A stretch of 64,000 bases of DNA from Gordius sp. MW1 (taxonomy: Eukaryota > Nematomorpha > Gordioida > Gordea > Gordiidae), in contig OZ038527.1 in assembly GCA_964036665.1 (NCBI GenBank), positions 19,056,221-19,120,220 on the forward strand, read 5' to 3'. Positions 1-64,000 of this stretch are shown one piece after another. Every line of letters begins with the position of its first letter. The first letter of the stretch is position 1. The translations under genes were made by a program, and so were the position numbers. The notes beneath the pieces were generated by a model. That model worked only from the letters and a program-made list of their open reading frames with translations, had not been told where the DNA came from and did no database searches.

Positions 1-112
1 AATTTGACCTTAAATTACTAGACTCCCTAATTATTTTATCAAACACGTCTCTACAATTGAGGCTGTACTTTAAGTTAAGTATATTATAAAGCCTACAATA
101 AATAAATTTTAG

Positions 113-3100
113 CTACCGCTCCAACGACCACCGTCACCTACGAATTTCATAAAATAGCTTTACCTGGTAAAAGTGGGAAAATCGAGAAAATAGAAGATAT
201 CGGCAATAAAAAAGGCGAAAACTCAACGCTAATTCATCTCTCTTCAACTAATAGCTCCCTCATAACCACGTCCAATAAAATCTTTAAAAATAAGACGTCC
301 AAATCAGCGGCAACTAAACAAAGCTCACCGAATCTGAATAAGAAAGGCACCCCGTCAATTGTTCAATCTTCTACCACTACTTCTACTAAAACAGTATTTT
401 AATTGTTATTAGTTTATATGATATCTCATTCTCAAATATATCAACCTATAATTATATGTTTAGGTTTCTATCTATAGCGTCACTATTGTAGCTTTTTATA
501 GACACAAGTTTTTTTATCTTATAAATTGATTTGTACCATTTTTATTCATTATTAAAAATTTATAACTAACATGAAAATAATTTTTTATATATATATGGCG
601 CTTAAAGTCTTAAACTACAGTTCTCAATTGTATTTAGGTAACAACAACTCAAGGAGTAAAAGCCGGTTTAAAAACCATCCAAGACATAAACGACATCGAA
701 GATTTTGTCACCATAGGACTACAAGGACTCACAATAAATGAAGTTAACATTTATAATTTACCGAGCATTAACTAGTTATCAATAACAAATATTAAGTTTA
801 AAATGTACCGATTCATAAGCGTACGCACAGGGGGGGGGGGGGGGAATTTTAAAAATAAGATTTTTTCAATACAAAACCCTCAAGAATTAAAAAAAATTAT
901 GTTTTGCCCCCCTCTAATTTTGCTCTGCCCCACCCTAATTAGGCTTTGCTCCCCCCTCGGGATAGCCGAGACCTTTTTTTTTTTTTTTTTGCTCTCAGGA
1001 AAATATTAGAGGTAAAATTTTTTTTATCTGCCCCCCTCTAATTCAAAACCTGCGTACGCCAATTGTCTAATCAAATATAAAAATAGTGGATTTATGTCAA
1101 AGTTTAACACAAAATGAGGCCCCTGTTATATCTGCACGTTTGAGTAGACCTTTTGGTTGGGATTACACAAATTAATGTGTCCAAATTATGGCCTTTTTTT
1201 ATGAGTAGAGATTTTTGTTGATTAATTATAAAATTAGTTTATATACTAGTTGCCCCGGATAACGGTGATATTCTTTGAAATTATTTAAACAATTTTATAT
1301 ATAAGTGTGGAACAAAATTTATTAGAACCATAGGAAGTGTGTTGCTTTTAATAACTTTTATATCTTGCTTTTCAAATAAACCTTTTAATGCCGTTTTAAG
1401 TTTTTAAACTATAAATTTATTTAGTGGAACACTGAAATCAAGCATGTCATGGAAAGTTTCATGCTAGGATATTTGTCTGGAATAGAGGCATCCAAACTCT
1501 TTAATAAATACGATCACCTTGGAGATAATGCTATTTCAGCTAGCAATGCCACAGACGGCATACAGAACAAGTCTCCTAAAAGCCTAGATATCGTTTACGC
1601 AAACGATACTCCTCTAAACATCGATGATACTGTATTTGTTACATTGTACGTTGTTAAAAAGATCAATGACAATAATAAAGGTATAGAACCAATATTAATA
1701 ATTTTTTTAAGCATACAAACTATTAATATGTTTTTTTAGGATATCTCAAAGTAAAGGGTTTGAATGTTATCAAAGGATTGAAACACTTCGAAGAAACGCT
1801 TGTTACAAATAAAAAAGTAAACATAACGAGTGTTTATTTGTGCTCATACTATAAGTTTTTTATTTGTGCTTGCTTACTATAAGTTAATACGTGTAAATAG
1901 GCTATTTTAGTATATGTCCTCAATCAATACCTATATATACTTTTGGTAAAATTTATTGATATAGTTTGGTGTGTGTTTATGATAAAGTAAAATTTAACGA
2001 ACATATCATGACTTAATCGTTGAACAAAACTGTAAGCTTCTAAATTACATTAAAAAAATTTGAAAAAAAATGTTATTTTGAGGCCTTAAAATTAGGTGAA
2101 CCTATAACTTTTATAATTTCGTTATAATAGCACCCACCGAAATTTCCTTTATAAATCATAATTTATCAAACGTTGTAGGGTACCGATGAGAATAACTTGT
2201 TTTTCAAACTCAAGGACCGTATGATCTATTACCTCAATTATCCACCCGTTCCACTAGGGTCGGTTAACAAACTTTGCCCGGTCAAAATATTGGGCCCCTT
2301 GTCGGCCAACAAGCAAATGATTGTGAACGGGCAGGCTTTGCAATTTATGCAACCAGAACACGTCTCGATATTGACCGGAGTAGCCCTCTCGATATGCTTA
2401 ATTGTCATCCTGGGTCTGGTCGTTTACTTTTTGACTACCAAGTTTAGAGACGTACGTCCATATGATTGGCCCAATAGACCCCGTTTTAACAGTTGGTTGT
2501 TTGGGGTCAGTTAATATATATTAAACTTATAAATTTTATTGTTTACCGCGGTTTTAAATTAATTTGAGCCTCGGGGCATTACACTGATCGAAGGAATATT
2601 TAGCTTTGACATTATAACTTCTATTTTGATTGAAAATTTAGTTTCAATCAATTAAAGATGAGAGTCATCTGTATAATTTAAAAACCCTCACAAGTCTCGT
2701 GTCACTTTGTATCATTCAGAAACGATTGAGCATCCTGATAAAAAGCTAGATTTAATGCCATTGTTGGATCTAACCTTATAATTTGCAAAGGTTTCACTTA
2801 TCCTTACTCAACACGTCAATAATAAAGAAACATTTCCAAAAAATGTTTACTTGTTAGAAACCCATAGAATTACATATGTTTTTTATAGGCTTCGAATGGA
2901 AGACGCAGATCCCTCTTTAGAGTGAGTCATTAATTAATTTCTCTATTTTATAATATGATTATATTTAAAATCGCCTATTTTTACCCATTTTTAATGTAGA
3001 ACACTATATTTTCCGGTGGCAAAAGACAGCGGGGCTCAGAAAATGTAAGTGGTCAGAACGTGGAAGAAGAAATGCGAGCCATAAATTTGATTGACGGAGA

Positions 3101-3209
3101 TGAGGTTAATATTGTAGGAGAACCTAACGGACAGCCTGTACGTTCTCAAAGATATGGGAGACAAGGGACCAACAAAAGCTTTTCCCCTGACCAAACCAAT
3201 AAGCAGTGA
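113..3209 (+). CDS. 3' part of an unrecognised single-pass membrane protein gene
   Basis: I do not recognise this protein. Seven exons can be joined in one frame: 113-393, 638-742, 1425-1680, 1740-1816, 2179-2505, 2889-2921 and 3000-3209 (stop TGA at 3207). All introns are GT-AG and all phases agree. The first visible exon begins with two bases of a split codon, so the 5' end lies outside the window. The N-terminal visible part is rich in Ser, Thr, Asn and Lys, as in an extracellular stalk. A globular region follows in exons 638-1816. Exon 2179 carries a short Cys-containing stretch and a strong transmembrane segment (about 2368-2440, SILTGVALSICLIVILGLVV), followed by basic and aromatic residues (FRDVRPYDWPNRPRF). 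The two last exons make a hydrophilic tail of about 80 residues with RRR and KRQR clusters. This suggests a type I membrane protein. An AATAAA poly(A) signal lies at 3285-3290. The splice choice at 742 (GTTAAC) is the weakest junction. Confidence 0.72.
814..1066. mobile_element. MITE in an intron (GGCGTACGCAGG family)
   Basis: Terminal inverted repeats GCGTACGCA (819-827) and TGCGTACGCC (1051-1060) flank an AT-rich core with G- and C-runs next to each end. The element sits in the second visible intron of the membrane protein gene. The same family recurs at 34910-35151 with a clear 8-bp target duplication. Here the duplication is not evident. Confidence 0.55.
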
Positions 3210-3290
3210 TGGCATCTTTTATGGCTCAATTACCGTTTAGCAATATAGACTATATAATACTTTCTTTTTTTAACATCTAACAAAAATAAA

Positions 3291-5879
3291 TTTAAAAATA
3301 GTTTGTAAATTACATATGCAAATTTAACTTTTATCTATATAAAGTCGCTGAATGTATGGTACACTTAAACTTAATTAATTTTTGGGTATGTCTTTTAGTT
3401 AAATAAACCTTAAAACCAAATTATGTTTGTCAAATTATAATTTTATTTATTTCAATTTCTAACTTCTTAAGCCCTTGTATTATGAGGAATCAAAACACAT
3501 TTAAACTTAAGTCCAAAAAAATTCATAGGATAATAAGTAAATGACAAACTTTTGTGTGCCACTTTTAAAGTCATCAGAGAAAGATAATAGGTTTTGTTAT
3601 ACATCGTTTGGCAATTTTTAAGTTTTAGTGGAGCGATATCTCATCAAGATTGTAACACCTTATGGTTGAGCACAAATATCTTTCTGCATCCTTATTTAAT
3701 TGTGCTAAATATGACTTGATTAAGATTTAAATTTAATTCCAGGAAAGGAATATCTTATATATTTCTATATATATTGTCACCCATATCTAACAATTATGAT
3801 TTATCCATTTAAGTCACATGATTTTTACTTTGGATAAACCTCAGAAGGAAGGGGGGGGTTTCGATTTAGGACCTCACGCCCCCCATTGACTAAAATTTTT
3901 TAATCTTTTTCCAAATTATATTGAATACCTCGATGATATTAATAGACACTTGTTAGTGCGCTGATAGATATTATTAATTACCAAAATTAAATTGAGATTT
4001 AATATTAGATGAAAATTTACTTATTTTAAGACTATCTAACAATTTCCGTCCTTAGTGAGTGTTTCAATAAAGAAATTTATTTCTAATTTAATTCTTTCAA
4101 AAACTATCTTAACTTCTAAAATAAAAGAGGAAGAGGCTGATACAAGTTAAATTTTAGTTATAAATATATTTAATTTAATTTTTATAAGCATTTGACATGC
4201 TTATTTAAACCTACTTTAAATTCCTTGTGTTTAGAAATTGGAAGTGTTATTACTAATAGAGAAGACCATAACAAAATAAAAATAATTAATAAAAAAGTAC
4301 AATTTTACAAAGCGTATTTTATTCTTCATTCATGCATGCTTCATTTTTAAACTTACTAAATTCACTTAGTGTGCTAATTCTACAGTAGAGAATAATCCTA
4401 AGAATTAATAATCCTCATGGTTTAGGATTGATTTTTAGAGTCAACTTTTGGGTCATGGCATGGCAAACTTTATTAAAGCAAATATAGTTGGCATCAGCAA
4501 AGTTAAAATTAAAGATTCCGGCCTGCGAATGGCCTATAAACGTAGCGGTCATGGATGAACTTTTTTGTAAATAAGTGCCTGATATGTAAAGTTTTTTTCT
4601 AAAAAATTTTTTAGGCGGACTTGAACGAGCTCCAAAGCAATCAAACGGCTTGGGGGGGGGGGCTAGCTATTAAAAGGCTCGGCTCCAGCCAACAAAATTA
4701 TTTGAAAATTGTTTTTTTTTATTTAAATGTATAAGAAGGTAAGTTTTTAAGTTTATTTGCAATTATAATTTTTACATTTTATTTATAGAATTTTAGATAT
4801 TTAAATAAGTGGATCCCGAATGTTTTAATTTTTTAATAATATTGACCATTAATAATTTTGCTAAATAAAATTAACCTTGCATATAGTTTTCAGCGATATT
4901 TGAATGGTTTTATGCAGCTACAAGTGATACTAGTGAAAGTGAAACGGCGGGACGCTTGTTGGAAGAAATAAAAACAAATTAGAGACTGATGATTATTATT
5001 GAACATTTTGAATATATGAAAAAAATGCATTTAAAACCAGCAAAATAAAAGAATTTTTTTAGTTAAGAGTCCAGATCGGGTCAGTGCTTTGCAAAAGATT
5101 AGAGGGCCGGGCTCGAGTCTGTAATTTAGTACTCAAGGGTTTGGGCCGAGTCCATGTATTTAAATCTCATACTGGTAGGCCAATTAAGACGAATAGGCCC
5201 TTGCATATATTTAGTTCAAACCTGGTTCAGAAAAATTGAATGATCTCCTTGAAATTTGCTTCAAGCGGGATTGGGCCACAAAATTTAATTAATTTAACTG
5301 CTAAACATAATAAAGATATTATCAATGCATTTTTTATCAAAAGCCCTTCATTGATATTGAATGTATATACTCTAAACTAATTTTTGTTTTATCTAAATCT
5401 TTTGACACAAAGTTAAACCCTATCCCCCTTGGGCAATCCTGCTTAAGCCATTGGTGTATAAAATCTTAATAAATTTTTGTCTAATAGTAATTTTTACAAA
5501 AAAATTTGAAACCCACCTCCCTTCATACAATCTTGCCTACGCGACTGTTAGGGCGCTATCTTTATATTAATTTGGTCGCATATGACTAATATATCATGTT
5601 CGACAATGATAAATAAAATATTTAAAAACAAAATATTGTGTCATTACAGATGTTTGTGAGGCAGTATCTTCCTAACCCCAATATATCATACTTTTTAATG
5701 CATTAATTTTTGAAATTATATTATTACGTTACTTCGCAATAATAAATACCTTACTTTCTTATCACTATATCAATTTTTTAGCAGCAAGTATTTTCCGAAA
5801 GAAGAAAGATGTATGAACCTCGAAAATGATAAGAAAAGCTAAAGGATAGGTCGACGAACGAAAAATGCCATAAAAAGCC
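3291..5879. other. Intergenic DNA, mostly decayed repeats
   Basis: No convincing gene is seen. There are G-runs at 3851-3857 and about 4650, and stretches rich in GGGCC or GGGCTCGG at 4670-4690 and 5070-5150. The latter resemble the GC-rich element ends found elsewhere in the window. A segment at 4910-4980 is repeated, in inverse orientation and diverged, at about 15,430-15,500, so it is part of an unidentified dispersed repeat. Confidence 0.4.
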
Positions 5880-8800
5880 TCCTCACTCTTGGTTGAAAGG
5901 ACCTTGCAAACGGAGGTAGACCACGATTGGGAGGCGCTAAATCTATATATATAAAGTAAAGTGTATATATGTATGTAAGGGCTAATCTCTGAAACTACCG
6001 GCCCGATTCGCGCGAAAATTTACCCCTAGGTTCCCAGGGCGGCCAGGGGTAAAATAGCTTTTTCAGATTTCTAAAATTCCTTTTAATTTTCGAGATATTG
6101 GGTTTTATACGTTTTGACGTTAAATAAAATGTCAATCAAACGCACCTCCTCGCGTTCGTCGAAAATTTGAATATACAGACAGTTCTGTAGTAAAAGTGTA
6201 TCACTTATAGTAGTTTGTAGTAAAACGTAATCTTTTCTTAACGACAACATAAAATTTATGAATTAAATTTCTTAAACGTCATCTTTTCTTAACGGTGACA
6301 ATATAAAATTTATGAATTAACCTGAAATAAATAAAATTATAGATTATTTGAGAATATATATAGGTGAAGAAGATGAATTTTTCTCATTATCATTAAATGA
6401 GATATTTTAAATGAGAAAGATGAAAGTATATAAAATTTAAATGTAATATAAAATAGTCCTAAGTTGATTATTCTGAGTAAATGCTATTTATATATAAATG
6501 TCATTATTTATCTATCATTAATTTTTATTAAATGAGATATTTAAATGAGAATAAATTCTGAAACTACCGGCCCGATTCGCGCGAAACTTTACCCGTAGGT
6601 TCTCAGGGCGGCCAGGTGTAAAATAGCTTTTTCAGATTGCTAAAATTCCTTTTAGTTTTAAAAATATCGGACATTTCTCGGCCTTTTGGTTTTAAAAAAG
6701 GGCTAAATTCTTAAACTTCAGATCCGATTCGAGCGAAAATTTAGCCGTAGATGCCCAGATAGGCCAGGGGTAAAATAGCTTTTTCAGATTCCTAAAATAC
6801 CTTTTTGTTTTAAAAATATCTGACATTTCCCGTCCAGTTTCATTTATAGCAGCATATACAATAATGACGTCATACATACAAAGCTGAAGTTTTCTCGCAT
6901 TAGATATTTAAAAGTATAATAAAAATGTTACAGTATACGGTTAAAATTATTGGGGTTTAACAGACTATTTAAATTAAATAAATAAAATTTAAATTATGCA
7001 GTTTTTGTCATTATTATCACGTGGTCGATAATAGAAGCATATTTTTAATAATTATCCATCCTTCAATTAATTATTTTATTATATTAAAGAAAATTGTATT
7101 TCAAATAAATCAGTAAACTAGAAAAATAAAATAATGGTATTATTGTATAATAAGTAACAGCATTAATAAGCAATTTTTTCAAAAACATTTAATTTTAGTC
7201 GGATTTGATGACTAAAACAGAATTTGCATTTGGTTTGTCTTATTATATAAATATATACTAAAAATAGTGGGTTCATAAAATCATTCGGACCTTTCACATT
7301 ATAAATTATTTCAAATATGACCCCATTTTAGATAAGTCTTATTAATAGCTTATACTTAATTAACCACTTAAGGACTGAGCCAAAGCAACGCTTGGCCGGG
7401 CACAGCTAGTAATGACATAAAGGAAACAGCGATTCGAGTTCTAGGATAGACCAAAAGAGGCATATGAATAGGGAACTATGGTGGTATGATACATCGGTTA
7501 GGGATTTCATTAAAAGGAAAAAATTTATATAGACGGTGGCATAAATCAAAAAAGTTGGAGGATTATAAAGAGTATAGGGGGCAAAGAAAGCCGCTAAGAA
7601 AGGCCGTTGCAATTGCGAAGAATGCCGCGAACACCGAGATGGCAAGCAAACTGGACCATAAAGGGGGCGATAGGCTTATGTACAAACTGGCCAAGATAAG
7701 GGAGAAGAAAAGTCGTGATATCGGAGTCCTTAAAATAGTTAAAAACTAGAACAGTCAAACCTTATTCAAACCGATGGAAGTGAGTGAAAGGTGATATTTT
7801 AAGGAACGTATGAATATTGCAAATGACAAGGATTCCTTTCCCGATATCGAGCCAAATATAAGTATGGTAGAACTCTTTCAGGAGGATGAAGTTAGGACAC
7901 AAATGAACAAGATGCAAAAAGGAAAAGCTAATGGCCTAGATGAATATCTATGAAAGCATTGCTCGGATGCCGTGAAGAAGGAATCACGATCATGACGAAC
8001 CTCTTTAACAAGATATTGGTAGAAGAGCGAACTCCTAATCAATGGAGAGCAAGCACGATTATACTCTCATTTATAGGCAAAGGAGACTCTCGAATTGTAA
8101 CAATTACAGAATCAAGCTAACTTGCCACTCCTGAAGCTCATGGAAAGGATCGTAACAAGGCTGATAAACGAGGTAAAAATACCGGATAACAAATTTGGAT
8201 TTGTGGCCGACAAATCCACAATCGACCCAATCTTCGCACTAAGACATATGATGGATATATATGGTGAAAAATGATAAATGGTCTTTAAATGATTTGAAGA
8301 AAGTTTATGACACAATATGGTGGTGCTTGAGAAAACAAAATATCCTTGACGCAATACGGCTTAAGAAAAATATTTATCGTGCGTTAGGACAACAGTTGGA
8401 GACTCTAAATCTTTCGGGTTGTTGGCTTACATCAAGGGTCTACTCTAAATCCCTTTATATTTATTATAATTATGGACACGATAACGAGAGACATTCAATA
8501 GCCACCGCCATGGTGTATGCTAGAAGCTGATGATACAATACTATGCGTAGAGACAAAGGAGAAAGTATTCGAAGAAACCGAAAAGTGGCAAGCGCTTAGC
8601 TATATATGGTTTAAAGGTTAACGATGGAAAAACGGTATACATGGAAATGAATGTTACATGCACACTATCGCTAGATGACCAATTAATGTACCAAAAAGTA
8701 GACAGGTTTACATACCTCGGCTCGATGCTACATACAAGAGAGAGGCTGTGCAACAGATGTCAATCCCGGATTCAAAAAAGATAGCTTAGATGGCGATGTA

Positions 8801-9275
8801 TATCCGGTGTAATGTGCAACAAGAAAATGCCAATTTGATTAAAGAGCAAACTTACAAATTCATCGTAAGACCGGTGTTACTCTATAAAACTGAAATGGGC
8901 ATTTAACAATTTAACGCCACGTGAGAATCAGACGGTGGATCTTGGGTTATACTAATCTCGACCATATGACGAGTGACTTTGTCATAATAAAAATGGGTAT
9001 TCAACCTATAGCGGCTATGATTAACAAAAATCGGCTATGTTGGTATGGGCAGAAGGGAGAGGAATGATGTAAATTAAAAAGGACTGGACATGGAGAAACC
9101 GGGGAAGAGAGGAAGAGGACGACCTGGTGTCACGTGGAAACGGTAAGTCGACAAAGTTATGAAAACAATGGAAATCAATCAAGACATGGCACTTATCACG
9201 TCAAGATGGAAGAAACCCATCAAAATGAACCACACGTTAGTGGCACCAAATACCTGCTAAAGAAGAAGATAAATC
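5880..9275 (+). mobile_element. RTE-like LINE, decayed, interrupted by a Helitron
   Basis: The plus strand carries fragments of a non-LTR retrotransposon polyprotein in several frames. 5895-5941 plus 7410-7480 give a stretch like the linker before the reverse transcriptase (DWEALN then NDIKETAIRVLG). 7486-7749 is open and reads LYRRW, YKEYRGQRKPLRKAVAIAKN and YKLAKIREKKSRDI, typical of RTE-clade elements. Later fragments match the reverse transcriptase core in order: MQKGKANGLDE and LFNKILVEERTPNQWRAS (about 7910-8055), DLKKVYDTIWWCLRK (8290-8340), MTRDIQ and ADDTI (8470-8545). The C-terminal part is also visible: a YLGSMLH-like stretch near 8710 and NKNRLCWYGQ near 9025. Multiple stops and shifts show that it is dead. 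The 3' end is near the GAAGAAGAAGAT at 9260-9272. Confidence 0.8.
5942..7409 (+). mobile_element. Non-autonomous Helitron inserted in the LINE
   Basis: The element starts TCTATATATATAAAG and ends GGCCGGGCACAGCTAG. It lies between A (5941) and T (7410) with no target duplication, all hallmarks of Helitrons. A GC-rich imperfect hairpin (about 7385-7404, AAGCAACGCTTGGCCGGGC) lies just before the terminal CTAG. Removing the element restores the LINE reading frame exactly. A module of about 130 bp beginning near CTACCGGCCCGATTCGCGCG occurs three times in progressively diverged form (about 5990, 6555 and 6715). No Rep or helicase coding is seen, so it would need an autonomous partner. Confidence 0.82.
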
Positions 9276-9454
9276 TCAGAAGTTAATGTGATGAATTTCA
9301 ATTATTGCATCTTATCTTTGAACTCGCCTGATACTAAGCTTCCCACCTTAAGTTGGATTCTTGTATTTTAAAACACATCTTAAGGGCATTAGTGACGCAA
9401 TAAAAGTTATTGAGTCGATTTATGTAAACTAAAAAAGTTGTTGGATTTGTCAAA

Positions 9455-10180
9455 ATGCAGGTCTTTCATCCATCGAAACTTTTGCGCACGATACAAATAC
9501 CGCTGCGAAGGCAACAAGCTAATAATTATTTTTATAATCCGTTAAAAATTAATAAACCTTTGTATTACATAAAACCACGTTTAAATGTTTGCCCAGCACA
9601 ATTTATTCCTTTCGCAAATTTTATCAGAACTAAAAAAAAGAAAGCTCAAGTTTGTTTAAGATACCTACTAACCATTGTTAAGATTAGGCTATCCAAGTAG
9701 ATGATGACGATGTAGAAACAGAGCAAGAAGATGAAGATGCTTTAAATGAAGACGTCTTTGGAAAAGATTCAAAGGATATAGTTGTTAACTCATTTAATTT
9801 ATGTACAGACACTGTTCTAAAAATGAGCAATAACATGTCTAAAAAGTAATATAAATTATATTTAAATTTTTACAATGTATAGAAAAATTGATGACTATTT
9901 TCTTGAGGGTAAAATATATTTGAATGGAAAGGTTCTTACTAAAAAAGCATATGAAGTAATTTTCTTAATTTAAATTTATCATCTTACAAATTATCTTTTC
10001 TAGGTAAATCCAAATGATGAGATAGATATAATTACTGGCACCAACTTAGAAAATCCAGAAGAATTAGTCAATGTTTATAGAATATTTATTTTAACCATCA
10101 AAGGTGAAAAAAATAAAATTGGACAATATATATTACATGTTCGCAGATTTAAAAATTTAGCTGTGCCAAAGTATCAATAA
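9455..10180 (+). CDS. MTRES1: MTRES1 (C6orf203)-like mitochondrial S4-domain RNA-binding protein
   Basis: Four exons join in frame: 9455-9653, 9701-9845, 9883-9955 and 10004-10180, giving 197 residues. Introns are 47, 37 and 48 nt, all GT-AG; the first contains TACTAAC. The order of parts matches the animal MTRES1 family. It has a basic, hydroxylated N-terminus that fits a mitochondrial targeting peptide (MQVFHPSKLLRTIQIPLRRQ). An acidic linker follows (DDDVETEQEDEDALNEDVFG). Then comes an S4-type RNA-binding fold with KIDDYFLEGKIYLNGKVLTK, VNPNDEIDIITG and a closing HVRRFKNLAVPK. In vertebrates the protein supports mitochondrial transcription and ribosome rescue by binding RNA; the same role is inferred here. 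AATAAA overlaps the stop codon (10176) and another lies near 10259. The start chosen is the first ATG of the open frame. The gene is intact and flanked by dead transposons. Confidence 0.85.
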
Positions 10181-10189
10181 AAAATGTTT

Positions 10190-11449
10190 ACATTCATAAT
10201 TTGGTGGCATTCATTTTTATAAATATGTTTAAACATTGAGGAATTTCACTATTTTGATAATAAAATGCTTGTAAGTTATTAAAATTTTTAAATAGAACCT
10301 TTAAATTTTTTTAAATCTTTCCCATCCATTTAGTTATTCACCTTTCACCTTCTGCTATTTATTCATATTAAAGATAATTCATAATTTTATGACACCATAA
10401 ATGTGTTCTAATTTATCTGACTTTTATTAATATTAAATTCATATAATCTCATGTGAACCCATCTCAAATTTAATGTTAGTCAATGTCAAAACTAAATATA
10501 GTTGATCCACCTTCAAATTAAATATTGCATCAATTCTCTAAATTTATTTATCCTAAGGTAATATATATCTTGTCCATAAATTCAGTTGTTTTATTAGTAA
10601 CATTAAATCCTTAATAAATGAAGATTTGGAGATGTATTTAGATGAAATTACCAGTGGCATTAGAAGGATTGCTTAAAGGGGGGGGGGGGGTGTTCAAAGT
10701 TTTTTGATAAAGAATCCTAAACAAAAACTTATTTAGATTATAAACATCTGTGGGGTAGAGATGATTGCCCAGATAGGGGGGGGGGAGGATATTTTGTGTC
10801 AAAAAATTTTGATTTAATAACTAATCTAAAATTATACACACCCAATATCTTTGATGGGTTTTTGATACAAAAGGCATCAGTAATAAATTCAATATTATTT
10901 TCGGATTTGAGCATCAACAGTTAAATTATTTAAAATTTGTGATCCAATTGCCCTTGTGATCTTTCTTCCAAGGACGCAATTTGCAAAGAGCTCCATTCAA
11001 TTTGTAGGGTCATTGCGTGAACCAGAGATATGCTCGGGCTTTTTAGGCTTAATTAGCCGCCAATACGAAAAATTTAAAAACTCGGTCCCAGTCCAGGCCC
11101 GTTAAGATTTAATTATAGGCCCAAGCCCGGATTGCTAATTTTTTGCAAAGTACGGTCCCAGCCTAGACGCTTCCCAATAAAATCCTTTCATATGTTGCTG
11201 TTTTTTAATTGCAAATTTTTTCTCAATATTAAAACTATCATTTTTTTATTTTTGAATATTGTTTATTTGATGTATAAACATTATAAAAGCTAAGTATAAA
11301 AATGGGAAATATATAAAATCGGGTAACATAAAAATAAATAAATCAAAATTCGAAAGCGTCGCTAGTAATCCGTTAAAAGCAGCCAGCTGTCGGCCAGGGA
11401 TTTAAAATTATACTTTGTGATTGAAATACCTATTTTATGTTGGATGTTA
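10190..11449. other. Intergenic DNA with G-runs and GC-rich patch
   Basis: No gene is seen. G-runs at about 10678-10690 and 10776-10788 may mark the ends of a degenerate MITE. A patch at 11030-11170 with GCTCGGGC, AGGCCCGT and CAAGCCCGG resembles the GC-rich ends of the hAT-type elements described at 15804-16848. Confidence 0.35.
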
Positions 11450-12138
11450 TTTAAATGCTCAGTTAAAAAATCAAAAGTGCTCAGTAAAATATGCTCAGTA
11501 TTTTATTGCTGTGCTCAGTAAAAAATTCAAAAATGCTCAGTAAATAATCTTAATAATGCTCAGTTATAAATCCAAAAAGCTCAGTTATAAATCCAAAATG
11601 CTCAGTAAATAATCTTAATATTGCTCAGTTATAAATCCAAAAAGGCTCAGTTTTAAAAAAATGCTCAGTAATTTTAATAAATAATACTCAATCTTAATCT
11701 ATTTAGCACTAATATTTTGTAAAAATAGTTAAATTGAGTGTGTGGAAATTGAAATAGTATATTTTGATTGTTAAATTTTTAAAGGTTATAAGGTATCTTA
11801 GTGTCTTGAATTTTTTCCCTTTAAGTCCTCCCTTCTCTCAATTCAAATAAATAAATGGCAAGTTAAAAAAAGCTATAAAAAGTATTGACCTATAATTCCA
11901 ATTCTAAAAACTCTGCCTTTCCCTTCTTAAATTTTACATGGTTATAATTTATTTTTTTGCAAATTTTGTTAAAATATAAAATTTTTATTTGAATATAATC
12001 ACAAATATTTACAAATACAGATTAATAATAATGATAACAATTTAAAATGAAAAATAGACAAATTTTGCTGGAGACAACTTTCTTTTCAAAAACCTAAAAT
12101 TTGTTATATAATCACTGTTAAATAATCTAAACTTACCA

Positions 12139-12321
12139 TTACTGAACAATAAAGGCTGATTTAGCCTTTGAGGGTCTGCCTCGTTTTCTTTTTTGCCCTA
12201 TAGGCACACTTTTGGCTTCTTTAGATGGTTGGCAAAATTTAAGTTTAATTGATAACCCAACGACATGTTTGCAAATATATTGTTTACAAAACGATGGACA
12301 ATTGCACTTGGAGGAGGTAGT
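12139..12321 (-). pseudogene. C-terminal fragment of a MULE transposase with SWIM zinc finger
   Basis: The minus strand reads KCNCPSFCKQYICKHVVGL, a SWIM motif (CxC...CxH). It is followed after about 25 residues by PIGQKRKRGRPSKAKSAF and a stop at 12139-12141. SWIM fingers close to a KRGRP tail are typical of Mutator-like (MULE) transposases of animals. An upstream in-frame stop about 60 residues before the end shows that the rest of the gene is missing or separated. It lies inside the TGCTCAGTAA-flanked element, which supports the MULE assignment. Confidence 0.72.
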
Positions 12322-12374
12322 TTATGAAACAAAATTTATTTTAATTAACATATAAACAAAAATAAACCATTTTT

Positions 12375-12455
12375 TAGGCGAGCACTTTGACTCCATGGGA
12401 AACACGCAAGACTCTTACTTGGATATCTTGGGTTCGAATCTCGCTCTAGGATTTT
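12375..12455 (+). other. tRNA-like segment, not a functional tRNA
   Basis: A good B-box-like GGGTTCGAATC and a four-pair anticodon-like stem (CAAG with CTTG) are visible. The acceptor and T stems do not pair properly and position 33 would be C. This looks like a tRNA pseudogene or tRNA-derived SINE fragment inside the MULE remnant. Confidence 0.3.
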
Positions 12456-12899
12456 ATTTTAAAAACTAATTCTTAGTTACTTTGCATAAATAAAAAAATT
12501 ACTGAGCAAGATTTGAATAAAAAACTGAACAAATGAATATTATACTGAACAAATAATTAAATTACTGAACATTAAATTATTTACTGAGCATTTAATTATT
12601 CTACTGAGCATTTAATTATTCTACTGAGCAAAAAATAAATTAATTACTGAGCACAATAATTTGTTCTCTTTTATGTTTAAGTAAAAAGTTGGTGGAATAT
12701 TTAGAGACGCAGCAGCGCCGGCTGATTTCTTTAAAAATTTAATGGCGGCTGGTCTAAAAGTCTCAGAGCATGAGGCAACAATAGGGGTAAAAATATTTAA
12801 AGGTAGGAGGGCCTTGCCGTTTTACCGGTTTTGGCGAAGGTTAGGACATTTTAATATTAGTTGGACGTGGAGAAAATGTCTATACAAGTGAAATCTTAT

Positions 12900-15420
12900 T
12901 TAAGGGGTAGACCATTTTGCCAGGGAGTCGGGGTGGAGCCTCGAGTCGCATCCTACCTTACAACTAATAGCCAGACGGCTCTAAAACGGACGGGGTATTA
13001 GCTTTTTTAAAAGCAGCCTGGGATTAGGGCATTTACTTTTTTGTGTCTGATGTAATTAAACTCATTAAAAAGGCAGTGTGGGGGTGTCTTGAGTAGGCGT
13101 CTACCTGCTCGGAGCAGTTGCGCCAGGAATATTTTTTAGAATAGGGAATTTTCGGTCTAAGGGCGATAGAGTATGATAGCACGCTTCTAACCACTCATGA
13201 CCCTATCCGTTAAAAACAAAAGATTTTTGGTTGAAGCGCTGGCGGGCGTCGCTGCTCGATAAGAGGTAATCAACGGAGCGCGATACGAGGCCGGCATCCT
13301 AATCCTTTTGTCTTGAGGTTAAGGCGAAGGTGGTCCCTGGATTGATGTTGGCAGAACAGACACCAAGAGCGAGTACAAAAGATGGGTGCTCTCTTAGCGT
13401 AATCAATCTGTCGATTAAAACATTGCCGGATTTATAGGAAGAGGTGAACGCTGCCAATGAGATTGAGGCAGTGGGCGTATGCCTAATCCGCCTGCTTTAG
13501 TGGCTAATGATGCTTGGAGCCACAAGGATCTGCTGAATTTAATGTTAAGAATTATTTCCGGAGACAGAAAAGCCATAGAGGAACCTAATCAGTGTTAGAT
13601 TTTAGAGATATTGAAATAATTTTTAATGGTGTAAAATGCATGATGTTTAGGGAGGGTATTGAGAAGTTCCATCTTTAATATATGATTATGTAGAAACTCT
13701 TTTAAGACGATTTGGCCGCCTATTGGAGAGCCCAGATGTGTAAAACTCTCCATTCGACTTTTAAAAAGGGTTTAAAATGTAGGGAAAATCGTTATTAGGA
13801 CACTGGAATATCTAGCATTAAGAAATATTTAAGTTTAGATTTAGAGCGGCTTCATAATCACGGACTAAATGTATGGCTTTGGATATTTCTTCAGGAGGGC
13901 CGCATAGGGTGGCATCACCAAGGTCCTTTAATCTTAATGCCCATTGGGTAGAGAGCGAATCGATTAAATTTTTAATCCCTTTGCAAAGCAAAGGTGGGCC
14001 TAATGGGTCACCCTGTTTAATACCTTCAGCAGATTCAATTAGGAAGTTTCCAAACTTTAGTTTTGGTTTAGAACCATAAATTAAAATTATTTAATTTGAG
14101 AACTTAAGGTACTCATCAAGGAAGGAGTTTATTACCGTTTCTCTGCGCATATTATTGAAAGCATTGGCAAAGTCCAATTTAACCAAGCAGTGATTGGAAG
14201 GAATTTGTTGTAAGCTTATTCGCGCATAGTGACTAGCAGCCTCACAGCCGTCTTTAACCCCAAATTAGAGAACTGCACGGATGACCCGGACCCGACCCGT
14301 CGGGTAGAAAATTTGAAAATGATTTTGGGTCGGGTCGGGTCTGGGTAGAAAATTTGAAAATGATTTCGGGTCGGGTCCGGGTAAAAAATTTGAAAATGCT
14401 TTCGGGTCGGGTCAAATTTATAGAGTCGGGTCCAAGGTTTATACATTGTAAAAAACACGCGAGACCTATTTTTTTAATTAATGTTAATTGCTAAGCAAAG
14501 AGTGTTTTTAAATATCGAAATGCACAATTAATTTGGATCATTCATTTATTTAATTCTCTTCCTCTTTTTTTAAATTTTAAGACTCCAAACTCTGAAGTGC
14601 TAGCTAATTCTCATCACTAATTCAAACTACATAAATTACTCCTGTTTTTAATTTGACTATTAAAAGGTAAAGTATTTCAATAAAGTTATATTTTAAATTT
14701 TTTTAGTGTTAACAGTGAAGTTTTAGCTAATCCTCGTCGTTAATTTAAATTACATTTAATACATAGCCAACTTAAAAGTAAGTTATAATTTTATAAATGT
14801 TTCATGTGCAATTTTTTTGTAATAACTTATAATTATTTTAAAGTTTCATATCAAATGAATTTATCTTAAATTGCACTTCAAACTTAAAACATTTGGACAG
14901 TCACTATAAATTTCATCTTATTTACTATATTGATTATAATCAGCTAAATATTAATGGTTTCATAATAACAATAAATGGATGTTAAATAGTTGTCTCAAGT
15001 CTATAACACATGAGCAGTTTACTTGATATTAGGAAACTAAATATAGATAAATAATTATGAGTTTTTTTTCACCATCCCCTTTAAAGAATACAAATCATCA
15101 TGGCTTTTACTAGTCGATTTAATTTTACACACAGCAATTTTCGCGCTCGAAAGTAATTTTTTTATAATTTTTCGGGTCGGGTCGGGTTCGGGTTGAAGTT
15201 TTTAAAATGCTTTCGGGTCGGGTTCGGGTAGAAAATTTGAAAATGATTTCGGGTCGGGTCTGGTCCGGGTAGAAATTTGAAATTGATTTCGGGTCGGGTC
15301 GGGTCCGGGTAGAAAATTTGAAAATGATTTCGGGTCGGGTTCGGGTTGAAAAAAAGTGACTTTGCAGTTCTCTACCCCAAATGCTAAATGGGGAATTAAT
15401 TTAATGTTCAATAATAATCA
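12900..15420 (-). pseudogene. Non-LTR reverse transcriptase remnant, split by a hAT element
   Basis: Reading the minus strand from 15,420 down, the fragments appear in the order of a reverse transcriptase. LIPHLAFGV (about 15,390) continues after the inserted element as VKDGCEAASHYAR (14,260-14,220). Then come NHCLVKLDFANAFNNMRRET, SAEGIKQGDPLGPPLLC (about 14,030) and a region with LKDLGDATLCGPPEE (13,940-13,890). Further down, DYLLSSSDARQR (about 13,260) resembles the C-terminal region of the same protein class. The usual catalytic YxDD is not preserved and several stops and shifts interrupt the frame. The clade is not certain. The element at 14266-15374 broke it after, or during, decay. Confidence 0.72.
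14266..15374. mobile_element. hAT-type non-autonomous element with GGGTCGGGT arrays
   Basis: The ends are TAGAGAACTGCA and TGCAGTTCTCTA, flanked by a perfect 8-bp duplication CCCCAAAT (14258-14265 and 15375-15382). Eight-bp duplications and a TAGAG tip are hAT features. Both subterminal regions are arrays of about 40-46 bp with GGGTCGGGTCGGGT plus AGAAAATTTGAAAATGATTT (14275-14420 and 15170-15350). The core is AT-rich and has no transposase. It is inserted in the reverse transcriptase remnant. Confidence 0.87.
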
Positions 15421-15803
15421 TGTTGAAGAATAATCAGTCTAAAAGGGCTTTTTATTTCTTCCAACAAGGACCCGCCATTTAACTTTCACTTTTGTTGCTG
15501 CATAGAACACTTTTTATCAAATATAAAACTCTAAGGTTAATTTTTAACCTATTCAAAATAATAATTTATGGGATACCCTTATTTGATTATCACAAGCCCT
15601 ATAAATCAGTTATAAGGAAAAATTAATATTTCTTTAATCATTTTTGTAAAAATTAAATAATCATAAGATCCACCCCCATTCCGTTTGGTGACCTTAAAGC
15701 CGTCCAAGCTTAGCTCGTAATTTTTTTAACGAAATCAGGCCGAAAATTTATCAATTTAACTTTGCCTGTGTCAACTACATTTAATAAAGTTGGCTATGCC
15801 ATG

Positions 15804-16848
15804 CAGAGACCAGATTGCCCGGCCCGGCCCGCTGCCCGAACAGGCCCGACCCTGGCAACTGTCCTAAATTTTTGTTTTCGGGCGGGCATGTTGAAGATAG
15901 GATTCGGGCAATTCGGGCTTAATGAGATTTTTTAATTAGTGTTATATCGTTACTTTTTATTTAATTGCATATGAAAATGGTAAAAAAAGTTAAGAAACTT
16001 GATTTCGCCGTCACAAAGTTTCTCCAATTGGCCTTTATTATTCCCTTATCATTCGTCGCTTTCGCTAAGTTACTACTTATTTTTATGATAAAAATTTTTA
16101 TACCTTCCTTTTTTTAAATTGCATTTAAATTCTATTGATAAATTATTGTCTTTTTATCAAAAAAGTAAGTTTTAACAGAGCACAGATTGACTAATTGAAC
16201 TAATTTTATTCATTAAGAAGTTTATTTATGGGTAGGGCAAACGGGTTAACTCAAAAGGCGAGTATAATTTTGTTTATTGTAATGTTATTTATTAAATATG
16301 TTATCTTTAAACTTAATTAAAAAAATTGCACATAAATATTTTCATGGACATCGGCTGCATTAAATTAATATTTTGCTATTATATGATTTTTAAATGTCAA
16401 CATGTTTGTCCCTTAATGCATTATCAATTAACTTATTAAAAATTGTGACCTAAAGCGGTTTCGCCAGTGCTATCTGGCCAAATTTTTTCGAAAGACCAAA
16501 TACTAACCTTTTTTGACCTATTAGAATTAAAATTAAAGATTAAAAGTTTCATTTGAAAAAATCATTCGACTTTTAAATAAAAAAGGAAATTAGATTTTAT
16601 TTGTGATAATAAAATATTGCATATTTTTTTTAAATGCCATTAATTTAATGTTTATATTTTAATAGTGGTTGATAGGATTTAAGATCGCATTATTTCGGGC
16701 CTAACGGGCAAATTTAATATTTCGGGCCGGGCAGTTAATGTTTCGGGCGGGCACCTAGAAGGTTCGGGGGGGCTTGGGGGGGCAATGAAGTAAAAAAATT
16801 GAACCGGGCCGGGTTCGGGCATAAAATTCCTAACAAATCCGACCTCTG
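15804..16848. mobile_element. hAT-type non-autonomous element with GC-rich GGGCCGGGC ends
   Basis: The terminal repeats are CAGAGACCAGATT and, inverted, CAGAGGTCGGATT. A perfect 8-bp duplication ATGCCATG flanks them (15796-15803 and 16849-16856). About 100-170 bp at each end are dominated by CCCGGCCCG and TTCGGGCGGGC motifs. The middle is AT-rich with no coding sequence. Related ends occur at 62259-62697. Confidence 0.85.
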
Positions 16849-17500
16849 ATGCCATGATCATATAAAAATAGACTTTAAAAAAAGTGGTGTTAGAATAACC
16901 CAGCCCTTTTTATTTTTAAGAGATTTTTAGTTCTTTTCCAATTTTGACTCCGAGCTTTTGTCGTTCAATATTAAAATATTGCACAGCTAAGCAAAATTTG
17001 GACATGTTAACATCAGAATTTAAAATTTGAATATCATTTAAAATTTGAATATCATAATTAAAAAGAAATGTATACAAAAAATTTTATTTCTTCACAAATG
17101 GGTTTACAAATGGGTTTAAATAATAAATAAAATATAAACAATTTTAAAAAAATGTTGAATTTTTTTTTTTCATATTATGGAAGGTGGGGCCATGGAAGAC
17201 CCCAGGCATCAAAAACACTCTATCTTAAAAACTATTGGATAAAAACTAGCCAAATTTTACAGAGATATTCTAGTGCAAATTTTGTTAAGCTACTGAAAAA
17301 ATGAAATTATAATATTAATTAACTTATTTTGTACCGCTTTTTTAAACATCTTAAGGTCCTCAGGACCCCACCCGACCTACGGAGTGTAAACTTATATACA
17401 AAATTTGGTAAGTGTTCCAATATTGGTGTTCAAGTTATGATCATTTCAACAATGGGGTTTGATATACCCCATAAATCTGCCCAGAATTTAGATTTTCATA

Positions 17501-18271
17501 AGTAGGGAAGACCGGGGACTAAATGGCCCTAAAAATTAAACCTTTTTTTAATCAGGGGGATAGATTAACCCTGACGTTCTGACTTCTTAATATATGCTAA
17601 CTCAAATCAATAAAAATATTGTTACATTATAGAAAACATAGAAAATTTAAATGTAATATGATTGTATTTTATATGATAAAAATAAAATAAGGGTCAAGAT
17701 GACAATCTGACTAAAGTATACTTAAAAGACAGATTCTGCAATGTAAAAAAACTTTTAGTCGTTTTTTTAAAAACAATTATAGTCTATTTCTATTCTAAAT
17801 TACACTAAGTTGAATTATAAACAAAATTTTTGTCTTTTAAATTTTGTCATTTGTAAGGCTTTATAAAAATGGCTATAACTAGCCCCTCTCCGACTAGCCC
17901 AGACCCCTATTTTTATGAACAATTAATAATTCAAAATGTTATATTGCTAATGAAAATTTAATCATTAGGCGATTTTTATATAAAAAATATCCCTTTATAA
18001 GATAAAACTTAGATTAGTCCAAAGTATAAAGCCAAAAAAATTTTATGTGCAAAATAGAAAATTTTGTCAAGCTACTAATAGCCCCGAAAAATCGTTTTTC
18101 TTCTATAAAAATTTTAAATTTTATTTTTTCCAAACAAAAAGTTTTTTAGTTATACCTTATGAAAACATACACATATGGTTTAAATTTTAATCATATATCA
18201 TTATTATTTCTAAAAATAATTACAAAGATAATAGTAACCCCGGGCTACAACTAGCCCCGGTATCCCCTACT
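17501..18271. mobile_element. MITE with AGTAGGGGATACCGGGG ends
   Basis: The left end AGTAGGGAAGACCGGGG and the inverted right end AGTAGGGGATACCGGGG match over about 17 bases, then diverge. Related, more diverged ends flank segments in intron 3 of the BTB genes. The right part alone is also present at the start of unit 3 (51,675-51,842). Confidence 0.65.
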
Positions 18272-19534
18272 CTCGAAGGTTTATATATAATTATATATTT
18301 CCGTTGAAAAATTAAACTGAAAGAAAAGTGATGGGATGTGACGGAATTTTGTTAACAAATTAAATTGATTAAATGAATGTTTGATAAAAAATTATAAATT
18401 TTGAATGTAAAGGTTCTAAAAATGGCAGGTTTTTAAAAAAAATAAGGCCTAGCTTATTTTTTTTTATTTATTTCATCCTAGCCCTGCTTAAATGAATATC
18501 TAATAAATAAAGCAATTAAGGTTCATCTCAAATACAGACTAGTTCAAGATCATAGTTGAATCTTTTAACAAAATATCCAGCAAGCTTTATAAATGTCCAT
18601 TTCCTTAAGTTTAAAGACATTGCAAAATGAGTCATGGCCTTCGACCCGACCTAAACTTTTTCCAGTCAAACAGGGCATTTTTAAATTTTTCGAAGAAAAA
18701 ATGATTTTCATAAGAAATTTGACTATAATTGTTGATTCGATAACGAAATACATAATAATTAAATGATAGCTGAAAACAAACGTCCAACGCCATATTGAAC
18801 ATTTTTCTTACTTTATGATTTTCAATTAATAAGATCTGATTTTTAGAAATTATTAACTATAAACTACACCCTATTTTTCGAGACACATAAATTTCATACC
18901 TCCCAAATAGCTTCATTCGTCAAAGTTTCAGATTGGAGTGTTGTTTCTTAAAATTGTCTGCAAGATTTACAAGGCGCCAATGACATTTCATTTTTTAAAA
19001 AAGCTTTTTTTCCACACATGGTTCAATGCTTATTTACTATATATTTGGGCATACAGTGATTCTTGAATAAATTCTATACTGGTAAGAAAAGTATTTTATA
19101 TTATAATGATAATATTGTTTAATTTAATTTTTGTATAAAAATAGATGAGGATAGATTAATTTAATATAAAATATCCCCAGAATTAATACCATTCAATTTA
19201 AATGACTACTTCGATTTAATTTTTCATTTTTCTGCTTTTTATGATCAACAATGCCTCATTTTTTTAATATGTAATTTAATTTATTAACGCAAGGTTAGGA
19301 GGGGGGGGGGGGCAACCACCTCCCCTCGGATTGTCGAAAAGCTATATTTAATTTAACCTTATAAACTGTACCTGTAGATTACATCTTTCTATGGATTTAC
19401 AAACTTATACTTTATTTCATTTAATCCCAATTAATAAGTTATAAATTAAAACTCTTACCTTACGAAAAATAATTTTATAGGTTAAATTTGTTGATTGTAT
19501 CTCTATCTGACCTTAATAACACTTGCGTGTTATT
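18272..19534. other. Duplicated non-coding flank of unit 1
   Basis: No gene is seen. This stretch is shared with unit 2 (about 40,690-42,090) at high similarity. It includes an ATGCCTCATT site at 19,251-19,260 that is empty here but carries a 152-bp insertion in unit 2. A G-run lies at about 19,303. Confidence 0.5.
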
Positions 19535-19694
19535 AATGGGCGTAGCCAGGTTTTGGATTAGGGGGGGGGGCGAAACGTTCAAAAGTTCAATTAGAAGGGG
19601 GCAAAACATAAAAAATTTTTAATTTTGAAGTATTTTTGCATTGAAATTTTTTTTCTCTCGCCATTTAGGGGGGGGGGGCCTGGCTACGCCCATG
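19535..19694. mobile_element. MITE, CATGGGCGTAGCCAGG family
   Basis: Inverted ends GGGCGTAGCCAGG and CCTGGCTACGCCC are flanked by an 8-bp duplication GTGTTATT (19527-19534 and 19695-19702). G-runs lie inside both ends. The equivalent copy in unit 2 is 42099-42260. Confidence 0.85.
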
Positions 19695-19771
19695 GTGTTA
19701 TTTGTTTAGCTAATGTTTCATTTTATTTTCTCAACTTCAATATCATATTTTATTTTTTATATATATATATT

Positions 19772-19918
19772 CATGGGCGTAGCCAGCATTGGAATTAGAG
19801 GGGGGCAATAATGATTTAGGGAGGGGCAAAATGAACATTTTTTTGAAATTTTAGCTATAATTTTAATACATTTTAACAATTTTTTGGATTTAGAGGGGAG
19901 CAGCTCGCTACGCCCATG
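19772..19918. mobile_element. MITE, CATGGGCGTAGCCAG family
   Basis: Inverted ends CATGGGCGTAGC and GCTACGCCCATG are flanked by TATATATT and TATATAAT, a duplication with one mismatch. It is shared with unit 2 (42338-42495). Confidence 0.78.
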
Positions 19919-20778
19919 TATATAATTATATTTATCTTGAATTTTGCTAGATTTGTTAATTACAATTATTTGCTCTCGAGTCGAAAAATCATATTTTTTG
20001 AAACCCCATTAGTTTAACTAAATAAATTTAATATGGACAAGCATAAGACTCAATCGTTTATCGATTTATTTGACAATATATTTATTGAAAAGCTAGTGGT
20101 TTTGTCTGATCTGACTATTAAAGTTAAATAGAATAAAGTGTAACTTACGTCTAGTTAAGCAACAATGCCAAATATTTTTTAAAAAATAATTTAAAGTAAA
20201 TGCCGCAAAACAAGCCGATTACGCAAAGTGGTGAAATATTTTCGTGGTTAGTAAATGTTGTTGGTGCAGTCAAACAAACCAGGCGAGCCAGGATTTTCTC
20301 AATGGGGGCGGTTTTAATTTTTCGTTTTTTTAATAATATAAAGATGAGAGACATGGGCGTAGCCAAGGGGGGCCCCCCTCTAAATTCAAAAATTTATTGA
20401 AATTAGGGCTAAAATTTCAAAAATGTTTATTTTGCGAGAAGGATCAGCTTATTTCCTGATAAAATAAATAGCCGGTGTAATTATCATTTTTGATTAAAAC
20501 TCATTTTATGTTACCTAGCTTAGGGACCTTATGAACTAAACAAACTGTTTTTTCCACAAACAAATAATTTTTAAACAACGTCAACCTGTTTTTACTAGTG
20601 CGGGGATGATGCGGCGAAATTTTTAGGTTTTATCTGGGGGCTGGGTGCGGGCCAGAGATTTTATTTGTGTGGGTACGGGCCGAGCCTGAACCTAAAATTC
20701 GACCCGTACTCTAGAACTAGGCACGAGTTCGAATGTTATTAACTTTTATCTAGATCATTATCTTATTATGAACATCAT

Positions 20779-20936
20779 CATGGGCGTAGCCAGGTTTTGG
20801 ATGGGGGGGGCGAAACATTTAAAACTTCAATCGGGGGGCGGGGGGCGGGCAAAACCTATTTTTTTTTAATTTTTATGAGTTTTTGCATTGAAAAAAATTT
20901 TTTGCGTCATTTTGCCCCCCCCTGGCTATGCCCATG
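20779..20936. mobile_element. MITE, CATGGGCGTAGCCAGG family
   Basis: Inverted ends CATGGGCGTAGCCAGG and CCTGGCTATGCCCATG are flanked by AACATCAT, with four extra bases on the right. The same insertion is present in units 2 (43375-43526) and 3 (52994-53118), so it predates the duplications. A one-ended relative lies at 20,355. Confidence 0.8.
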
Positions 20937-21325
20937 CATGAACATCATATTTAGATTATTGCTGTAAAATTAGAATATTAAATCCTGCACTGAAAACATA
21001 CAAGTTCTTGAGAGTCTCAGGGTAACTTACCTATCAGATCAATGAAAGATAGTTTTAGCACAGCAATTGTCCCTTTGGCAGAGGATGCAATTTTAAGCTA
21101 TGATTTAAAACTTCTAACGCTCAATTTTACTCAAATCCACTATTTTTCCTAATAAACATTTATTATTTCAAAATAGTATTGATATAATTATACCATAACA
21201 TGATTATTTTATCTACTATAAAATGTTATAATATAGAAAAGATATTAATATTTTATCAACTACAATATTTTAAATGTATTTAAATTCCAAACTATTTTTC
21301 AGATTTTTTTAAACTTTTAGCTAAA

Positions 21326-23597
21326 ATGAATAAGGAGATCGTTGTTGTCCCTGGCAAAAATTGGAATGAAAAGTGTCAAAACGCGTTAAAAGATGAGCTT
21401 TTAATAGATGTCCATTTTTTGGTATATTTTGATTATATTAATTTATTTTCTTTTTAGTTTGAAGAAGATGGCAAAGTTGTAACTCATAAGGCTCACAAAT
21501 TTTTATTAGCAATGAGTAGTCCTGTTTTTCACGCAATGTTTTATGGGCCTACAGCTATTTCCAAAACCGCGGAAGAGATTACTGTTGTGTCAATTGAGGA
21601 TATATCTTCCCAAGTTTTTGCCATCTTATTGGAGTAAATTAAATATTATAATTAATTTTATCACCATAATATCGTGATTTCTTATTTATTGTGCCAATTT
21701 AGCTTTATATACCACCAGGAAAAATTAATCAACATGAACATTGGTAATTTGGAAGGCTTAGAACGTGCCCAATTTTTAAACGACCTTTTGTATGCTGCAA
21801 AGAAATATATGTTAGATGACATTAGAAAAGTAATTGGGAATAAAATAAATTCAGAAATAGTGTTAATAAACGCTTATTATCTTTTGTGTCAAGAAAAATT
21901 ATTTCACGAGGAAATTAGTCGCAGTACATGCTGGAAGGTATAAAAATTATTACATAAATACTTTGATTTAACTATTTTCTATAATTAGTTAAATCAATAA
22001 TGAAAACTTGTAGGGGAAACTGAGGAGAGGATATAAGAGCCGTATAAAATTAAAAATATTTTTTTTTATTTTCCGTTAGAATATATTTTTAAGATGTATT
22101 TTTAATGTAGGAAAAATATTATAAAACTTTTTTATATATTTCTTCCATAAATTGAGGAAAAAGTCAAAATCCCCTGGTAATTCAAATTCTTATTTAAGGG
22201 ATAGAATGACCTCAATGTTCACTTTATTTTTAAAAAGTGATTATTTTACTATAAAAAAGATAGAAATAATAATGTTTATATTTTACCCATTACATTACAA
22301 CTATAAAATGAGTTAAGATGACAACCTGATTTGTGAATAAAAGACGGATTTTACTACAATGGAAACGTGTGTTAATAGTATATTTATGTATAATCCTATT
22401 TCACTTCTAAATAAATAATTTCATATACGAAAAAAGATGTTTGTAAATCTGTATTTGTGAGGTAAGACTTCGTATTAATTTTAAAAATGATTACAACTAG
22501 CCCTGGGGTATAGGCTCGGTCTCCCCTAGTTTAGATAAAATTTAAGACCCATTTAATGCCAGAATTTAAAGGTAACTATAATTGTTAATTTAGGTTGGGC
22601 TTTTACCTATACATACATGATGCTACATTGTATATTATTGCTTATCATACTCAGAACAATTAAGTTAGAATAAATTTAAAACTTAATTTTTGCATAATGG
22701 TCGTAGTAATTGGTGAGATGACTTTAAAAAATGTCGACTAAAATTAAAATTTATTACTTGTAGGTATTGTGGGAAAATGGTGAAAAATTTATCAAATCGG
22801 ATTCCTTTTTGAATATGACGGCCGAAGATTTATTGAGTTTTCTGATCGCCGATGACTTAATTGCACAAGATATTGATTTATTCCAAGCTGTTTTAAAATG
22901 GGCTAATTATAACATTAAAAAAAGAGATGAAGTTATCACGCCCAGCCAGTTAAGAGCATTTATTGGAGACGATATTATCAATGCTATTAGATACCCGCTG
23001 ATTAGTGTAAATGACTTTCAAGATATGATTGTTAAATCTGGCTTACTTAATCAAGAAGAAATAATAGAAGTCCTTTTTTCTTATTTTGGAAAAAGTGAAT
23101 CAAATAGATTAAACAAATTTATTACCAAGTCCCGAAAGCGAAACTTGGAAACATTTATCTTTGTTACTGTGACTCAGAATCAGCGAACGTCATATCCCGC
23201 AGAAGATTACTTTTCGATTGAAAGTAATGCATTAGTGAGTATAAAAATTCACGGCATATACATACTAAATCCTTGGGCCTCAAATTATCATTCAAATTAT
23301 CATTCTACCACTGATTATGAGATTAAGTTATATGATCAAAAGGAAGTTCTTTTAACTTCCATTTATTTACCCCATGGTTCTTATAATAGCAGCGAATCCT
23401 ATGTTAGAGTGAATTTTATAAATCCTATACCCATTGAAATGAATGTGCAAACGAAGTGCTTCAAAGTGCAAACCAGTTCGCCAATATCATCTTCCTATAA
23501 AATTGAATCTTGTCATAGCATACAATTTGGATCAGCAGTTTTTAGTCTAAATAACGCTAGGCTTAATAAATACTTATGCGGAATAATTTTGGAATAA
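21326..23597 (+). CDS. BTB-BACK-PHR protein, copy 1 (BTBD3/BTBD6-like)
   Basis: Four exons join in frame: 21326-21421, 21458-21633, 21703-21937 and 22764-23597, giving 446 residues. Introns are 36, 69 and 826 nt, all GT-AG. Residues about 20-125 form a BTB/POZ domain (LLIDVHFL, THKAHKFLLAMSSPVFHAMF, FAILLDFIY). A BACK-like helical region follows (LLYAAKKYMLDDIRK, VLWENGEKFIKSDSFLNM, LFQAVLKWANYN). The last 135 or so residues match the beta-rich PHR pattern (YFSIESNALVSIKIHGIYIL, ESYVRVNFINPIPIEM). Proteins of this design recruit substrates to Cullin-3 ubiquitin ligases in the cytoplasm; that role is inferred. Each copy has a splice-acceptor-like TTTTAG five bases before ATG AAA/AAT, so a 5'UTR intron or a spliced leader is possible. 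Exon 4 differs from copies 2 and 3 mostly by amino-acid changes. Confidence 0.9.
22009..22531. mobile_element. Old MITE in BTB copy 1 intron 3
   Basis: The left end CTTGTAGGGGAAACTGAGG and the inverted right end AACTAGGGGAGACCGAGCC are diverged relatives of the AGTAGGGGAGACCGGGG ends. It is shared with unit 2, and unit 3 keeps only its right half. It accounts for most of intron 3. Confidence 0.55.
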
Positions 23598-24274
23598 ATC
23601 AAAAGTCAATAAAAATATGCAATTTTTATCTTAAAAATTTGGTAATAAAAATTTTATTTCATTACTGTAAATTAGATTTTATTATTGAGATATTGTAGAA
23701 TAAAACTACCTTAGTTATAAAATGTGATTATAATATCTTAATGTATTATGGCCATATTAGAGCACACAATTTACACTTGTTGCCAATATCGTGGTTTTAC
23801 TAAATGGCGTGATTTGATTAGTTTCAATTAATTGCCTAAAACCCTTATTGCACTTAAAATTTTACTTAGATGATTTAATTTTTTATGTCAAGAGAATTAA
23901 TTGCGACTCTAAATTCAAATTAAAAAATCTTTGCTAACATATTATTGCATTACATCCCATGGTAGCATATTCATATTTGGGACATCCTAGGTTAACGCGG
24001 CTCTTAAATAAACTTAAACCCATATTATGGTTAGTTAAATAATAAGTTTTTTCTCACTTTTTTAATTTTTTGGGCTTATATTGACAAATCGAAACACATT
24101 AAAACTTTAATGTAAGGAAATTTATAGGAGAATTTATAAATTAAAATATCTACAAACTAAACTACTTTTACAGGCGCTCAACCAGGATTTTCTCAAGGGG
24201 GTGGGAAAACATTTTCAAATTTATTTTTATAGTTTTTATTAATAATATAATAAAGAGGAGAGATCAAAAAAATC
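23598..24274. other. 3' flank of BTB copy 1
   Basis: No gene is seen. The AT-rich downstream flank is shared in diverged form with units 2 and 3 (46,192-46,850 and 58,143-58,800). The stop TAA is followed by AATAAAAAT at about 23,644, a possible poly(A) signal region. Confidence 0.4.
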
Positions 24275-24645
24275 CGACGGCCCATGGGCCGGGCCATCGT
24301 CTTAAAGTTAGATTTTCTGGCGGGCCCGAGCGGGACCTTAACAAGATTCGAGCAACACGGGCTTAATAAGACTTTTTATATAATGTATTATATTGTTTTT
24401 GGGTACTACTTTGTCACCTTTTTATTTGATTGTATATTATTTATTAGACGTATTTCTTATCTTAAAAAACAAAAATTGTATAATTTTTCCAAAATATAAC
24501 AAAATTACTGTTAAAAAGTTTAGAAGTTGGGCAGGTTCGTACATGGCAGGGAGGACTCTAGCAGGCCCGGGCGGGCAATTTAGTTTCTAAATCGGACCGA
24601 CCTGGGTTCAGGCAATTTTTTTTTTACAAATCTGACTTCTAAAAG
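24275..24645. repeat. GC-rich element remnant downstream of BTB copy 1
   Basis: The segment starts AAATCCGACGGCCCATGGGC and ends near CAAATCTGACTTCTAAAAGG. GGCGGGCCCGAGCGGGACC and GCAGGCCCGGGCGGGC patches flank an AT-rich core. It resembles a decayed member of the CAGAGGTCGGATTTG family and is shared by all three units (46,855-47,262 and 58,805-59,217). Confidence 0.55.
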
Positions 24646-24694
24646 GATGTGAATTCTGGGTATAAAATATAAAACGTTATAAAAAATAAATTAC

Positions 24695-24785
24695 GCCCTT
24701 CGGGTGTAACTGGGGGCTTCGCCCCCAGACCCCCTTGGGGGCTCCGCCCCCAGTCCCCCGTTGGTCGCCCCCAGACCTCCGTTTA
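24695..24785. repeat. GC-rich perfect hairpins at the composite element end
   Basis: CTGGGGGCTTCGCCCCCAG and GGGGGCTCCGCCCCC are perfect hairpins with TTC- or TCC-type loops. They are followed by CAGTCCCCCGTTGGTCGCCC. They lie in otherwise strongly AT-rich DNA, at the 5' boundary of the unit 1 insertion. Confidence 0.7.
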
Positions 24786-25608
24786 GCCAATGACAGTCCC
24801 TGTTTTTTATTTTTATTAACTTTTTATTACTTTTTTTAATTACTAATTTTTTACTTATCTTTGTTTATAATATTCTCATACACATCTATTACTCTTTTAT
24901 ACTATGTATAAACAAAGCATATTTGCTATGCAATTTATGTTGGGATAGCAAATAAAAATAATTGCAAAAGCTAAATAAACTCGCCTTGACTCAATCTATA
25001 GCTATAATGTTTTATCTTTTACTTAGGTTAACCCTGTACTAATTTATTGGCGTCAAAGAAAGTATCATTAAACCCAGAAATTACTAAGCAAAATGAATAG
25101 GCATATTATATAAATTGGGATAATTGCTAGGATGGCTTAAAATCAATTAAAATTTGCATAGCAATTAATAATACAGTAATAAAAAGTAACAATTAATAAA
25201 ATTAAAAAACTAACTTTATTAATGGAAAATTTAAAAAAAGGCTTACGACGAAACTAGCAGCGACATGCAATAGCTCCGCTATTGCCTGTTACGACCGCGC
25301 ATCTAAAAATGTCACAGGTATCGGAAGTATATCCCAAAAATTTGCAGGTGCTAAATTGTTCCATTGGTCAGCAGCCGGCGGGCGGTCTATAAATACATAA
25401 GAGTAAAAAAAAACGAAAAAAAATTTCGATCCACATTTTGGCCAATGGTCATTTTTTCCTTGGGCAATGGTCATTTTTTTTATTGGTCAGCAGCCAACAC
25501 GGTAAAAGTAGATATAAATACATAATAGTCAAAAAAAAACGAGAAAAAATAAATTTCGCTTCACATTTTGGCCAATGATCATTTTTTTCATTGGTCAGAA
25601 GCCAGAAC

Positions 25609-26902
25609 TAGTGTTTCGATCTCGTCTCGTCTCGGTCCAAAAACAAAATCTCGTCTCGGGAGCGATTAGAAAAATCTCGATCTCGTCTCGGTCTAGAAAA
25701 ATCTCGGTCTCGTCTCGTCTCTGCGAGAATTCTCGTCTCGTCTCGACTTTATTAAAAACATATATATGGAATAAAAATTTCTCCTGTTTTGTTAAATACA
25801 TTAAATAAGTGTTAAAAATCCAAATTTCAAACTTTTATATTCTGTGAAAAATTTTAATAAATAAACCTTTTAAAGATTTAGCGGGACACGACATCTCATT
25901 GACAATATATAGATAAGAATAATTCATAAAGATAACATTTTCTGGAAGTGCAGACTAAACAAAATAAATAAGTTTAAAGTATTAGTAATTGAATTTTATC
26001 GTTTTAGCAAATTATAACATTTGTATTAAATTCACAGTGTTTTTCAACTATAAATAGACTTAGAAAATTATAATTGGCAAACGTTTAAGTCCATTGATAT
26101 TGCCATGCCAATTAATGATAAAAATCATTAAATCAAATTTATATTCCAAATAATTACCTTCATATTCTAATGACTTTGCCATTAAATAGTTATTTATCGT
26201 ACAATAAAGGTTCGTGTATTGATTTTGTATTGCACAATTATAGATATTATAGTAAATTTGAATGCACCTGCCAACCCAGCTTATAATGTGAAAAGTAAGT
26301 AATATAAATAGATTAATTAGTTTTGGATTCTTACCTTATTTATAATATATGAATTATAGAATAGTTCATGAAGTCCATATATAGCCACGCGAAAGTAAAG
26401 GGAATCAAATAATCCTAGGAAAAAACTACATATTCCGGGAAAATACATATCTCTATAGTTGAAGCATAAAAACTTCTAGAAAACTCATGATTTAAGATTT
26501 AATCTAATACGGTGTCATTAAATACTCTATTTTACTTTTGAAATTGTTAGGCGGGTGCTCAAAAATATCGAGCTATAGTTGATGCATAAAAACTTGTAGA
26601 TATATATATATTTACTACACTTAGGAATTTTTTTAATATCAAATATATTCCATACATATTGATTTACACTTAATAACTTAAATGTAAATCATGCAAATTA
26701 TAATACACAATAATTTACTATAATCTAACGATCAATAAAAAGTCGAGATCTCGCCAAAAAAATCTCGTATCGTCTCGTCTCGACATCAAAATTCTCGTCT
26801 CGATCTCGACTCCATTTTTCCAATTCTCGTCTCGTCTCGTCTCGGTTTTTCGAGACGAGACGAGACGAGACCGAGATTTTTCTCGGTTTTTCTGCACCAC
26901 TA
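25609..26902. mobile_element. hAT-type element with CTCGTCTCG arrays, nested
   Basis: The ends TAGTGTTTCGA and, inverted, TAGTGGTGCAG are flanked by a perfect 8-bp duplication GCCAGAAC (25601-25608 and 26903-26910). Arrays of TCTCGTCTCG and its inverse occupy about 150 bp inside each end; the right array is itself partly palindromic (GTCTCG...CGAGAC, about 26,825-26,875). The core is AT-rich and non-coding. The target is the tandem repeat array of the composite insertion, so this element is younger. A sister copy is at 37082-38688. Confidence 0.87.
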
Positions 26903-26910
26903 GCCAGAAC

Positions 26911-27830
26911 AAGGTAAAAGTGGATATAAATACATAAGAGTCAAAAAAAAAATTCGCTTCACATTTTGGCCAATGGTCATTTTTTCCATTGGTCAGAGCC
27001 AGGACACGGTAAAAGTGGATATAAATACATAAGAGTCAAAAAAAACGAAAAAAAGAATTTCGCTTCACATTTTGGCCAATGGTCATTTTTTCATTGGTCA
27101 ACAGCCAACGGACGGCCAAAAGCCATATTATTAATGGTATTAACAAGAACAGTCATTATAGTCAAAATAAAACGAAAAAAATTATTACGATTCACATTTT
27201 AGCCAATGGTCATTTTTTTCCATTGGTCAGCAGCCAACGGACGACCAAAAAGCCATAATAGCAATAGTAGTAACAAGAAAAAGAGTCAAAAAAAAACGAA
27301 AAAAATAATTTCGATTCACATTTGGCCAATGGTTATTTTATTCCATTGGTCAGCAGCCAACCGACGGCCAAAAAGTCATATTAGCAGTGGTAGTAACAAG
27401 AACAATATATTAATTTAAAAAAAAAATAAAAAATAAAATTTGGCCTCTCCGGAATTCGGACCCACATCAGGAGAGGCATCGGCTTTTGAAGGGGGGGGGG
27501 CACAGGGACCCATATCAGTAGAGGTATAGGCTCTTGTAAAGGGGCACAGGTTAATTATTAATTTCAACCCCCCCCCCCCCCAAAAAAAAAAAAATTTCGA
27601 TTCACATTTTGGCCAATGGTCATTTTTTCTAATGGTCAGCAGTCAGCGGACGACCAAAAAGTCATTTTATCAGTGGTAGTAACCAAAACAATCATAAGAG
27701 TCAAAAAAAAAAGGAAAAAAATAATTTCGATTCACATTTTGGACAATGGTCACTTTATTCCATTGGTCAGCAGCCAGCGGACGGCCAGAAAGGCATATTA
27801 TCTATGGTATTAACAGGAACAATATATTAA
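26911..27830 (+). repeat. Tandem array of 105-130-bp CCAATGG hairpin repeats
   Basis: Each monomer has GGCCAATGGTCATTTTTTCC followed by ATTGGTCAGCAGCCA, so CCAATGG pairs with CCATTGG around an AT loop. It continues with either a CACGGTAAAAGTGGATATAA arm (short form) or a GGACGGCCAAAAAGTCATA arm (long form), then AAGAGTCAAAAAAAACGAAA. The same array starts before the nested hAT element (25,360-25,608). A further monomer is at 28,250-28,345. Open frames through the array are by-products of the repeat. Confidence 0.85.
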
Positions 27831-28955
27831 TATGATTTAAATAATTTTAAAAAAAACTCAGGCCTTCGGCCCTCGTGGGAAGGGGGTGAAGGGAAGGGGG
27901 GACGACTCATCTATACTCCGTATAAACGTAGCATATTTGCTATGCAATTTATGGGCGAGAAAGGTGGGAAGGGGCGAGAATGCCCATAGGGGGGTATTAA
28001 ATGCAAAATTATTAGTTAATTATTAATTTATATAAATATTTAAAAAGTTAAATGGTATTAACAAGAACAGTATTAATTTAAAAAATTTGCCCTCGCCGGG
28101 ATTCGAACCCACATCAGTAGAGGCATAGGCTTTTGTAGGGGCACAGAGACCCATATCAGTAGAGGCGTAGGCCCTTGTAGGAAAGGGCATAGTGTAATTA
28201 TCAATGTTAACCTAATATACCCAATTCAAAAACGAAAAAATAAAATTTCGATTTATTTGGCCAATGGTCATTTTTTCATTGGTCAGTAGCCAGCGAACGG
28301 TCAAAAAGTCATATTGTCAATGGTATTAACAAGAACAAAATATTGATTTAATTTAAAAAAAAATTAAAAAAAATTCGTCCTCTCCTGGGATTGAACTCTA
28401 GACCTCCAGGTCACAAAGCTGGCGCCATAACTTGGTGGACAGACAACGGACGGACAACAAAAAACGAGCCCATAAATTGCATAGCAATTAATAATTACTT
28501 TACTATCGGGGGGAAAAATATAGAGAATTCATTTAGTCGCTAAATTGGTTCCATAAAGAGTATTTACTGTTTAATTAACAGTAAAATTATAAACTTTTTT
28601 TTAGCTGGAAGAATTTAGAAACTCCAAAAATCTCTAACAATCTTGGAGCTACATCCGCCCCCTCGACATTTATTAAATAATAGTGTTTGTTTCTTAATTT
28701 TGTTTTTCATTCGAATCGACAGTTAATATTAATATTCTAACACAGCGAGGGAGATAGAGATGAGGGGTGGGGCACATCTTATGCATTAATTTAAAAAATC
28801 GAAGCGTGTGTAGATTAATTGGGTGCGGACTGCGTTACGTTACTTCGGAGGTGCGTTACGTTACTTCGGAAAATGGAAAGCGAGCCCATAAATTGCATAG
28901 TAATTAAAATTTTGGCCTCTCCGGGTATCGAACCCCATATCTAGAGAGGCATAAG
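27440..28955 (-). repeat. tRNA-like B-box segments in the composite element
   Basis: Four minus-strand segments carry B-box-like motifs next to CTCTCC- or CCCTCGCC-type ends: GGGTCCGAATTCCGG (27,455), GGGTTCGAATCCCGG (28,100), GAGTTCAATCCCAGG (28,390) and GGGGTTCGATACCCGG (28,930). None folds into a complete cloverleaf. The pattern suggests decayed tRNA-derived SINE heads or tails picked up by the element. Confidence 0.35.
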
Positions 28956-29060
28956 CGTTAAGCGTGTGTAGATGCGGTGCGCTTCACGTTAGGTGCGTTA
29001 CACGTTCGGTGCGTGACTTCGGAAAATGGAAAGTGAGCCCATAAATTGCAAGCAATTAAT

Positions 29061-31005
29061 AGACATTATAAAACGAGGTTAATTTATCTTTTGCGCTCAG
29101 CGATTTTCTATTTAGAAATTTTCCCGAGGTGCGAACTATTCATGTTAATAATGCCAATCCATTTTATCGATGCACTTAGTGGGGAGTAAAAAGGTTTATT
29201 TATATTAGGCAGTGGCTTAACATTTTGTAAGTTGTTAGGGTGTCGAGAGCATTCTTGGAACGACAGGTCTCTTAAGTTTCAGACAAAGCCATAAATTATA
29301 AGACATCTTATTTTAGTTGATGTTTGTGTCATTTAAATCACTTCAGTGCCCAAAATAAATTCATGAATTTTTGGCACAATAATTGGCGGATCTTCAAGTT
29401 AAGTAGAACTTTTTATATCGAAAACCGTTCCTTAACTTGTATAACGAAGTATTCGATCAAGGAGATGAAAATTGCTAATTTATATAAACCTCAATGGATT
29501 TAGTTAAAATAAGTACGAAAATGTTGCTTCATAAATCTAGGTTGAGAGTTAACATTAAAATTTTGCTTTAACTTTTGAAGGATGTATAGCTGAAAAATTT
29601 ATTAAGATATGAAAGGAAAATAAGTAAATTCTGATTGCCGGGAGTACTACCCTTACAATTTTTAAAATTGCTACTTACTAAGTGTAGAAATTTTGTGGGG
29701 AAGATGCTCAATCAAATTATTTTTGCGCAAATAAACAAGTGAATTTCGAAAAATGAGATTAATGATAAAATATTTTTTTGTCTAAAATTTAATTCAAACA
29801 GGAAAAGTATATATAAACATTTAAAGTATTTATGAGTGTCTTAGTCTTTTATACACTATAAATATTTAAAATTCATTTAATAATTTATTTATTAATCAAA
29901 TTTTTTTAATTTTTGCTAAGGGAGGGGGGATATCTGCTCCCCCCTCCTTTGCGCATGCGGTCGGCATAAGGAGCCACTAAAATAAGAAAGTCGATTTATT
30001 GTTTATTTTTTAAATATTTTTTGTTAAATACTGGAGGCTCAAACTTTGCCGCGATTTCGCATAGGGACTAATTGGATTTTGATATATATGAAAAAGTAAT
30101 AAAAATAGGGGGAAAATTATTTCTTAATGTTTTACCCTAAGTTGGTTCTACGACTTAGAGGTTTAAATTTTTTAGCTATTCAATTTCGCCTTAAAGAGCG
30201 TCAAAAAAGGCCAAAAACGGTCATTTTCGCAAATTTGAATCAAAATATTTCAAAAACCGGACGTATAGGCAAAAAACCGAAAAACATATTTGTGTTCACC
30301 ACAAATAACTCTATCAGAATATGTTGACCGTTTTCCGGTTGATTTTTTTTTAAACCTGTGATATTATAGTTCAGTTGCATAAAAGATTTTAGACACTGAT
30401 AAGAACCTGGAAATAAAATATATACATTAAATTTTTTAATTTTTCGACAAAATGCATTGTATTCCGAATATGCTAGCGAAAATTGCTATGAAAAAAACTT
30501 GGTTCAAAATTTTTTTGTGAAAACACCAGACTGCCCCAGGAAGTGGCTAACTAAGAGATTATGTTTAATAGAGAAATGAAGTATGCATGAATGAAGCTAC
30601 AAAATGTTTTTTAATGTTCAGTATTTTATTATTCTGCTTTTCTTTAGTAGTATGAACACTCGCAATTTCTAAAGGAATTGTAAAATTAAATTATTAATAA
30701 TCTTTATTACTTAGATTTGACCTATATTAGCATTTTCCTCTTCAATTTTCATTTCATTACACGCACTAGGGATGTAAAATTTTTGTATAAATAGTCTTAG
30801 ATTTAGTAGATGTTCATCTATGTTTAAATCTCAAATTAAGTAAGGTAATTTAATTCTACCAACGCAACACTAACAAAACTCCTATTAATATCATCGAGTT
30901 TTTCCAAATTGGAAAAATTATGAAATTATGTGGGGGGGGGGGGGCGGGTGTCATTGAGTATTTCCATATAAATCGGATATGTTTTTGTCAATGGAGGGGT
31001 GGGGT
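29061..31005. other. Downstream flank of unit 1 and unique DNA
   Basis: 29,061-30,050 is homologous to 47,310-48,246 plus 50,148-50,330 in unit 2 and to 59,255-60,400 in unit 3, marking the end of the duplicated block. 30,050-31,005 is unique, AT-rich, with no supported gene. G- or C-runs lie at 29,922-29,945 and 30,931-30,945. Confidence 0.45.
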
Positions 31006-31179
31006 CATGGGCGTAGGCAGGTTTTGGATTAGGGAGGGGGGGGGGGCGAAACGTTTAAAATTTCAATCGGGGGGGGGCAAAAATTAATTTTTTTTAATTT
31101 TTAAGGGTTTTTGCATAGGAAAAATTATTTTCGTCATTAAGGGGGGGGGGCCGCTGCCCTTCCCTTGGCTACGCCCATG
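31006..31179. mobile_element. MITE, CATGGGCGTAGCCAGG family
   Basis: The ends CATGGGCGTAGGCAGG and TTGGCTACGCCCATG are flanked by GGTGGGGT (30998-31005) and GGTGGGAT (31180-31187). Long G-runs lie inside the ends. Confidence 0.78.
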
Positions 31180-31842
31180 GGTGGGATGCAACCCAAAACC
31201 CTCTCCCCTTATCCCATTTAAGTCTATTTCAATTTTTGAGGCTTAAACAGTTTTAACCTGAACGTCTCCCTGGCTAATGAAGTTTAGAGGGTTGCAGAGT
31301 GTCGAGTTTTTTTACGACAGTACCCCGTTTAAATTTTTCGTACCCAAAACTAACCCGAAAGCGTTTCAATTTATCAACACAATTATAATCCACCCCGAAA
31401 GCGTTTTAAATTTTTCAGCCCAAACCCAACTTAACCCAACCCGAAAGTTAAAAAACATGCGGTGTGTAAAATTTATTCGACAAATTAAAGTGGAAACTAA
31501 TTAATGCTACAAATTCTTAGGAATACCCGTCAAAGTCGCAGAATGATAAAAAAGTAGCAGAAAAAGTCGGAGGGGAGGGAAAATGCGAAGCGCGTAGACA
31601 TTTTAGAATTATACGACAAAACTGCATATATTTAATTGTTATTTTCATGTCTTATTTCAAGGAATTTGTCTCATTTTTGAGCAAGAAGAGAATAAGTATA
31701 CAAAATATAGATTTTAATGCATATTTGATTAGTATTTAAAAAATCTTCAAGAAGTGGGCAGGTACTGACCCTTGGTCAATATTCTTACATCAAAGCTAAT
31801 ATGGGTAAAAATCAGCAGACCTATTGAAGTTGTAGAAAAACT

Positions 31843-32401
31843 AAATGTGGCGGGAAAGGAATCCTTAAGCATGAAAATTTTTCAATAACTAAGGATCATA
31901 CATGTAGTACAACAATGCCATCCACAAGTAAGCTTGCAAGTTAGTAGTTATTATATACATCCCACAGGTAGTTCAAACATTACAAATGAATTCTTGGAAC
32001 CTCCTATGAATCATGACCTACCAAATCTTGACATGCAACTCAGTATTTTTTGCAACAAATGTTTTATGGGGAATATACGAAGAGACAAATCTCCCAAGAA
32101 CCAATAATCACATAGAAAAATTACACATAAGAAACTTGTAAAGGCTTCCCATCCCAATATTTATCAATTTATTGATTATCTCAAAAAGATACAGAAAGAA
32201 ACTAACTCAAATATCTATAAAATAAACCAAGGAAAAACAATAAAACCAAAACCTAAGAAAGAAATCTACAAAGAATCTTGTATCAATAATTTAAAAGAAC
32301 ATTATACTAACAGTGAAATAGATCCATCTCAGTTTCTAAAAACAATTTCTTCTTATCTAAAATATAAAGAAAGAGATGCAATGTTAAATATAACCACTTG
32401 A
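31843..32401 (+). pseudogene. FLYWCH/MULE-type transposase fragments
   Basis: 31843-31935 reads KCGGKGILKHENFSITKDHT followed by C, resembling a FLYWCH zinc finger tail. 32067-32401 (with one shift near 32,120) reads WGIYEETNLPRTNNHIE, then HPNIYQFIDYLKKIQKE, then KPKPKKEIYKESC and LKTISSYLKYK before a stop. The LPRTNN...HPNI.FI pattern is characteristic of animal FLYWCH-associated MULE transposases. Both pieces are degenerate. Family assignment rests on motif recognition only. Confidence 0.6.
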
Positions 32402-32554
32402 TTATTGTATTTTATAATTTAGAAAATATTAATAAAAAACAATGAGTAGAGTGTAAAGTCAAAACATTTTAATAAATTATAGACCCATCTCAATTTCTAA
32501 AAACAAAATCTTATAACCTAAAACCCCGACCTAAAACACTAAGCCTCCTGACCA

Positions 32555-32925
32555 ATTTGTAAATATCATATCCATGGAAGTTTTAGTATTCAACATCAAT
32601 CTAGTCCACCTGTAAAATATTTCTCTTAATAAATTCATTAATATAATATAAATTATGAATAAAAGTAAAGTACTGCATAATTATAGGTTGAAATTTAAAC
32701 TAATTCATCATATCAATAAACAGATTTAACAGGCCAAAGCTCAAATTTATTTCCAAATTCGTAATATTATATCCATGGAAGTATTAGTATTCAACATCAA
32801 TCTAATCACACCTGTAAAATATTTCTCTTAATAAATTCATTAATATAATATAAATTATGAATAAAAGTAAAGTACTGCATAATTATAGGTTAAAACAATT
32901 CATCATATCAATAAACAGCTGACCA
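32555..32925 (+). repeat. Two-copy tandem duplication, about 190 bp
   Basis: The block around ATATCCATGGAAGTTTTAGT at 32,567 recurs from 32,769 with the same following ATATTTCTCTTAATAAATTC and GTAAAGTACTGCATAATTAT segments. Both copies are non-coding and lie inside the 2.1-kb hAT element. Confidence 0.85.
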
Positions 32926-32971
32926 ATCGTGATCAGTTCTGACCAATTTGACTGCTTTTTTCTGCGACTTT

Positions 32972-33151
32972 GACCGGTTCCCGATTTTTAGTATTAAATT
33001 TATTGTATAATGCATCCACAATTTCGGGTTGCAAATTCGTCCTTCTCTTTTCTAAAATCAGCCCAGCACTCGAAAACGATTTTTCTTTACTCAAAGAAGG
33101 GGCAGAGCCTGCCAGAAAGTTACGAACTAATGAAGCGAAAGTGGGATATTT
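32972..33151 (-). pseudogene. hAT transposase C-terminal dimerisation domain fragment
   Basis: The minus strand reads KYPTFASLVRNFLAGSAPSL, then FSSAGLILEKRRTNLQPEIV and DALYNKF. The order LxRxxLxxxAxS..E..FSxAGLIL.KRR..L.PE.V..L is the conserved hAT C-terminal dimerisation region. Expected residues between SAPS and E are slightly altered and no upstream catalytic region is preserved in frame. Confidence 0.82.
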
Positions 33152-33415
33152 ACAAGAATGGACCCTTCACCAATACTTCCTAAATTTTTGAGTAAATAAT
33201 GAACTAGAACAGGCCCACATATTATACAATTATATAGTATTAGAAAAATTAGGTAGACTAAATATATACTGTTCTCCGCATTTTGTAAAAGTTGCTGTAA
33301 AATTTATGACCCTCGACCCGACTTAAAAGATTTTTAATATTAAATGCCGATCCGAAGACATTTCAAAACTTTCACCCCATGCGAGATCCGTTCAGTTCAG
33401 GCCTCTAATGAAGTG

Positions 33416-34909
33416 GCGCTTCTCTTGCTATTATTCCTCATGGATCTTTAATTTTTTATTTATGTCGTCGGGCTCGGGGGTTTAATAAATACCTAACATC
33501 CGCTCTTAACAAAAATAATTTTTAAACAAATAATTTTTTAATAAAATATGGGTAAAGGTGCTAGACTTTTTTGACAAATGATAAAAAAGTCTGAATATTC
33601 TCAATCCTTGTCACAATAGTTGAATAAAAGCGTAAATTATTATAAAATATATCGATTGCCTTGCAAGTTATCGGCTTATTTTCGGTTAAAATGTCCACTC
33701 CTGTTTTGTTTTGTACATCATTAGTTTTTAATGGAAAATTACCTTCCAACCAAAACAAGATTTAATTTTTGTGACCCCGCCTTAGGCCAAATCCTTTTCT
33801 ATTTTTGTGTATCGACCGATTATTACTTTTATAAATCTTAAAAAATCTTGTATAGCTTGTCACTTTATAACGGAGAACTGCAAAACTAGCTAAATATCAA
33901 AAAAAATTGCCTCCGAAAAAAAACTAGGTAAAGACTTTAATTTTTCTGACTCCGCCTTCAAATTCCGTTTTTGTTTTTGCATGCATCAACTGATTACTTT
34001 TAAAAATCTTGACCAATTCTTTTTGATGCTTGTCCAATTTGTTGATCTTCGAGGACAAAATGTATTAATATTTTTTAGGCCTCAACTGATCATCTTTCTA
34101 AATTTTAACTGATTTTTTCTTAGGGAAATTAGAAATTAAAAAAATGCTATTAATTTCTTATAAACAAAATGTTGCCTTTATTCCAATACTAACTCTTTGA
34201 ATATTGTATGAAGCATTTGATTAATGTACTGAGCAAAAATTTTATTAATACTTTAACAAAACATTGCTTATATTATTAATTTTTTTTTTAAAGTTTCACG
34301 AAGAGTTTCTAAACGCCTTAATTCTTTGCTTAATCCCCCACTTCTCCCCATCTTATTTTTGCGCTTGATTACGCTCGTCCAATTTGTCACTTATAATATA
34401 AAGGGCAAACTAAAAATTTGCTTACACTATAGCCCAAAATTTTAGATAAATTAATAGGCTCTCGGTGTAACTACTTTGCTCATATATTTCGTAGCTTAAG
34501 GCAACAGGTACTAGCATGGAGGTAGCCAGACCCTCTACCCTCAATTTACGCTCCTTTTATTTTCAGCCCTGCTTAAATGCATAGCATATAAACTGCTTCT
34601 ATATGAAGTGTAGAAAAATTTAGGGTTAAGAGTGAACAAAATAAAACACAAGACGGACCGCTAATAGAACTAGCTAGCGGGTTCACCCCTTCTTAAATCG
34701 CATAATAAACAAACTGCCTTTATAGAAGTGTAGAAGAACCTTGGGAAATAGCTCAACCCCTGGCAGGGTGCAGGGGCGGAGCCCTGTCGGATTTAAGGGC
34801 CGGAGATTTTTTTACTTTCTGATATTAAAAGTTGTAGCCTTCTATCTTCAGAATTTTGGAATCACTTTACCCTCCTCCTTCTTGCGCCCTCAATCCATGG
34901 GCACTGTTG
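33416..34909. other. Intergenic DNA without a supported gene
   Basis: Two diverged copies of a roughly 180-bp block lie at about 33,770-33,860 and 33,950-34,040, sharing ACTCCGCCTT- and GATTACTTTTA-like stretches. Another diverged pair lies at 34,560-34,630 and 34,685-34,745 (ATAAACTGC and GAAGTGTAGAA). The rest is AT-rich and unassigned. Confidence 0.35.
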
Positions 34910-35151
34910 CAGTGGCGTATGCAAGAACCCCCCCCCGCGGATTTCGAAAAAAATATTTTTTATTTTCTAATATCGCATTATATAATAAATAAATTGAATT
35001 TTATCCCATACTATTTTATTAAATTATATGATATGACGTCTGTAATAAATATCTTTTGTGAATATGTTTGCATTTAAATAAATTATAAAATTAATATTTG
35101 TATTTAAACCCCCCCCCCCCCCCCCGAAGAAAAATCCTGCGTACACCCTTG
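34910..35151. mobile_element. MITE, CAGTGGCGTATGCA family
   Basis: The ends CAGTGGCGTATGCAAG and, inverted, CAAGGGTGTACGCAGG are flanked by a perfect 8-bp duplication CACTGTTG (34902-34909 and 35152-35159). C-runs lie inside each end. It is related to the intronic element at 814-1066. Confidence 0.82.
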
Positions 35152-35399
35152 CACTGTTGAAACTGAAATAATTACTTTTGCGCAGCCTATAACAGTCGTA
35201 TTTTTTATTACACTCCAAAATACTAGATTTAGTGTTTTTTGCATATAAAGTTAAAATTTATGTAATATACCTATGTCAAAGTCATTGATTTGATAAAAAT
35301 TTAGTTATTGCTATGTACCTACCTACGCCAACCCCCACTAGAAAAAATCACGTTATGTTTGATCTACCCTTCCCATTCGCTTAACATTGGAATATCACC

Positions 35400-36426
35400 T
35401 AAAGCCTGCATAGGGGCTTTTTTTCAACCCTAACCCGACCCGAAAAAGTTTTAAACCGAACCCGACCCGACCCCCTAAGTGGTTTAATTTTTTCAGCCCG
35501 AACACGACCCGACCTGAAAGCTTTTTAAATTTTTCAACCCAAACCCGACCCTACCCGAAAGTAGAAAAGAGTTATTCGTGTAAAATTGATTTTGATGGTT
35601 TTAAATGGCAACAAAATGTTGTCTCCCAAATAACAACGTATCTAACAACATTTTAAAATATGTTTGCCAGAAGTAAAGGCATTAGAAATAGATACTAATA
35701 AAGAAAAGTTTTTTAGCACGGGCGTAGCCAGCATTGGAATTAGAGGGGGGCAATAATGATTGGGGCAAAATGATCATTTTTTGATATTTTGGCCATGATT
35801 TTAATAAATTTCAACAATTTTTTGAATTTAAAGTGGGCTACGCCCATGTCTTTTAGTATATTTCACCCAAAGTATCTCTCTTAACAAGCCACTCATTATC
35901 TCCAGTGGGCACTATAAAAAAACAAAATGCAGATATTCTTAAATTTTGCTAAATTAAAACTGATCACTATTAACAAGCATTCATTCGTTTAATAAATCTT
36001 TATAATAATATAATTTTATTCTAGTGTATATTTTAGCGATAAAACAAGATGAGACATTAATATTTAAAAAAGAAAAATGGGAGTTTAGAAAATCATTAAT
36101 AAGTTTTGTGATAAATTTATAGCAGCAATCAAGATATTCTACCTTTCTGAGTTGAAAATTGCGCAAATCCAAAATTCAGATACAATTTAAAAGATTAATT
36201 TAATTGAATGTATGTGATAAATTTTTCATACATTTCGATATTGATATAAAATGGCATTAATTTAAAAGATATGTCCATGATGTAATATAAGATTCATAAC
36301 CTTCAACTCGACCCGGAAGCGGAACTGATCCGAAAGATTTAAAAAATTTTGACCCGAACCCGACACGACCCAAAGATATTTTGAAATTTCAACCGTCGGG
36401 TTTCGTGTCACCCATGCAGGGCTCTA
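35400..36426. mobile_element. hAT-type element with ACCCGACCCG repeats
   Basis: The ends TAAAGCCTGCATAGGGG and, inverted, TAGAGCCCTGCATGGGTG are flanked by ATATCACC (35392-35399) and CTATCACC (36427-36434). Subterminal AACCCGACCCGA repeats mark it as a relative of the 14266-15374 element. A CATGGGCGTAGCC MITE is nested within it. Confidence 0.8.
35717..35848. mobile_element. MITE, CATGGGCGTAGCCAG family, nested
   Basis: The ends CACGGGCGTAGCCAG and GGGCTACGCCCATG are flanked by TTTTTTAG and TCTTTTAG. It lies inside the 35400-36426 element and is therefore younger. Confidence 0.8.
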
Positions 36427-37081
36427 CTATCACCCCCCCCCTCTCTTTCAACTCTTATAAACCTCTATATATAAAAAACATCCCCGTGCTGCTGATAAGA
36501 TCGGTAACGGTGAGTCTAAAAAATACTGATTGTTTAAATTTGTGCCCGCTGAGTTAAAAAATATTAACGAGGATATAGTTCTTAAAGAATATATAATACA
36601 AAAAATATAAGCGCTCCTAGAATTTTAATAGAAATAATTAGCATGCATGATTCATTAATTAATTGTCATGCAATTTATTTATTTGTGTTCAATAAGGAAT
36701 AACAAATCATTCAAAATAGCAAACTTTTCAACCTCTCTCCCTCCTAAATATTTATATAGCAAATTAAAACTAATTTTATATACATAGTATAGAAGAGCTT
36801 AGGTTTGGGTCTACTGTCGAGCTCGAGAGACGAAGGCCCGAGCAAGTGTTTCAATAGCGCTGCCCCTGACTAGGTCTGGCTGTATTTAATATATATGTTT
36901 TTAATATGAATAATAAAATGATTGAGTTAAGCATATTGAGTCAATCACATAATGATAAATTTTTCATTTTTAAATTACAGAGAGCTAAAATAGACATTGG
37001 AATCCAAAACATATTAAAATTTCTGGCAATGATTAGAAAACTAAGGGCAAATACGATAAATGGCGATCTAAAGGTAACAAG

Positions 37082-38688
37082 TAGTGATGCGGGAAAACCG
37101 AGAAAATTCTCGGTCTCGTCTCGTCCCGAAGTTTTTTTCGGCGAGATCTCGGGTTTTTATTGATCATTAGATTTTAGTAAATTGTTGTGTATTTTAATAT
37201 GCCTGATTTACATTTAAGGTATTAAATATAAATCAATATGATAGGAATATATTTGTTATTAAAATAACGAATCTGGTTCAAAATCTAATATAGGCAAAAT
37301 GTAATAAGTAATACATATTATCAAATAAATCACTAAATCTAACCCTAACCCTTGCCTATATTACATTTAGCCTATATTACATGAAATTTACAAAATAAAC
37401 GATAATAATATTTACAAAATAAAAGATAATAATATTAGAAAACTTACCAAACGCGGAGGGTTATAACTGCGCATGCGCATAAGCAATTCTTGCCTGTATT
37501 ACATTTTGATCATATTAGATTTTGAACAGAAGTGAAAATAACACCTAAGTGTAGTAAATATGATATGAAAGTTTTGGCAATATCAGTTCATTTACCTAAG
37601 CATGGATAGCACTAGGGTATGTGAATAATTTAATAATAAATTTCTCACGTATATGTATCCTTAGAATTATTACATGTTACAAAATTTTAGACTTAGAATG
37701 TTCTGATGGAGTAGTAAATATTCCTAAAGCATATTTGAACTTAGCAGTTTCTCATCCTGCATGATGCAGTACTTATAAATTGGTGGTCAATTGGTTTGAA
37801 TAATTATACAAGTTAAGCTAAGGTGGCTCGAGCTTTTTTGGGCACCGTAGCGTCATTTGTGCCTGCCTAATAATTTCAAAAGTACAACTGAGTATACGAT
37901 GACACCGTAATAGATTAAATTAAGAGTTTTCTAGAAATGATTCAACTAATAATATACCTCCCATTTTTAACCTTAATACGACATTATGTGAATACATTGT
38001 TTTATCATATGCATTACATTTCACGTTATAAATTGGGGTTGGCAGGTGCATTCGATACTATAAATTCTATTGGCAATTTTGCAATATAAATTATATATAC
38101 ACAAACTTATAGAGTACTAGATAAATAACTATTTAATGGCAATAACTTGCTAGAACTATAAAATTTAATAAGGCCTTATCAGTTAGTATATGTTTATTAT
38201 ATAAATGTTTCAGCTCTAAGTACTCACAAGAGTACTGGTTTAAACTCAAATTTAAAAAGTGTCAATAAACACCACTATCCAATCTAAATTTAATGCACAA
38301 TCATGCTATTTTATATATTAAACAAAAAGTGATCCCTTCGTACTATACTTCAAATTTATTAACAGTTTTTCTATTTGCACTCCATAGAAAATGTTATCTA
38401 TTGTCAATGAGATGTCGTGTCGCGTCATATAATTTAAAAATTTGTGCATTAAGGTTTTTTTAAAAATATAAAAGTATACCACTTGGATTTTTGTAACACT
38501 TAGTTTATAATTTTAATAAAACATTAGAGATTTTTATTTTGTATAAATTTTTCTTAAATATCGAGACGAGACGAGAATTCTCGCCGAGATGAGACGAGAC
38601 CGAGATTTTTTTAGACCGAGACGAGATTTTAATAATCGCTCCCGAGACGAGATTTTGCTTTCGAGACCGAGACGAGTTCGAAGCACTA
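37082..38688. mobile_element. hAT-type element with GACGAGACGAGA arrays
   Basis: It starts TAGTGATGCGGG and ends TTCGAAGCACTA, flanked by a perfect 8-bp duplication GTAACAAG (37074-37081 and 38689-38696). TCTCGTCTCG-type arrays lie inside both ends (37,105-37,155 and 38,560-38,675). It is the same family as 25609-26902. A smaller inverted-repeat element is nested at 37276-37527. Confidence 0.87.
37276..37527. mobile_element. Small inverted-repeat element carrying CTAACCCTAACCC
   Basis: GTTCAAAATCTAATATAGGC at the left is matched by the inverse at the right, diverging by a few bases. It contains CACTAAATCTAACCCTAACC and GCCTATATTACATTT, the same module found in the arms of the fold-back elements (49,888-49,945, 54,335-54,390 and 56,332-56,398). 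Confidence 0.68.
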
Positions 38689-38699
38689 GTAACAAGAAG

Positions 38700-39209
38700 A
38701 AAAGAAATTCTAACAAAGTATAGTTAGAAAACAATAATCACCCGATTTGCACCTCCCTTCCATTAACGTGACATACGTTATCATGGAAGTTGACAATTTA
38801 TTTCCAAATGTCGAAAATAAAAGATCCCTTTTTGTCGAACATTGAATCTTGCGAATTATTCATTATTTGCCTCAATCATTTTTTATTTCTGAAGCCAATG
38901 AAACCTGTGTCGGTATTGGGAATTATCAATATGAAGGTTTAGTGAAAAAACATACAAGCAAGTTACCATTTTCTTTGTTTTTAAATATTGTCGTATTGTT
39001 GTTCTTGCAGCATATATATTTATTACGAAGATGAGGTACGCTAGAACACTTAGGTCTAATTATACTATTGAAATCATCCACTCATTTAAATAACAAACAA
39101 TTGAAAACTTGTCTTCCAATTATGCAATTAACGGTATGTTAATGAAGCCCATCACCTCTCAAAAACGTTTAAGTCAGCAATTCTAAATAGAAAAAGTTCA
39201 GCCTAATGA
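38700..39209. other. Unassigned DNA with a short open frame
   Basis: 38,783-39,033 holds two adjoining open stretches (MEVDNLFPNVENKRSLFVEH, stop, then about 60 residues ending in hydrophobic LFLNIVVLLFLQHIYLL). I recognise no family and no convincing splice structure, so it is not called as a gene. Confidence 0.3.
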
Positions 39210-39217
39210 GTATGGGG

Positions 39218-39415
39218 TAGTGTTGTAAAAAGGACTGGGTTTTGTTTGGTCGGCCTTTAATTTTAGTGACTAAACATAAACAAACCAAACATTTTTTGGT
39301 CTATTTTTCATAGTCGACCACTTGGCTTAGTCGAAATTTGAAAAACAGACCAGACCATTAGTCTTAGTTAAACCAAAGGACGACCAATCAAAACCCAGCC
39401 CTTTTTACATCACTA
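39218..39415. mobile_element. 198-bp hAT-type MITE
   Basis: The ends TAGTGTTGTAAAAAGGACTG and, inverted, TAGTGATGTAAAAAGGGCTG are flanked by a perfect 8-bp duplication GTATGGGG (39210-39217 and 39416-39423). The interior contains TTGGTCGGC/GACCAA-like inverted motifs. Confidence 0.9.
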
Positions 39416-39831
39416 GTATGGGGTCATAAATAATTCGCTACATTTGTCACGAAGCATCGCTTCAACTGATGAAACGCTTGTCAAATGTGTATTAAATGTC
39501 AAACTTGTGACTAAAATTCACCGACGTTATCAATAAGTAGAAACTAACCATTTTTTATAGAAAATATTTTTTTAATAATTGTTTAATAAGGTGTTTTAAT
39601 TAGAATACGAATTCACTTATATCAATGATTATTCAATGCAATCTATTTTTAAACCTAACATAAGTATTACACTTTGTTAAGGGCTTTTGTTATCTGATAT
39701 TAGCTTGATATTAATTTTTAAAAATAAATATTAAAATTCAGCAAAATAAATTTTTTTGTTTGGTAAAAAAGTTTATTTTCACGAAACAAGGTTACATAAA
39801 TAAGCGAAATACAAAAATAAAGAAATATTGG

Positions 39832-39927
39832 TTAAATACAAGGATCTATATCATTATCTTCTAAAATGGGCCATGAGTCGGCAAAGGATTTAAAGTTGAT
39901 CGTACAACAAGAGTCCCTAGTTGTTGC
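39832..39927 (-). CDS. Possible terminal exon of an unidentified gene
   Basis: On the minus strand, TTTTTACTCAG (a good acceptor) is followed by an open 31-codon stretch beginning ATTRDSCCTINFKSFADSW and ending DIDPCI before TAA. The composition looks protein-like, not repeat-derived. No upstream exon or poly(A) signal could be matched, so this may also be chance. Confidence 0.25.
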   Translation of the reverse strand, partial: ATTRDSCCTINFKSFADSWPILEDNDIDPCI

Positions 39928-40484
39928 CTGAGTAAAAAGGACACAGAAATTTTAGATTTCGGGGTGCGTTTTCCCTATCATGGCGGACTTCACCCTTATC
40001 GAAAATTCAACTATGGGTATACCTCAAACAACTAATAATATAACTAAATTATAGTTTAATTACTTAGTTAATTGAGAATATTTAAGCATCACACAAGACA
40101 TTCAGTGTTATTAGAATAACCCAGCCCTTTAGTTCTTCTCCAATTTTGACTCTGAACTTTTTGTCCTTTAATATCGCTTATCTCAGCAAATTTTGGACAT
40201 ATAGAATCCATATTTCATTATTTAAAAAGATTTAAGGCCCACCCTGACCCGACCTAAAGGCGTTTTTAAATTTTGAACCTGGACCCGACTTGAACCGATG
40301 AAAAAATAATAATCGTTCTATTTAAAAATAATTAAATAATTGCAGTATGTTAAATTTATCAAATTTAAGTGTTAGTTCCGTACAAATCAATTTTGAATGA
40401 TTTTAATTAAGATGAACTTGAACAGTTCTACACTACACACTATATATACATTATTATAACAGGTATAAAATTTGTTGGTGGCGA

Positions 40485-40597
40485 AACGTTTAAAAGTTCA
40501 ATTAGGGAGGGGGGCGGTCAAAACATAATTTATTTTTGATTTTTAAGGGTTTTTGCATTAAAAAAAAATTTCGTGTCCCCCCCCTGGCTACGCTCAT
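40485..40597. mobile_element. Truncated CATGGGCGTAGCC-family MITE
   Basis: The interior GGCGAAACGTTTAAAAGTTC and the right end CCCCTGGCTACGCTCATG are present, but the left terminal repeat is missing. Confidence 0.6.
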
Positions 40598-41656
40598 GCT
40601 TGTCGTATTACCTTAAAACGTGAATTTTACACGGGGGAAAACTCATTTAATTTATTTATATATTTCAGCTGAAGTAAACTTTAAATTAAAAAGTAAATAA
40701 TAGATGTGACGGAATTTTCTCAACAAATTAAACTTTATGTGAATGATTGATATAAAATTATACGTTTTAAATGTAAAGGCATTATTTCTAAATTTGGCAT
40801 GCTTTTAAAAAATATAATACCCACCTTATTTTTTACATTGATCTTAGCTATGCTTAAATGAATATCTTATAAATAGAGCAATTAAGGTTCATCCCAAATA
40901 GGAACTAGTTCAAGATCGTAGTTCAATTTTAACAAAATATCCAGCAAGCATTCAATTCCATCAAGTTTAAAGATATTGCGAAATAAGCAATAGCCTTCAA
41001 CCCGACCTAACTTTTTTCAGCCCAACTCTAGGGCATTTTTAAATTTTTTGAGGAAAAAATCATTTTCCTAAGAAATTTGACTATAATTGTTGATTCGATA
41101 ACGAAATACATAATTAAATGATAGCTGAAACAAACGTCCAACGCCATATTGAACATTTTTATTACCTTATGATTTTCAATTAGTAAGATCTGATTTTTAA
41201 CATAAAACAGATCCCAGACTTTTTATTTTTTATATAACTTTAAAGAAATTATTAACTATAAACTACACCCTATTTTTCGAGACACATAAATTGCATACCT
41301 CCCAAATAGCTTCATTCGTCAAAGTTTCAGATTGGAGTGTTGTTTCTAAAAATTGTCTGCAAGATTTACGAGGCGCCAATGACATTTCATTTTTTATAAA
41401 AGTTTTTTTTTTCACACATGGTTCAATTCTTATTTACAATATATTTGGGCATACAGTGATTCTTGAATAAATTCTATACTGGTAAGAATTTTATATTATA
41501 ATGATAATATTGTTTAATTTAATTTTTGTATAAAAATAGATGAGGATAGATTAATTTAATATAAAATATCCCCAGAATTAATAACATTCATTTTCAATCA
41601 CTACTTCGATTTAATTTTTCATTTTTTTTGCTTTTTATGATCAACAATGCCTCATT

Positions 41657-41808
41657 TGATTCTTATTCAAACTAAAAGCTGATCATTTCAAAAGCCAAGC
41701 AAATCTAATTGAGAACCCTAACCCTTGCCCTAACAACCCTGACCCCACAAGACATCAAGCATTTTATATTAGCTTATGAAATGAACAGCTTTTAGTTTGA
41801 ACAGAAAC
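41657..41808. mobile_element. 152-bp MITE present in unit 2 only
   Basis: It is flanked by a perfect 8-bp duplication GCCTCATT (41649-41656 and 41809-41816). TTCAAACTAAAAGCTG lies near the left end, with its inverse CAGCTTTTAGTTTGAA near the right. Unit 1 has the single site ATGCCTCATT at 19,251-19,260 with no insertion. It contains AACCCTAACCC. Confidence 0.87.
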
Positions 41809-42098
41809 GCCTCATTTTTTTAATCAGACAGCATTTGTAATTTAATTTATTAACGCAAGGTTAGGAGGGGGGGGCAACCACCTCCCCTCGGATTGTCGAA
41901 AAGTCTATATTTAATTTAACCTTATAAACTGTACCTGTAGATTAAATCTTTCTATGGATTTACAAACTTATACTTTATTTCATTTAATCCCAATTAATAA
42001 GTTATAAATTAAAACTCTTACCTTACGAAAAATAATTTTATAATGGTTAAATTTGTTGATTGATAGTCTATCTGACCACATAACACTTGCGTGTTATT

Positions 42099-42260
42099 CA
42101 TGGGTGTAGCCAGGTTTTGGATTAGGGGGGGGGGGGGGGAAACGTTCAAAAGTTCAATTAGAAGGGGGCAAAACATAAAAATTTTTAATTTTGAAGTATT
42201 TTTGCATTGAAATTTTTTTTCTCTCGCCATTTAGGGGGGGGGGGCCTGGCTACGCCCATG
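42099..42260. mobile_element. MITE, CATGGGCGTAGCCAGG family (unit 2)
   Basis: This is the orthologous copy of 19535-19694, with GTGTTATT on both sides (42091-42098 and 42261-42268). It keeps the full CATGGG start that is mutated in unit 1. Confidence 0.85.
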
Positions 42261-42337
42261 GTGTTATTTGTTTAGCTAATGTTTCATTTTATTTTCTCAA
42301 CTTCAATATCATATTTTATTTTTTATATATATATATT

Positions 42338-42495
42338 CATGGGCGTAGCCAGCATTGGAATTAGAGGGGGGCAATAATGATTTAGGGAGGGGCAAAATGA
42401 ACATTTTTTTGAAATTTTAGCTATAATTTTATTACATTTTAACATTTGGATTTAGAGGGGAGCAGCCCCGCCCCTCCCCCCTGGCTACGCCCATG
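42338..42495. mobile_element. MITE, CATGGGCGTAGCCAG family (unit 2)
   Basis: This is the orthologous copy of 19772-19918. Its right end keeps CCCCCTGGCTACGCCCATG, which is shortened in unit 1. Confidence 0.78.
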
Positions 42496-43374
42496 TATAT
42501 ATTTATATTTATCTTGAATTTTGCTAGATTTGTTAATTACAATTATTTGCTCTCGAGTCGAAAAATCATATTTTTTGAAACCCCATTAATTTAACTAAAT
42601 ATATTTAATATGGACAAGCATAAGACTCAATCGTATATCGATTTATTTGACATTATATTTATTGAAAAGCTAGTGGTTTTGTCTGATCTGACTATTAAGG
42701 TTAAATAGAATAAAGTGTCTCTTACGTCTAGTGACAAAATATTTTTTAAAAAATAATTTATAAAGTAAATGCCGCAAAACAAGCCGAGACTTCGTGATTA
42801 CGCAAAGTGGTGAAATATTTTCGTGGTTAGTAAATGTTGTTGGTGCAGTCAAACAAACCAGGCGGGTAGCCAGGATTTTCTCAATGGGGGCGGTTTTAGA
42901 TTTTTGTTTTTTTAATAATATAAAGATGAGAGACATGGGCGTAGCCAAGGGGGGCCCCCCCTCTAAATTCAAAAATTTATTGAAATTAGGACTAAAATTT
43001 CAAAAATGTTTATTTTGCGAGAAGGACCAGCTTATTTCCTGATAAAATAAATAGCCCTTGTAATTATCATTTTTGATTAACACTCATTTTATGTTACCTA
43101 GCTTAGGGACCTTATGGACTAAACAAACTGTTTTTTGTACAAACAAATAATTTTCAAACAACGTCAACCTGTTTTTACTAGTGCGGGGATGATGCGGCGA
43201 AATTTTTAGGTTTTATCTGGGGGCTGGGTGCGGGCCAGAGATTTTATTTGTGTGGGTACGGGCCGAGCCTGAACCTAAAATTCGACCCGTACTCTAGAAC
43301 TAGGCACGAGTTCGAATGTTATTAACTTTTATCTAGATCATTATCTTATTATTATGAACATCATCATGGGTGTA

Positions 43375-43526
43375 GCCAGGTTTTGGATGGGGGGGGGGGC
43401 GAAACGTTTAAAACTTCAATCGGGGGGGGGGGGGGGCAAAACCTAATTTTTTTTAATTTTTATGGGTTTTTGCATTGAAAAAAATTTTTTGCGTCATTTC
43501 GCCCCCCCCCCCTGGCTATGCCCATG
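43375..43526. mobile_element. MITE, CATGGGCGTAGCCAGG family (unit 2)
   Basis: This is the orthologous copy of 20779-20936, between AACATCAT repeats, with longer G- and C-runs. Confidence 0.78.
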
Positions 43527-43873
43527 AATGAACATCATATTTAGATTATTGCTGTAAAATTAGAATATTAAATCCTACACTGAAAACATACAAGTTCTTA
43601 AGCCAACGTCTCAGGGTAACTTACCTATCAGATCAATGAAAGATAGTTTTAGTACAGCAATTGTCCCTTTGGCAGAGGATGCAACTTTAAGCTATGATTT
43701 AAAACTTCTAACGCTCAATTTTACTCAAATCCACTATTTTTCCTAATAAACATTTATTATTTCAAAATAGTATTGATAATTATAACATAACATGATTATT
43801 TTATCAATTAAAATATTTTAAATGTATTTATATTCCATACTATTTTTCATATTTTTTTAAACTTTTAGCTAAA

Positions 43874-46191
43874 ATGAAAAAGGAGATCGTTGTTGTCCCT
43901 GGCAAAAATTGGAATGAAAAGTGTCAAAACGCGTTAAAAGATGAGCTTTTAATAGATGTCCATTTTTTGGTATGTTTTGATTATATTAATTTATTTTCTT
44001 TTTAGTTTGAAGAAGATGGCAAAGTTGTAACTCATAAGGCTCACAAATTTTTATTAGCAATGAGTAGTCCTGTATTTCACGCAATGTTTTATGCTAGTCT
44101 ATGGTTTTATGGGCCTACAGCTATTTCTAAACCCGCGGAAGAGATTACTGTTGTGTCAATTGAGGATATATCTTCCCATGTTTTTGCCATCTTATTGGAG
44201 TAAATTAAATATTATAATTAATTTTATCACCATAATATTGTAATTTCATATTTATTGTGCCAATTTAGCTTTATATACCACCAGGAAAAATTAATCAACA
44301 TGAACATTGGTAATTTGGAAGGCTTAGAACGTGCCCAATTTTTGCACGACCTTTTGTATGCTGCAAAGAAATATATGTTAGATGACATTAAAAAAGTAAT
44401 TGGGAATAAAATAAATTCTGAAATAGTGTTAATAAACGCTTATTATCATTTGCGTCAAGGAAAATTATTTCACGAGGAAATTAGTCGCAGTACATGCTGG
44501 AAGGTATAAAAAATTATAACATAAATACTTTGATTTAACTATTTTCTATAATTAATTAAATCAATAATGAAAACTTGTAGGGGAAACTGAGAATATAAGA
44601 GCCATATAAAATTTAAAATATATTTTTTTTATTATCCGTTAGAATATATTTTTACGATGTATTTTTAATGTAGGAAAAATATTATAAAACTTTTTTATAT
44701 ATTTCTTCCATAAATTGAGGTTAAAAAGTCAAAATCCCCAGGTAATTCATATTCTCATTTAAGGGATAGAATGACCTCAATGTTTTCACTTTATTTTTAA
44801 AAAGTGATTATTTTACTATAAAAAAGATAGAAATAATAATGGTTATATTTTACCCATTACAACTATAAAATGAGTTAAGATCACAACCTGATTTGTGTAC
44901 AAAAGACGGATTTTACTATAATGGAAACGTGTGTTAATAGTATATTTATGTATAATCTTATTCTATTTCACTTCTAAATTAATAATTTCATATACGAAAA
45001 AAGATGTTTGTAAATCTGTATTTGTGAGGTAAGACTTCGTATTAATTTTAAAAATGATTACAACTAGCCCTGGGGGGGGGGGGTATAGGCTCGGTCTCCC
45101 CTAGTTCAGATAAAATTTAAGACCCATTTAATGCCAGAATTTAAAGGTAACTATAGTTGTTAATTTAGGTTGGGCTTTTACCTATACATACATGATGTTA
45201 CATTATATGTATATTATTGCTTAAATCGTACTCAGAACAATTAAGTTAGAATAAATTTAAAAATTAATTTTTGCATAATGGTCGTAGTAATTGGTGAGAT
45301 GACTTTAAAAAATGGCGACAAAACGATTAAAATTAAAATTTATTACTTGTAGGTATTGTGGGAAAATGGTGAAAAATTTATCAAATCGGATTCCTTTTTG
45401 AATATGACGGCCGAAGATTTATTGAGTTTTCTGATCGCCGATGACTTAATTGCACAAGATATTGATTTATTCCAAGCTGTTTTAAAATGGGCTAATTATA
45501 ACATTAAAAAAGGAGATGAAGTTATCACGCCCAGCCATATCAGAGCATTTTTAGGCGAGGATATTATCAAAGCTATTAGGTACCCGCTGATTAGTGTAAA
45601 TGACTTTCAAGATACAATTGTTAAATCTGGCATATTTAATCAAGAAGAAATAATAGAAGTCCTTTTTTCTTATTTTGGAAAAAGTGAATCGAATAAATTA
45701 AACAAATTTATTACCAAGTCCCGAAAGCGAAACGTGGGATTATTTTTCTTTTCTACTCCAACTTATGAACGTAATTACTCAACATCATATCCCGCAGAAG
45801 ATTACTTTTCGATTGAAAGTAATGCATTAGTGAGTATAAAAATTCACGGCATATGCATACTAAATCCTTGGACCTCAAATTATCATCCAAGTTATGGTTC
45901 TAGCACTAGTTATAAGATTAACTTATATGATCAAAAGGAAGTTCTTTTAACTTCCATTTATTTACCCCATAGTTCTTATAATAGCACCGAATCCTATGTC
46001 AGGTGAATTTTATAAATCCTATACCCATTGAAATGAATGTGCAAACGAAGTGCTTCAAAGTGCAAACCAGTTCGCCAATATCATCTTCCTATAAAATTGA
46101 ATCTTGTCGTAGCATAGAATTTGGATCAGCAGTTTTTAGTCTAAATAACGCTAGGCTTAATAAATACTTATGCGGAATAATTGTGGAATAA
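43874..46191 (+). pseudogene. BTB-BACK-PHR copy 2, frameshifted in the last exon
   Basis: The exons are 43874-43969, 44006-44199, 44269-44503 and 45353 onward. One base missing near 46,002 (TCAGGTG where copy 3 has TCAGAGTG) creates TGA at 46004-46006 after 392 residues. About 61 residues of the PHR-like domain are lost, and they remain open in another frame to 46,191. The BTB exon also has an 18-base in-frame insertion (44,094-44,113 region, adding ASLWFY after HAMFY), next to a repeated ATGGTTTTAT/ATGTTTTAT. The BTB domain and BACK region are otherwise intact, so a truncated protein could still be made. Before the lesion, exon 4 encodes the same residues as copy 3. Exon 3 differs at several residues, which points to gene conversion or recombination within intron 3. 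Confidence 0.88.
44576..45106. mobile_element. Old MITE in BTB copy 2 intron 3
   Basis: This is the orthologue of 22009-22531, with a G-run expanded to 12 at 45,073. Confidence 0.55.
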
Positions 46192-48246
46192 ATCAAAGAG
46201 TCAATGAAATTATGCAATGTTCATCTTAAAAATTTGATAATAAAAATTGTATTGCATTACTGTTAAATAGATTTAATTATTGCGAAATTATTGAATAAAA
46301 ATTGTTTTCTAAATGTATAATAGCACACAATCTACACTTGTTGTCATTATCGTGGTCTAAATCAAAAAATGGTTGGTTCAGCTTTAATTAATTAAAAATT
46401 TTACTTGGACGATGTAATTTTTTATGACAAGGTAATTTAGAATAATATGAATTAATTGCGACTCTCCTTATTTAAAAAAATGTTGCTAAATTTAAGTTAC
46501 AAAATCTTTGCTGACTTATAATTGAATTACATAACACACCATGTTAGAGTAAATTCCATACTTGTGACCCCCTAGGCAATCGCGGGTCTTAAATAAACCT
46601 TACTTAAATAATAAATTTTTTGTATACAATTTCTCACTTCTTTAAATATTTAGTCTCATTAATGTGTTAAACATTCAAAACACATAAAAACTTTAATGCA
46701 AGGAAATCTAAAGGAGAATGTATAAATGGAAAATTTCTATAAACTAAACTACTTTGGCACGTAACCAAGATTTTCTTAAAGAAGGTAGGAAAAAATTTAC
46801 AAATTTATTTTTATAGTTTTTATTAATAATATGATAAAGATGAGAGATGAGAAAAATCCGACCCGTTCGGCATATGAACCGGGCCATCGTCTTAATGTTA
46901 GATCTTTTGGCGGGCCCGGGCGGGACCTTAACAAGATTCGAGCAACTCGGGCCTATTAAGATTTTTTATATAATGAATTATATTGTTTTTGTGTACTAAT
47001 TTGTCATCTTTTTATTTGATTGTATATTATTTATTTATTATTAGTCGTATATCTTAAAAGAACAAAATGAATCTATAATTTAAAATATAACAAAATTATA
47101 CTGCCAAAAATATAATAAATCATTATTTTGGACAGGGCAGTTTGGGCATTTTTAATAGGTCGTACATGGCCGGGAGGACTTTAAATAGCTGGGTGGACAA
47201 TTAATTTTTAAATCGGACCCACCCGGGTGCAGGCAAAAAAATGTAAAAATCTGACTTCTAAAAAGATATGAATTCTGTGTATAAAATATAAAACGTTATA
47301 AAAAATTTACATTATAAAACGAAGTTAATTTTTCTTTTGCGCAGCGATTTTCTATTTAAACTTTTTAATTGTTAATAATGCCAATCCGTTTTATCGATGC
47401 ACATACTATTTAATATTGGTGCATGTGGTTATGGGGAGTCAAAAAGGTTTATCAATATTAATGGTTTCAATAACATTGTTAGGGTGTTGAGAGCATTCTT
47501 GGGACGATAGGTCTCTTAAGTTTGAGACAAAACCATAGACATCATACTTTAGCTGATTTGTGTCATTTAAATCACTTCAGTGCCATGGCACAATATTTTG
47601 GCGGATTTACAAGTTAGTTGGATTTAACGCAAACCGTTCATTAACTTGTATCATAAAGGGTTCGATCGAGGCGAAGAAAATTATTAATTTATCTAAACCT
47701 CAATGCATTAAGCTAAAGTAAGTCTGAAAATGTTGCCTCTTAAATCTAGGTTGCGAGTTAAAATTAAAATGTTGCTTTAACTTTTGAAGGATGTATAGCT
47801 GAAAAATTCATTAAGATATGAAAGGAAAATAAGTAAATTTCAAATTATAAAATTGCTACTTACTAAGTGTGGGAGGGCCAGGTAATGCTGTGGGAAAAAT
47901 GCTCAATCAAGATTTTTGGACAAAGAACAAGTGAATTTGGAAAAATGTAATGTTTTTTGCCGAAAATTTATTTTAAAAAAGCGATCTCTAACTAACGTCT
48001 CATTCATTAGATTTATAAGCGTACTTTTTTACCAGGCAAAAGATCACAATGGAAATGGTTAAATTCAACACGATTTCCATATAAGGATCAATGCCATCCG
48101 TTTGGTTATAGCGCGTTTTTATTAGTCGTGAATGTAATTTTTCTATATATTTATTTTATAAAATAAAAAGTATATATAAATTTTTCAAGTAACTATGAGT
48201 GTCTTAGTCTTTTAGGCAATTTTAAATACTCTTATTCATTTAATAA
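46192..48246. other. 3' flank of BTB copy 2
   Basis: No gene is seen. It is nearly identical to 58,143-60,210 of unit 3 with scattered single-base differences, and more diverged from unit 1. 46,855-47,262 is the GC-rich element remnant also seen in units 1 and 3. Confidence 0.5.
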
Positions 48247-48269
48247 TTAATTGCTATGCAATTTATGGG

Positions 48270-48330
48270 CTCGTTTTTTGTTGTCCGTCCGTCCGTCCGT
48301 CTGTCCGTCTGTCCGTCCATCCCTATCTAT
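48270..48330 (+). repeat. GTCC microsatellite
   Basis: GTCCGTCCGTCC followed by GTCTGTCC-type units lies directly after the TTGCTATGCAATTTATGGGC end of the element. Shorter GTCCGTTGTCC versions follow the same end at 54,825, 54,947 and 55,066. Confidence 0.85.
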
Positions 48331-48484
48331 TTGCATTGGGTATATTAGGTTATCGATTTTTTAAATTAATGCATGAGAAAGAGGTGCCACACCCCTCATC
48401 TCTATCTCCCTCGCTGTGTTATTTTTTAAATTAATGCATAAGAGGTGCCCCACCCCTCATCTCTATCTCCCTCGGTGTGTTATA

Positions 48485-48750
48485 TATAAGATTTGTTAAA
48501 TTATCTATTATATAATAAACATAAATAAAAGTTGTTTACTTTTAATTGCTATGCAATTTAACTAGTTATATAATAAACATAAATAAAAGTTGTTTACTTT
48601 TAATTGCTATGCAATTTAACTAGTTTTTGTTATATAATAAACATAGATAAAAGTTGTTTACTTTTAATGCTATGCAATTTAACTAGTTATATAATAAACA
48701 TAAATAAAAGTTGTTTACTTTTTAATTGCTATGCAATTTAACTAGTTTTG
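48485..48750 (+). repeat. Minisatellite, about 58-65-bp unit, with hairpin
   Basis: Four to five units of TATATAATAAACATAAATAA plus AGTTGTTTACTTTTAATTGC plus TATGCAATTTAACTAGT are seen. Each contains ATTGC-TAT-GCAAT, a short hairpin. One further unit lies at 48,977-49,036. Confidence 0.88.
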
Positions 48751-48839
48751 GTGTTAGAATTTCGGAGTTTTTTTTTACTCTTATGATTGTTCTTGTTACT
48801 ATCATTGATAATAAGAATTTTTGGCCGTCTGCTGGCTGC

Positions 48840-49740
48840 TGACCAATGAAAAAAATGACCATTGGCCAAAATGTGAATCGAAATAATTTTTTTCGTTTTT
48901 TTTGACTATTATGATTGTTCCTGTTTCTACCATTGCTATTATGACTTTTTGGCCGTCCGCTGGCTGCTGACCAATGTTATATAATAAACATAAATAAAAG
49001 TTGTTTACTTTTAATTGCTATGCAATTTAACTAGTTTTTGGGTTAGAATCCCGGAGTTTTTTTGACTCTTATGATTGTTCTTGTTACTATCACTAATAAT
49101 AAGACTTTTTGGCCGTCCGTTGGCTGCTGACCAATGAAAAAAATGACCATTGGCCAAAATGTGAATCCGAGTTTATTTTTTCGTTTTTTTGACTATTATG
49201 ATTGTTCCTGTTACTACCATTGCTATTATGACTTTTTGGCCGTCCGCTCGCTCCTGACCGATTGAAAAAATGACCATTGGCCAAAATGTGAATCGAAATT
49301 ACTTTTTTCGTTTTTTTTTGACTATTATGATTGTTCCTGTTCCTACCATTGCTATTATGACTTTTTGGCCGTCCGCTGGCTGCTGACCAATGGAATAAAA
49401 TGACCATTGGCCAAAATGTGATTCGAAAACTTTTTTTTCGTTTTTTTTTGACTATTATGAATTTATATCCACTTTTACCGTGTCCTGGCTGCTGACCAAT
49501 GGAAAAAATGGCCATTGGCCAAAATGTGATTCGAAATTTTTTTTTTCGTTTTTTTTACTCTTATGAATTTATATCCACTTTTACAGTGTGCTGGCTGCTG
49601 ACCAATGGAAAAAAATGACCATTGGCCAAAGTGAGCATCAAAATTTTTTTTTCCGTTTTTTTGGCTATTATTGACTTATAGAGTATCTGTTGGTACTGAC
49701 CAATAGAGAAAAAGTGACCATTGGCCAAATTTTTGATTTT
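48840..49740 (-). repeat. Tandem array of CCAATGG hairpin repeats (unit 2)
   Basis: GACCATTGGCC occurs at about 48,858, 49,144, 49,271, 49,405, 49,511, 49,617 and 49,719, giving spacings of about 105-135 bp. It is in inverse orientation to the array at 26,911-27,830. The long-form monomers lie on the left and the short-form monomers on the right. Confidence 0.87.
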
Positions 49741-50820
49741 TTAATTAAAAATTGTTCAAATTCAACAAAAAATTTCTCCCAACAATTCTGCAAATTCTTA
49801 ACATTGTGTTGTTTTATAATATAATGTTTGTTAGACCCATAATCACTAAAGGCCATAAAAACTAATGTAATACGAAACTAGATGCAAACACTAAATCTAA
49901 CCCTAACCCTTGCCTATATTACATTTTGCCTTTATTACATTTTGCCTATAATGGAAAATTTGTATAAATAATTAATTAATCATTAGGCATTTAATACCCC
50001 CCTATAGGCATTCTCGCCCCTTCCCACCTTTCTCGCCCATAAATTGCATAGCAAATATGATACATTTATACACAGATGAGTCGTCCCCCCTTCCCTTCCC
50101 CTCTTCCCTTCCCTTCTCCCCCTTCCCACGAGGGCCGAAGGCCCGAGTTTTTATTTATTAATCAAATTTTTAACCCGCTCCCTCTCCCCAGGCTACCTAA
50201 GCACATGCGGTTGAGGTGGGGAGCCACTAAAACTCGGCCATTAAATATAAAATAATCGATTTATAATTTATTTGAAAATTCTTTAGATATTTTTTTTTAA
50301 TACTAAGAGAGCCCGCTTTCGAAGTAACTACAAGGTTATCAGCAAATTTTTTTATTATATGGGATATTTTATATGAATTATTAATATTATAGGCAAATAT
50401 ATTCTCAATTAAAAAAAGTGCACTTGATGCAGGGTTGAATTTTATTGTTACAATTTTATTTCGATATAATTTGGATACGAAAATGATCATAAAAGAATTA
50501 ATAAATGATATTGAAGGCTCAATAAAACTGTCTCTTAATTATTAATTACATATAAGTTTTCAAGGATAACCAAAATGGGCATCAAATGCTTCTAGAATCC
50601 ATTCTTCTCATTATGGGATAACATAAAAGTAAGTTGGCCTTAAGTGCCATTACAATTTTGCTAAAGGCTTTTTATTTTTACTCATTTAAATCTCTAGTAA
50701 AAATAATGCATTAATTTAGAAAAATATCATGTTAGACAAATAAGACTTCAATTTTTACAGCCCAGAGTTAGAAAACCATAAAGCCAGTTGCACATTCTTA
50801 ATACTATTTTGGCAGATGAC

Positions 50821-51671
50821 TAGAGCTGTTAAAGTTCATCTATGATACGAACTAGTTCAAGTTCATAGTTCATTTTGAAAAAAATTATTAGTTCAAGTTC
50901 TTATTTTTTTAAAAGGTAACAGTTCAAGTTCATGTAGGAAAAAGTGTAACTATTATTTCAAGTTAATAGTTCAATTTTATAAATATAACTAGTTCAAGTT
51001 CAGTTCAAAGTTCAGTTCATTTTTTTAAATATGATAAAGTTTAAATCTAATCCAAGGGATTTTAGGAAATGATTTCTGAATTAAAATCAGTTTTTTTGAA
51101 TCCTATCCAAAATTTTAAATAAATTTTAGTTTATAAATTATAAATTTGAAAATCTAATTTAAGGCAATATTCATATATAACAAAAGCATCAACTATACAA
51201 TGTTTAAAATATTTATTACAAACAATGTGAACTGGATTTTAATAAAATATTGTTTTTAAAATTATCATTTAATAAATAAGAACGTTTATCTCCAAATATA
51301 AGTTTTCCCAAACTGAAAAACTTTTCAACTGGAGCACTAGATGGGAGGCAAACGTTATATGTGATAAAAATTTGTTTTGGATTTGGAAATTCATCAAATA
51401 TCAAATGAGGTATTAATGAGTTTAATATAGTCTTCAATCATTTCTTTATTAGAATTATCACGTCTTATATCTAAGAAATCTAAACCATTGTGTGTATGCA
51501 CTTTTATACTCGTTCCTATTATCTACTTGAGAGCAAATACTTGAGTCACTATTGATATCTATCTTTTCTAATTACAGGCTTTTATAAATTACATTAATTA
51601 GCTAAACTTATTAAGTGCTGACAATAAAACAAGCAAGAATTTTTTTGTGTTTTTAAAATCAAAAATGCGCG
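50821..51671 (-). mobile_element. hAT element truncated by the unit 2/unit 3 junction
   Basis: It starts TAGAGCTGTTAAAGTTC and contains repeated AGTTCAAGTTCATAGTTCA motifs. The full-length sister is 60867-61996. Here the left arm is cut off where unit 3 begins. Confidence 0.8.
51216..51437 (-). pseudogene. hAT transposase dimerisation-domain fragment (unit 2)
   Basis: The minus strand reads NVCLPSSAPVEKFFSLGKLI then FGDKRSYLLNDNFKNNILLK. The SSAPVE.FFS.G.L...KR..L...F...L pattern is the C-terminal hAT dimerisation region. No upstream transposase frame is intact. Confidence 0.82.
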
Positions 51672-52244
51672 GATATTTTAAATTTTATTTTTTCCAAACA
51701 AAAAATTTCTTCATTATACCTTATAAAAACATACACATATGGTTTAAATTTTATTCATATATCATTATTATTTCTAAAAATAATTACAAAGATAATAGTA
51801 ACCCTGACATACAATTAGCCCCGGTCTCCCCTACTCTCGAAGGTTTATATATAATTATATATTTCCTTTGAAATTAAATTGAAATAAAATATGGGATGTA
51901 ACGGAATTTTGTTAACAAATTAAATTGATTAAATGAATGTTTGATAAAAATTATTAATTTTAAATGTAAAGGTTCTAAAATTAGCAGGTTTTATTTTTTT
52001 ATATTTATTTAATCCTAGCCCTGCTTAAATGAATATCTTATAAATAAAGCAATTAGAGGTAAGCGCGGGCCTAATTTTTTATTCACGGCCCGCCCACTCA
52101 CGGTGGTATTAAAAAAAATTCACGCCCACTCACGCTTACCACTAAAATTTTTTTGACCCGACCCGCCCGCTCACGAAAGGCTAAAATTCGACCCTTACTC
52201 TAGAATTAGGCACGAGTTCGAATGGTATTAACTTTTATCTAGAT

Positions 52245-52968
52245 CAGGGGTAGGCAACGCGGCGCCCGCGGGCAATGCGCCCTCGCTGGATTAATGTAAA
52301 TGTATGATATGAGCGTATCTAATAACACGCGTATTTTTTGTTAGTGTGTGATCGTATTTCGAATAGACCACGCGTAGACCGTGCATTTAAAACTACCAAG
52401 TAATCAGAAATAATTCTTTTCTTTCAAAACCCTTCATGGATAAATGTAAAAGAAAAAGAACATATTATTTCAACGATGAATGGGGACATCTATATTGTTT
52501 CGTTGATTACAAAGGGAAGTGTATTTGTTTGTTGTGTAATAAGTGTTGCGATCCCCAAGAAAAGTAATATTGAACGACATTTTAAGACCGTTCATACAAA
52601 TTTTGATAGTGACTATCCAATGAACTCTGAAATTAGAAGACAAAAAATTATTTCTTAATCTTCAAGAACTAACCAGCAAAGCCTTTTTACTAAACCACTG
52701 CAACAACATAAAGCAGCAACGATCGCGTCATTATCGCATTTGCTAGCTAAGAATAAAAAACCATTTACAGATAGAATATAAGAAATTAGCTGAAAATATG
52801 GACACCCAAGTTTCACATTGAATTATATGTATTATTATGTATGACACCAACAAAATAAAAAAAATCTGTTTTTTTGATGCCTATTTATACCTGTTGATTA
52901 TCTGTAAAATATGCGCCCTCGGTGGTTTTCAAATTTAGTATTGCGCCCTTAAGGACAAACAGGTTGCA
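52245..52968 (+). mobile_element. hAT element (GTF2IRD2/ZBED-type) inserted in unit 3
   Basis: It starts CAGGGGTAGGCAACGCGGCG and ends near GGACAAACAGGTTGCAG. AGATCA is present on both sides, and units 1 and 2 have the uninterrupted site (TCTAGATCATTATC). The CAGGGGT(A/C)GGCAAC start is typical of a widespread animal hAT lineage. The right terminal repeat is degenerate. Confidence 0.78.
52436..52780 (+). pseudogene. N-terminal BED-type zinc finger fragment of a hAT transposase
   Basis: The first frame (52436-52567) reads KRKRTYYFNDEWGHLYCFVD, then KGKCICLLCN. After a shift, the next frame reads VAIPKKSNIERHFKTVH, then FDSDYPMNSEIRRQKI, a stop, and TKPLQQHKAATIASLSHLLA. The C..C...H....H arrangement and the NxERHFxTxHxxFDxDYP block are characteristic of GTF2IRD2/ZBED-like hAT transposases. 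At least one frameshift and one stop make it dead, and most of the catalytic part is absent. Confidence 0.85.
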
Positions 52969-52993
52969 GATCATTATCTTATTATGAACTCAT

Positions 52994-53118
52994 CATGGGC
53001 GTAGCCAGGTTTTGGATGGGGGGGGGGCGAAACGTTTAAAACTTCAATGGGGGGGGGGGGGGCAAAACCTAATTTTTTTTTTGCGTCATTTTGCCCCCCC
53101 CCCCCGGCTATGCCCATG
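52994..53118. mobile_element. MITE, CATGGGCGTAGCCAGG family (unit 3)
   Basis: This is the orthologue of 20779-20936 with an internal deletion. It keeps both ends. Confidence 0.75.
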
Positions 53119-53462
53119 AACATCATATTTAGATTATTGCTGTAAAATTAGAAAATTAAATCCTACACTGAAAACATACAAGTTCTTGAGCCAAAGTCTC
53201 AGGGTAACTTACCTATCAGATCAATGAAAGATAGTTTTAGCACAGCAATTGTCCCTTTGGTAGAGGATGCAACTTTAAGCTATGATTTAAAACTTCTAAC
53301 GCTCAATTTTACTCAAATCCACTATTTTTCCTAATAAACATTTATTATTTCAAAATAGTATTGATAATTATAACATAACATGATTATTTTATCAATTAAA
53401 ATATTTTAAATGTATTTAAATTCCAAACTATTTTTCATACTTTTTTTAAACTTTTAGCTAAA

Positions 53463-56400
53463 ATGAATAAGGAGATCGTTGTTGTCCCTGGCAAAAATTG
53501 GAATGAAAAGTGTCAAAACGCGTTAAAAGATGAGATTTTAATAGATGTCCATTTTTTGGTATGTTTTGATTATATTAATTTATTATCTTTTTAGTTTAAA
53601 GAAGATGGCAAAGTTGTAACTCATAAGGCTCACAAATTTTTATTAGCAATGAGTAGTCCTGTTTTTCACGCAATGTTTTATGGGCCTACAGCTATTTCTA
53701 AACCCGCGGAAGAGATTACTATTGTGTCAATTGAGGATATATCTTCCCAAGTTTTTGCCATCTTATTGGAGTAAATTAAATATTCTAATATTAATTTTAT
53801 CACCATAATATCGTGATTTCTTATTTATTGTGCCAATTTAGCTTTATATACCACCAGGAAAAATTAATCAACATGAACATTGGTAATTTGGAAGGCTTAA
53901 AACGTGCCCAATTTTTAAACGATCTTTTGTATGCTGCAAAGAAATATATGTTAGATGACATTAGAAAAGGAATTGGGAATAAAATAAATTGCGAGATAGT
54001 GTTAATAAACGCTTATTATCATTTGCGTCAAGGAAAATTACTTCACAAAGAAATTAGTCGCAGTACATGCTGGAAGGTATAAAAAATTATAACATAAAAA
54101 CTCGGGCCTTCGGCCCTCGTGGGAAGGGGGAGAAGGGAAGGGGAGGGGAAGGGAAGGGAAGGGAAGAGGGGAAGGGAAGGGGGGACGACTCATCTGTACT
54201 TCGTATAAATGTATCATATTTGCTATGCAATTTATGGGCGAGAAAGGTGGGAAGGGGCGAGAATGCCTATAGGGGGGTATTAAATGCCTAATGATTAATT
54301 AATTATTTATACAAATTTTCCATTATAGGCAAAATGTAATATAGGCAAAATGTAATATAGGCAAGGGTTAGGGTTAGATTTAGTGTTTGCTTCTAGTTGC
54401 GTATTACATTAGTTTTTATGGCCTTTAGTGATTATGGGTCTAACAAACATTATATTATAAAACAACACAATGTAAAGAATTTGCAGATTTGTTGGGAGAA
54501 AACTTTTGTTGAATTTGAACAATTTTTAATTAAAAAAATCAAAAATTTGGCCAATGGTCACTTTTTCTCTATTGGTCAGTACCAACAGATACTCTATAAA
54601 TCAATGATAGCTAAAAAAAACGGAAAAAAAAATTTTGATGCTCACTTTGGCCAATGGTCATTTTTTTCCATTGGTCAGCAGCCAGCACACGGTAAAAGTG
54701 GATATAAATTCATAAGAGTAAAAAAACGAAAAAAAAAAATTCCAAATCACATTTTGGCCAATGGTCATTTTTTTCCATTGGTCAGCAGCCAATTGCTATG
54801 CAATTTATGGGCTCGTTTTTGGTTGTCCGTCCGTTGTCCGTTGTCCGTTGTCCTCCCTATCTATTTGCATTGGGTATATTAGGTTATCGCTTTTTTAAAT
54901 TTCTATCTATTAATTGCTATGCAATTTATGGGCTCGTTTTTGGTTGTCCGTTGTCCGTCCGTTGTCCGTTGTCCGTTGTCCTCCCTATCTATTTGCATTG
55001 GGTATATTAGGTTATCGCTTTTTTAAATTTTAATTGCTATGCAATTTATGGGCTCGTTTTTGGTTGTCCGTTGTCCGTCCCTATCTATTTGCATTGGGTA
55101 TATTAGGTTATCGCATTTTTAAATTAAATGAGAAAGAGGTGCACCACCCCTCATCTCTATCTCATGCATAAGAGGTGCCCCACCCCTCATCTCTATCTCC
55201 CTCGGTGTGTTATATATAAGATTTGTTAAATTATCTATTATATAATAAACATAAATAAAAGTTGTTTACTTTTAATTGCTATGCAATTTAACTAGTTATA
55301 TAATAAACATAAATAAAAGTTGTTTACTTTTAATTGCTATGCAATTTAACTAGTTTTTGTTATATAATAAACATAGATAAAAGTTGTTTACTTTTAATGC
55401 TATGCAATTTAACTAGTTATATAATAAACATAAATAAAAGTTGTTTACTTTTAATTGCTATGCAATTTAACTAGTTTTGGGGTTAGAATCCCGGAGTTTT
55501 TTTTGACTCTTATGATTGTTCTTGTTACTATCATTGATAATAAGAATTTTTGGCCGTCCGTTGGCTACTGACCAATGAAAAAAATGACCATTGGCCAAAA
55601 TGTGAATCAAATTATTTTTTTCGTTTTTTTTTGACTATTATGATTGTTCCTGTTACTACCATTGCTATTATGACTTTTTGGCCGTCCGCTGGCTCCTGAC
55701 CGATGGAAAAAATGACCATTGGCCATAATGTGAATCGAAATTATTTTTTTCGTTTTTTTTTGACTATTATGATTGTTCCTGTTACTACCATTGCTATTAT
55801 GACTTTTTGGCCGTCCGCTGGCTGCTGACCAATGGAATAAAATGACCATTGGCCAAAATGTGATTCGAAAACTTTTTTTTCGTTTTTTTTTTGACTATTA
55901 TGAATTTATATCCACTTTTACCGTGTCCTGGCTGCTGACCAATAGAAAAAAATGACCATTGGCCAAAATGTGATTCGAAAATTTTTTTTTCGTTTTTTTT
56001 ACTCTTATGAATTTATATCCACTTTTACCGTGTGCTGGCTGCTGACCAATGGAAAAAAATGACCATTGGCCAAAGTGAGCATCAAAATTTTTTTTTCCGT
56101 TTTTTTTGGCTATCATTGACTTATAGAGTATCTGTTGGTACTGACCAATAGAGAAAAAGTGACCATTGGCCAAATTTTTGATTTTTTTAATTAAAAATTG
56201 TTCAAATTCAACAAAAAATTTCTCCCAACAATTCTGCAAATTCTTAACATTGTGTTGTTTTATAATATAATGTTTGTTAGACCCATAATCACTAAAGGCC
56301 ATAAAAACTAATATAATACGCAACTAGAAGCAAACACTAAATCTAACCCTAACCCTTGCCTATATTACATTTTGCCTATATTACATTTTGCCTATAATGG

Positions 56401-58142
56401 AAAATTTGTATAAATAGTTAATTAATCATTAGGCATTTAATACCCCCCTATAGGCATTCTCGCCCCTTCCCACCTTTCTCGCCCATAAATTGCATAGCAA
56501 ATATGATACATTTATACGAAGTACAGATGAGTCGTCCCCCCTTCCCTTCCCCTCTTCCCTTCCCTTCCCCTCTTCCCTTCCCTTCCCCTCTTCCCTTCCC
56601 TTCCCCTCTTCCCTTCCTATCTCCCCCTTCCCACGAGGGCCGAAGGCCCGAGTTTTTTATATATTTCTTCCATAAATTGAGGTTAAAAAGTGAAAATCCC
56701 AGATAATTCATATTCTTATTTAAGGGATAGAATGACCTCAATGTTTTCACTTTATTTTTAAAAAGTGATTATTTTATTATAAAAAAGATAGAAATAATAA
56801 TGGTTATATTTTACCCATTACAACTATAAAATGAGTTAAGATGACAACCTGATTTGTGTATAAAAGACGGATTTTACTACAATGGAAACGTGTGTTAATA
56901 TTATATTTATGTATAATCTTATTCTATTTCACATCTAAATAAATAATTTCATATACGAAAAAAGATGTTTTTAAATCTGTATTTGTGAGGTAAGACTTCG
57001 TATTAATTTTAAAAATGATTACAACTAGCCCTGGGGTATAGGCTCGGTCTCCCCTAGTTTAGAAAAAATTTAAGACCCATTTAATGCCAGAATTTAAAGG
57101 TAACTATAATTGTTAATTTAGGTTGGGTTTTTACCTATACATACATGATGCTACATTATATGTATATTATTGCTTAAATCATACTCAGAACAATTAAGTT
57201 AGAATAAATTTAAAAATTAATTTTTGCATAATGGTCGTAGTAATTGGTGAGATGAGATGACTTTAAAAAATGTCGACTAAAATTAAAATTTATTACTTGT
57301 AGGTATTGTGGGAAAATGGTGAAAAATTTATCAAATCGGATTCCTTTTTGAATATGACGGCCGAAGATTTATTGAGTTTTCTGATCGCCGATGACTTAAT
57401 TGCACAAGATATTGATTTATTCCAAGCTGTTTTAAAATGGGCTAATTATAACATTAAAAAAGGAGATGAAGTTATCACGCCCAGCCATATCAGAGCATTT
57501 TTAGGCGAGGATATTATCAAAGCTATTAGGTACCCGCTGATTAGTGTAAATGACTTTCAAGATACAATTGTTAAATCTGGCATATTTAATCAAGAAGAAA
57601 TAATAGAAGTCCTTTTTTCTTATTTTGGAAAAAGTGAATCGAATAAATTAAACAAATTTATTACCAAGTCCCGAAAGCGAAACGTGGGATTATTTTTCTT
57701 TTCTACTCCAACTTATGAACGTAATTACTCAACATCATATCCCGCAGAAGATTACTTTTCGATTGAAAGTAATGCATTAGTGAGTATAAAAATTCACGGC
57801 ATATGCATACTAAATCCTTGGACCTCAAATTATCATCCAAGTTATGGTTCTAGCACTAGTTATAAGATTAACTTATATGATCAAAAGGAAGTTCTTTTAA
57901 CTTCCATTTATTTACCCCATAGTTCTTATAATAGCACCGAATCCTATGTCAGAGTGAATTTTATAAATCCTATACCCATTGAAATGAATGTGCAAACGAA
58001 GTGCTTCAAAGTGCAAACCAGTTCGCCAATATCATCTTCCTATAAAATTGAATCTTGTCGTAGCATAGAATTTGGATCAGCAGTTTTTAGTCTAAATAAC
58101 GCTAGGCTTAATAAATACTTATGCGGAATAATTGTGGAATAA
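53463..58142 (+). CDS. BTB-BACK-PHR protein, copy 3 (BTBD3/BTBD6-like)
   Basis: The exons are 53463-53558, 53595-53770, 53842-54076 and 57303-58142, all in frame, giving 448 residues. Introns are 36, 71 and 3,226 nt. The domain order is as in copy 1: BTB (residues about 20-125), BACK (THKAHKFLLAMSSPVF, YAAKKYMLDDIRK, VLWENGEKFIKSD) and a C-terminal PHR-like beta region (ESYVRVNFINPIPIEM). Distinctive changes in exon 3 include K for E after EGL, G for V after IRK, and C for S after KIN. The third intron is inflated by a 2.55-kb fold-back element that replaced about 170 bp seen in the other copies. If splicing tolerates this, the protein is complete. Function as a Cullin-3 substrate adaptor is inferred from the family. 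Confidence 0.85.
54117..54190 (+). repeat. Purine-rich GGGAAGGG tract
   Basis: GGGAAGGGG-type repeats sit directly after the terminal hairpin of the fold-back element. The inverse CCCTTCCCC tracts are at 50,085-50,130 and 56,535-56,630, so the tract is part of each element end and varies in length. Confidence 0.85.
55225..55475 (+). repeat. Minisatellite with ATTGC hairpin (unit 3)
   Basis: Four units of the same 58-65-bp sequence as at 48,485-48,750, including a shared variant unit (ACATAGATAAAAG and TTTTAATGC). The two arrays therefore derive from the same source. Confidence 0.87.
55545..56180 (-). repeat. Tandem array of CCAATGG hairpin repeats (unit 3)
   Basis: GACCATTGGCC occurs at about 55,586, 55,714, 55,840, 55,950, 56,060 and 56,161, with spacings of about 127 then 110-100 bp. 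A partner array in inverse orientation is at 54,545-54,790. Confidence 0.87.
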
Positions 58143-60866
58143 ATCAAAGAGTCAATGAAATTATGCAATGTTCATCTTAAAAATTTGATAATAAAAATTG
58201 TATTGCATTACTGTTAAATAGATTTAATTATTGCGAAATTATTGAATAAAAATTGTTTTCTAAATGTATAATAGCACACAATCTACACTTGTTGTCATTA
58301 TCGTGGTCTAAATCAAAAAATGGTTGGTTCAGCTTTAATTAATTAAAAATTTTACTTGGACGATGTAATTTTTTATGACAAGGTAATTTAGAATAATATG
58401 AATTAATTGCGACTCTCCTTATTTAAAAAAATGTTGCTAAATTTAAGTTACAAAATCTTTGCTGACTTATAATTGAATTACATAACACACCATGTTAGAG
58501 TAAATTCCATACTTGTGACCCCCTAGGTAATCGCGGGTCTTAAATAAACCTTACTTAAATAATAAATTTTTTGTATACAATTTCTCACTTCTTTAAATAT
58601 TTAGTCTCATTAATGTGTTAAACATTCAAAACACATAAAAACTTTAATGCAAGGAAATCTAAAGGAGAATGTGTAAATGGAAAATTTCTATAAACTAAAC
58701 TACTTTGGCACGTAACCAAGATTTTCTTAAAGAAGGTAGGAAAAAATTTACAAATTTATTTTTATAGTTTTTATTAATAATATGATAAAGATGAGAGATG
58801 AGAAAAATCCGACCCGTTCGGCATATGAACCGGGCCATCGTCTTAATGTTAGATCTTTTGGCGGGCCCGGGCGGGACCTTAACAAGATTCGAGCAACTCG
58901 GGCCTATTAAGATTTTTTATATAATGAATTATATTGTTTTTGTGTACTAATTTGTCATCTTTTTATTTGATTGTATATTATTTATTTATCATTAGTCGTA
59001 TATCTTAAAAGAATAAAATTACTCTATAATTTAAAATATAACAAAATTATACTGCCAAAAATATTATAAATCATTATTTTGGACAGGGCAGTTTGGGCAT
59101 CTTTAATAGGTCGTACATGGCCGGGAGGACTTTAAATAGCTGGGTGGACAATTAATTTTTCAATCGGACCCACCCGGGTGCAGGCAAAAAAATGTAAAAA
59201 TCTGACTTTCTAAAAAGATATGAATTCTGTGTATAAAATATAAAACGTTATAAAAAACTTACATTATAAAACGAAGTTAATTTTTCTTTTGCGCAGCGAT
59301 TTTCTACTTAAACTTTTTAATTGTTAATAATGCCAATCCGTTTTATCGATGCACATACTATTTAATATTGGTGCATGTGGTTATGGGGAGTCAAAAAGGT
59401 TTATCAATATTAATGGTTTCAATAACATTGTTAGGGTGTTGAGAGCATTCTTGGGACGATAGGTCTCTTAAGTTTGAGACAAAACCATAGACATCATACT
59501 TTAGCTGATGTTTGTGTCATTTAAATCACTTCAGTGCCATGGCACAATATTTTGGCGGATTTACAAGTTAGTTGGATTTAACGAAACCCGTTCATTAACT
59601 TGTATCATAAAGGGTTCGATCGAGGCGAAGAAAATTATTAATTTATCTAAATCTCAATGGATTTAGCTAAAGTAAGTCCGAAAATGTTGCCTCTTAAATC
59701 TAGGTTGAGAGTTAAAATTAAAATGTTGCTTTAACTTTTGAAGGATGTATAGCTGAAAAATTCATTAAGATATGAAAGGAAAATAAGTAAATTTCAAATG
59801 ATAAAATTGCTACTTACTAAGTGTGGGCGGGCCAGGTAATGTTGTGGGAAAAATGCTCAATCAAGATTTTTGGACAAAGAACAAGTGAATTTGGAAAAAT
59901 GTAATGTTTTTTGCCGAAAATTTATTTTAAAAAAGCGATCTCTAACTAACGTCTCATTCATCAGATTTATAAGCTTACTTTTTTATCAGGCAAAAGATCA
60001 CAATGGAAATGGTTGAATTCAACACGATTTCCATATAAGGATCAATGCCATCCGTTTGGTTATAGCGCGTTTTTATAACTTTTTAGTCGTGAATGTAATT
60101 TTTCTATATATTTATTTTATAAAATAAAAAGTTTATATAAATTTTTCAAGTAACTATGAGTGTCTTAGTCTTTTATGCAATTTTAAATACTCTTATTCAT
60201 TTAATAATAATTTATTTATTAATCAAATTTTTAACCCGCTCCCTCCCCCCAGGCTACCTAAGCACATGCGGTTGAGGTGGGGAGCCACTGGCCATTAAAT
60301 ATAAAATAATCGATTTATAATTTATTTGAAAATTCTTTAGATATTTTTTTTAATACTAAGAGAGCCCGCTTTCGAAGTAACTACAAGGTTATCAGCAAAC
60401 TTTTTTATTATATGGGATATTTATATGAATTATTAATATTATAGGCAAATATATTCTCAATTAAAAAAAGTGCACTTGATGCAGGGTTGAATTTTATTGT
60501 TACAATTTTATTTCGATATAATTTGGATACGAAAATGATCATAAAAGAATTAATAAAGGATATTGAAGGCTCAATAAAACTGTCTCTTAATTATTAATTA
60601 CATATAAGTTTTCAAGGATAACCAAAATGGGCATCAAATGCTTCTAGAATCCATTCTTCTCATTATGGGATAACATAAAAGTAAGTTGGCCTTAAGTGCC
60701 ATTACAATTTTGCTAAAGGCTTTTTACTCATTTAAATCTCTAGTAAAAATAATGCATTAATTTAGAAAAATATCATGTTAGACAAATAAGACTTCAATTT
60801 TTACAGCCCAGAGTTAGAAAACCATAAAGCCAGTTGCACATTCTTAATACTATTTTGGCAGATGAC
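58143..60866. other. 3' flank of BTB copy 3, with the empty site of the unit 2 insertion
   Basis: No gene is seen. It is nearly identical to unit 2 flank DNA. 58,805-59,217 is the shared GC-rich element remnant. The point near 60,205 is the empty site for the unit 2 fold-back insertion. Confidence 0.5.
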
Positions 60867-61996
60867 TAGAGCTGTTAAAGTTCATCTATGATACGAACTA
60901 GTTCAAGTTCATAGTTCATTTTGAAAAAAATTATTAGTTCAAGTTCATATTTTTTTAAAAGGTAACAGTTCAAGTTCATGTAGGAAAAAGTGTAACTATT
61001 ATTTCAAGTTAATAGTTCAATTTTATAAATATAACTAGTTCAAAGTTTTCATTTTTTTAAATATGATAAAGTTTAAATCTAATCCAAGGGATTTTAGGAA
61101 ATGATTTCTGAATTAAAATCAGTTTTTTTGAATCCTATCCAAATTTTTAAATAAATTTTAGTTTATAAATTTGAAAATCTAATTTAAGGCAATATTCATA
61201 TATAACAAAAGCATCAACTATACAATGTTTAAAATATTTATTACAAACCATGTGAACTGGATTTTAATAAAATATTGTTTTTAAAATTATCATTTAATAA
61301 ACAAGAACGTTTATCTCCGAATATAAGTTTTCCCAAACTGAAAAACTTTTCAACTGGAGCACTAGATGGGAGGCAAACGTTATATTTGATAAAAATTTGT
61401 TTTAGATTTGGAAATTCATCAAATATCAAATGAGGTATTAATGAGTTTAATATAGTCTTCAATTATTTCTTTTTTAGAATTATCACGTCTTATATCTAAG
61501 AAATCTAAACCATTGTGTGTATGCACCTCTATACTCGTTCCTATCATCTACTTGAGAGCAAATACTTGAGTCACTATTGATATCCATCTTTTCTAATTAC
61601 AGGCTTTTATAAATTACATTAATTAGCTAAACTTATTAAGTGCTGACAATAAAACAAGCAAGAATTTTTTTGTGTTTTTAAAATCAAAAATGCGCGGATA
61701 CTGTATGTCTGTATGATTACCGCGAAGACAATGCACGTCAAATTGTTGATGCATATACAAACAATAACGGCTTATAAATTTATTTAAATAATATATTTGT
61801 GATGAACTAGTTCAATTATATTGTATAGTTCAAGTTCAAGTTCAGAATTTGAAAAAAAAAACTAGTTCAAGTTCAAACTTAAAAAAATCGAACTAGTTAA
61901 AGTTCACAGTTCAAATTTTTTGGAAGGTAACTAGTTCAGTTCTAAGTTCAGAAAAAAGTGAACTAGTTCAAAATGAACTAGTTCTTAACAGCTCTA
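60867..61996 (-). mobile_element. hAT element with AGTTCAAGTTCA repeats, both ends present
   Basis: The ends TAGAGCTGTTAAAGTTC and, inverted, TAGAGCTGTTAAGAACTAG are flanked by CAGATGAC and GAGATAAC, an imperfect 8-bp match. Dozens of GTTCAAGTTCA/GAACTAGTTCA motifs fill about 200 bp at each end. A hAT dimerisation-domain fragment is inside. Confidence 0.82.
61241..61462 (-). pseudogene. hAT transposase dimerisation-domain fragment (unit 3)
   Basis: This is the same fragment as in unit 2 with a few substitutions (for example NLKQIFIKYNVCLPSSAPVE). The remainder of the transposase is not recognisable in one frame. Confidence 0.82.
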
Positions 61997-62258
61997 GAGA
62001 TAACAACAAACCAACAGGAAAAGTTAAATGCAGGCTCTGTAATGCTTATCATTTTATTGTATTATAATATATATCTAATATGAAAATAAATATATTTATA
62101 CATTGTAAAGTGTGTGAATTAAATTTAGTAAGAATAAATATTTAAGATGGGCTGGGCTTAAAAAAAGTTTGTGAGCATGGACTGGGTTGGGCTGGGTCGA
62201 CCTGAACATGGGTTGGGCTCGGTCGGCAAAAACCGGCCCATGCAGGACTCTATAAAGC

Positions 62259-62697
62259 CAGAGACCAGATTTGCCCGGCCCGCTGCCCGAACCTGCCCGC
62301 CCGGCCCACGGGCCGGGCCCTAAATTTTAACTTTCGGGCGGGCACCATAACATGATTCGGGCAATTCGGGCTCAATTTTGTTTTTAAAATAATTTATTAT
62401 ATTGTTTTTGTGTATATTTTGCCACTTTTTTAATTAATTTCATAATGTTTGTTAATCCTAGTTCTAATTTAAAAAAAAATCAAAAATTAAGATAAAATTT
62501 TTAAAAAATATAACGACATTAGTGCTAAAAATTTTAAAACACACCATTTCGGGCCGGGCAGTTCGGGCAGCTGGGATGATTCGGGCATTGCCGGGCGGAC
62601 ACATAGAAGGGTTCGGGCGGGCTCGGGCGGGTAGATTAATTATAAAATCGGGCCGGGCCGGGTTCGGGCAGAAAAATTCTAACAAATCCGACCTCTA
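62259..62697. mobile_element. CAGAG(A/G)-type element with GGGCCGGGC ends
   Basis: The left end CAGAGACCAGATTTGCCCGG and the inverted right end TAGAGGTCGGATTTGTTAGA match the 15804-16848 family. It is shorter and has no clear target duplication. A partial GGTTGGGCTGGGTCG-type element end lies just upstream (62,150-62,250). Confidence 0.7.
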
Positions 62698-62699
62698 CT

Positions 62700-64000
62700 A
62701 TTATAAACTACACCCTATTTTTCATAAAAAAATTACATGGGACAAAAAAGGGACGCATATAAATTTCAACTATTTAAGTTGCCTGCCTACTCCCCAATAG
62801 CTTCATTCGTCAAAGTTTCAGAAAATTGTCTGCAAGATTTACGAGGCGCCATGACATTTCATTTTTTTTAAATCTTTTTCCCCTTAAAGTTTACGTAATA
62901 TTAAAGTCATCAAGCGAGAGTGAGTTTACATTTTTATTTTTATTATATGAAATTTAAATCGGGTTCTTTTATATATCGGGCATACAGTGAGTGATTCTTG
63001 AACTAATTCTATACGCGTAAGAATTTTATGTGTTAATGACATTATCATTAAATATTAATTTTTGTATGATAAAAGATGAGGATAAATTAATTTAATATAA
63101 TATTCAACCGAAATGCCACATTTTTTTAATCAGCACAGCATTATGTATAACGCAAGTTTATTAATTTAACCTTATAGATTGCAGATGACATCTTTCTAAG
63201 AAATTACAAACCGATACTTTATTTAATTCCAATTTAAAACTAAACCTTGCCCATGTATTTTATACTAATTAATTCGTACCCTGTAACCGTGTTATTTATT
63301 TAACTAATGCTTCATTTTTTATTCTTTTTATTTTCTCACAACTTAAATATAATATTAAATGCTAAGCAATTTATTTTTTTATTTGTTATATATATTTATG
63401 TAGCATGGGCGTAGCCAGCTTTTGGATTAGAGGGGGGGGGGCGAATGGGTTTTATGTTAGGGGGGGTGGCGCCCCCTGGCTACGTCTATGTTATGTAGCC
63501 TTTATTTATCTTAATTTTGCTTGATTTGTTAATTACAATTATTTTATCGTGTCGAAAAATGATATTTTTTAAACCCCGTTTGTTGAACTAAATATATTTA
63601 ATATGGTGAAACATAAGACTTAATCATATATTGATTTATTTGACAACATATTCATTAAAAAAGTGGTTTTTCCGACTATTAGGGTTAAATAAGAATAAAG
63701 TATAAATTACGGTAGAAACAACAATGCCGCCAAATATTTTTAAAAAATAATATATGAAGTAAATGCCATTTGCAAAACAGGCCTAGACATTGTAAATACG
63801 CAAAGTGGCGATAATATTTTCAAAGCTAATAAATGTTGGTGCAACCAAACAAACCATGCGAGGCAAGATTATCCTAAGGGGGGGGGGAGGGTGTTTGATT
63901 TTTTTTTTAAATTTTTTTATAAATAAGGATGAGAGATGAATTTTTGGCACACCCGGGCTGGCAACATAAAAGGATTTTAGCAATTCGGGCATATTAAGAT
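62700..64000 (+). repeat. Start of segmental duplication unit 4
   Basis: From ATAAACTACACCCTATTTTT onward the sequence follows unit 1 from about 18,856 in the same order: CCCAATAGCTTCATTCGTCA, GCAAGATTTACGAGGCGCC, GGGCATACAGTGA, and then AAACAAACCATGCGAGGCAAG near 63,850. It is clearly more diverged than units 1-3 are from each other. The window ends about 1 kb before the point where a BTB start codon would lie. Confidence 0.72.
63404..63490. mobile_element. MITE, CATGGGCGTAGCCAG family, short
   Basis: The ends CATGGGCGTAGCCAG and CTGGCTACGTCTATG are flanked by a perfect 8-bp duplication TTATGTAG (63396-63403 and 63491-63498). It is only 87 bp long. Confidence 0.87.

Follow-up and report, generated by a model that had tools for sequence, protein, structure and literature searches.

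A 64,000-nt stretch of the Gordius sp. MW1 assembly (hereafter the window) carries three tandem copies of a BTB-BACK gene, and raises the question of whether the half of the encoded proteins that probably binds targets is diversifying under selection, or whether gene conversion and weak constraint account for its variability. On balance, we favor a lineage-specific tandem BTB-BACK family, likely of Cullin-3 adaptors, with a diversifying target half that is shuffled by gene conversion.

The three copies belong to the C1 array, in which seven related tandem BTB-BACK copies span about 115 kb. A search of the whole genome with exon 4 returned 31 matches, grouped by hand into 28 places, seven of them in this array. 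The copies in the window lie on the forward strand. In copy 1, exon 1 (21326..21421) carries the ATG start codon, the beginning of the BTB domain and a GT donor; BTB continues through exon 2 (21458..21633) and ends in exon 3 (21703..21937; splice sites kept), and exon 4 (22764..23597), a 277-aa open frame, encodes BACK, a variable linker, a C-terminal beta-rich region and the stop. The spliced frame is open, and its protein matched Pfam BTB (PF00651; 1.7e-15) and BACK (9.7e-10). Copy 2 has its exons at 43874..43969, 44006..44199, 44269..44503 and 45353..46191; its splice sites are kept, exon 2 has an in-frame 18-nt insertion also found in copy 5, and a 1-nt deletion near 46000 breaks the exon 4 frame, which is lost after ...ESYVR and stops at 46006. 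In copy 3, exons 1 to 3 (53463..53558, 53595..53770 and 53842..54076) keep their splice sites, and exon 4 (57303..58142) encodes 279 aa. Intron 3 of this copy holds a 2.5-kb insertion (54103..56652), missing from the corresponding site in copies 1 and 2; its inverted arms, at 54148-54791 and 55929-56572, are 644 nt each. Because exon 4 of copy 2 is identical to that of copy 3 (0/839 differences) apart from the copy 2 deletion, the window contains two distinct versions of exon 4, not three. Across the array, AG acceptors and GT donors are kept in all seven copies, and the reading frame is open from end to end in copies 1, 3 and 6; three of the seven are frame-shifted and one more has ACG instead of ATG. 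Each of the four C4 copies matches exon 4 over just part of its length and contains two TAA codons.

The preliminary description had called the locus a BTB-BACK-PHR array. Its tandem BTB-BACK copies with a common four-exon structure are confirmed, but the PHR assignment found no Pfam match. BACK (PF07707) lies downstream of BTB in 13/13 members scanned, and the nearest solved BTB structure is that of BTBD6 (4.5e-12); none of the 13 matched PHR (PF08005) by Pfam at E values up to 1. A PF08005 scan of the genome returned only two pieces above the Pfam cut-off; both lie on C5 near 5.61 Mb, downstream of a BACK match in the same orientation. By hhalign, the family weakly resembled the PHR chain of BTBD2 (score 23.9, E 0.0027, probability 11%; reached by 0/60 shuffles), and the genome's own PHR scored 12.2, with 21/60 shuffles equally high. 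AlphaFold models of two window proteins were too poor for a fold search (pLDDT 39 and 31), and 13 exon 4 sequences searched as a profile against the PDB gave only weak matches (E 0.0077 to 0.21), three of them within BACK and the fourth to a cellulosomal scaffoldin. No MATH domain was detected by Pfam in the full copy 1 protein, where the sole match besides BTB and BACK was to ACCA, below threshold, and no kelch repeats were detected by Pfam in this protein or the 13 members. Judging from these domains, the family most likely acts as Cullin-3 ubiquitin-ligase adaptors. The linker and C-terminal beta-rich region would probably be the target-binding part.

Copies 1 and 3 are mosaics along the gene. 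They differ at 4/154 sites (2.6%) in the 5' flank, 6.0% in exon 4 and 109/624 (17.5%) in the 3' flank; their introns differ at 2/36, 1/69 and 31/656 sites (4.7% for intron 3, excluding the copy 3 insertion), so that the similarity reported for introns and flanks holds for the introns and 5' flank but not for the 3' flank. Differences are also clustered within exon 4, as the opening 159 bases have none and 17 fall inside 60 nt (0/2,000 permutations reach that). The copy 1 BACK block (22923..23107) differs from copy 3 at 16 sites, 13 of which are unique to copy 1 among the aligned copies. Both residue pairs singled out previously (PSQLRAFIGDD/PSHIRAFLGED and DMIVKSGLL/DTIVKSGIF) were recovered, as was the dissimilar block ahead of TSYPAEDYF. 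The exon 4 differences do mostly change amino acids (42/50 by Nei-Gojobori), but 42 non-synonymous and 8 synonymous differences, on 662 and 169 sites, equal the neutral expectation (Fisher p = 0.59). In this pair, neither exons 1-3 (p = 0.29) nor intron 3 (p = 0.23) differed significantly from exon 4.

Since divergence between copies 1 and 3 is mosaic, introns provide no clean neutral clock, and the proposed use of introns as the neutral reference was run and rejected, with divergence ranging from 2.6% to 17.5% along the gene. Flanks give conflicting clocks between copy pairs. Non-synonymous divergence in exon 4 of copies 1 and 3 is far below that of the 3' flank (p = 4e-10); for the beta region, it is above the 3' flank in copies 3 and 7 (p = 0.013) and below it in copies 1 and 7 (p = 0.054) and copies 3 and 6 (p = 8e-10).

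Short gene conversion has occurred between copies. Conversion runs were detected for copies 3 and 4 and for copies 2 and 3 (global p 2e-4), and two C3 copies share a 102-nt identical tract across the linker, with 10-28% differences in other 60-nt windows of the exon. Among the best candidates scored in the assembly, there was no donor for the copy 1 BACK block (next best match, 92%) or the copy 3 linker (next best match, 85%). Copies 2 and 5, the freshest duplicates, have a frameshift in common and also concentrate their differences in exon 4, with 7/839 there versus 1/2376 for the remainder of the gene plus its near flanks (p = 5e-4).

A family alignment (A2) comprised 13 sequences. Excluded from it were copies 2, 4 and 5, for their frameshifts; the four C4 copies; a5_936, a3_1115, a5_939 and b5_2184, each with a stop or incomplete; and the loci represented by L029, L030, L032 and C5:21768918. 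Within the C1 array, exon 4 tests used the four of seven copies with intact frames, one of which lacks the ATG. The test on paralogues from the assembly, as suggested in the preliminary description, gave the contrast predicted there: in C1 copies, BTB (omega 0.38, p versus 1 = 3.5e-4) and BACK (0.36, 3.8e-4) are constrained, and in the four exon 4 copies the linker (1.81, 0.16) and beta region (1.11, 0.70) are not, though neither is significantly above 1. An omega of 0.37 was rejected for the beta region (p = 2.5e-5).

Site models favored a class with omega above 1. For M2a versus M1a, in which some fits lay at the upper omega bound of 30, the four copies gave p = 0.0015 for beta, 2.9e-6 for linker plus beta, 0.56 for BACK and 1 for exons 1-3; adding one C4 copy gave 0.018 (beta) and 3.3e-7 (linker plus beta). 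The variable linker (23145..23189 in copy 1) holds 5/8 alignment columns with posterior >0.9. When the synonymous rate was allowed to vary, p values were 0.048 and 1.8e-4 for beta and linker plus beta, and with double hits as well they were 0.055 and 0.007 (nominal). The site signal disappeared (p 0.86 to 1) once codons with at least two differences were dropped. In 30 neutral mosaic simulations, none reached the uncorrected linker-plus-beta statistic of 25.5 (maximum, 14.5), and because the simulated 95% point was 8.0 versus the nominal 6.0, the nominal p values given here are too small. Two more diverged clades had beta omegas of 0.45 and 0.50, significantly below 1, and the beta result of the second (p = 0.004) is non-specific, since M2a was favored in its BACK as well (p = 0.009). 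The a-clade test (n = 4) omitted a5_932 and a3_1115, with the single stop of a5_936 treated as missing and a5_939 incomplete; the b-clade test (n = 5) omitted b5_2188, with b5_2184 incomplete. The proposal of diversifying selection on the substrate half is partly supported, by the contrast between domains and by the site models, but it is weakened by the neutral ratio of copies 1 and 3 alone, the dependence on multi-hit codons, the placement of differences on conversion mosaics, the constrained beta region of diverged clades and the exon 4 bias of a frame-shifted pair.

Conversion from paralogues or alleles that have diverged, been lost or are missing from the assembly, together with weak constraint on the C-terminal half of these redundant copies and no positive selection, is a serious possibility, if one we hold short of probable. 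It would account for the mosaic divergence, the significant runs and the C3 linker tract, for linker and beta omegas not significantly above 1, for the loss of signal without multi-hit codons, for the understated p values in simulations, and for the broken copies, including a frame-shifted pair differing mainly in exon 4. It fits less well with the lack of a donor among the best candidates, with a linker-plus-beta omega above 1 still favored after rate variation and double hits, with an uncorrected statistic above all 30 simulations, and with the constraint that these genes retain in BTB and BACK. That constraint also argues against ordinary tandem duplicates becoming pseudogenes with no recognition role, which we consider improbable: the frameshifts, the ACG start and the TAA-bearing C4 fragments are what such decay would leave, but all seven C1 copies keep their splice sites and copies 1, 3 and 6 are fully open. 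Also unlikely is a germline diversification system, in which a short hypervariable linker and beta-loop patches would be exchangeable cassettes of a Cullin-3 adaptor family. Conversion tracts of about 100-140 nt would move these between copies, and selection would then favor new target specificities, much as in immune receptors diversified by conversion, but inside the cell.

Under the favored reading of a diversifying adaptor family, tandem amplification would have given rise to a lineage-specific BTB-BACK family whose BTB and BACK are kept constant, as measured here, and whose linker and C-terminal beta-rich region are free of net constraint, as measured for C1 copies, and appear to include positively selected codons, a point that the site models support but do not prove. 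Duplication and short conversion tracts homogenize and re-mix exon 4 blocks, as the runs indicate, and several copies decay through frameshifts, a lost start codon and truncation, as seen in the array and C4. The likeliest driver may be the recognition of changing targets, e.g., parasite or selfish-element proteins.

Comparable families are known. In nematode and plant MATH-BTB and F-box adaptors, the substrate-binding part is reported to be under positive selection and the cullin-binding part not (Thomas 2006, as cited in PMC4334554 and PMC5392922), and lineage-specific expansion and a proposed immune role are described in the same two sources. The present family resembles these, as described there, in lineage-specific expansion and, in its C1 copies, in constraint on BTB/BACK but not on linker/beta; unlike MATH-BTB proteins, it has no detected MATH, has its BTB at the N-terminus with BACK and then the C-terminal beta region behind it, and undergoes conversion across the linker. 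BTB-BACK-PHR proteins (BTBD1/2/3/6) are put at four to seven per metazoan genome by Stogios et al. (2005; PMC1257465). The family here shares with them BTB-BACK and a beta-rich C-terminal part, BTBD6 as nearest solved BTB and the weak BTBD2 PHR profile similarity, but differs from that account in its 28 matching places and in a PHR undetected by Pfam in 13/13 members. With BTB-BACK-kelch (KLHL) proteins it has the BTB-BACK adaptor layout in common, without kelch repeats by Pfam. In Chlamydiae, F-box and BTB families that have expanded show M0 dN/dS of 0.29-0.63, with positive selection unsupported in the analysis cited (PMC4209131); expansion of ubiquitination-related proteins and birth-and-death evolution are alike, but those families are bacterial. 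They are a reminder that such expansions are possible without diversifying selection. If the adaptor reading is true, the rule known from F-box and MATH-BTB families in nematodes and plants, a fixed cullin-binding half and a diversifying target-binding half, would extend to another BTB architecture, and in the compact C1 locus (seven copies, about 115 kb) selection and gene conversion could be told apart.

Elsewhere, an Rfam scan of the window at gathering thresholds returned no match, and no TTAGG arrays were found in the assembly. Exact, overlapping TTAGGG 30-mers numbered 24,188 in the assembly, including an array where C1 begins.

The assembly (G000) comprises 12 contigs and 211.8 Mb, with the window at G000:C1:19056221-19120220, C1 being contig OZ038527.1. 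Copies 1, 2, and 3 start at window positions 21326, 43874, and 53463 and have four exons in common, with AG acceptors and GT donors throughout, which bears out the tandem BTB-BACK array reported in the preliminary description. The spliced protein of copy 1 is 446 residues long and matched Pfam BTB (1.7e-15) and BACK (9.7e-10). A search with exon 4 of copy 3 returned 31 matches in the assembly, which we assigned to 28 places. C1 has seven of these (about 19.08-19.19 Mb), of which the first three are the window copies; C5 has twelve, C4 four partial ones, C3 and C2 two each, and C6 one. These family counts are possibly lower bounds because the search scores best candidates only; conversely, the weakest matches (e.g., C2:520861, with 25% identity over 94 residues) may represent BTB-BACK genes outside this family. 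The partial copies on C4 (181778, 302617, 1549238, and 1686644) contain two TAA apiece and lie two per strand, distributed as if hitchhiking on a larger repeat.

Divergence between the copies was mosaic. Counted along the gene, copies 1 and 3 differed as follows: 5′ flank, 4/154; exons 1-3, 17/507; intron 3, 31/656; exon 4, 50/834; 3′ flank, 109/624. The close similarity of introns and flanks described previously thus holds for intron 3 and the 5′ flank but not for the 3′ flank. Their exon 4 sequences are identical over the opening 159 nt, and the differences are clustered, as 2,000 permutations show for both the densest 60 nt (17 differences, p = 0.0005) and the longest identical run (p = 0.0015). 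Sixteen of them fall in the BACK block of copy 1 (window 22923-23107), where 13 are private to copy 1 among the aligned copies, while the linker sets copies 2, 3, and 5 apart from the remaining aligned copies. Among the best candidates scored in the assembly, no donor was found for the copy 1 BACK block, with a next best match of 92%, or for the copy 3 linker, where the closest other version reached 85%. Copies 2 and 3 show no differences over 839 bases of exon 4, yet differ at 30/670 positions in intron 3. A custom GENECONV-like permutation test identified runs between copies 3 and 4 (exon 4 alignment columns 247-382, global p = 0.0002), between copies 2 and 3 (exon 4 and the 3′ flank up to the alignment end, global p = 0.0002 in the whole-gene test), and between copies 1 and 3 (early exon 4, global p = 0.026).

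On other contigs, C3:11134291 and C5:9364010 are close in exon 4, with 0-3 differences per 60 bases for most windows, but reach 9/60 and 8/57 at the linker. Over the linker, C3:11134291 instead has a 102-nt tract identical to C3:11147316, 13 kb away, from which it is 10-28% different in the remaining exon 4 windows. This one case, away from the C1 array, therefore shows short gene conversion over the linker in the family. The linker of C5:9364010 in turn resembles that of its C5 neighbor at 9386426, so that more than one of these copies is a candidate for the overwritten one.

The preliminary description read the excess of amino acid changes in exon 4 as a sign of selection. Copies 1 and 3 do show 42 nonsynonymous and 8 synonymous differences (662 and 169 sites), but this pair is consistent with neutrality (p = 0.59), and its exon 4 did not differ from exons 1-3 (p = 0.29) or intron 3 (p = 0.23). 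Codon models, in a custom implementation rather than codeml, were fitted to copies 1, 3, 6, and 7 (4/7 C1 copies, the other three being frameshifted in exon 4). Omega was 0.38 in exons 1-3 and 0.36 in BACK, both below 1 (p about 4e-4), and 0.75 across exon 4 (p = 0.10). The per-exon dN/dS comparison proposed earlier thus separates a constrained BTB and BACK from an unconstrained linker (1.81) and beta region (1.11), although neither of the latter values differs from 1. Omega for the beta region was significantly below 1 in four C5/C3 copies (0.45) and in five C5 copies (0.50), which argues against an unconstrained beta region as a general rule for the family.

Site models (M2a versus M1a) on the four copies favored positive selection in the beta region (p = 0.0015), linker plus beta (2.9e-6), and exon 4 (3.4e-5), with no support in BACK (p = 0.56) or exons 1-3 (p = 1). 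Adding a C4 copy gave 0.018 for beta and 3.3e-7 for linker plus beta, omega being at its upper bound in the exon 4 fit and in the linker plus beta fit with the C4 copy. With a varying synonymous rate, p was 0.048 (beta), 1.8e-4 (linker plus beta), and 0.011 (exon 4); allowing double hits as well gave 0.055 (beta), 0.007 (linker plus beta), and 0.81 (BACK). Posteriors exceeded 0.9 in eight alignment columns, five of them from the linker and the other three from the beta region. The signal stayed when gap-adjacent columns were removed (beta, 8e-4; linker plus beta, 3e-4; exon 4, 0.026). It was gone when codons with at least two differences in any pair were removed (17/125, 27/154, and 40/270, respectively), a filter that by design takes out the fastest codons; the site-model evidence therefore depends on multi-hit codons. 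In the five-copy C5 clade, M2a was favored in beta (p = 0.004) and likewise in BACK (p = 0.009).

The main alternative is that the exon 4 blocks arose by conversion and relaxed constraint, without positive selection. In its favor, 30 neutral simulations of linker plus beta on mosaic trees, covering the uncorrected statistic, placed the 95% point at 8.0 (nominal, 6.0) and the maximum at 14.5, so that nominal p-values are too small under mosaicism; the observed uncorrected statistic, 25.5, lies above every simulated value. Copies 2 and 5, the freshest pair, differ at 7/839 positions in exon 4 versus 1/2376 in the remaining gene and near flanks (p = 5e-4), and 6/7 changes fall in five codons with an altered residue. 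Four of the seven substitutions lie inside seven bases of otherwise almost identical duplicates (copy 2 exon 4, window 45353-46191), a cluster reflecting complex mutation, micro-conversion, or assembly error. With a frameshift common to both copies, this pattern suggests that exon 4 changes can come from conversion or complex mutation, without selection on an intact product. In the C1 copies, the putative docking half is constrained and the other half is not, and short tracts have been exchanged between copies. Positively selected codons there are supported, not proven: the linker plus beta models and the simulations speak for the diversifying selection first suggested, and the nonsignificant copy 1-copy 3 pair, the reliance on multi-hit codons, and the two constrained clades speak against it. 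The simulations made us weigh conversion with relaxed constraint slightly higher, as a serious if lesser possibility, and selection slightly lower; on balance, we still lean toward BTB-BACK adaptors with a diversifying target half shuffled by gene conversion.

The name BTB-BACK-PHR was not supported by Pfam: no PHR was detected in copy 1 or in any of 13 family members at E values up to 1. Against the BTBD2 PHR chain 3no8, a profile comparison yielded E = 0.0027 but a probability of 11%, and 0/60 shuffled chains scored as high; for the genome's own PHR sequence, 21/60 shuffles did, i.e., it was no better than shuffles. We do not place the family under that name and describe its C-terminal region as beta-rich and possibly of PHR origin, the beta content being based on low-confidence structure models. 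The nearest solved BTB is that of BTBD6.

The domain layout suggests a mechanism in which docking on Cullin-3 would fall to BTB, positioning of the C-terminal region to BACK, and target binding to the linker and beta region. For BTB-BACK-PHR proteins, PMC1257465 expects target binding from the PHR domain. PMC4334554 and PMC5392922 (citing Thomas 2006) describe C. elegans F-box and MATH-type adaptors as positively selected in substrate-binding domains, PMC4334554 adding no positive selection in their cullin-binding domains. For Chlamydiae, PMC4209131 reports expanded F-box and BTB families, with positive selection not supported. Among the matches listed from the open-access literature (titles and abstract openings), none described an expanded BTB-BACK family that evolves fast and undergoes gene conversion.

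Copies 1, 3, and 6 have an open frame throughout. In copies 2 and 5, the same 1-nt deletion affects exon 4 and the same 18-nt insertion lies in exon 2; copy 4 has a linker frameshift. Copy 7 carries ACG at the position of the other copies' ATG; additional partial exons 1-3 with an ATG lie upstream (4023-4540 of L036, the copy 7 region), from which splicing is possible. Elsewhere in the window, a 111-aa open frame (2179-2514) has a likely membrane-spanning stretch, judged by eye; its best Pfam match, to Orf78 (E 0.053), was weak and did not pass the cut-off. Intron 3 of copy 3 contains a 2.5-kb insertion (window 54103-56652) with 644-nt inverted arms, 98% complementary, and tandem arrays inside; it looks like a foldback-type mobile element, and related sequence occurs around 27 kb and between 48.3 and 50.1 kb in the window.
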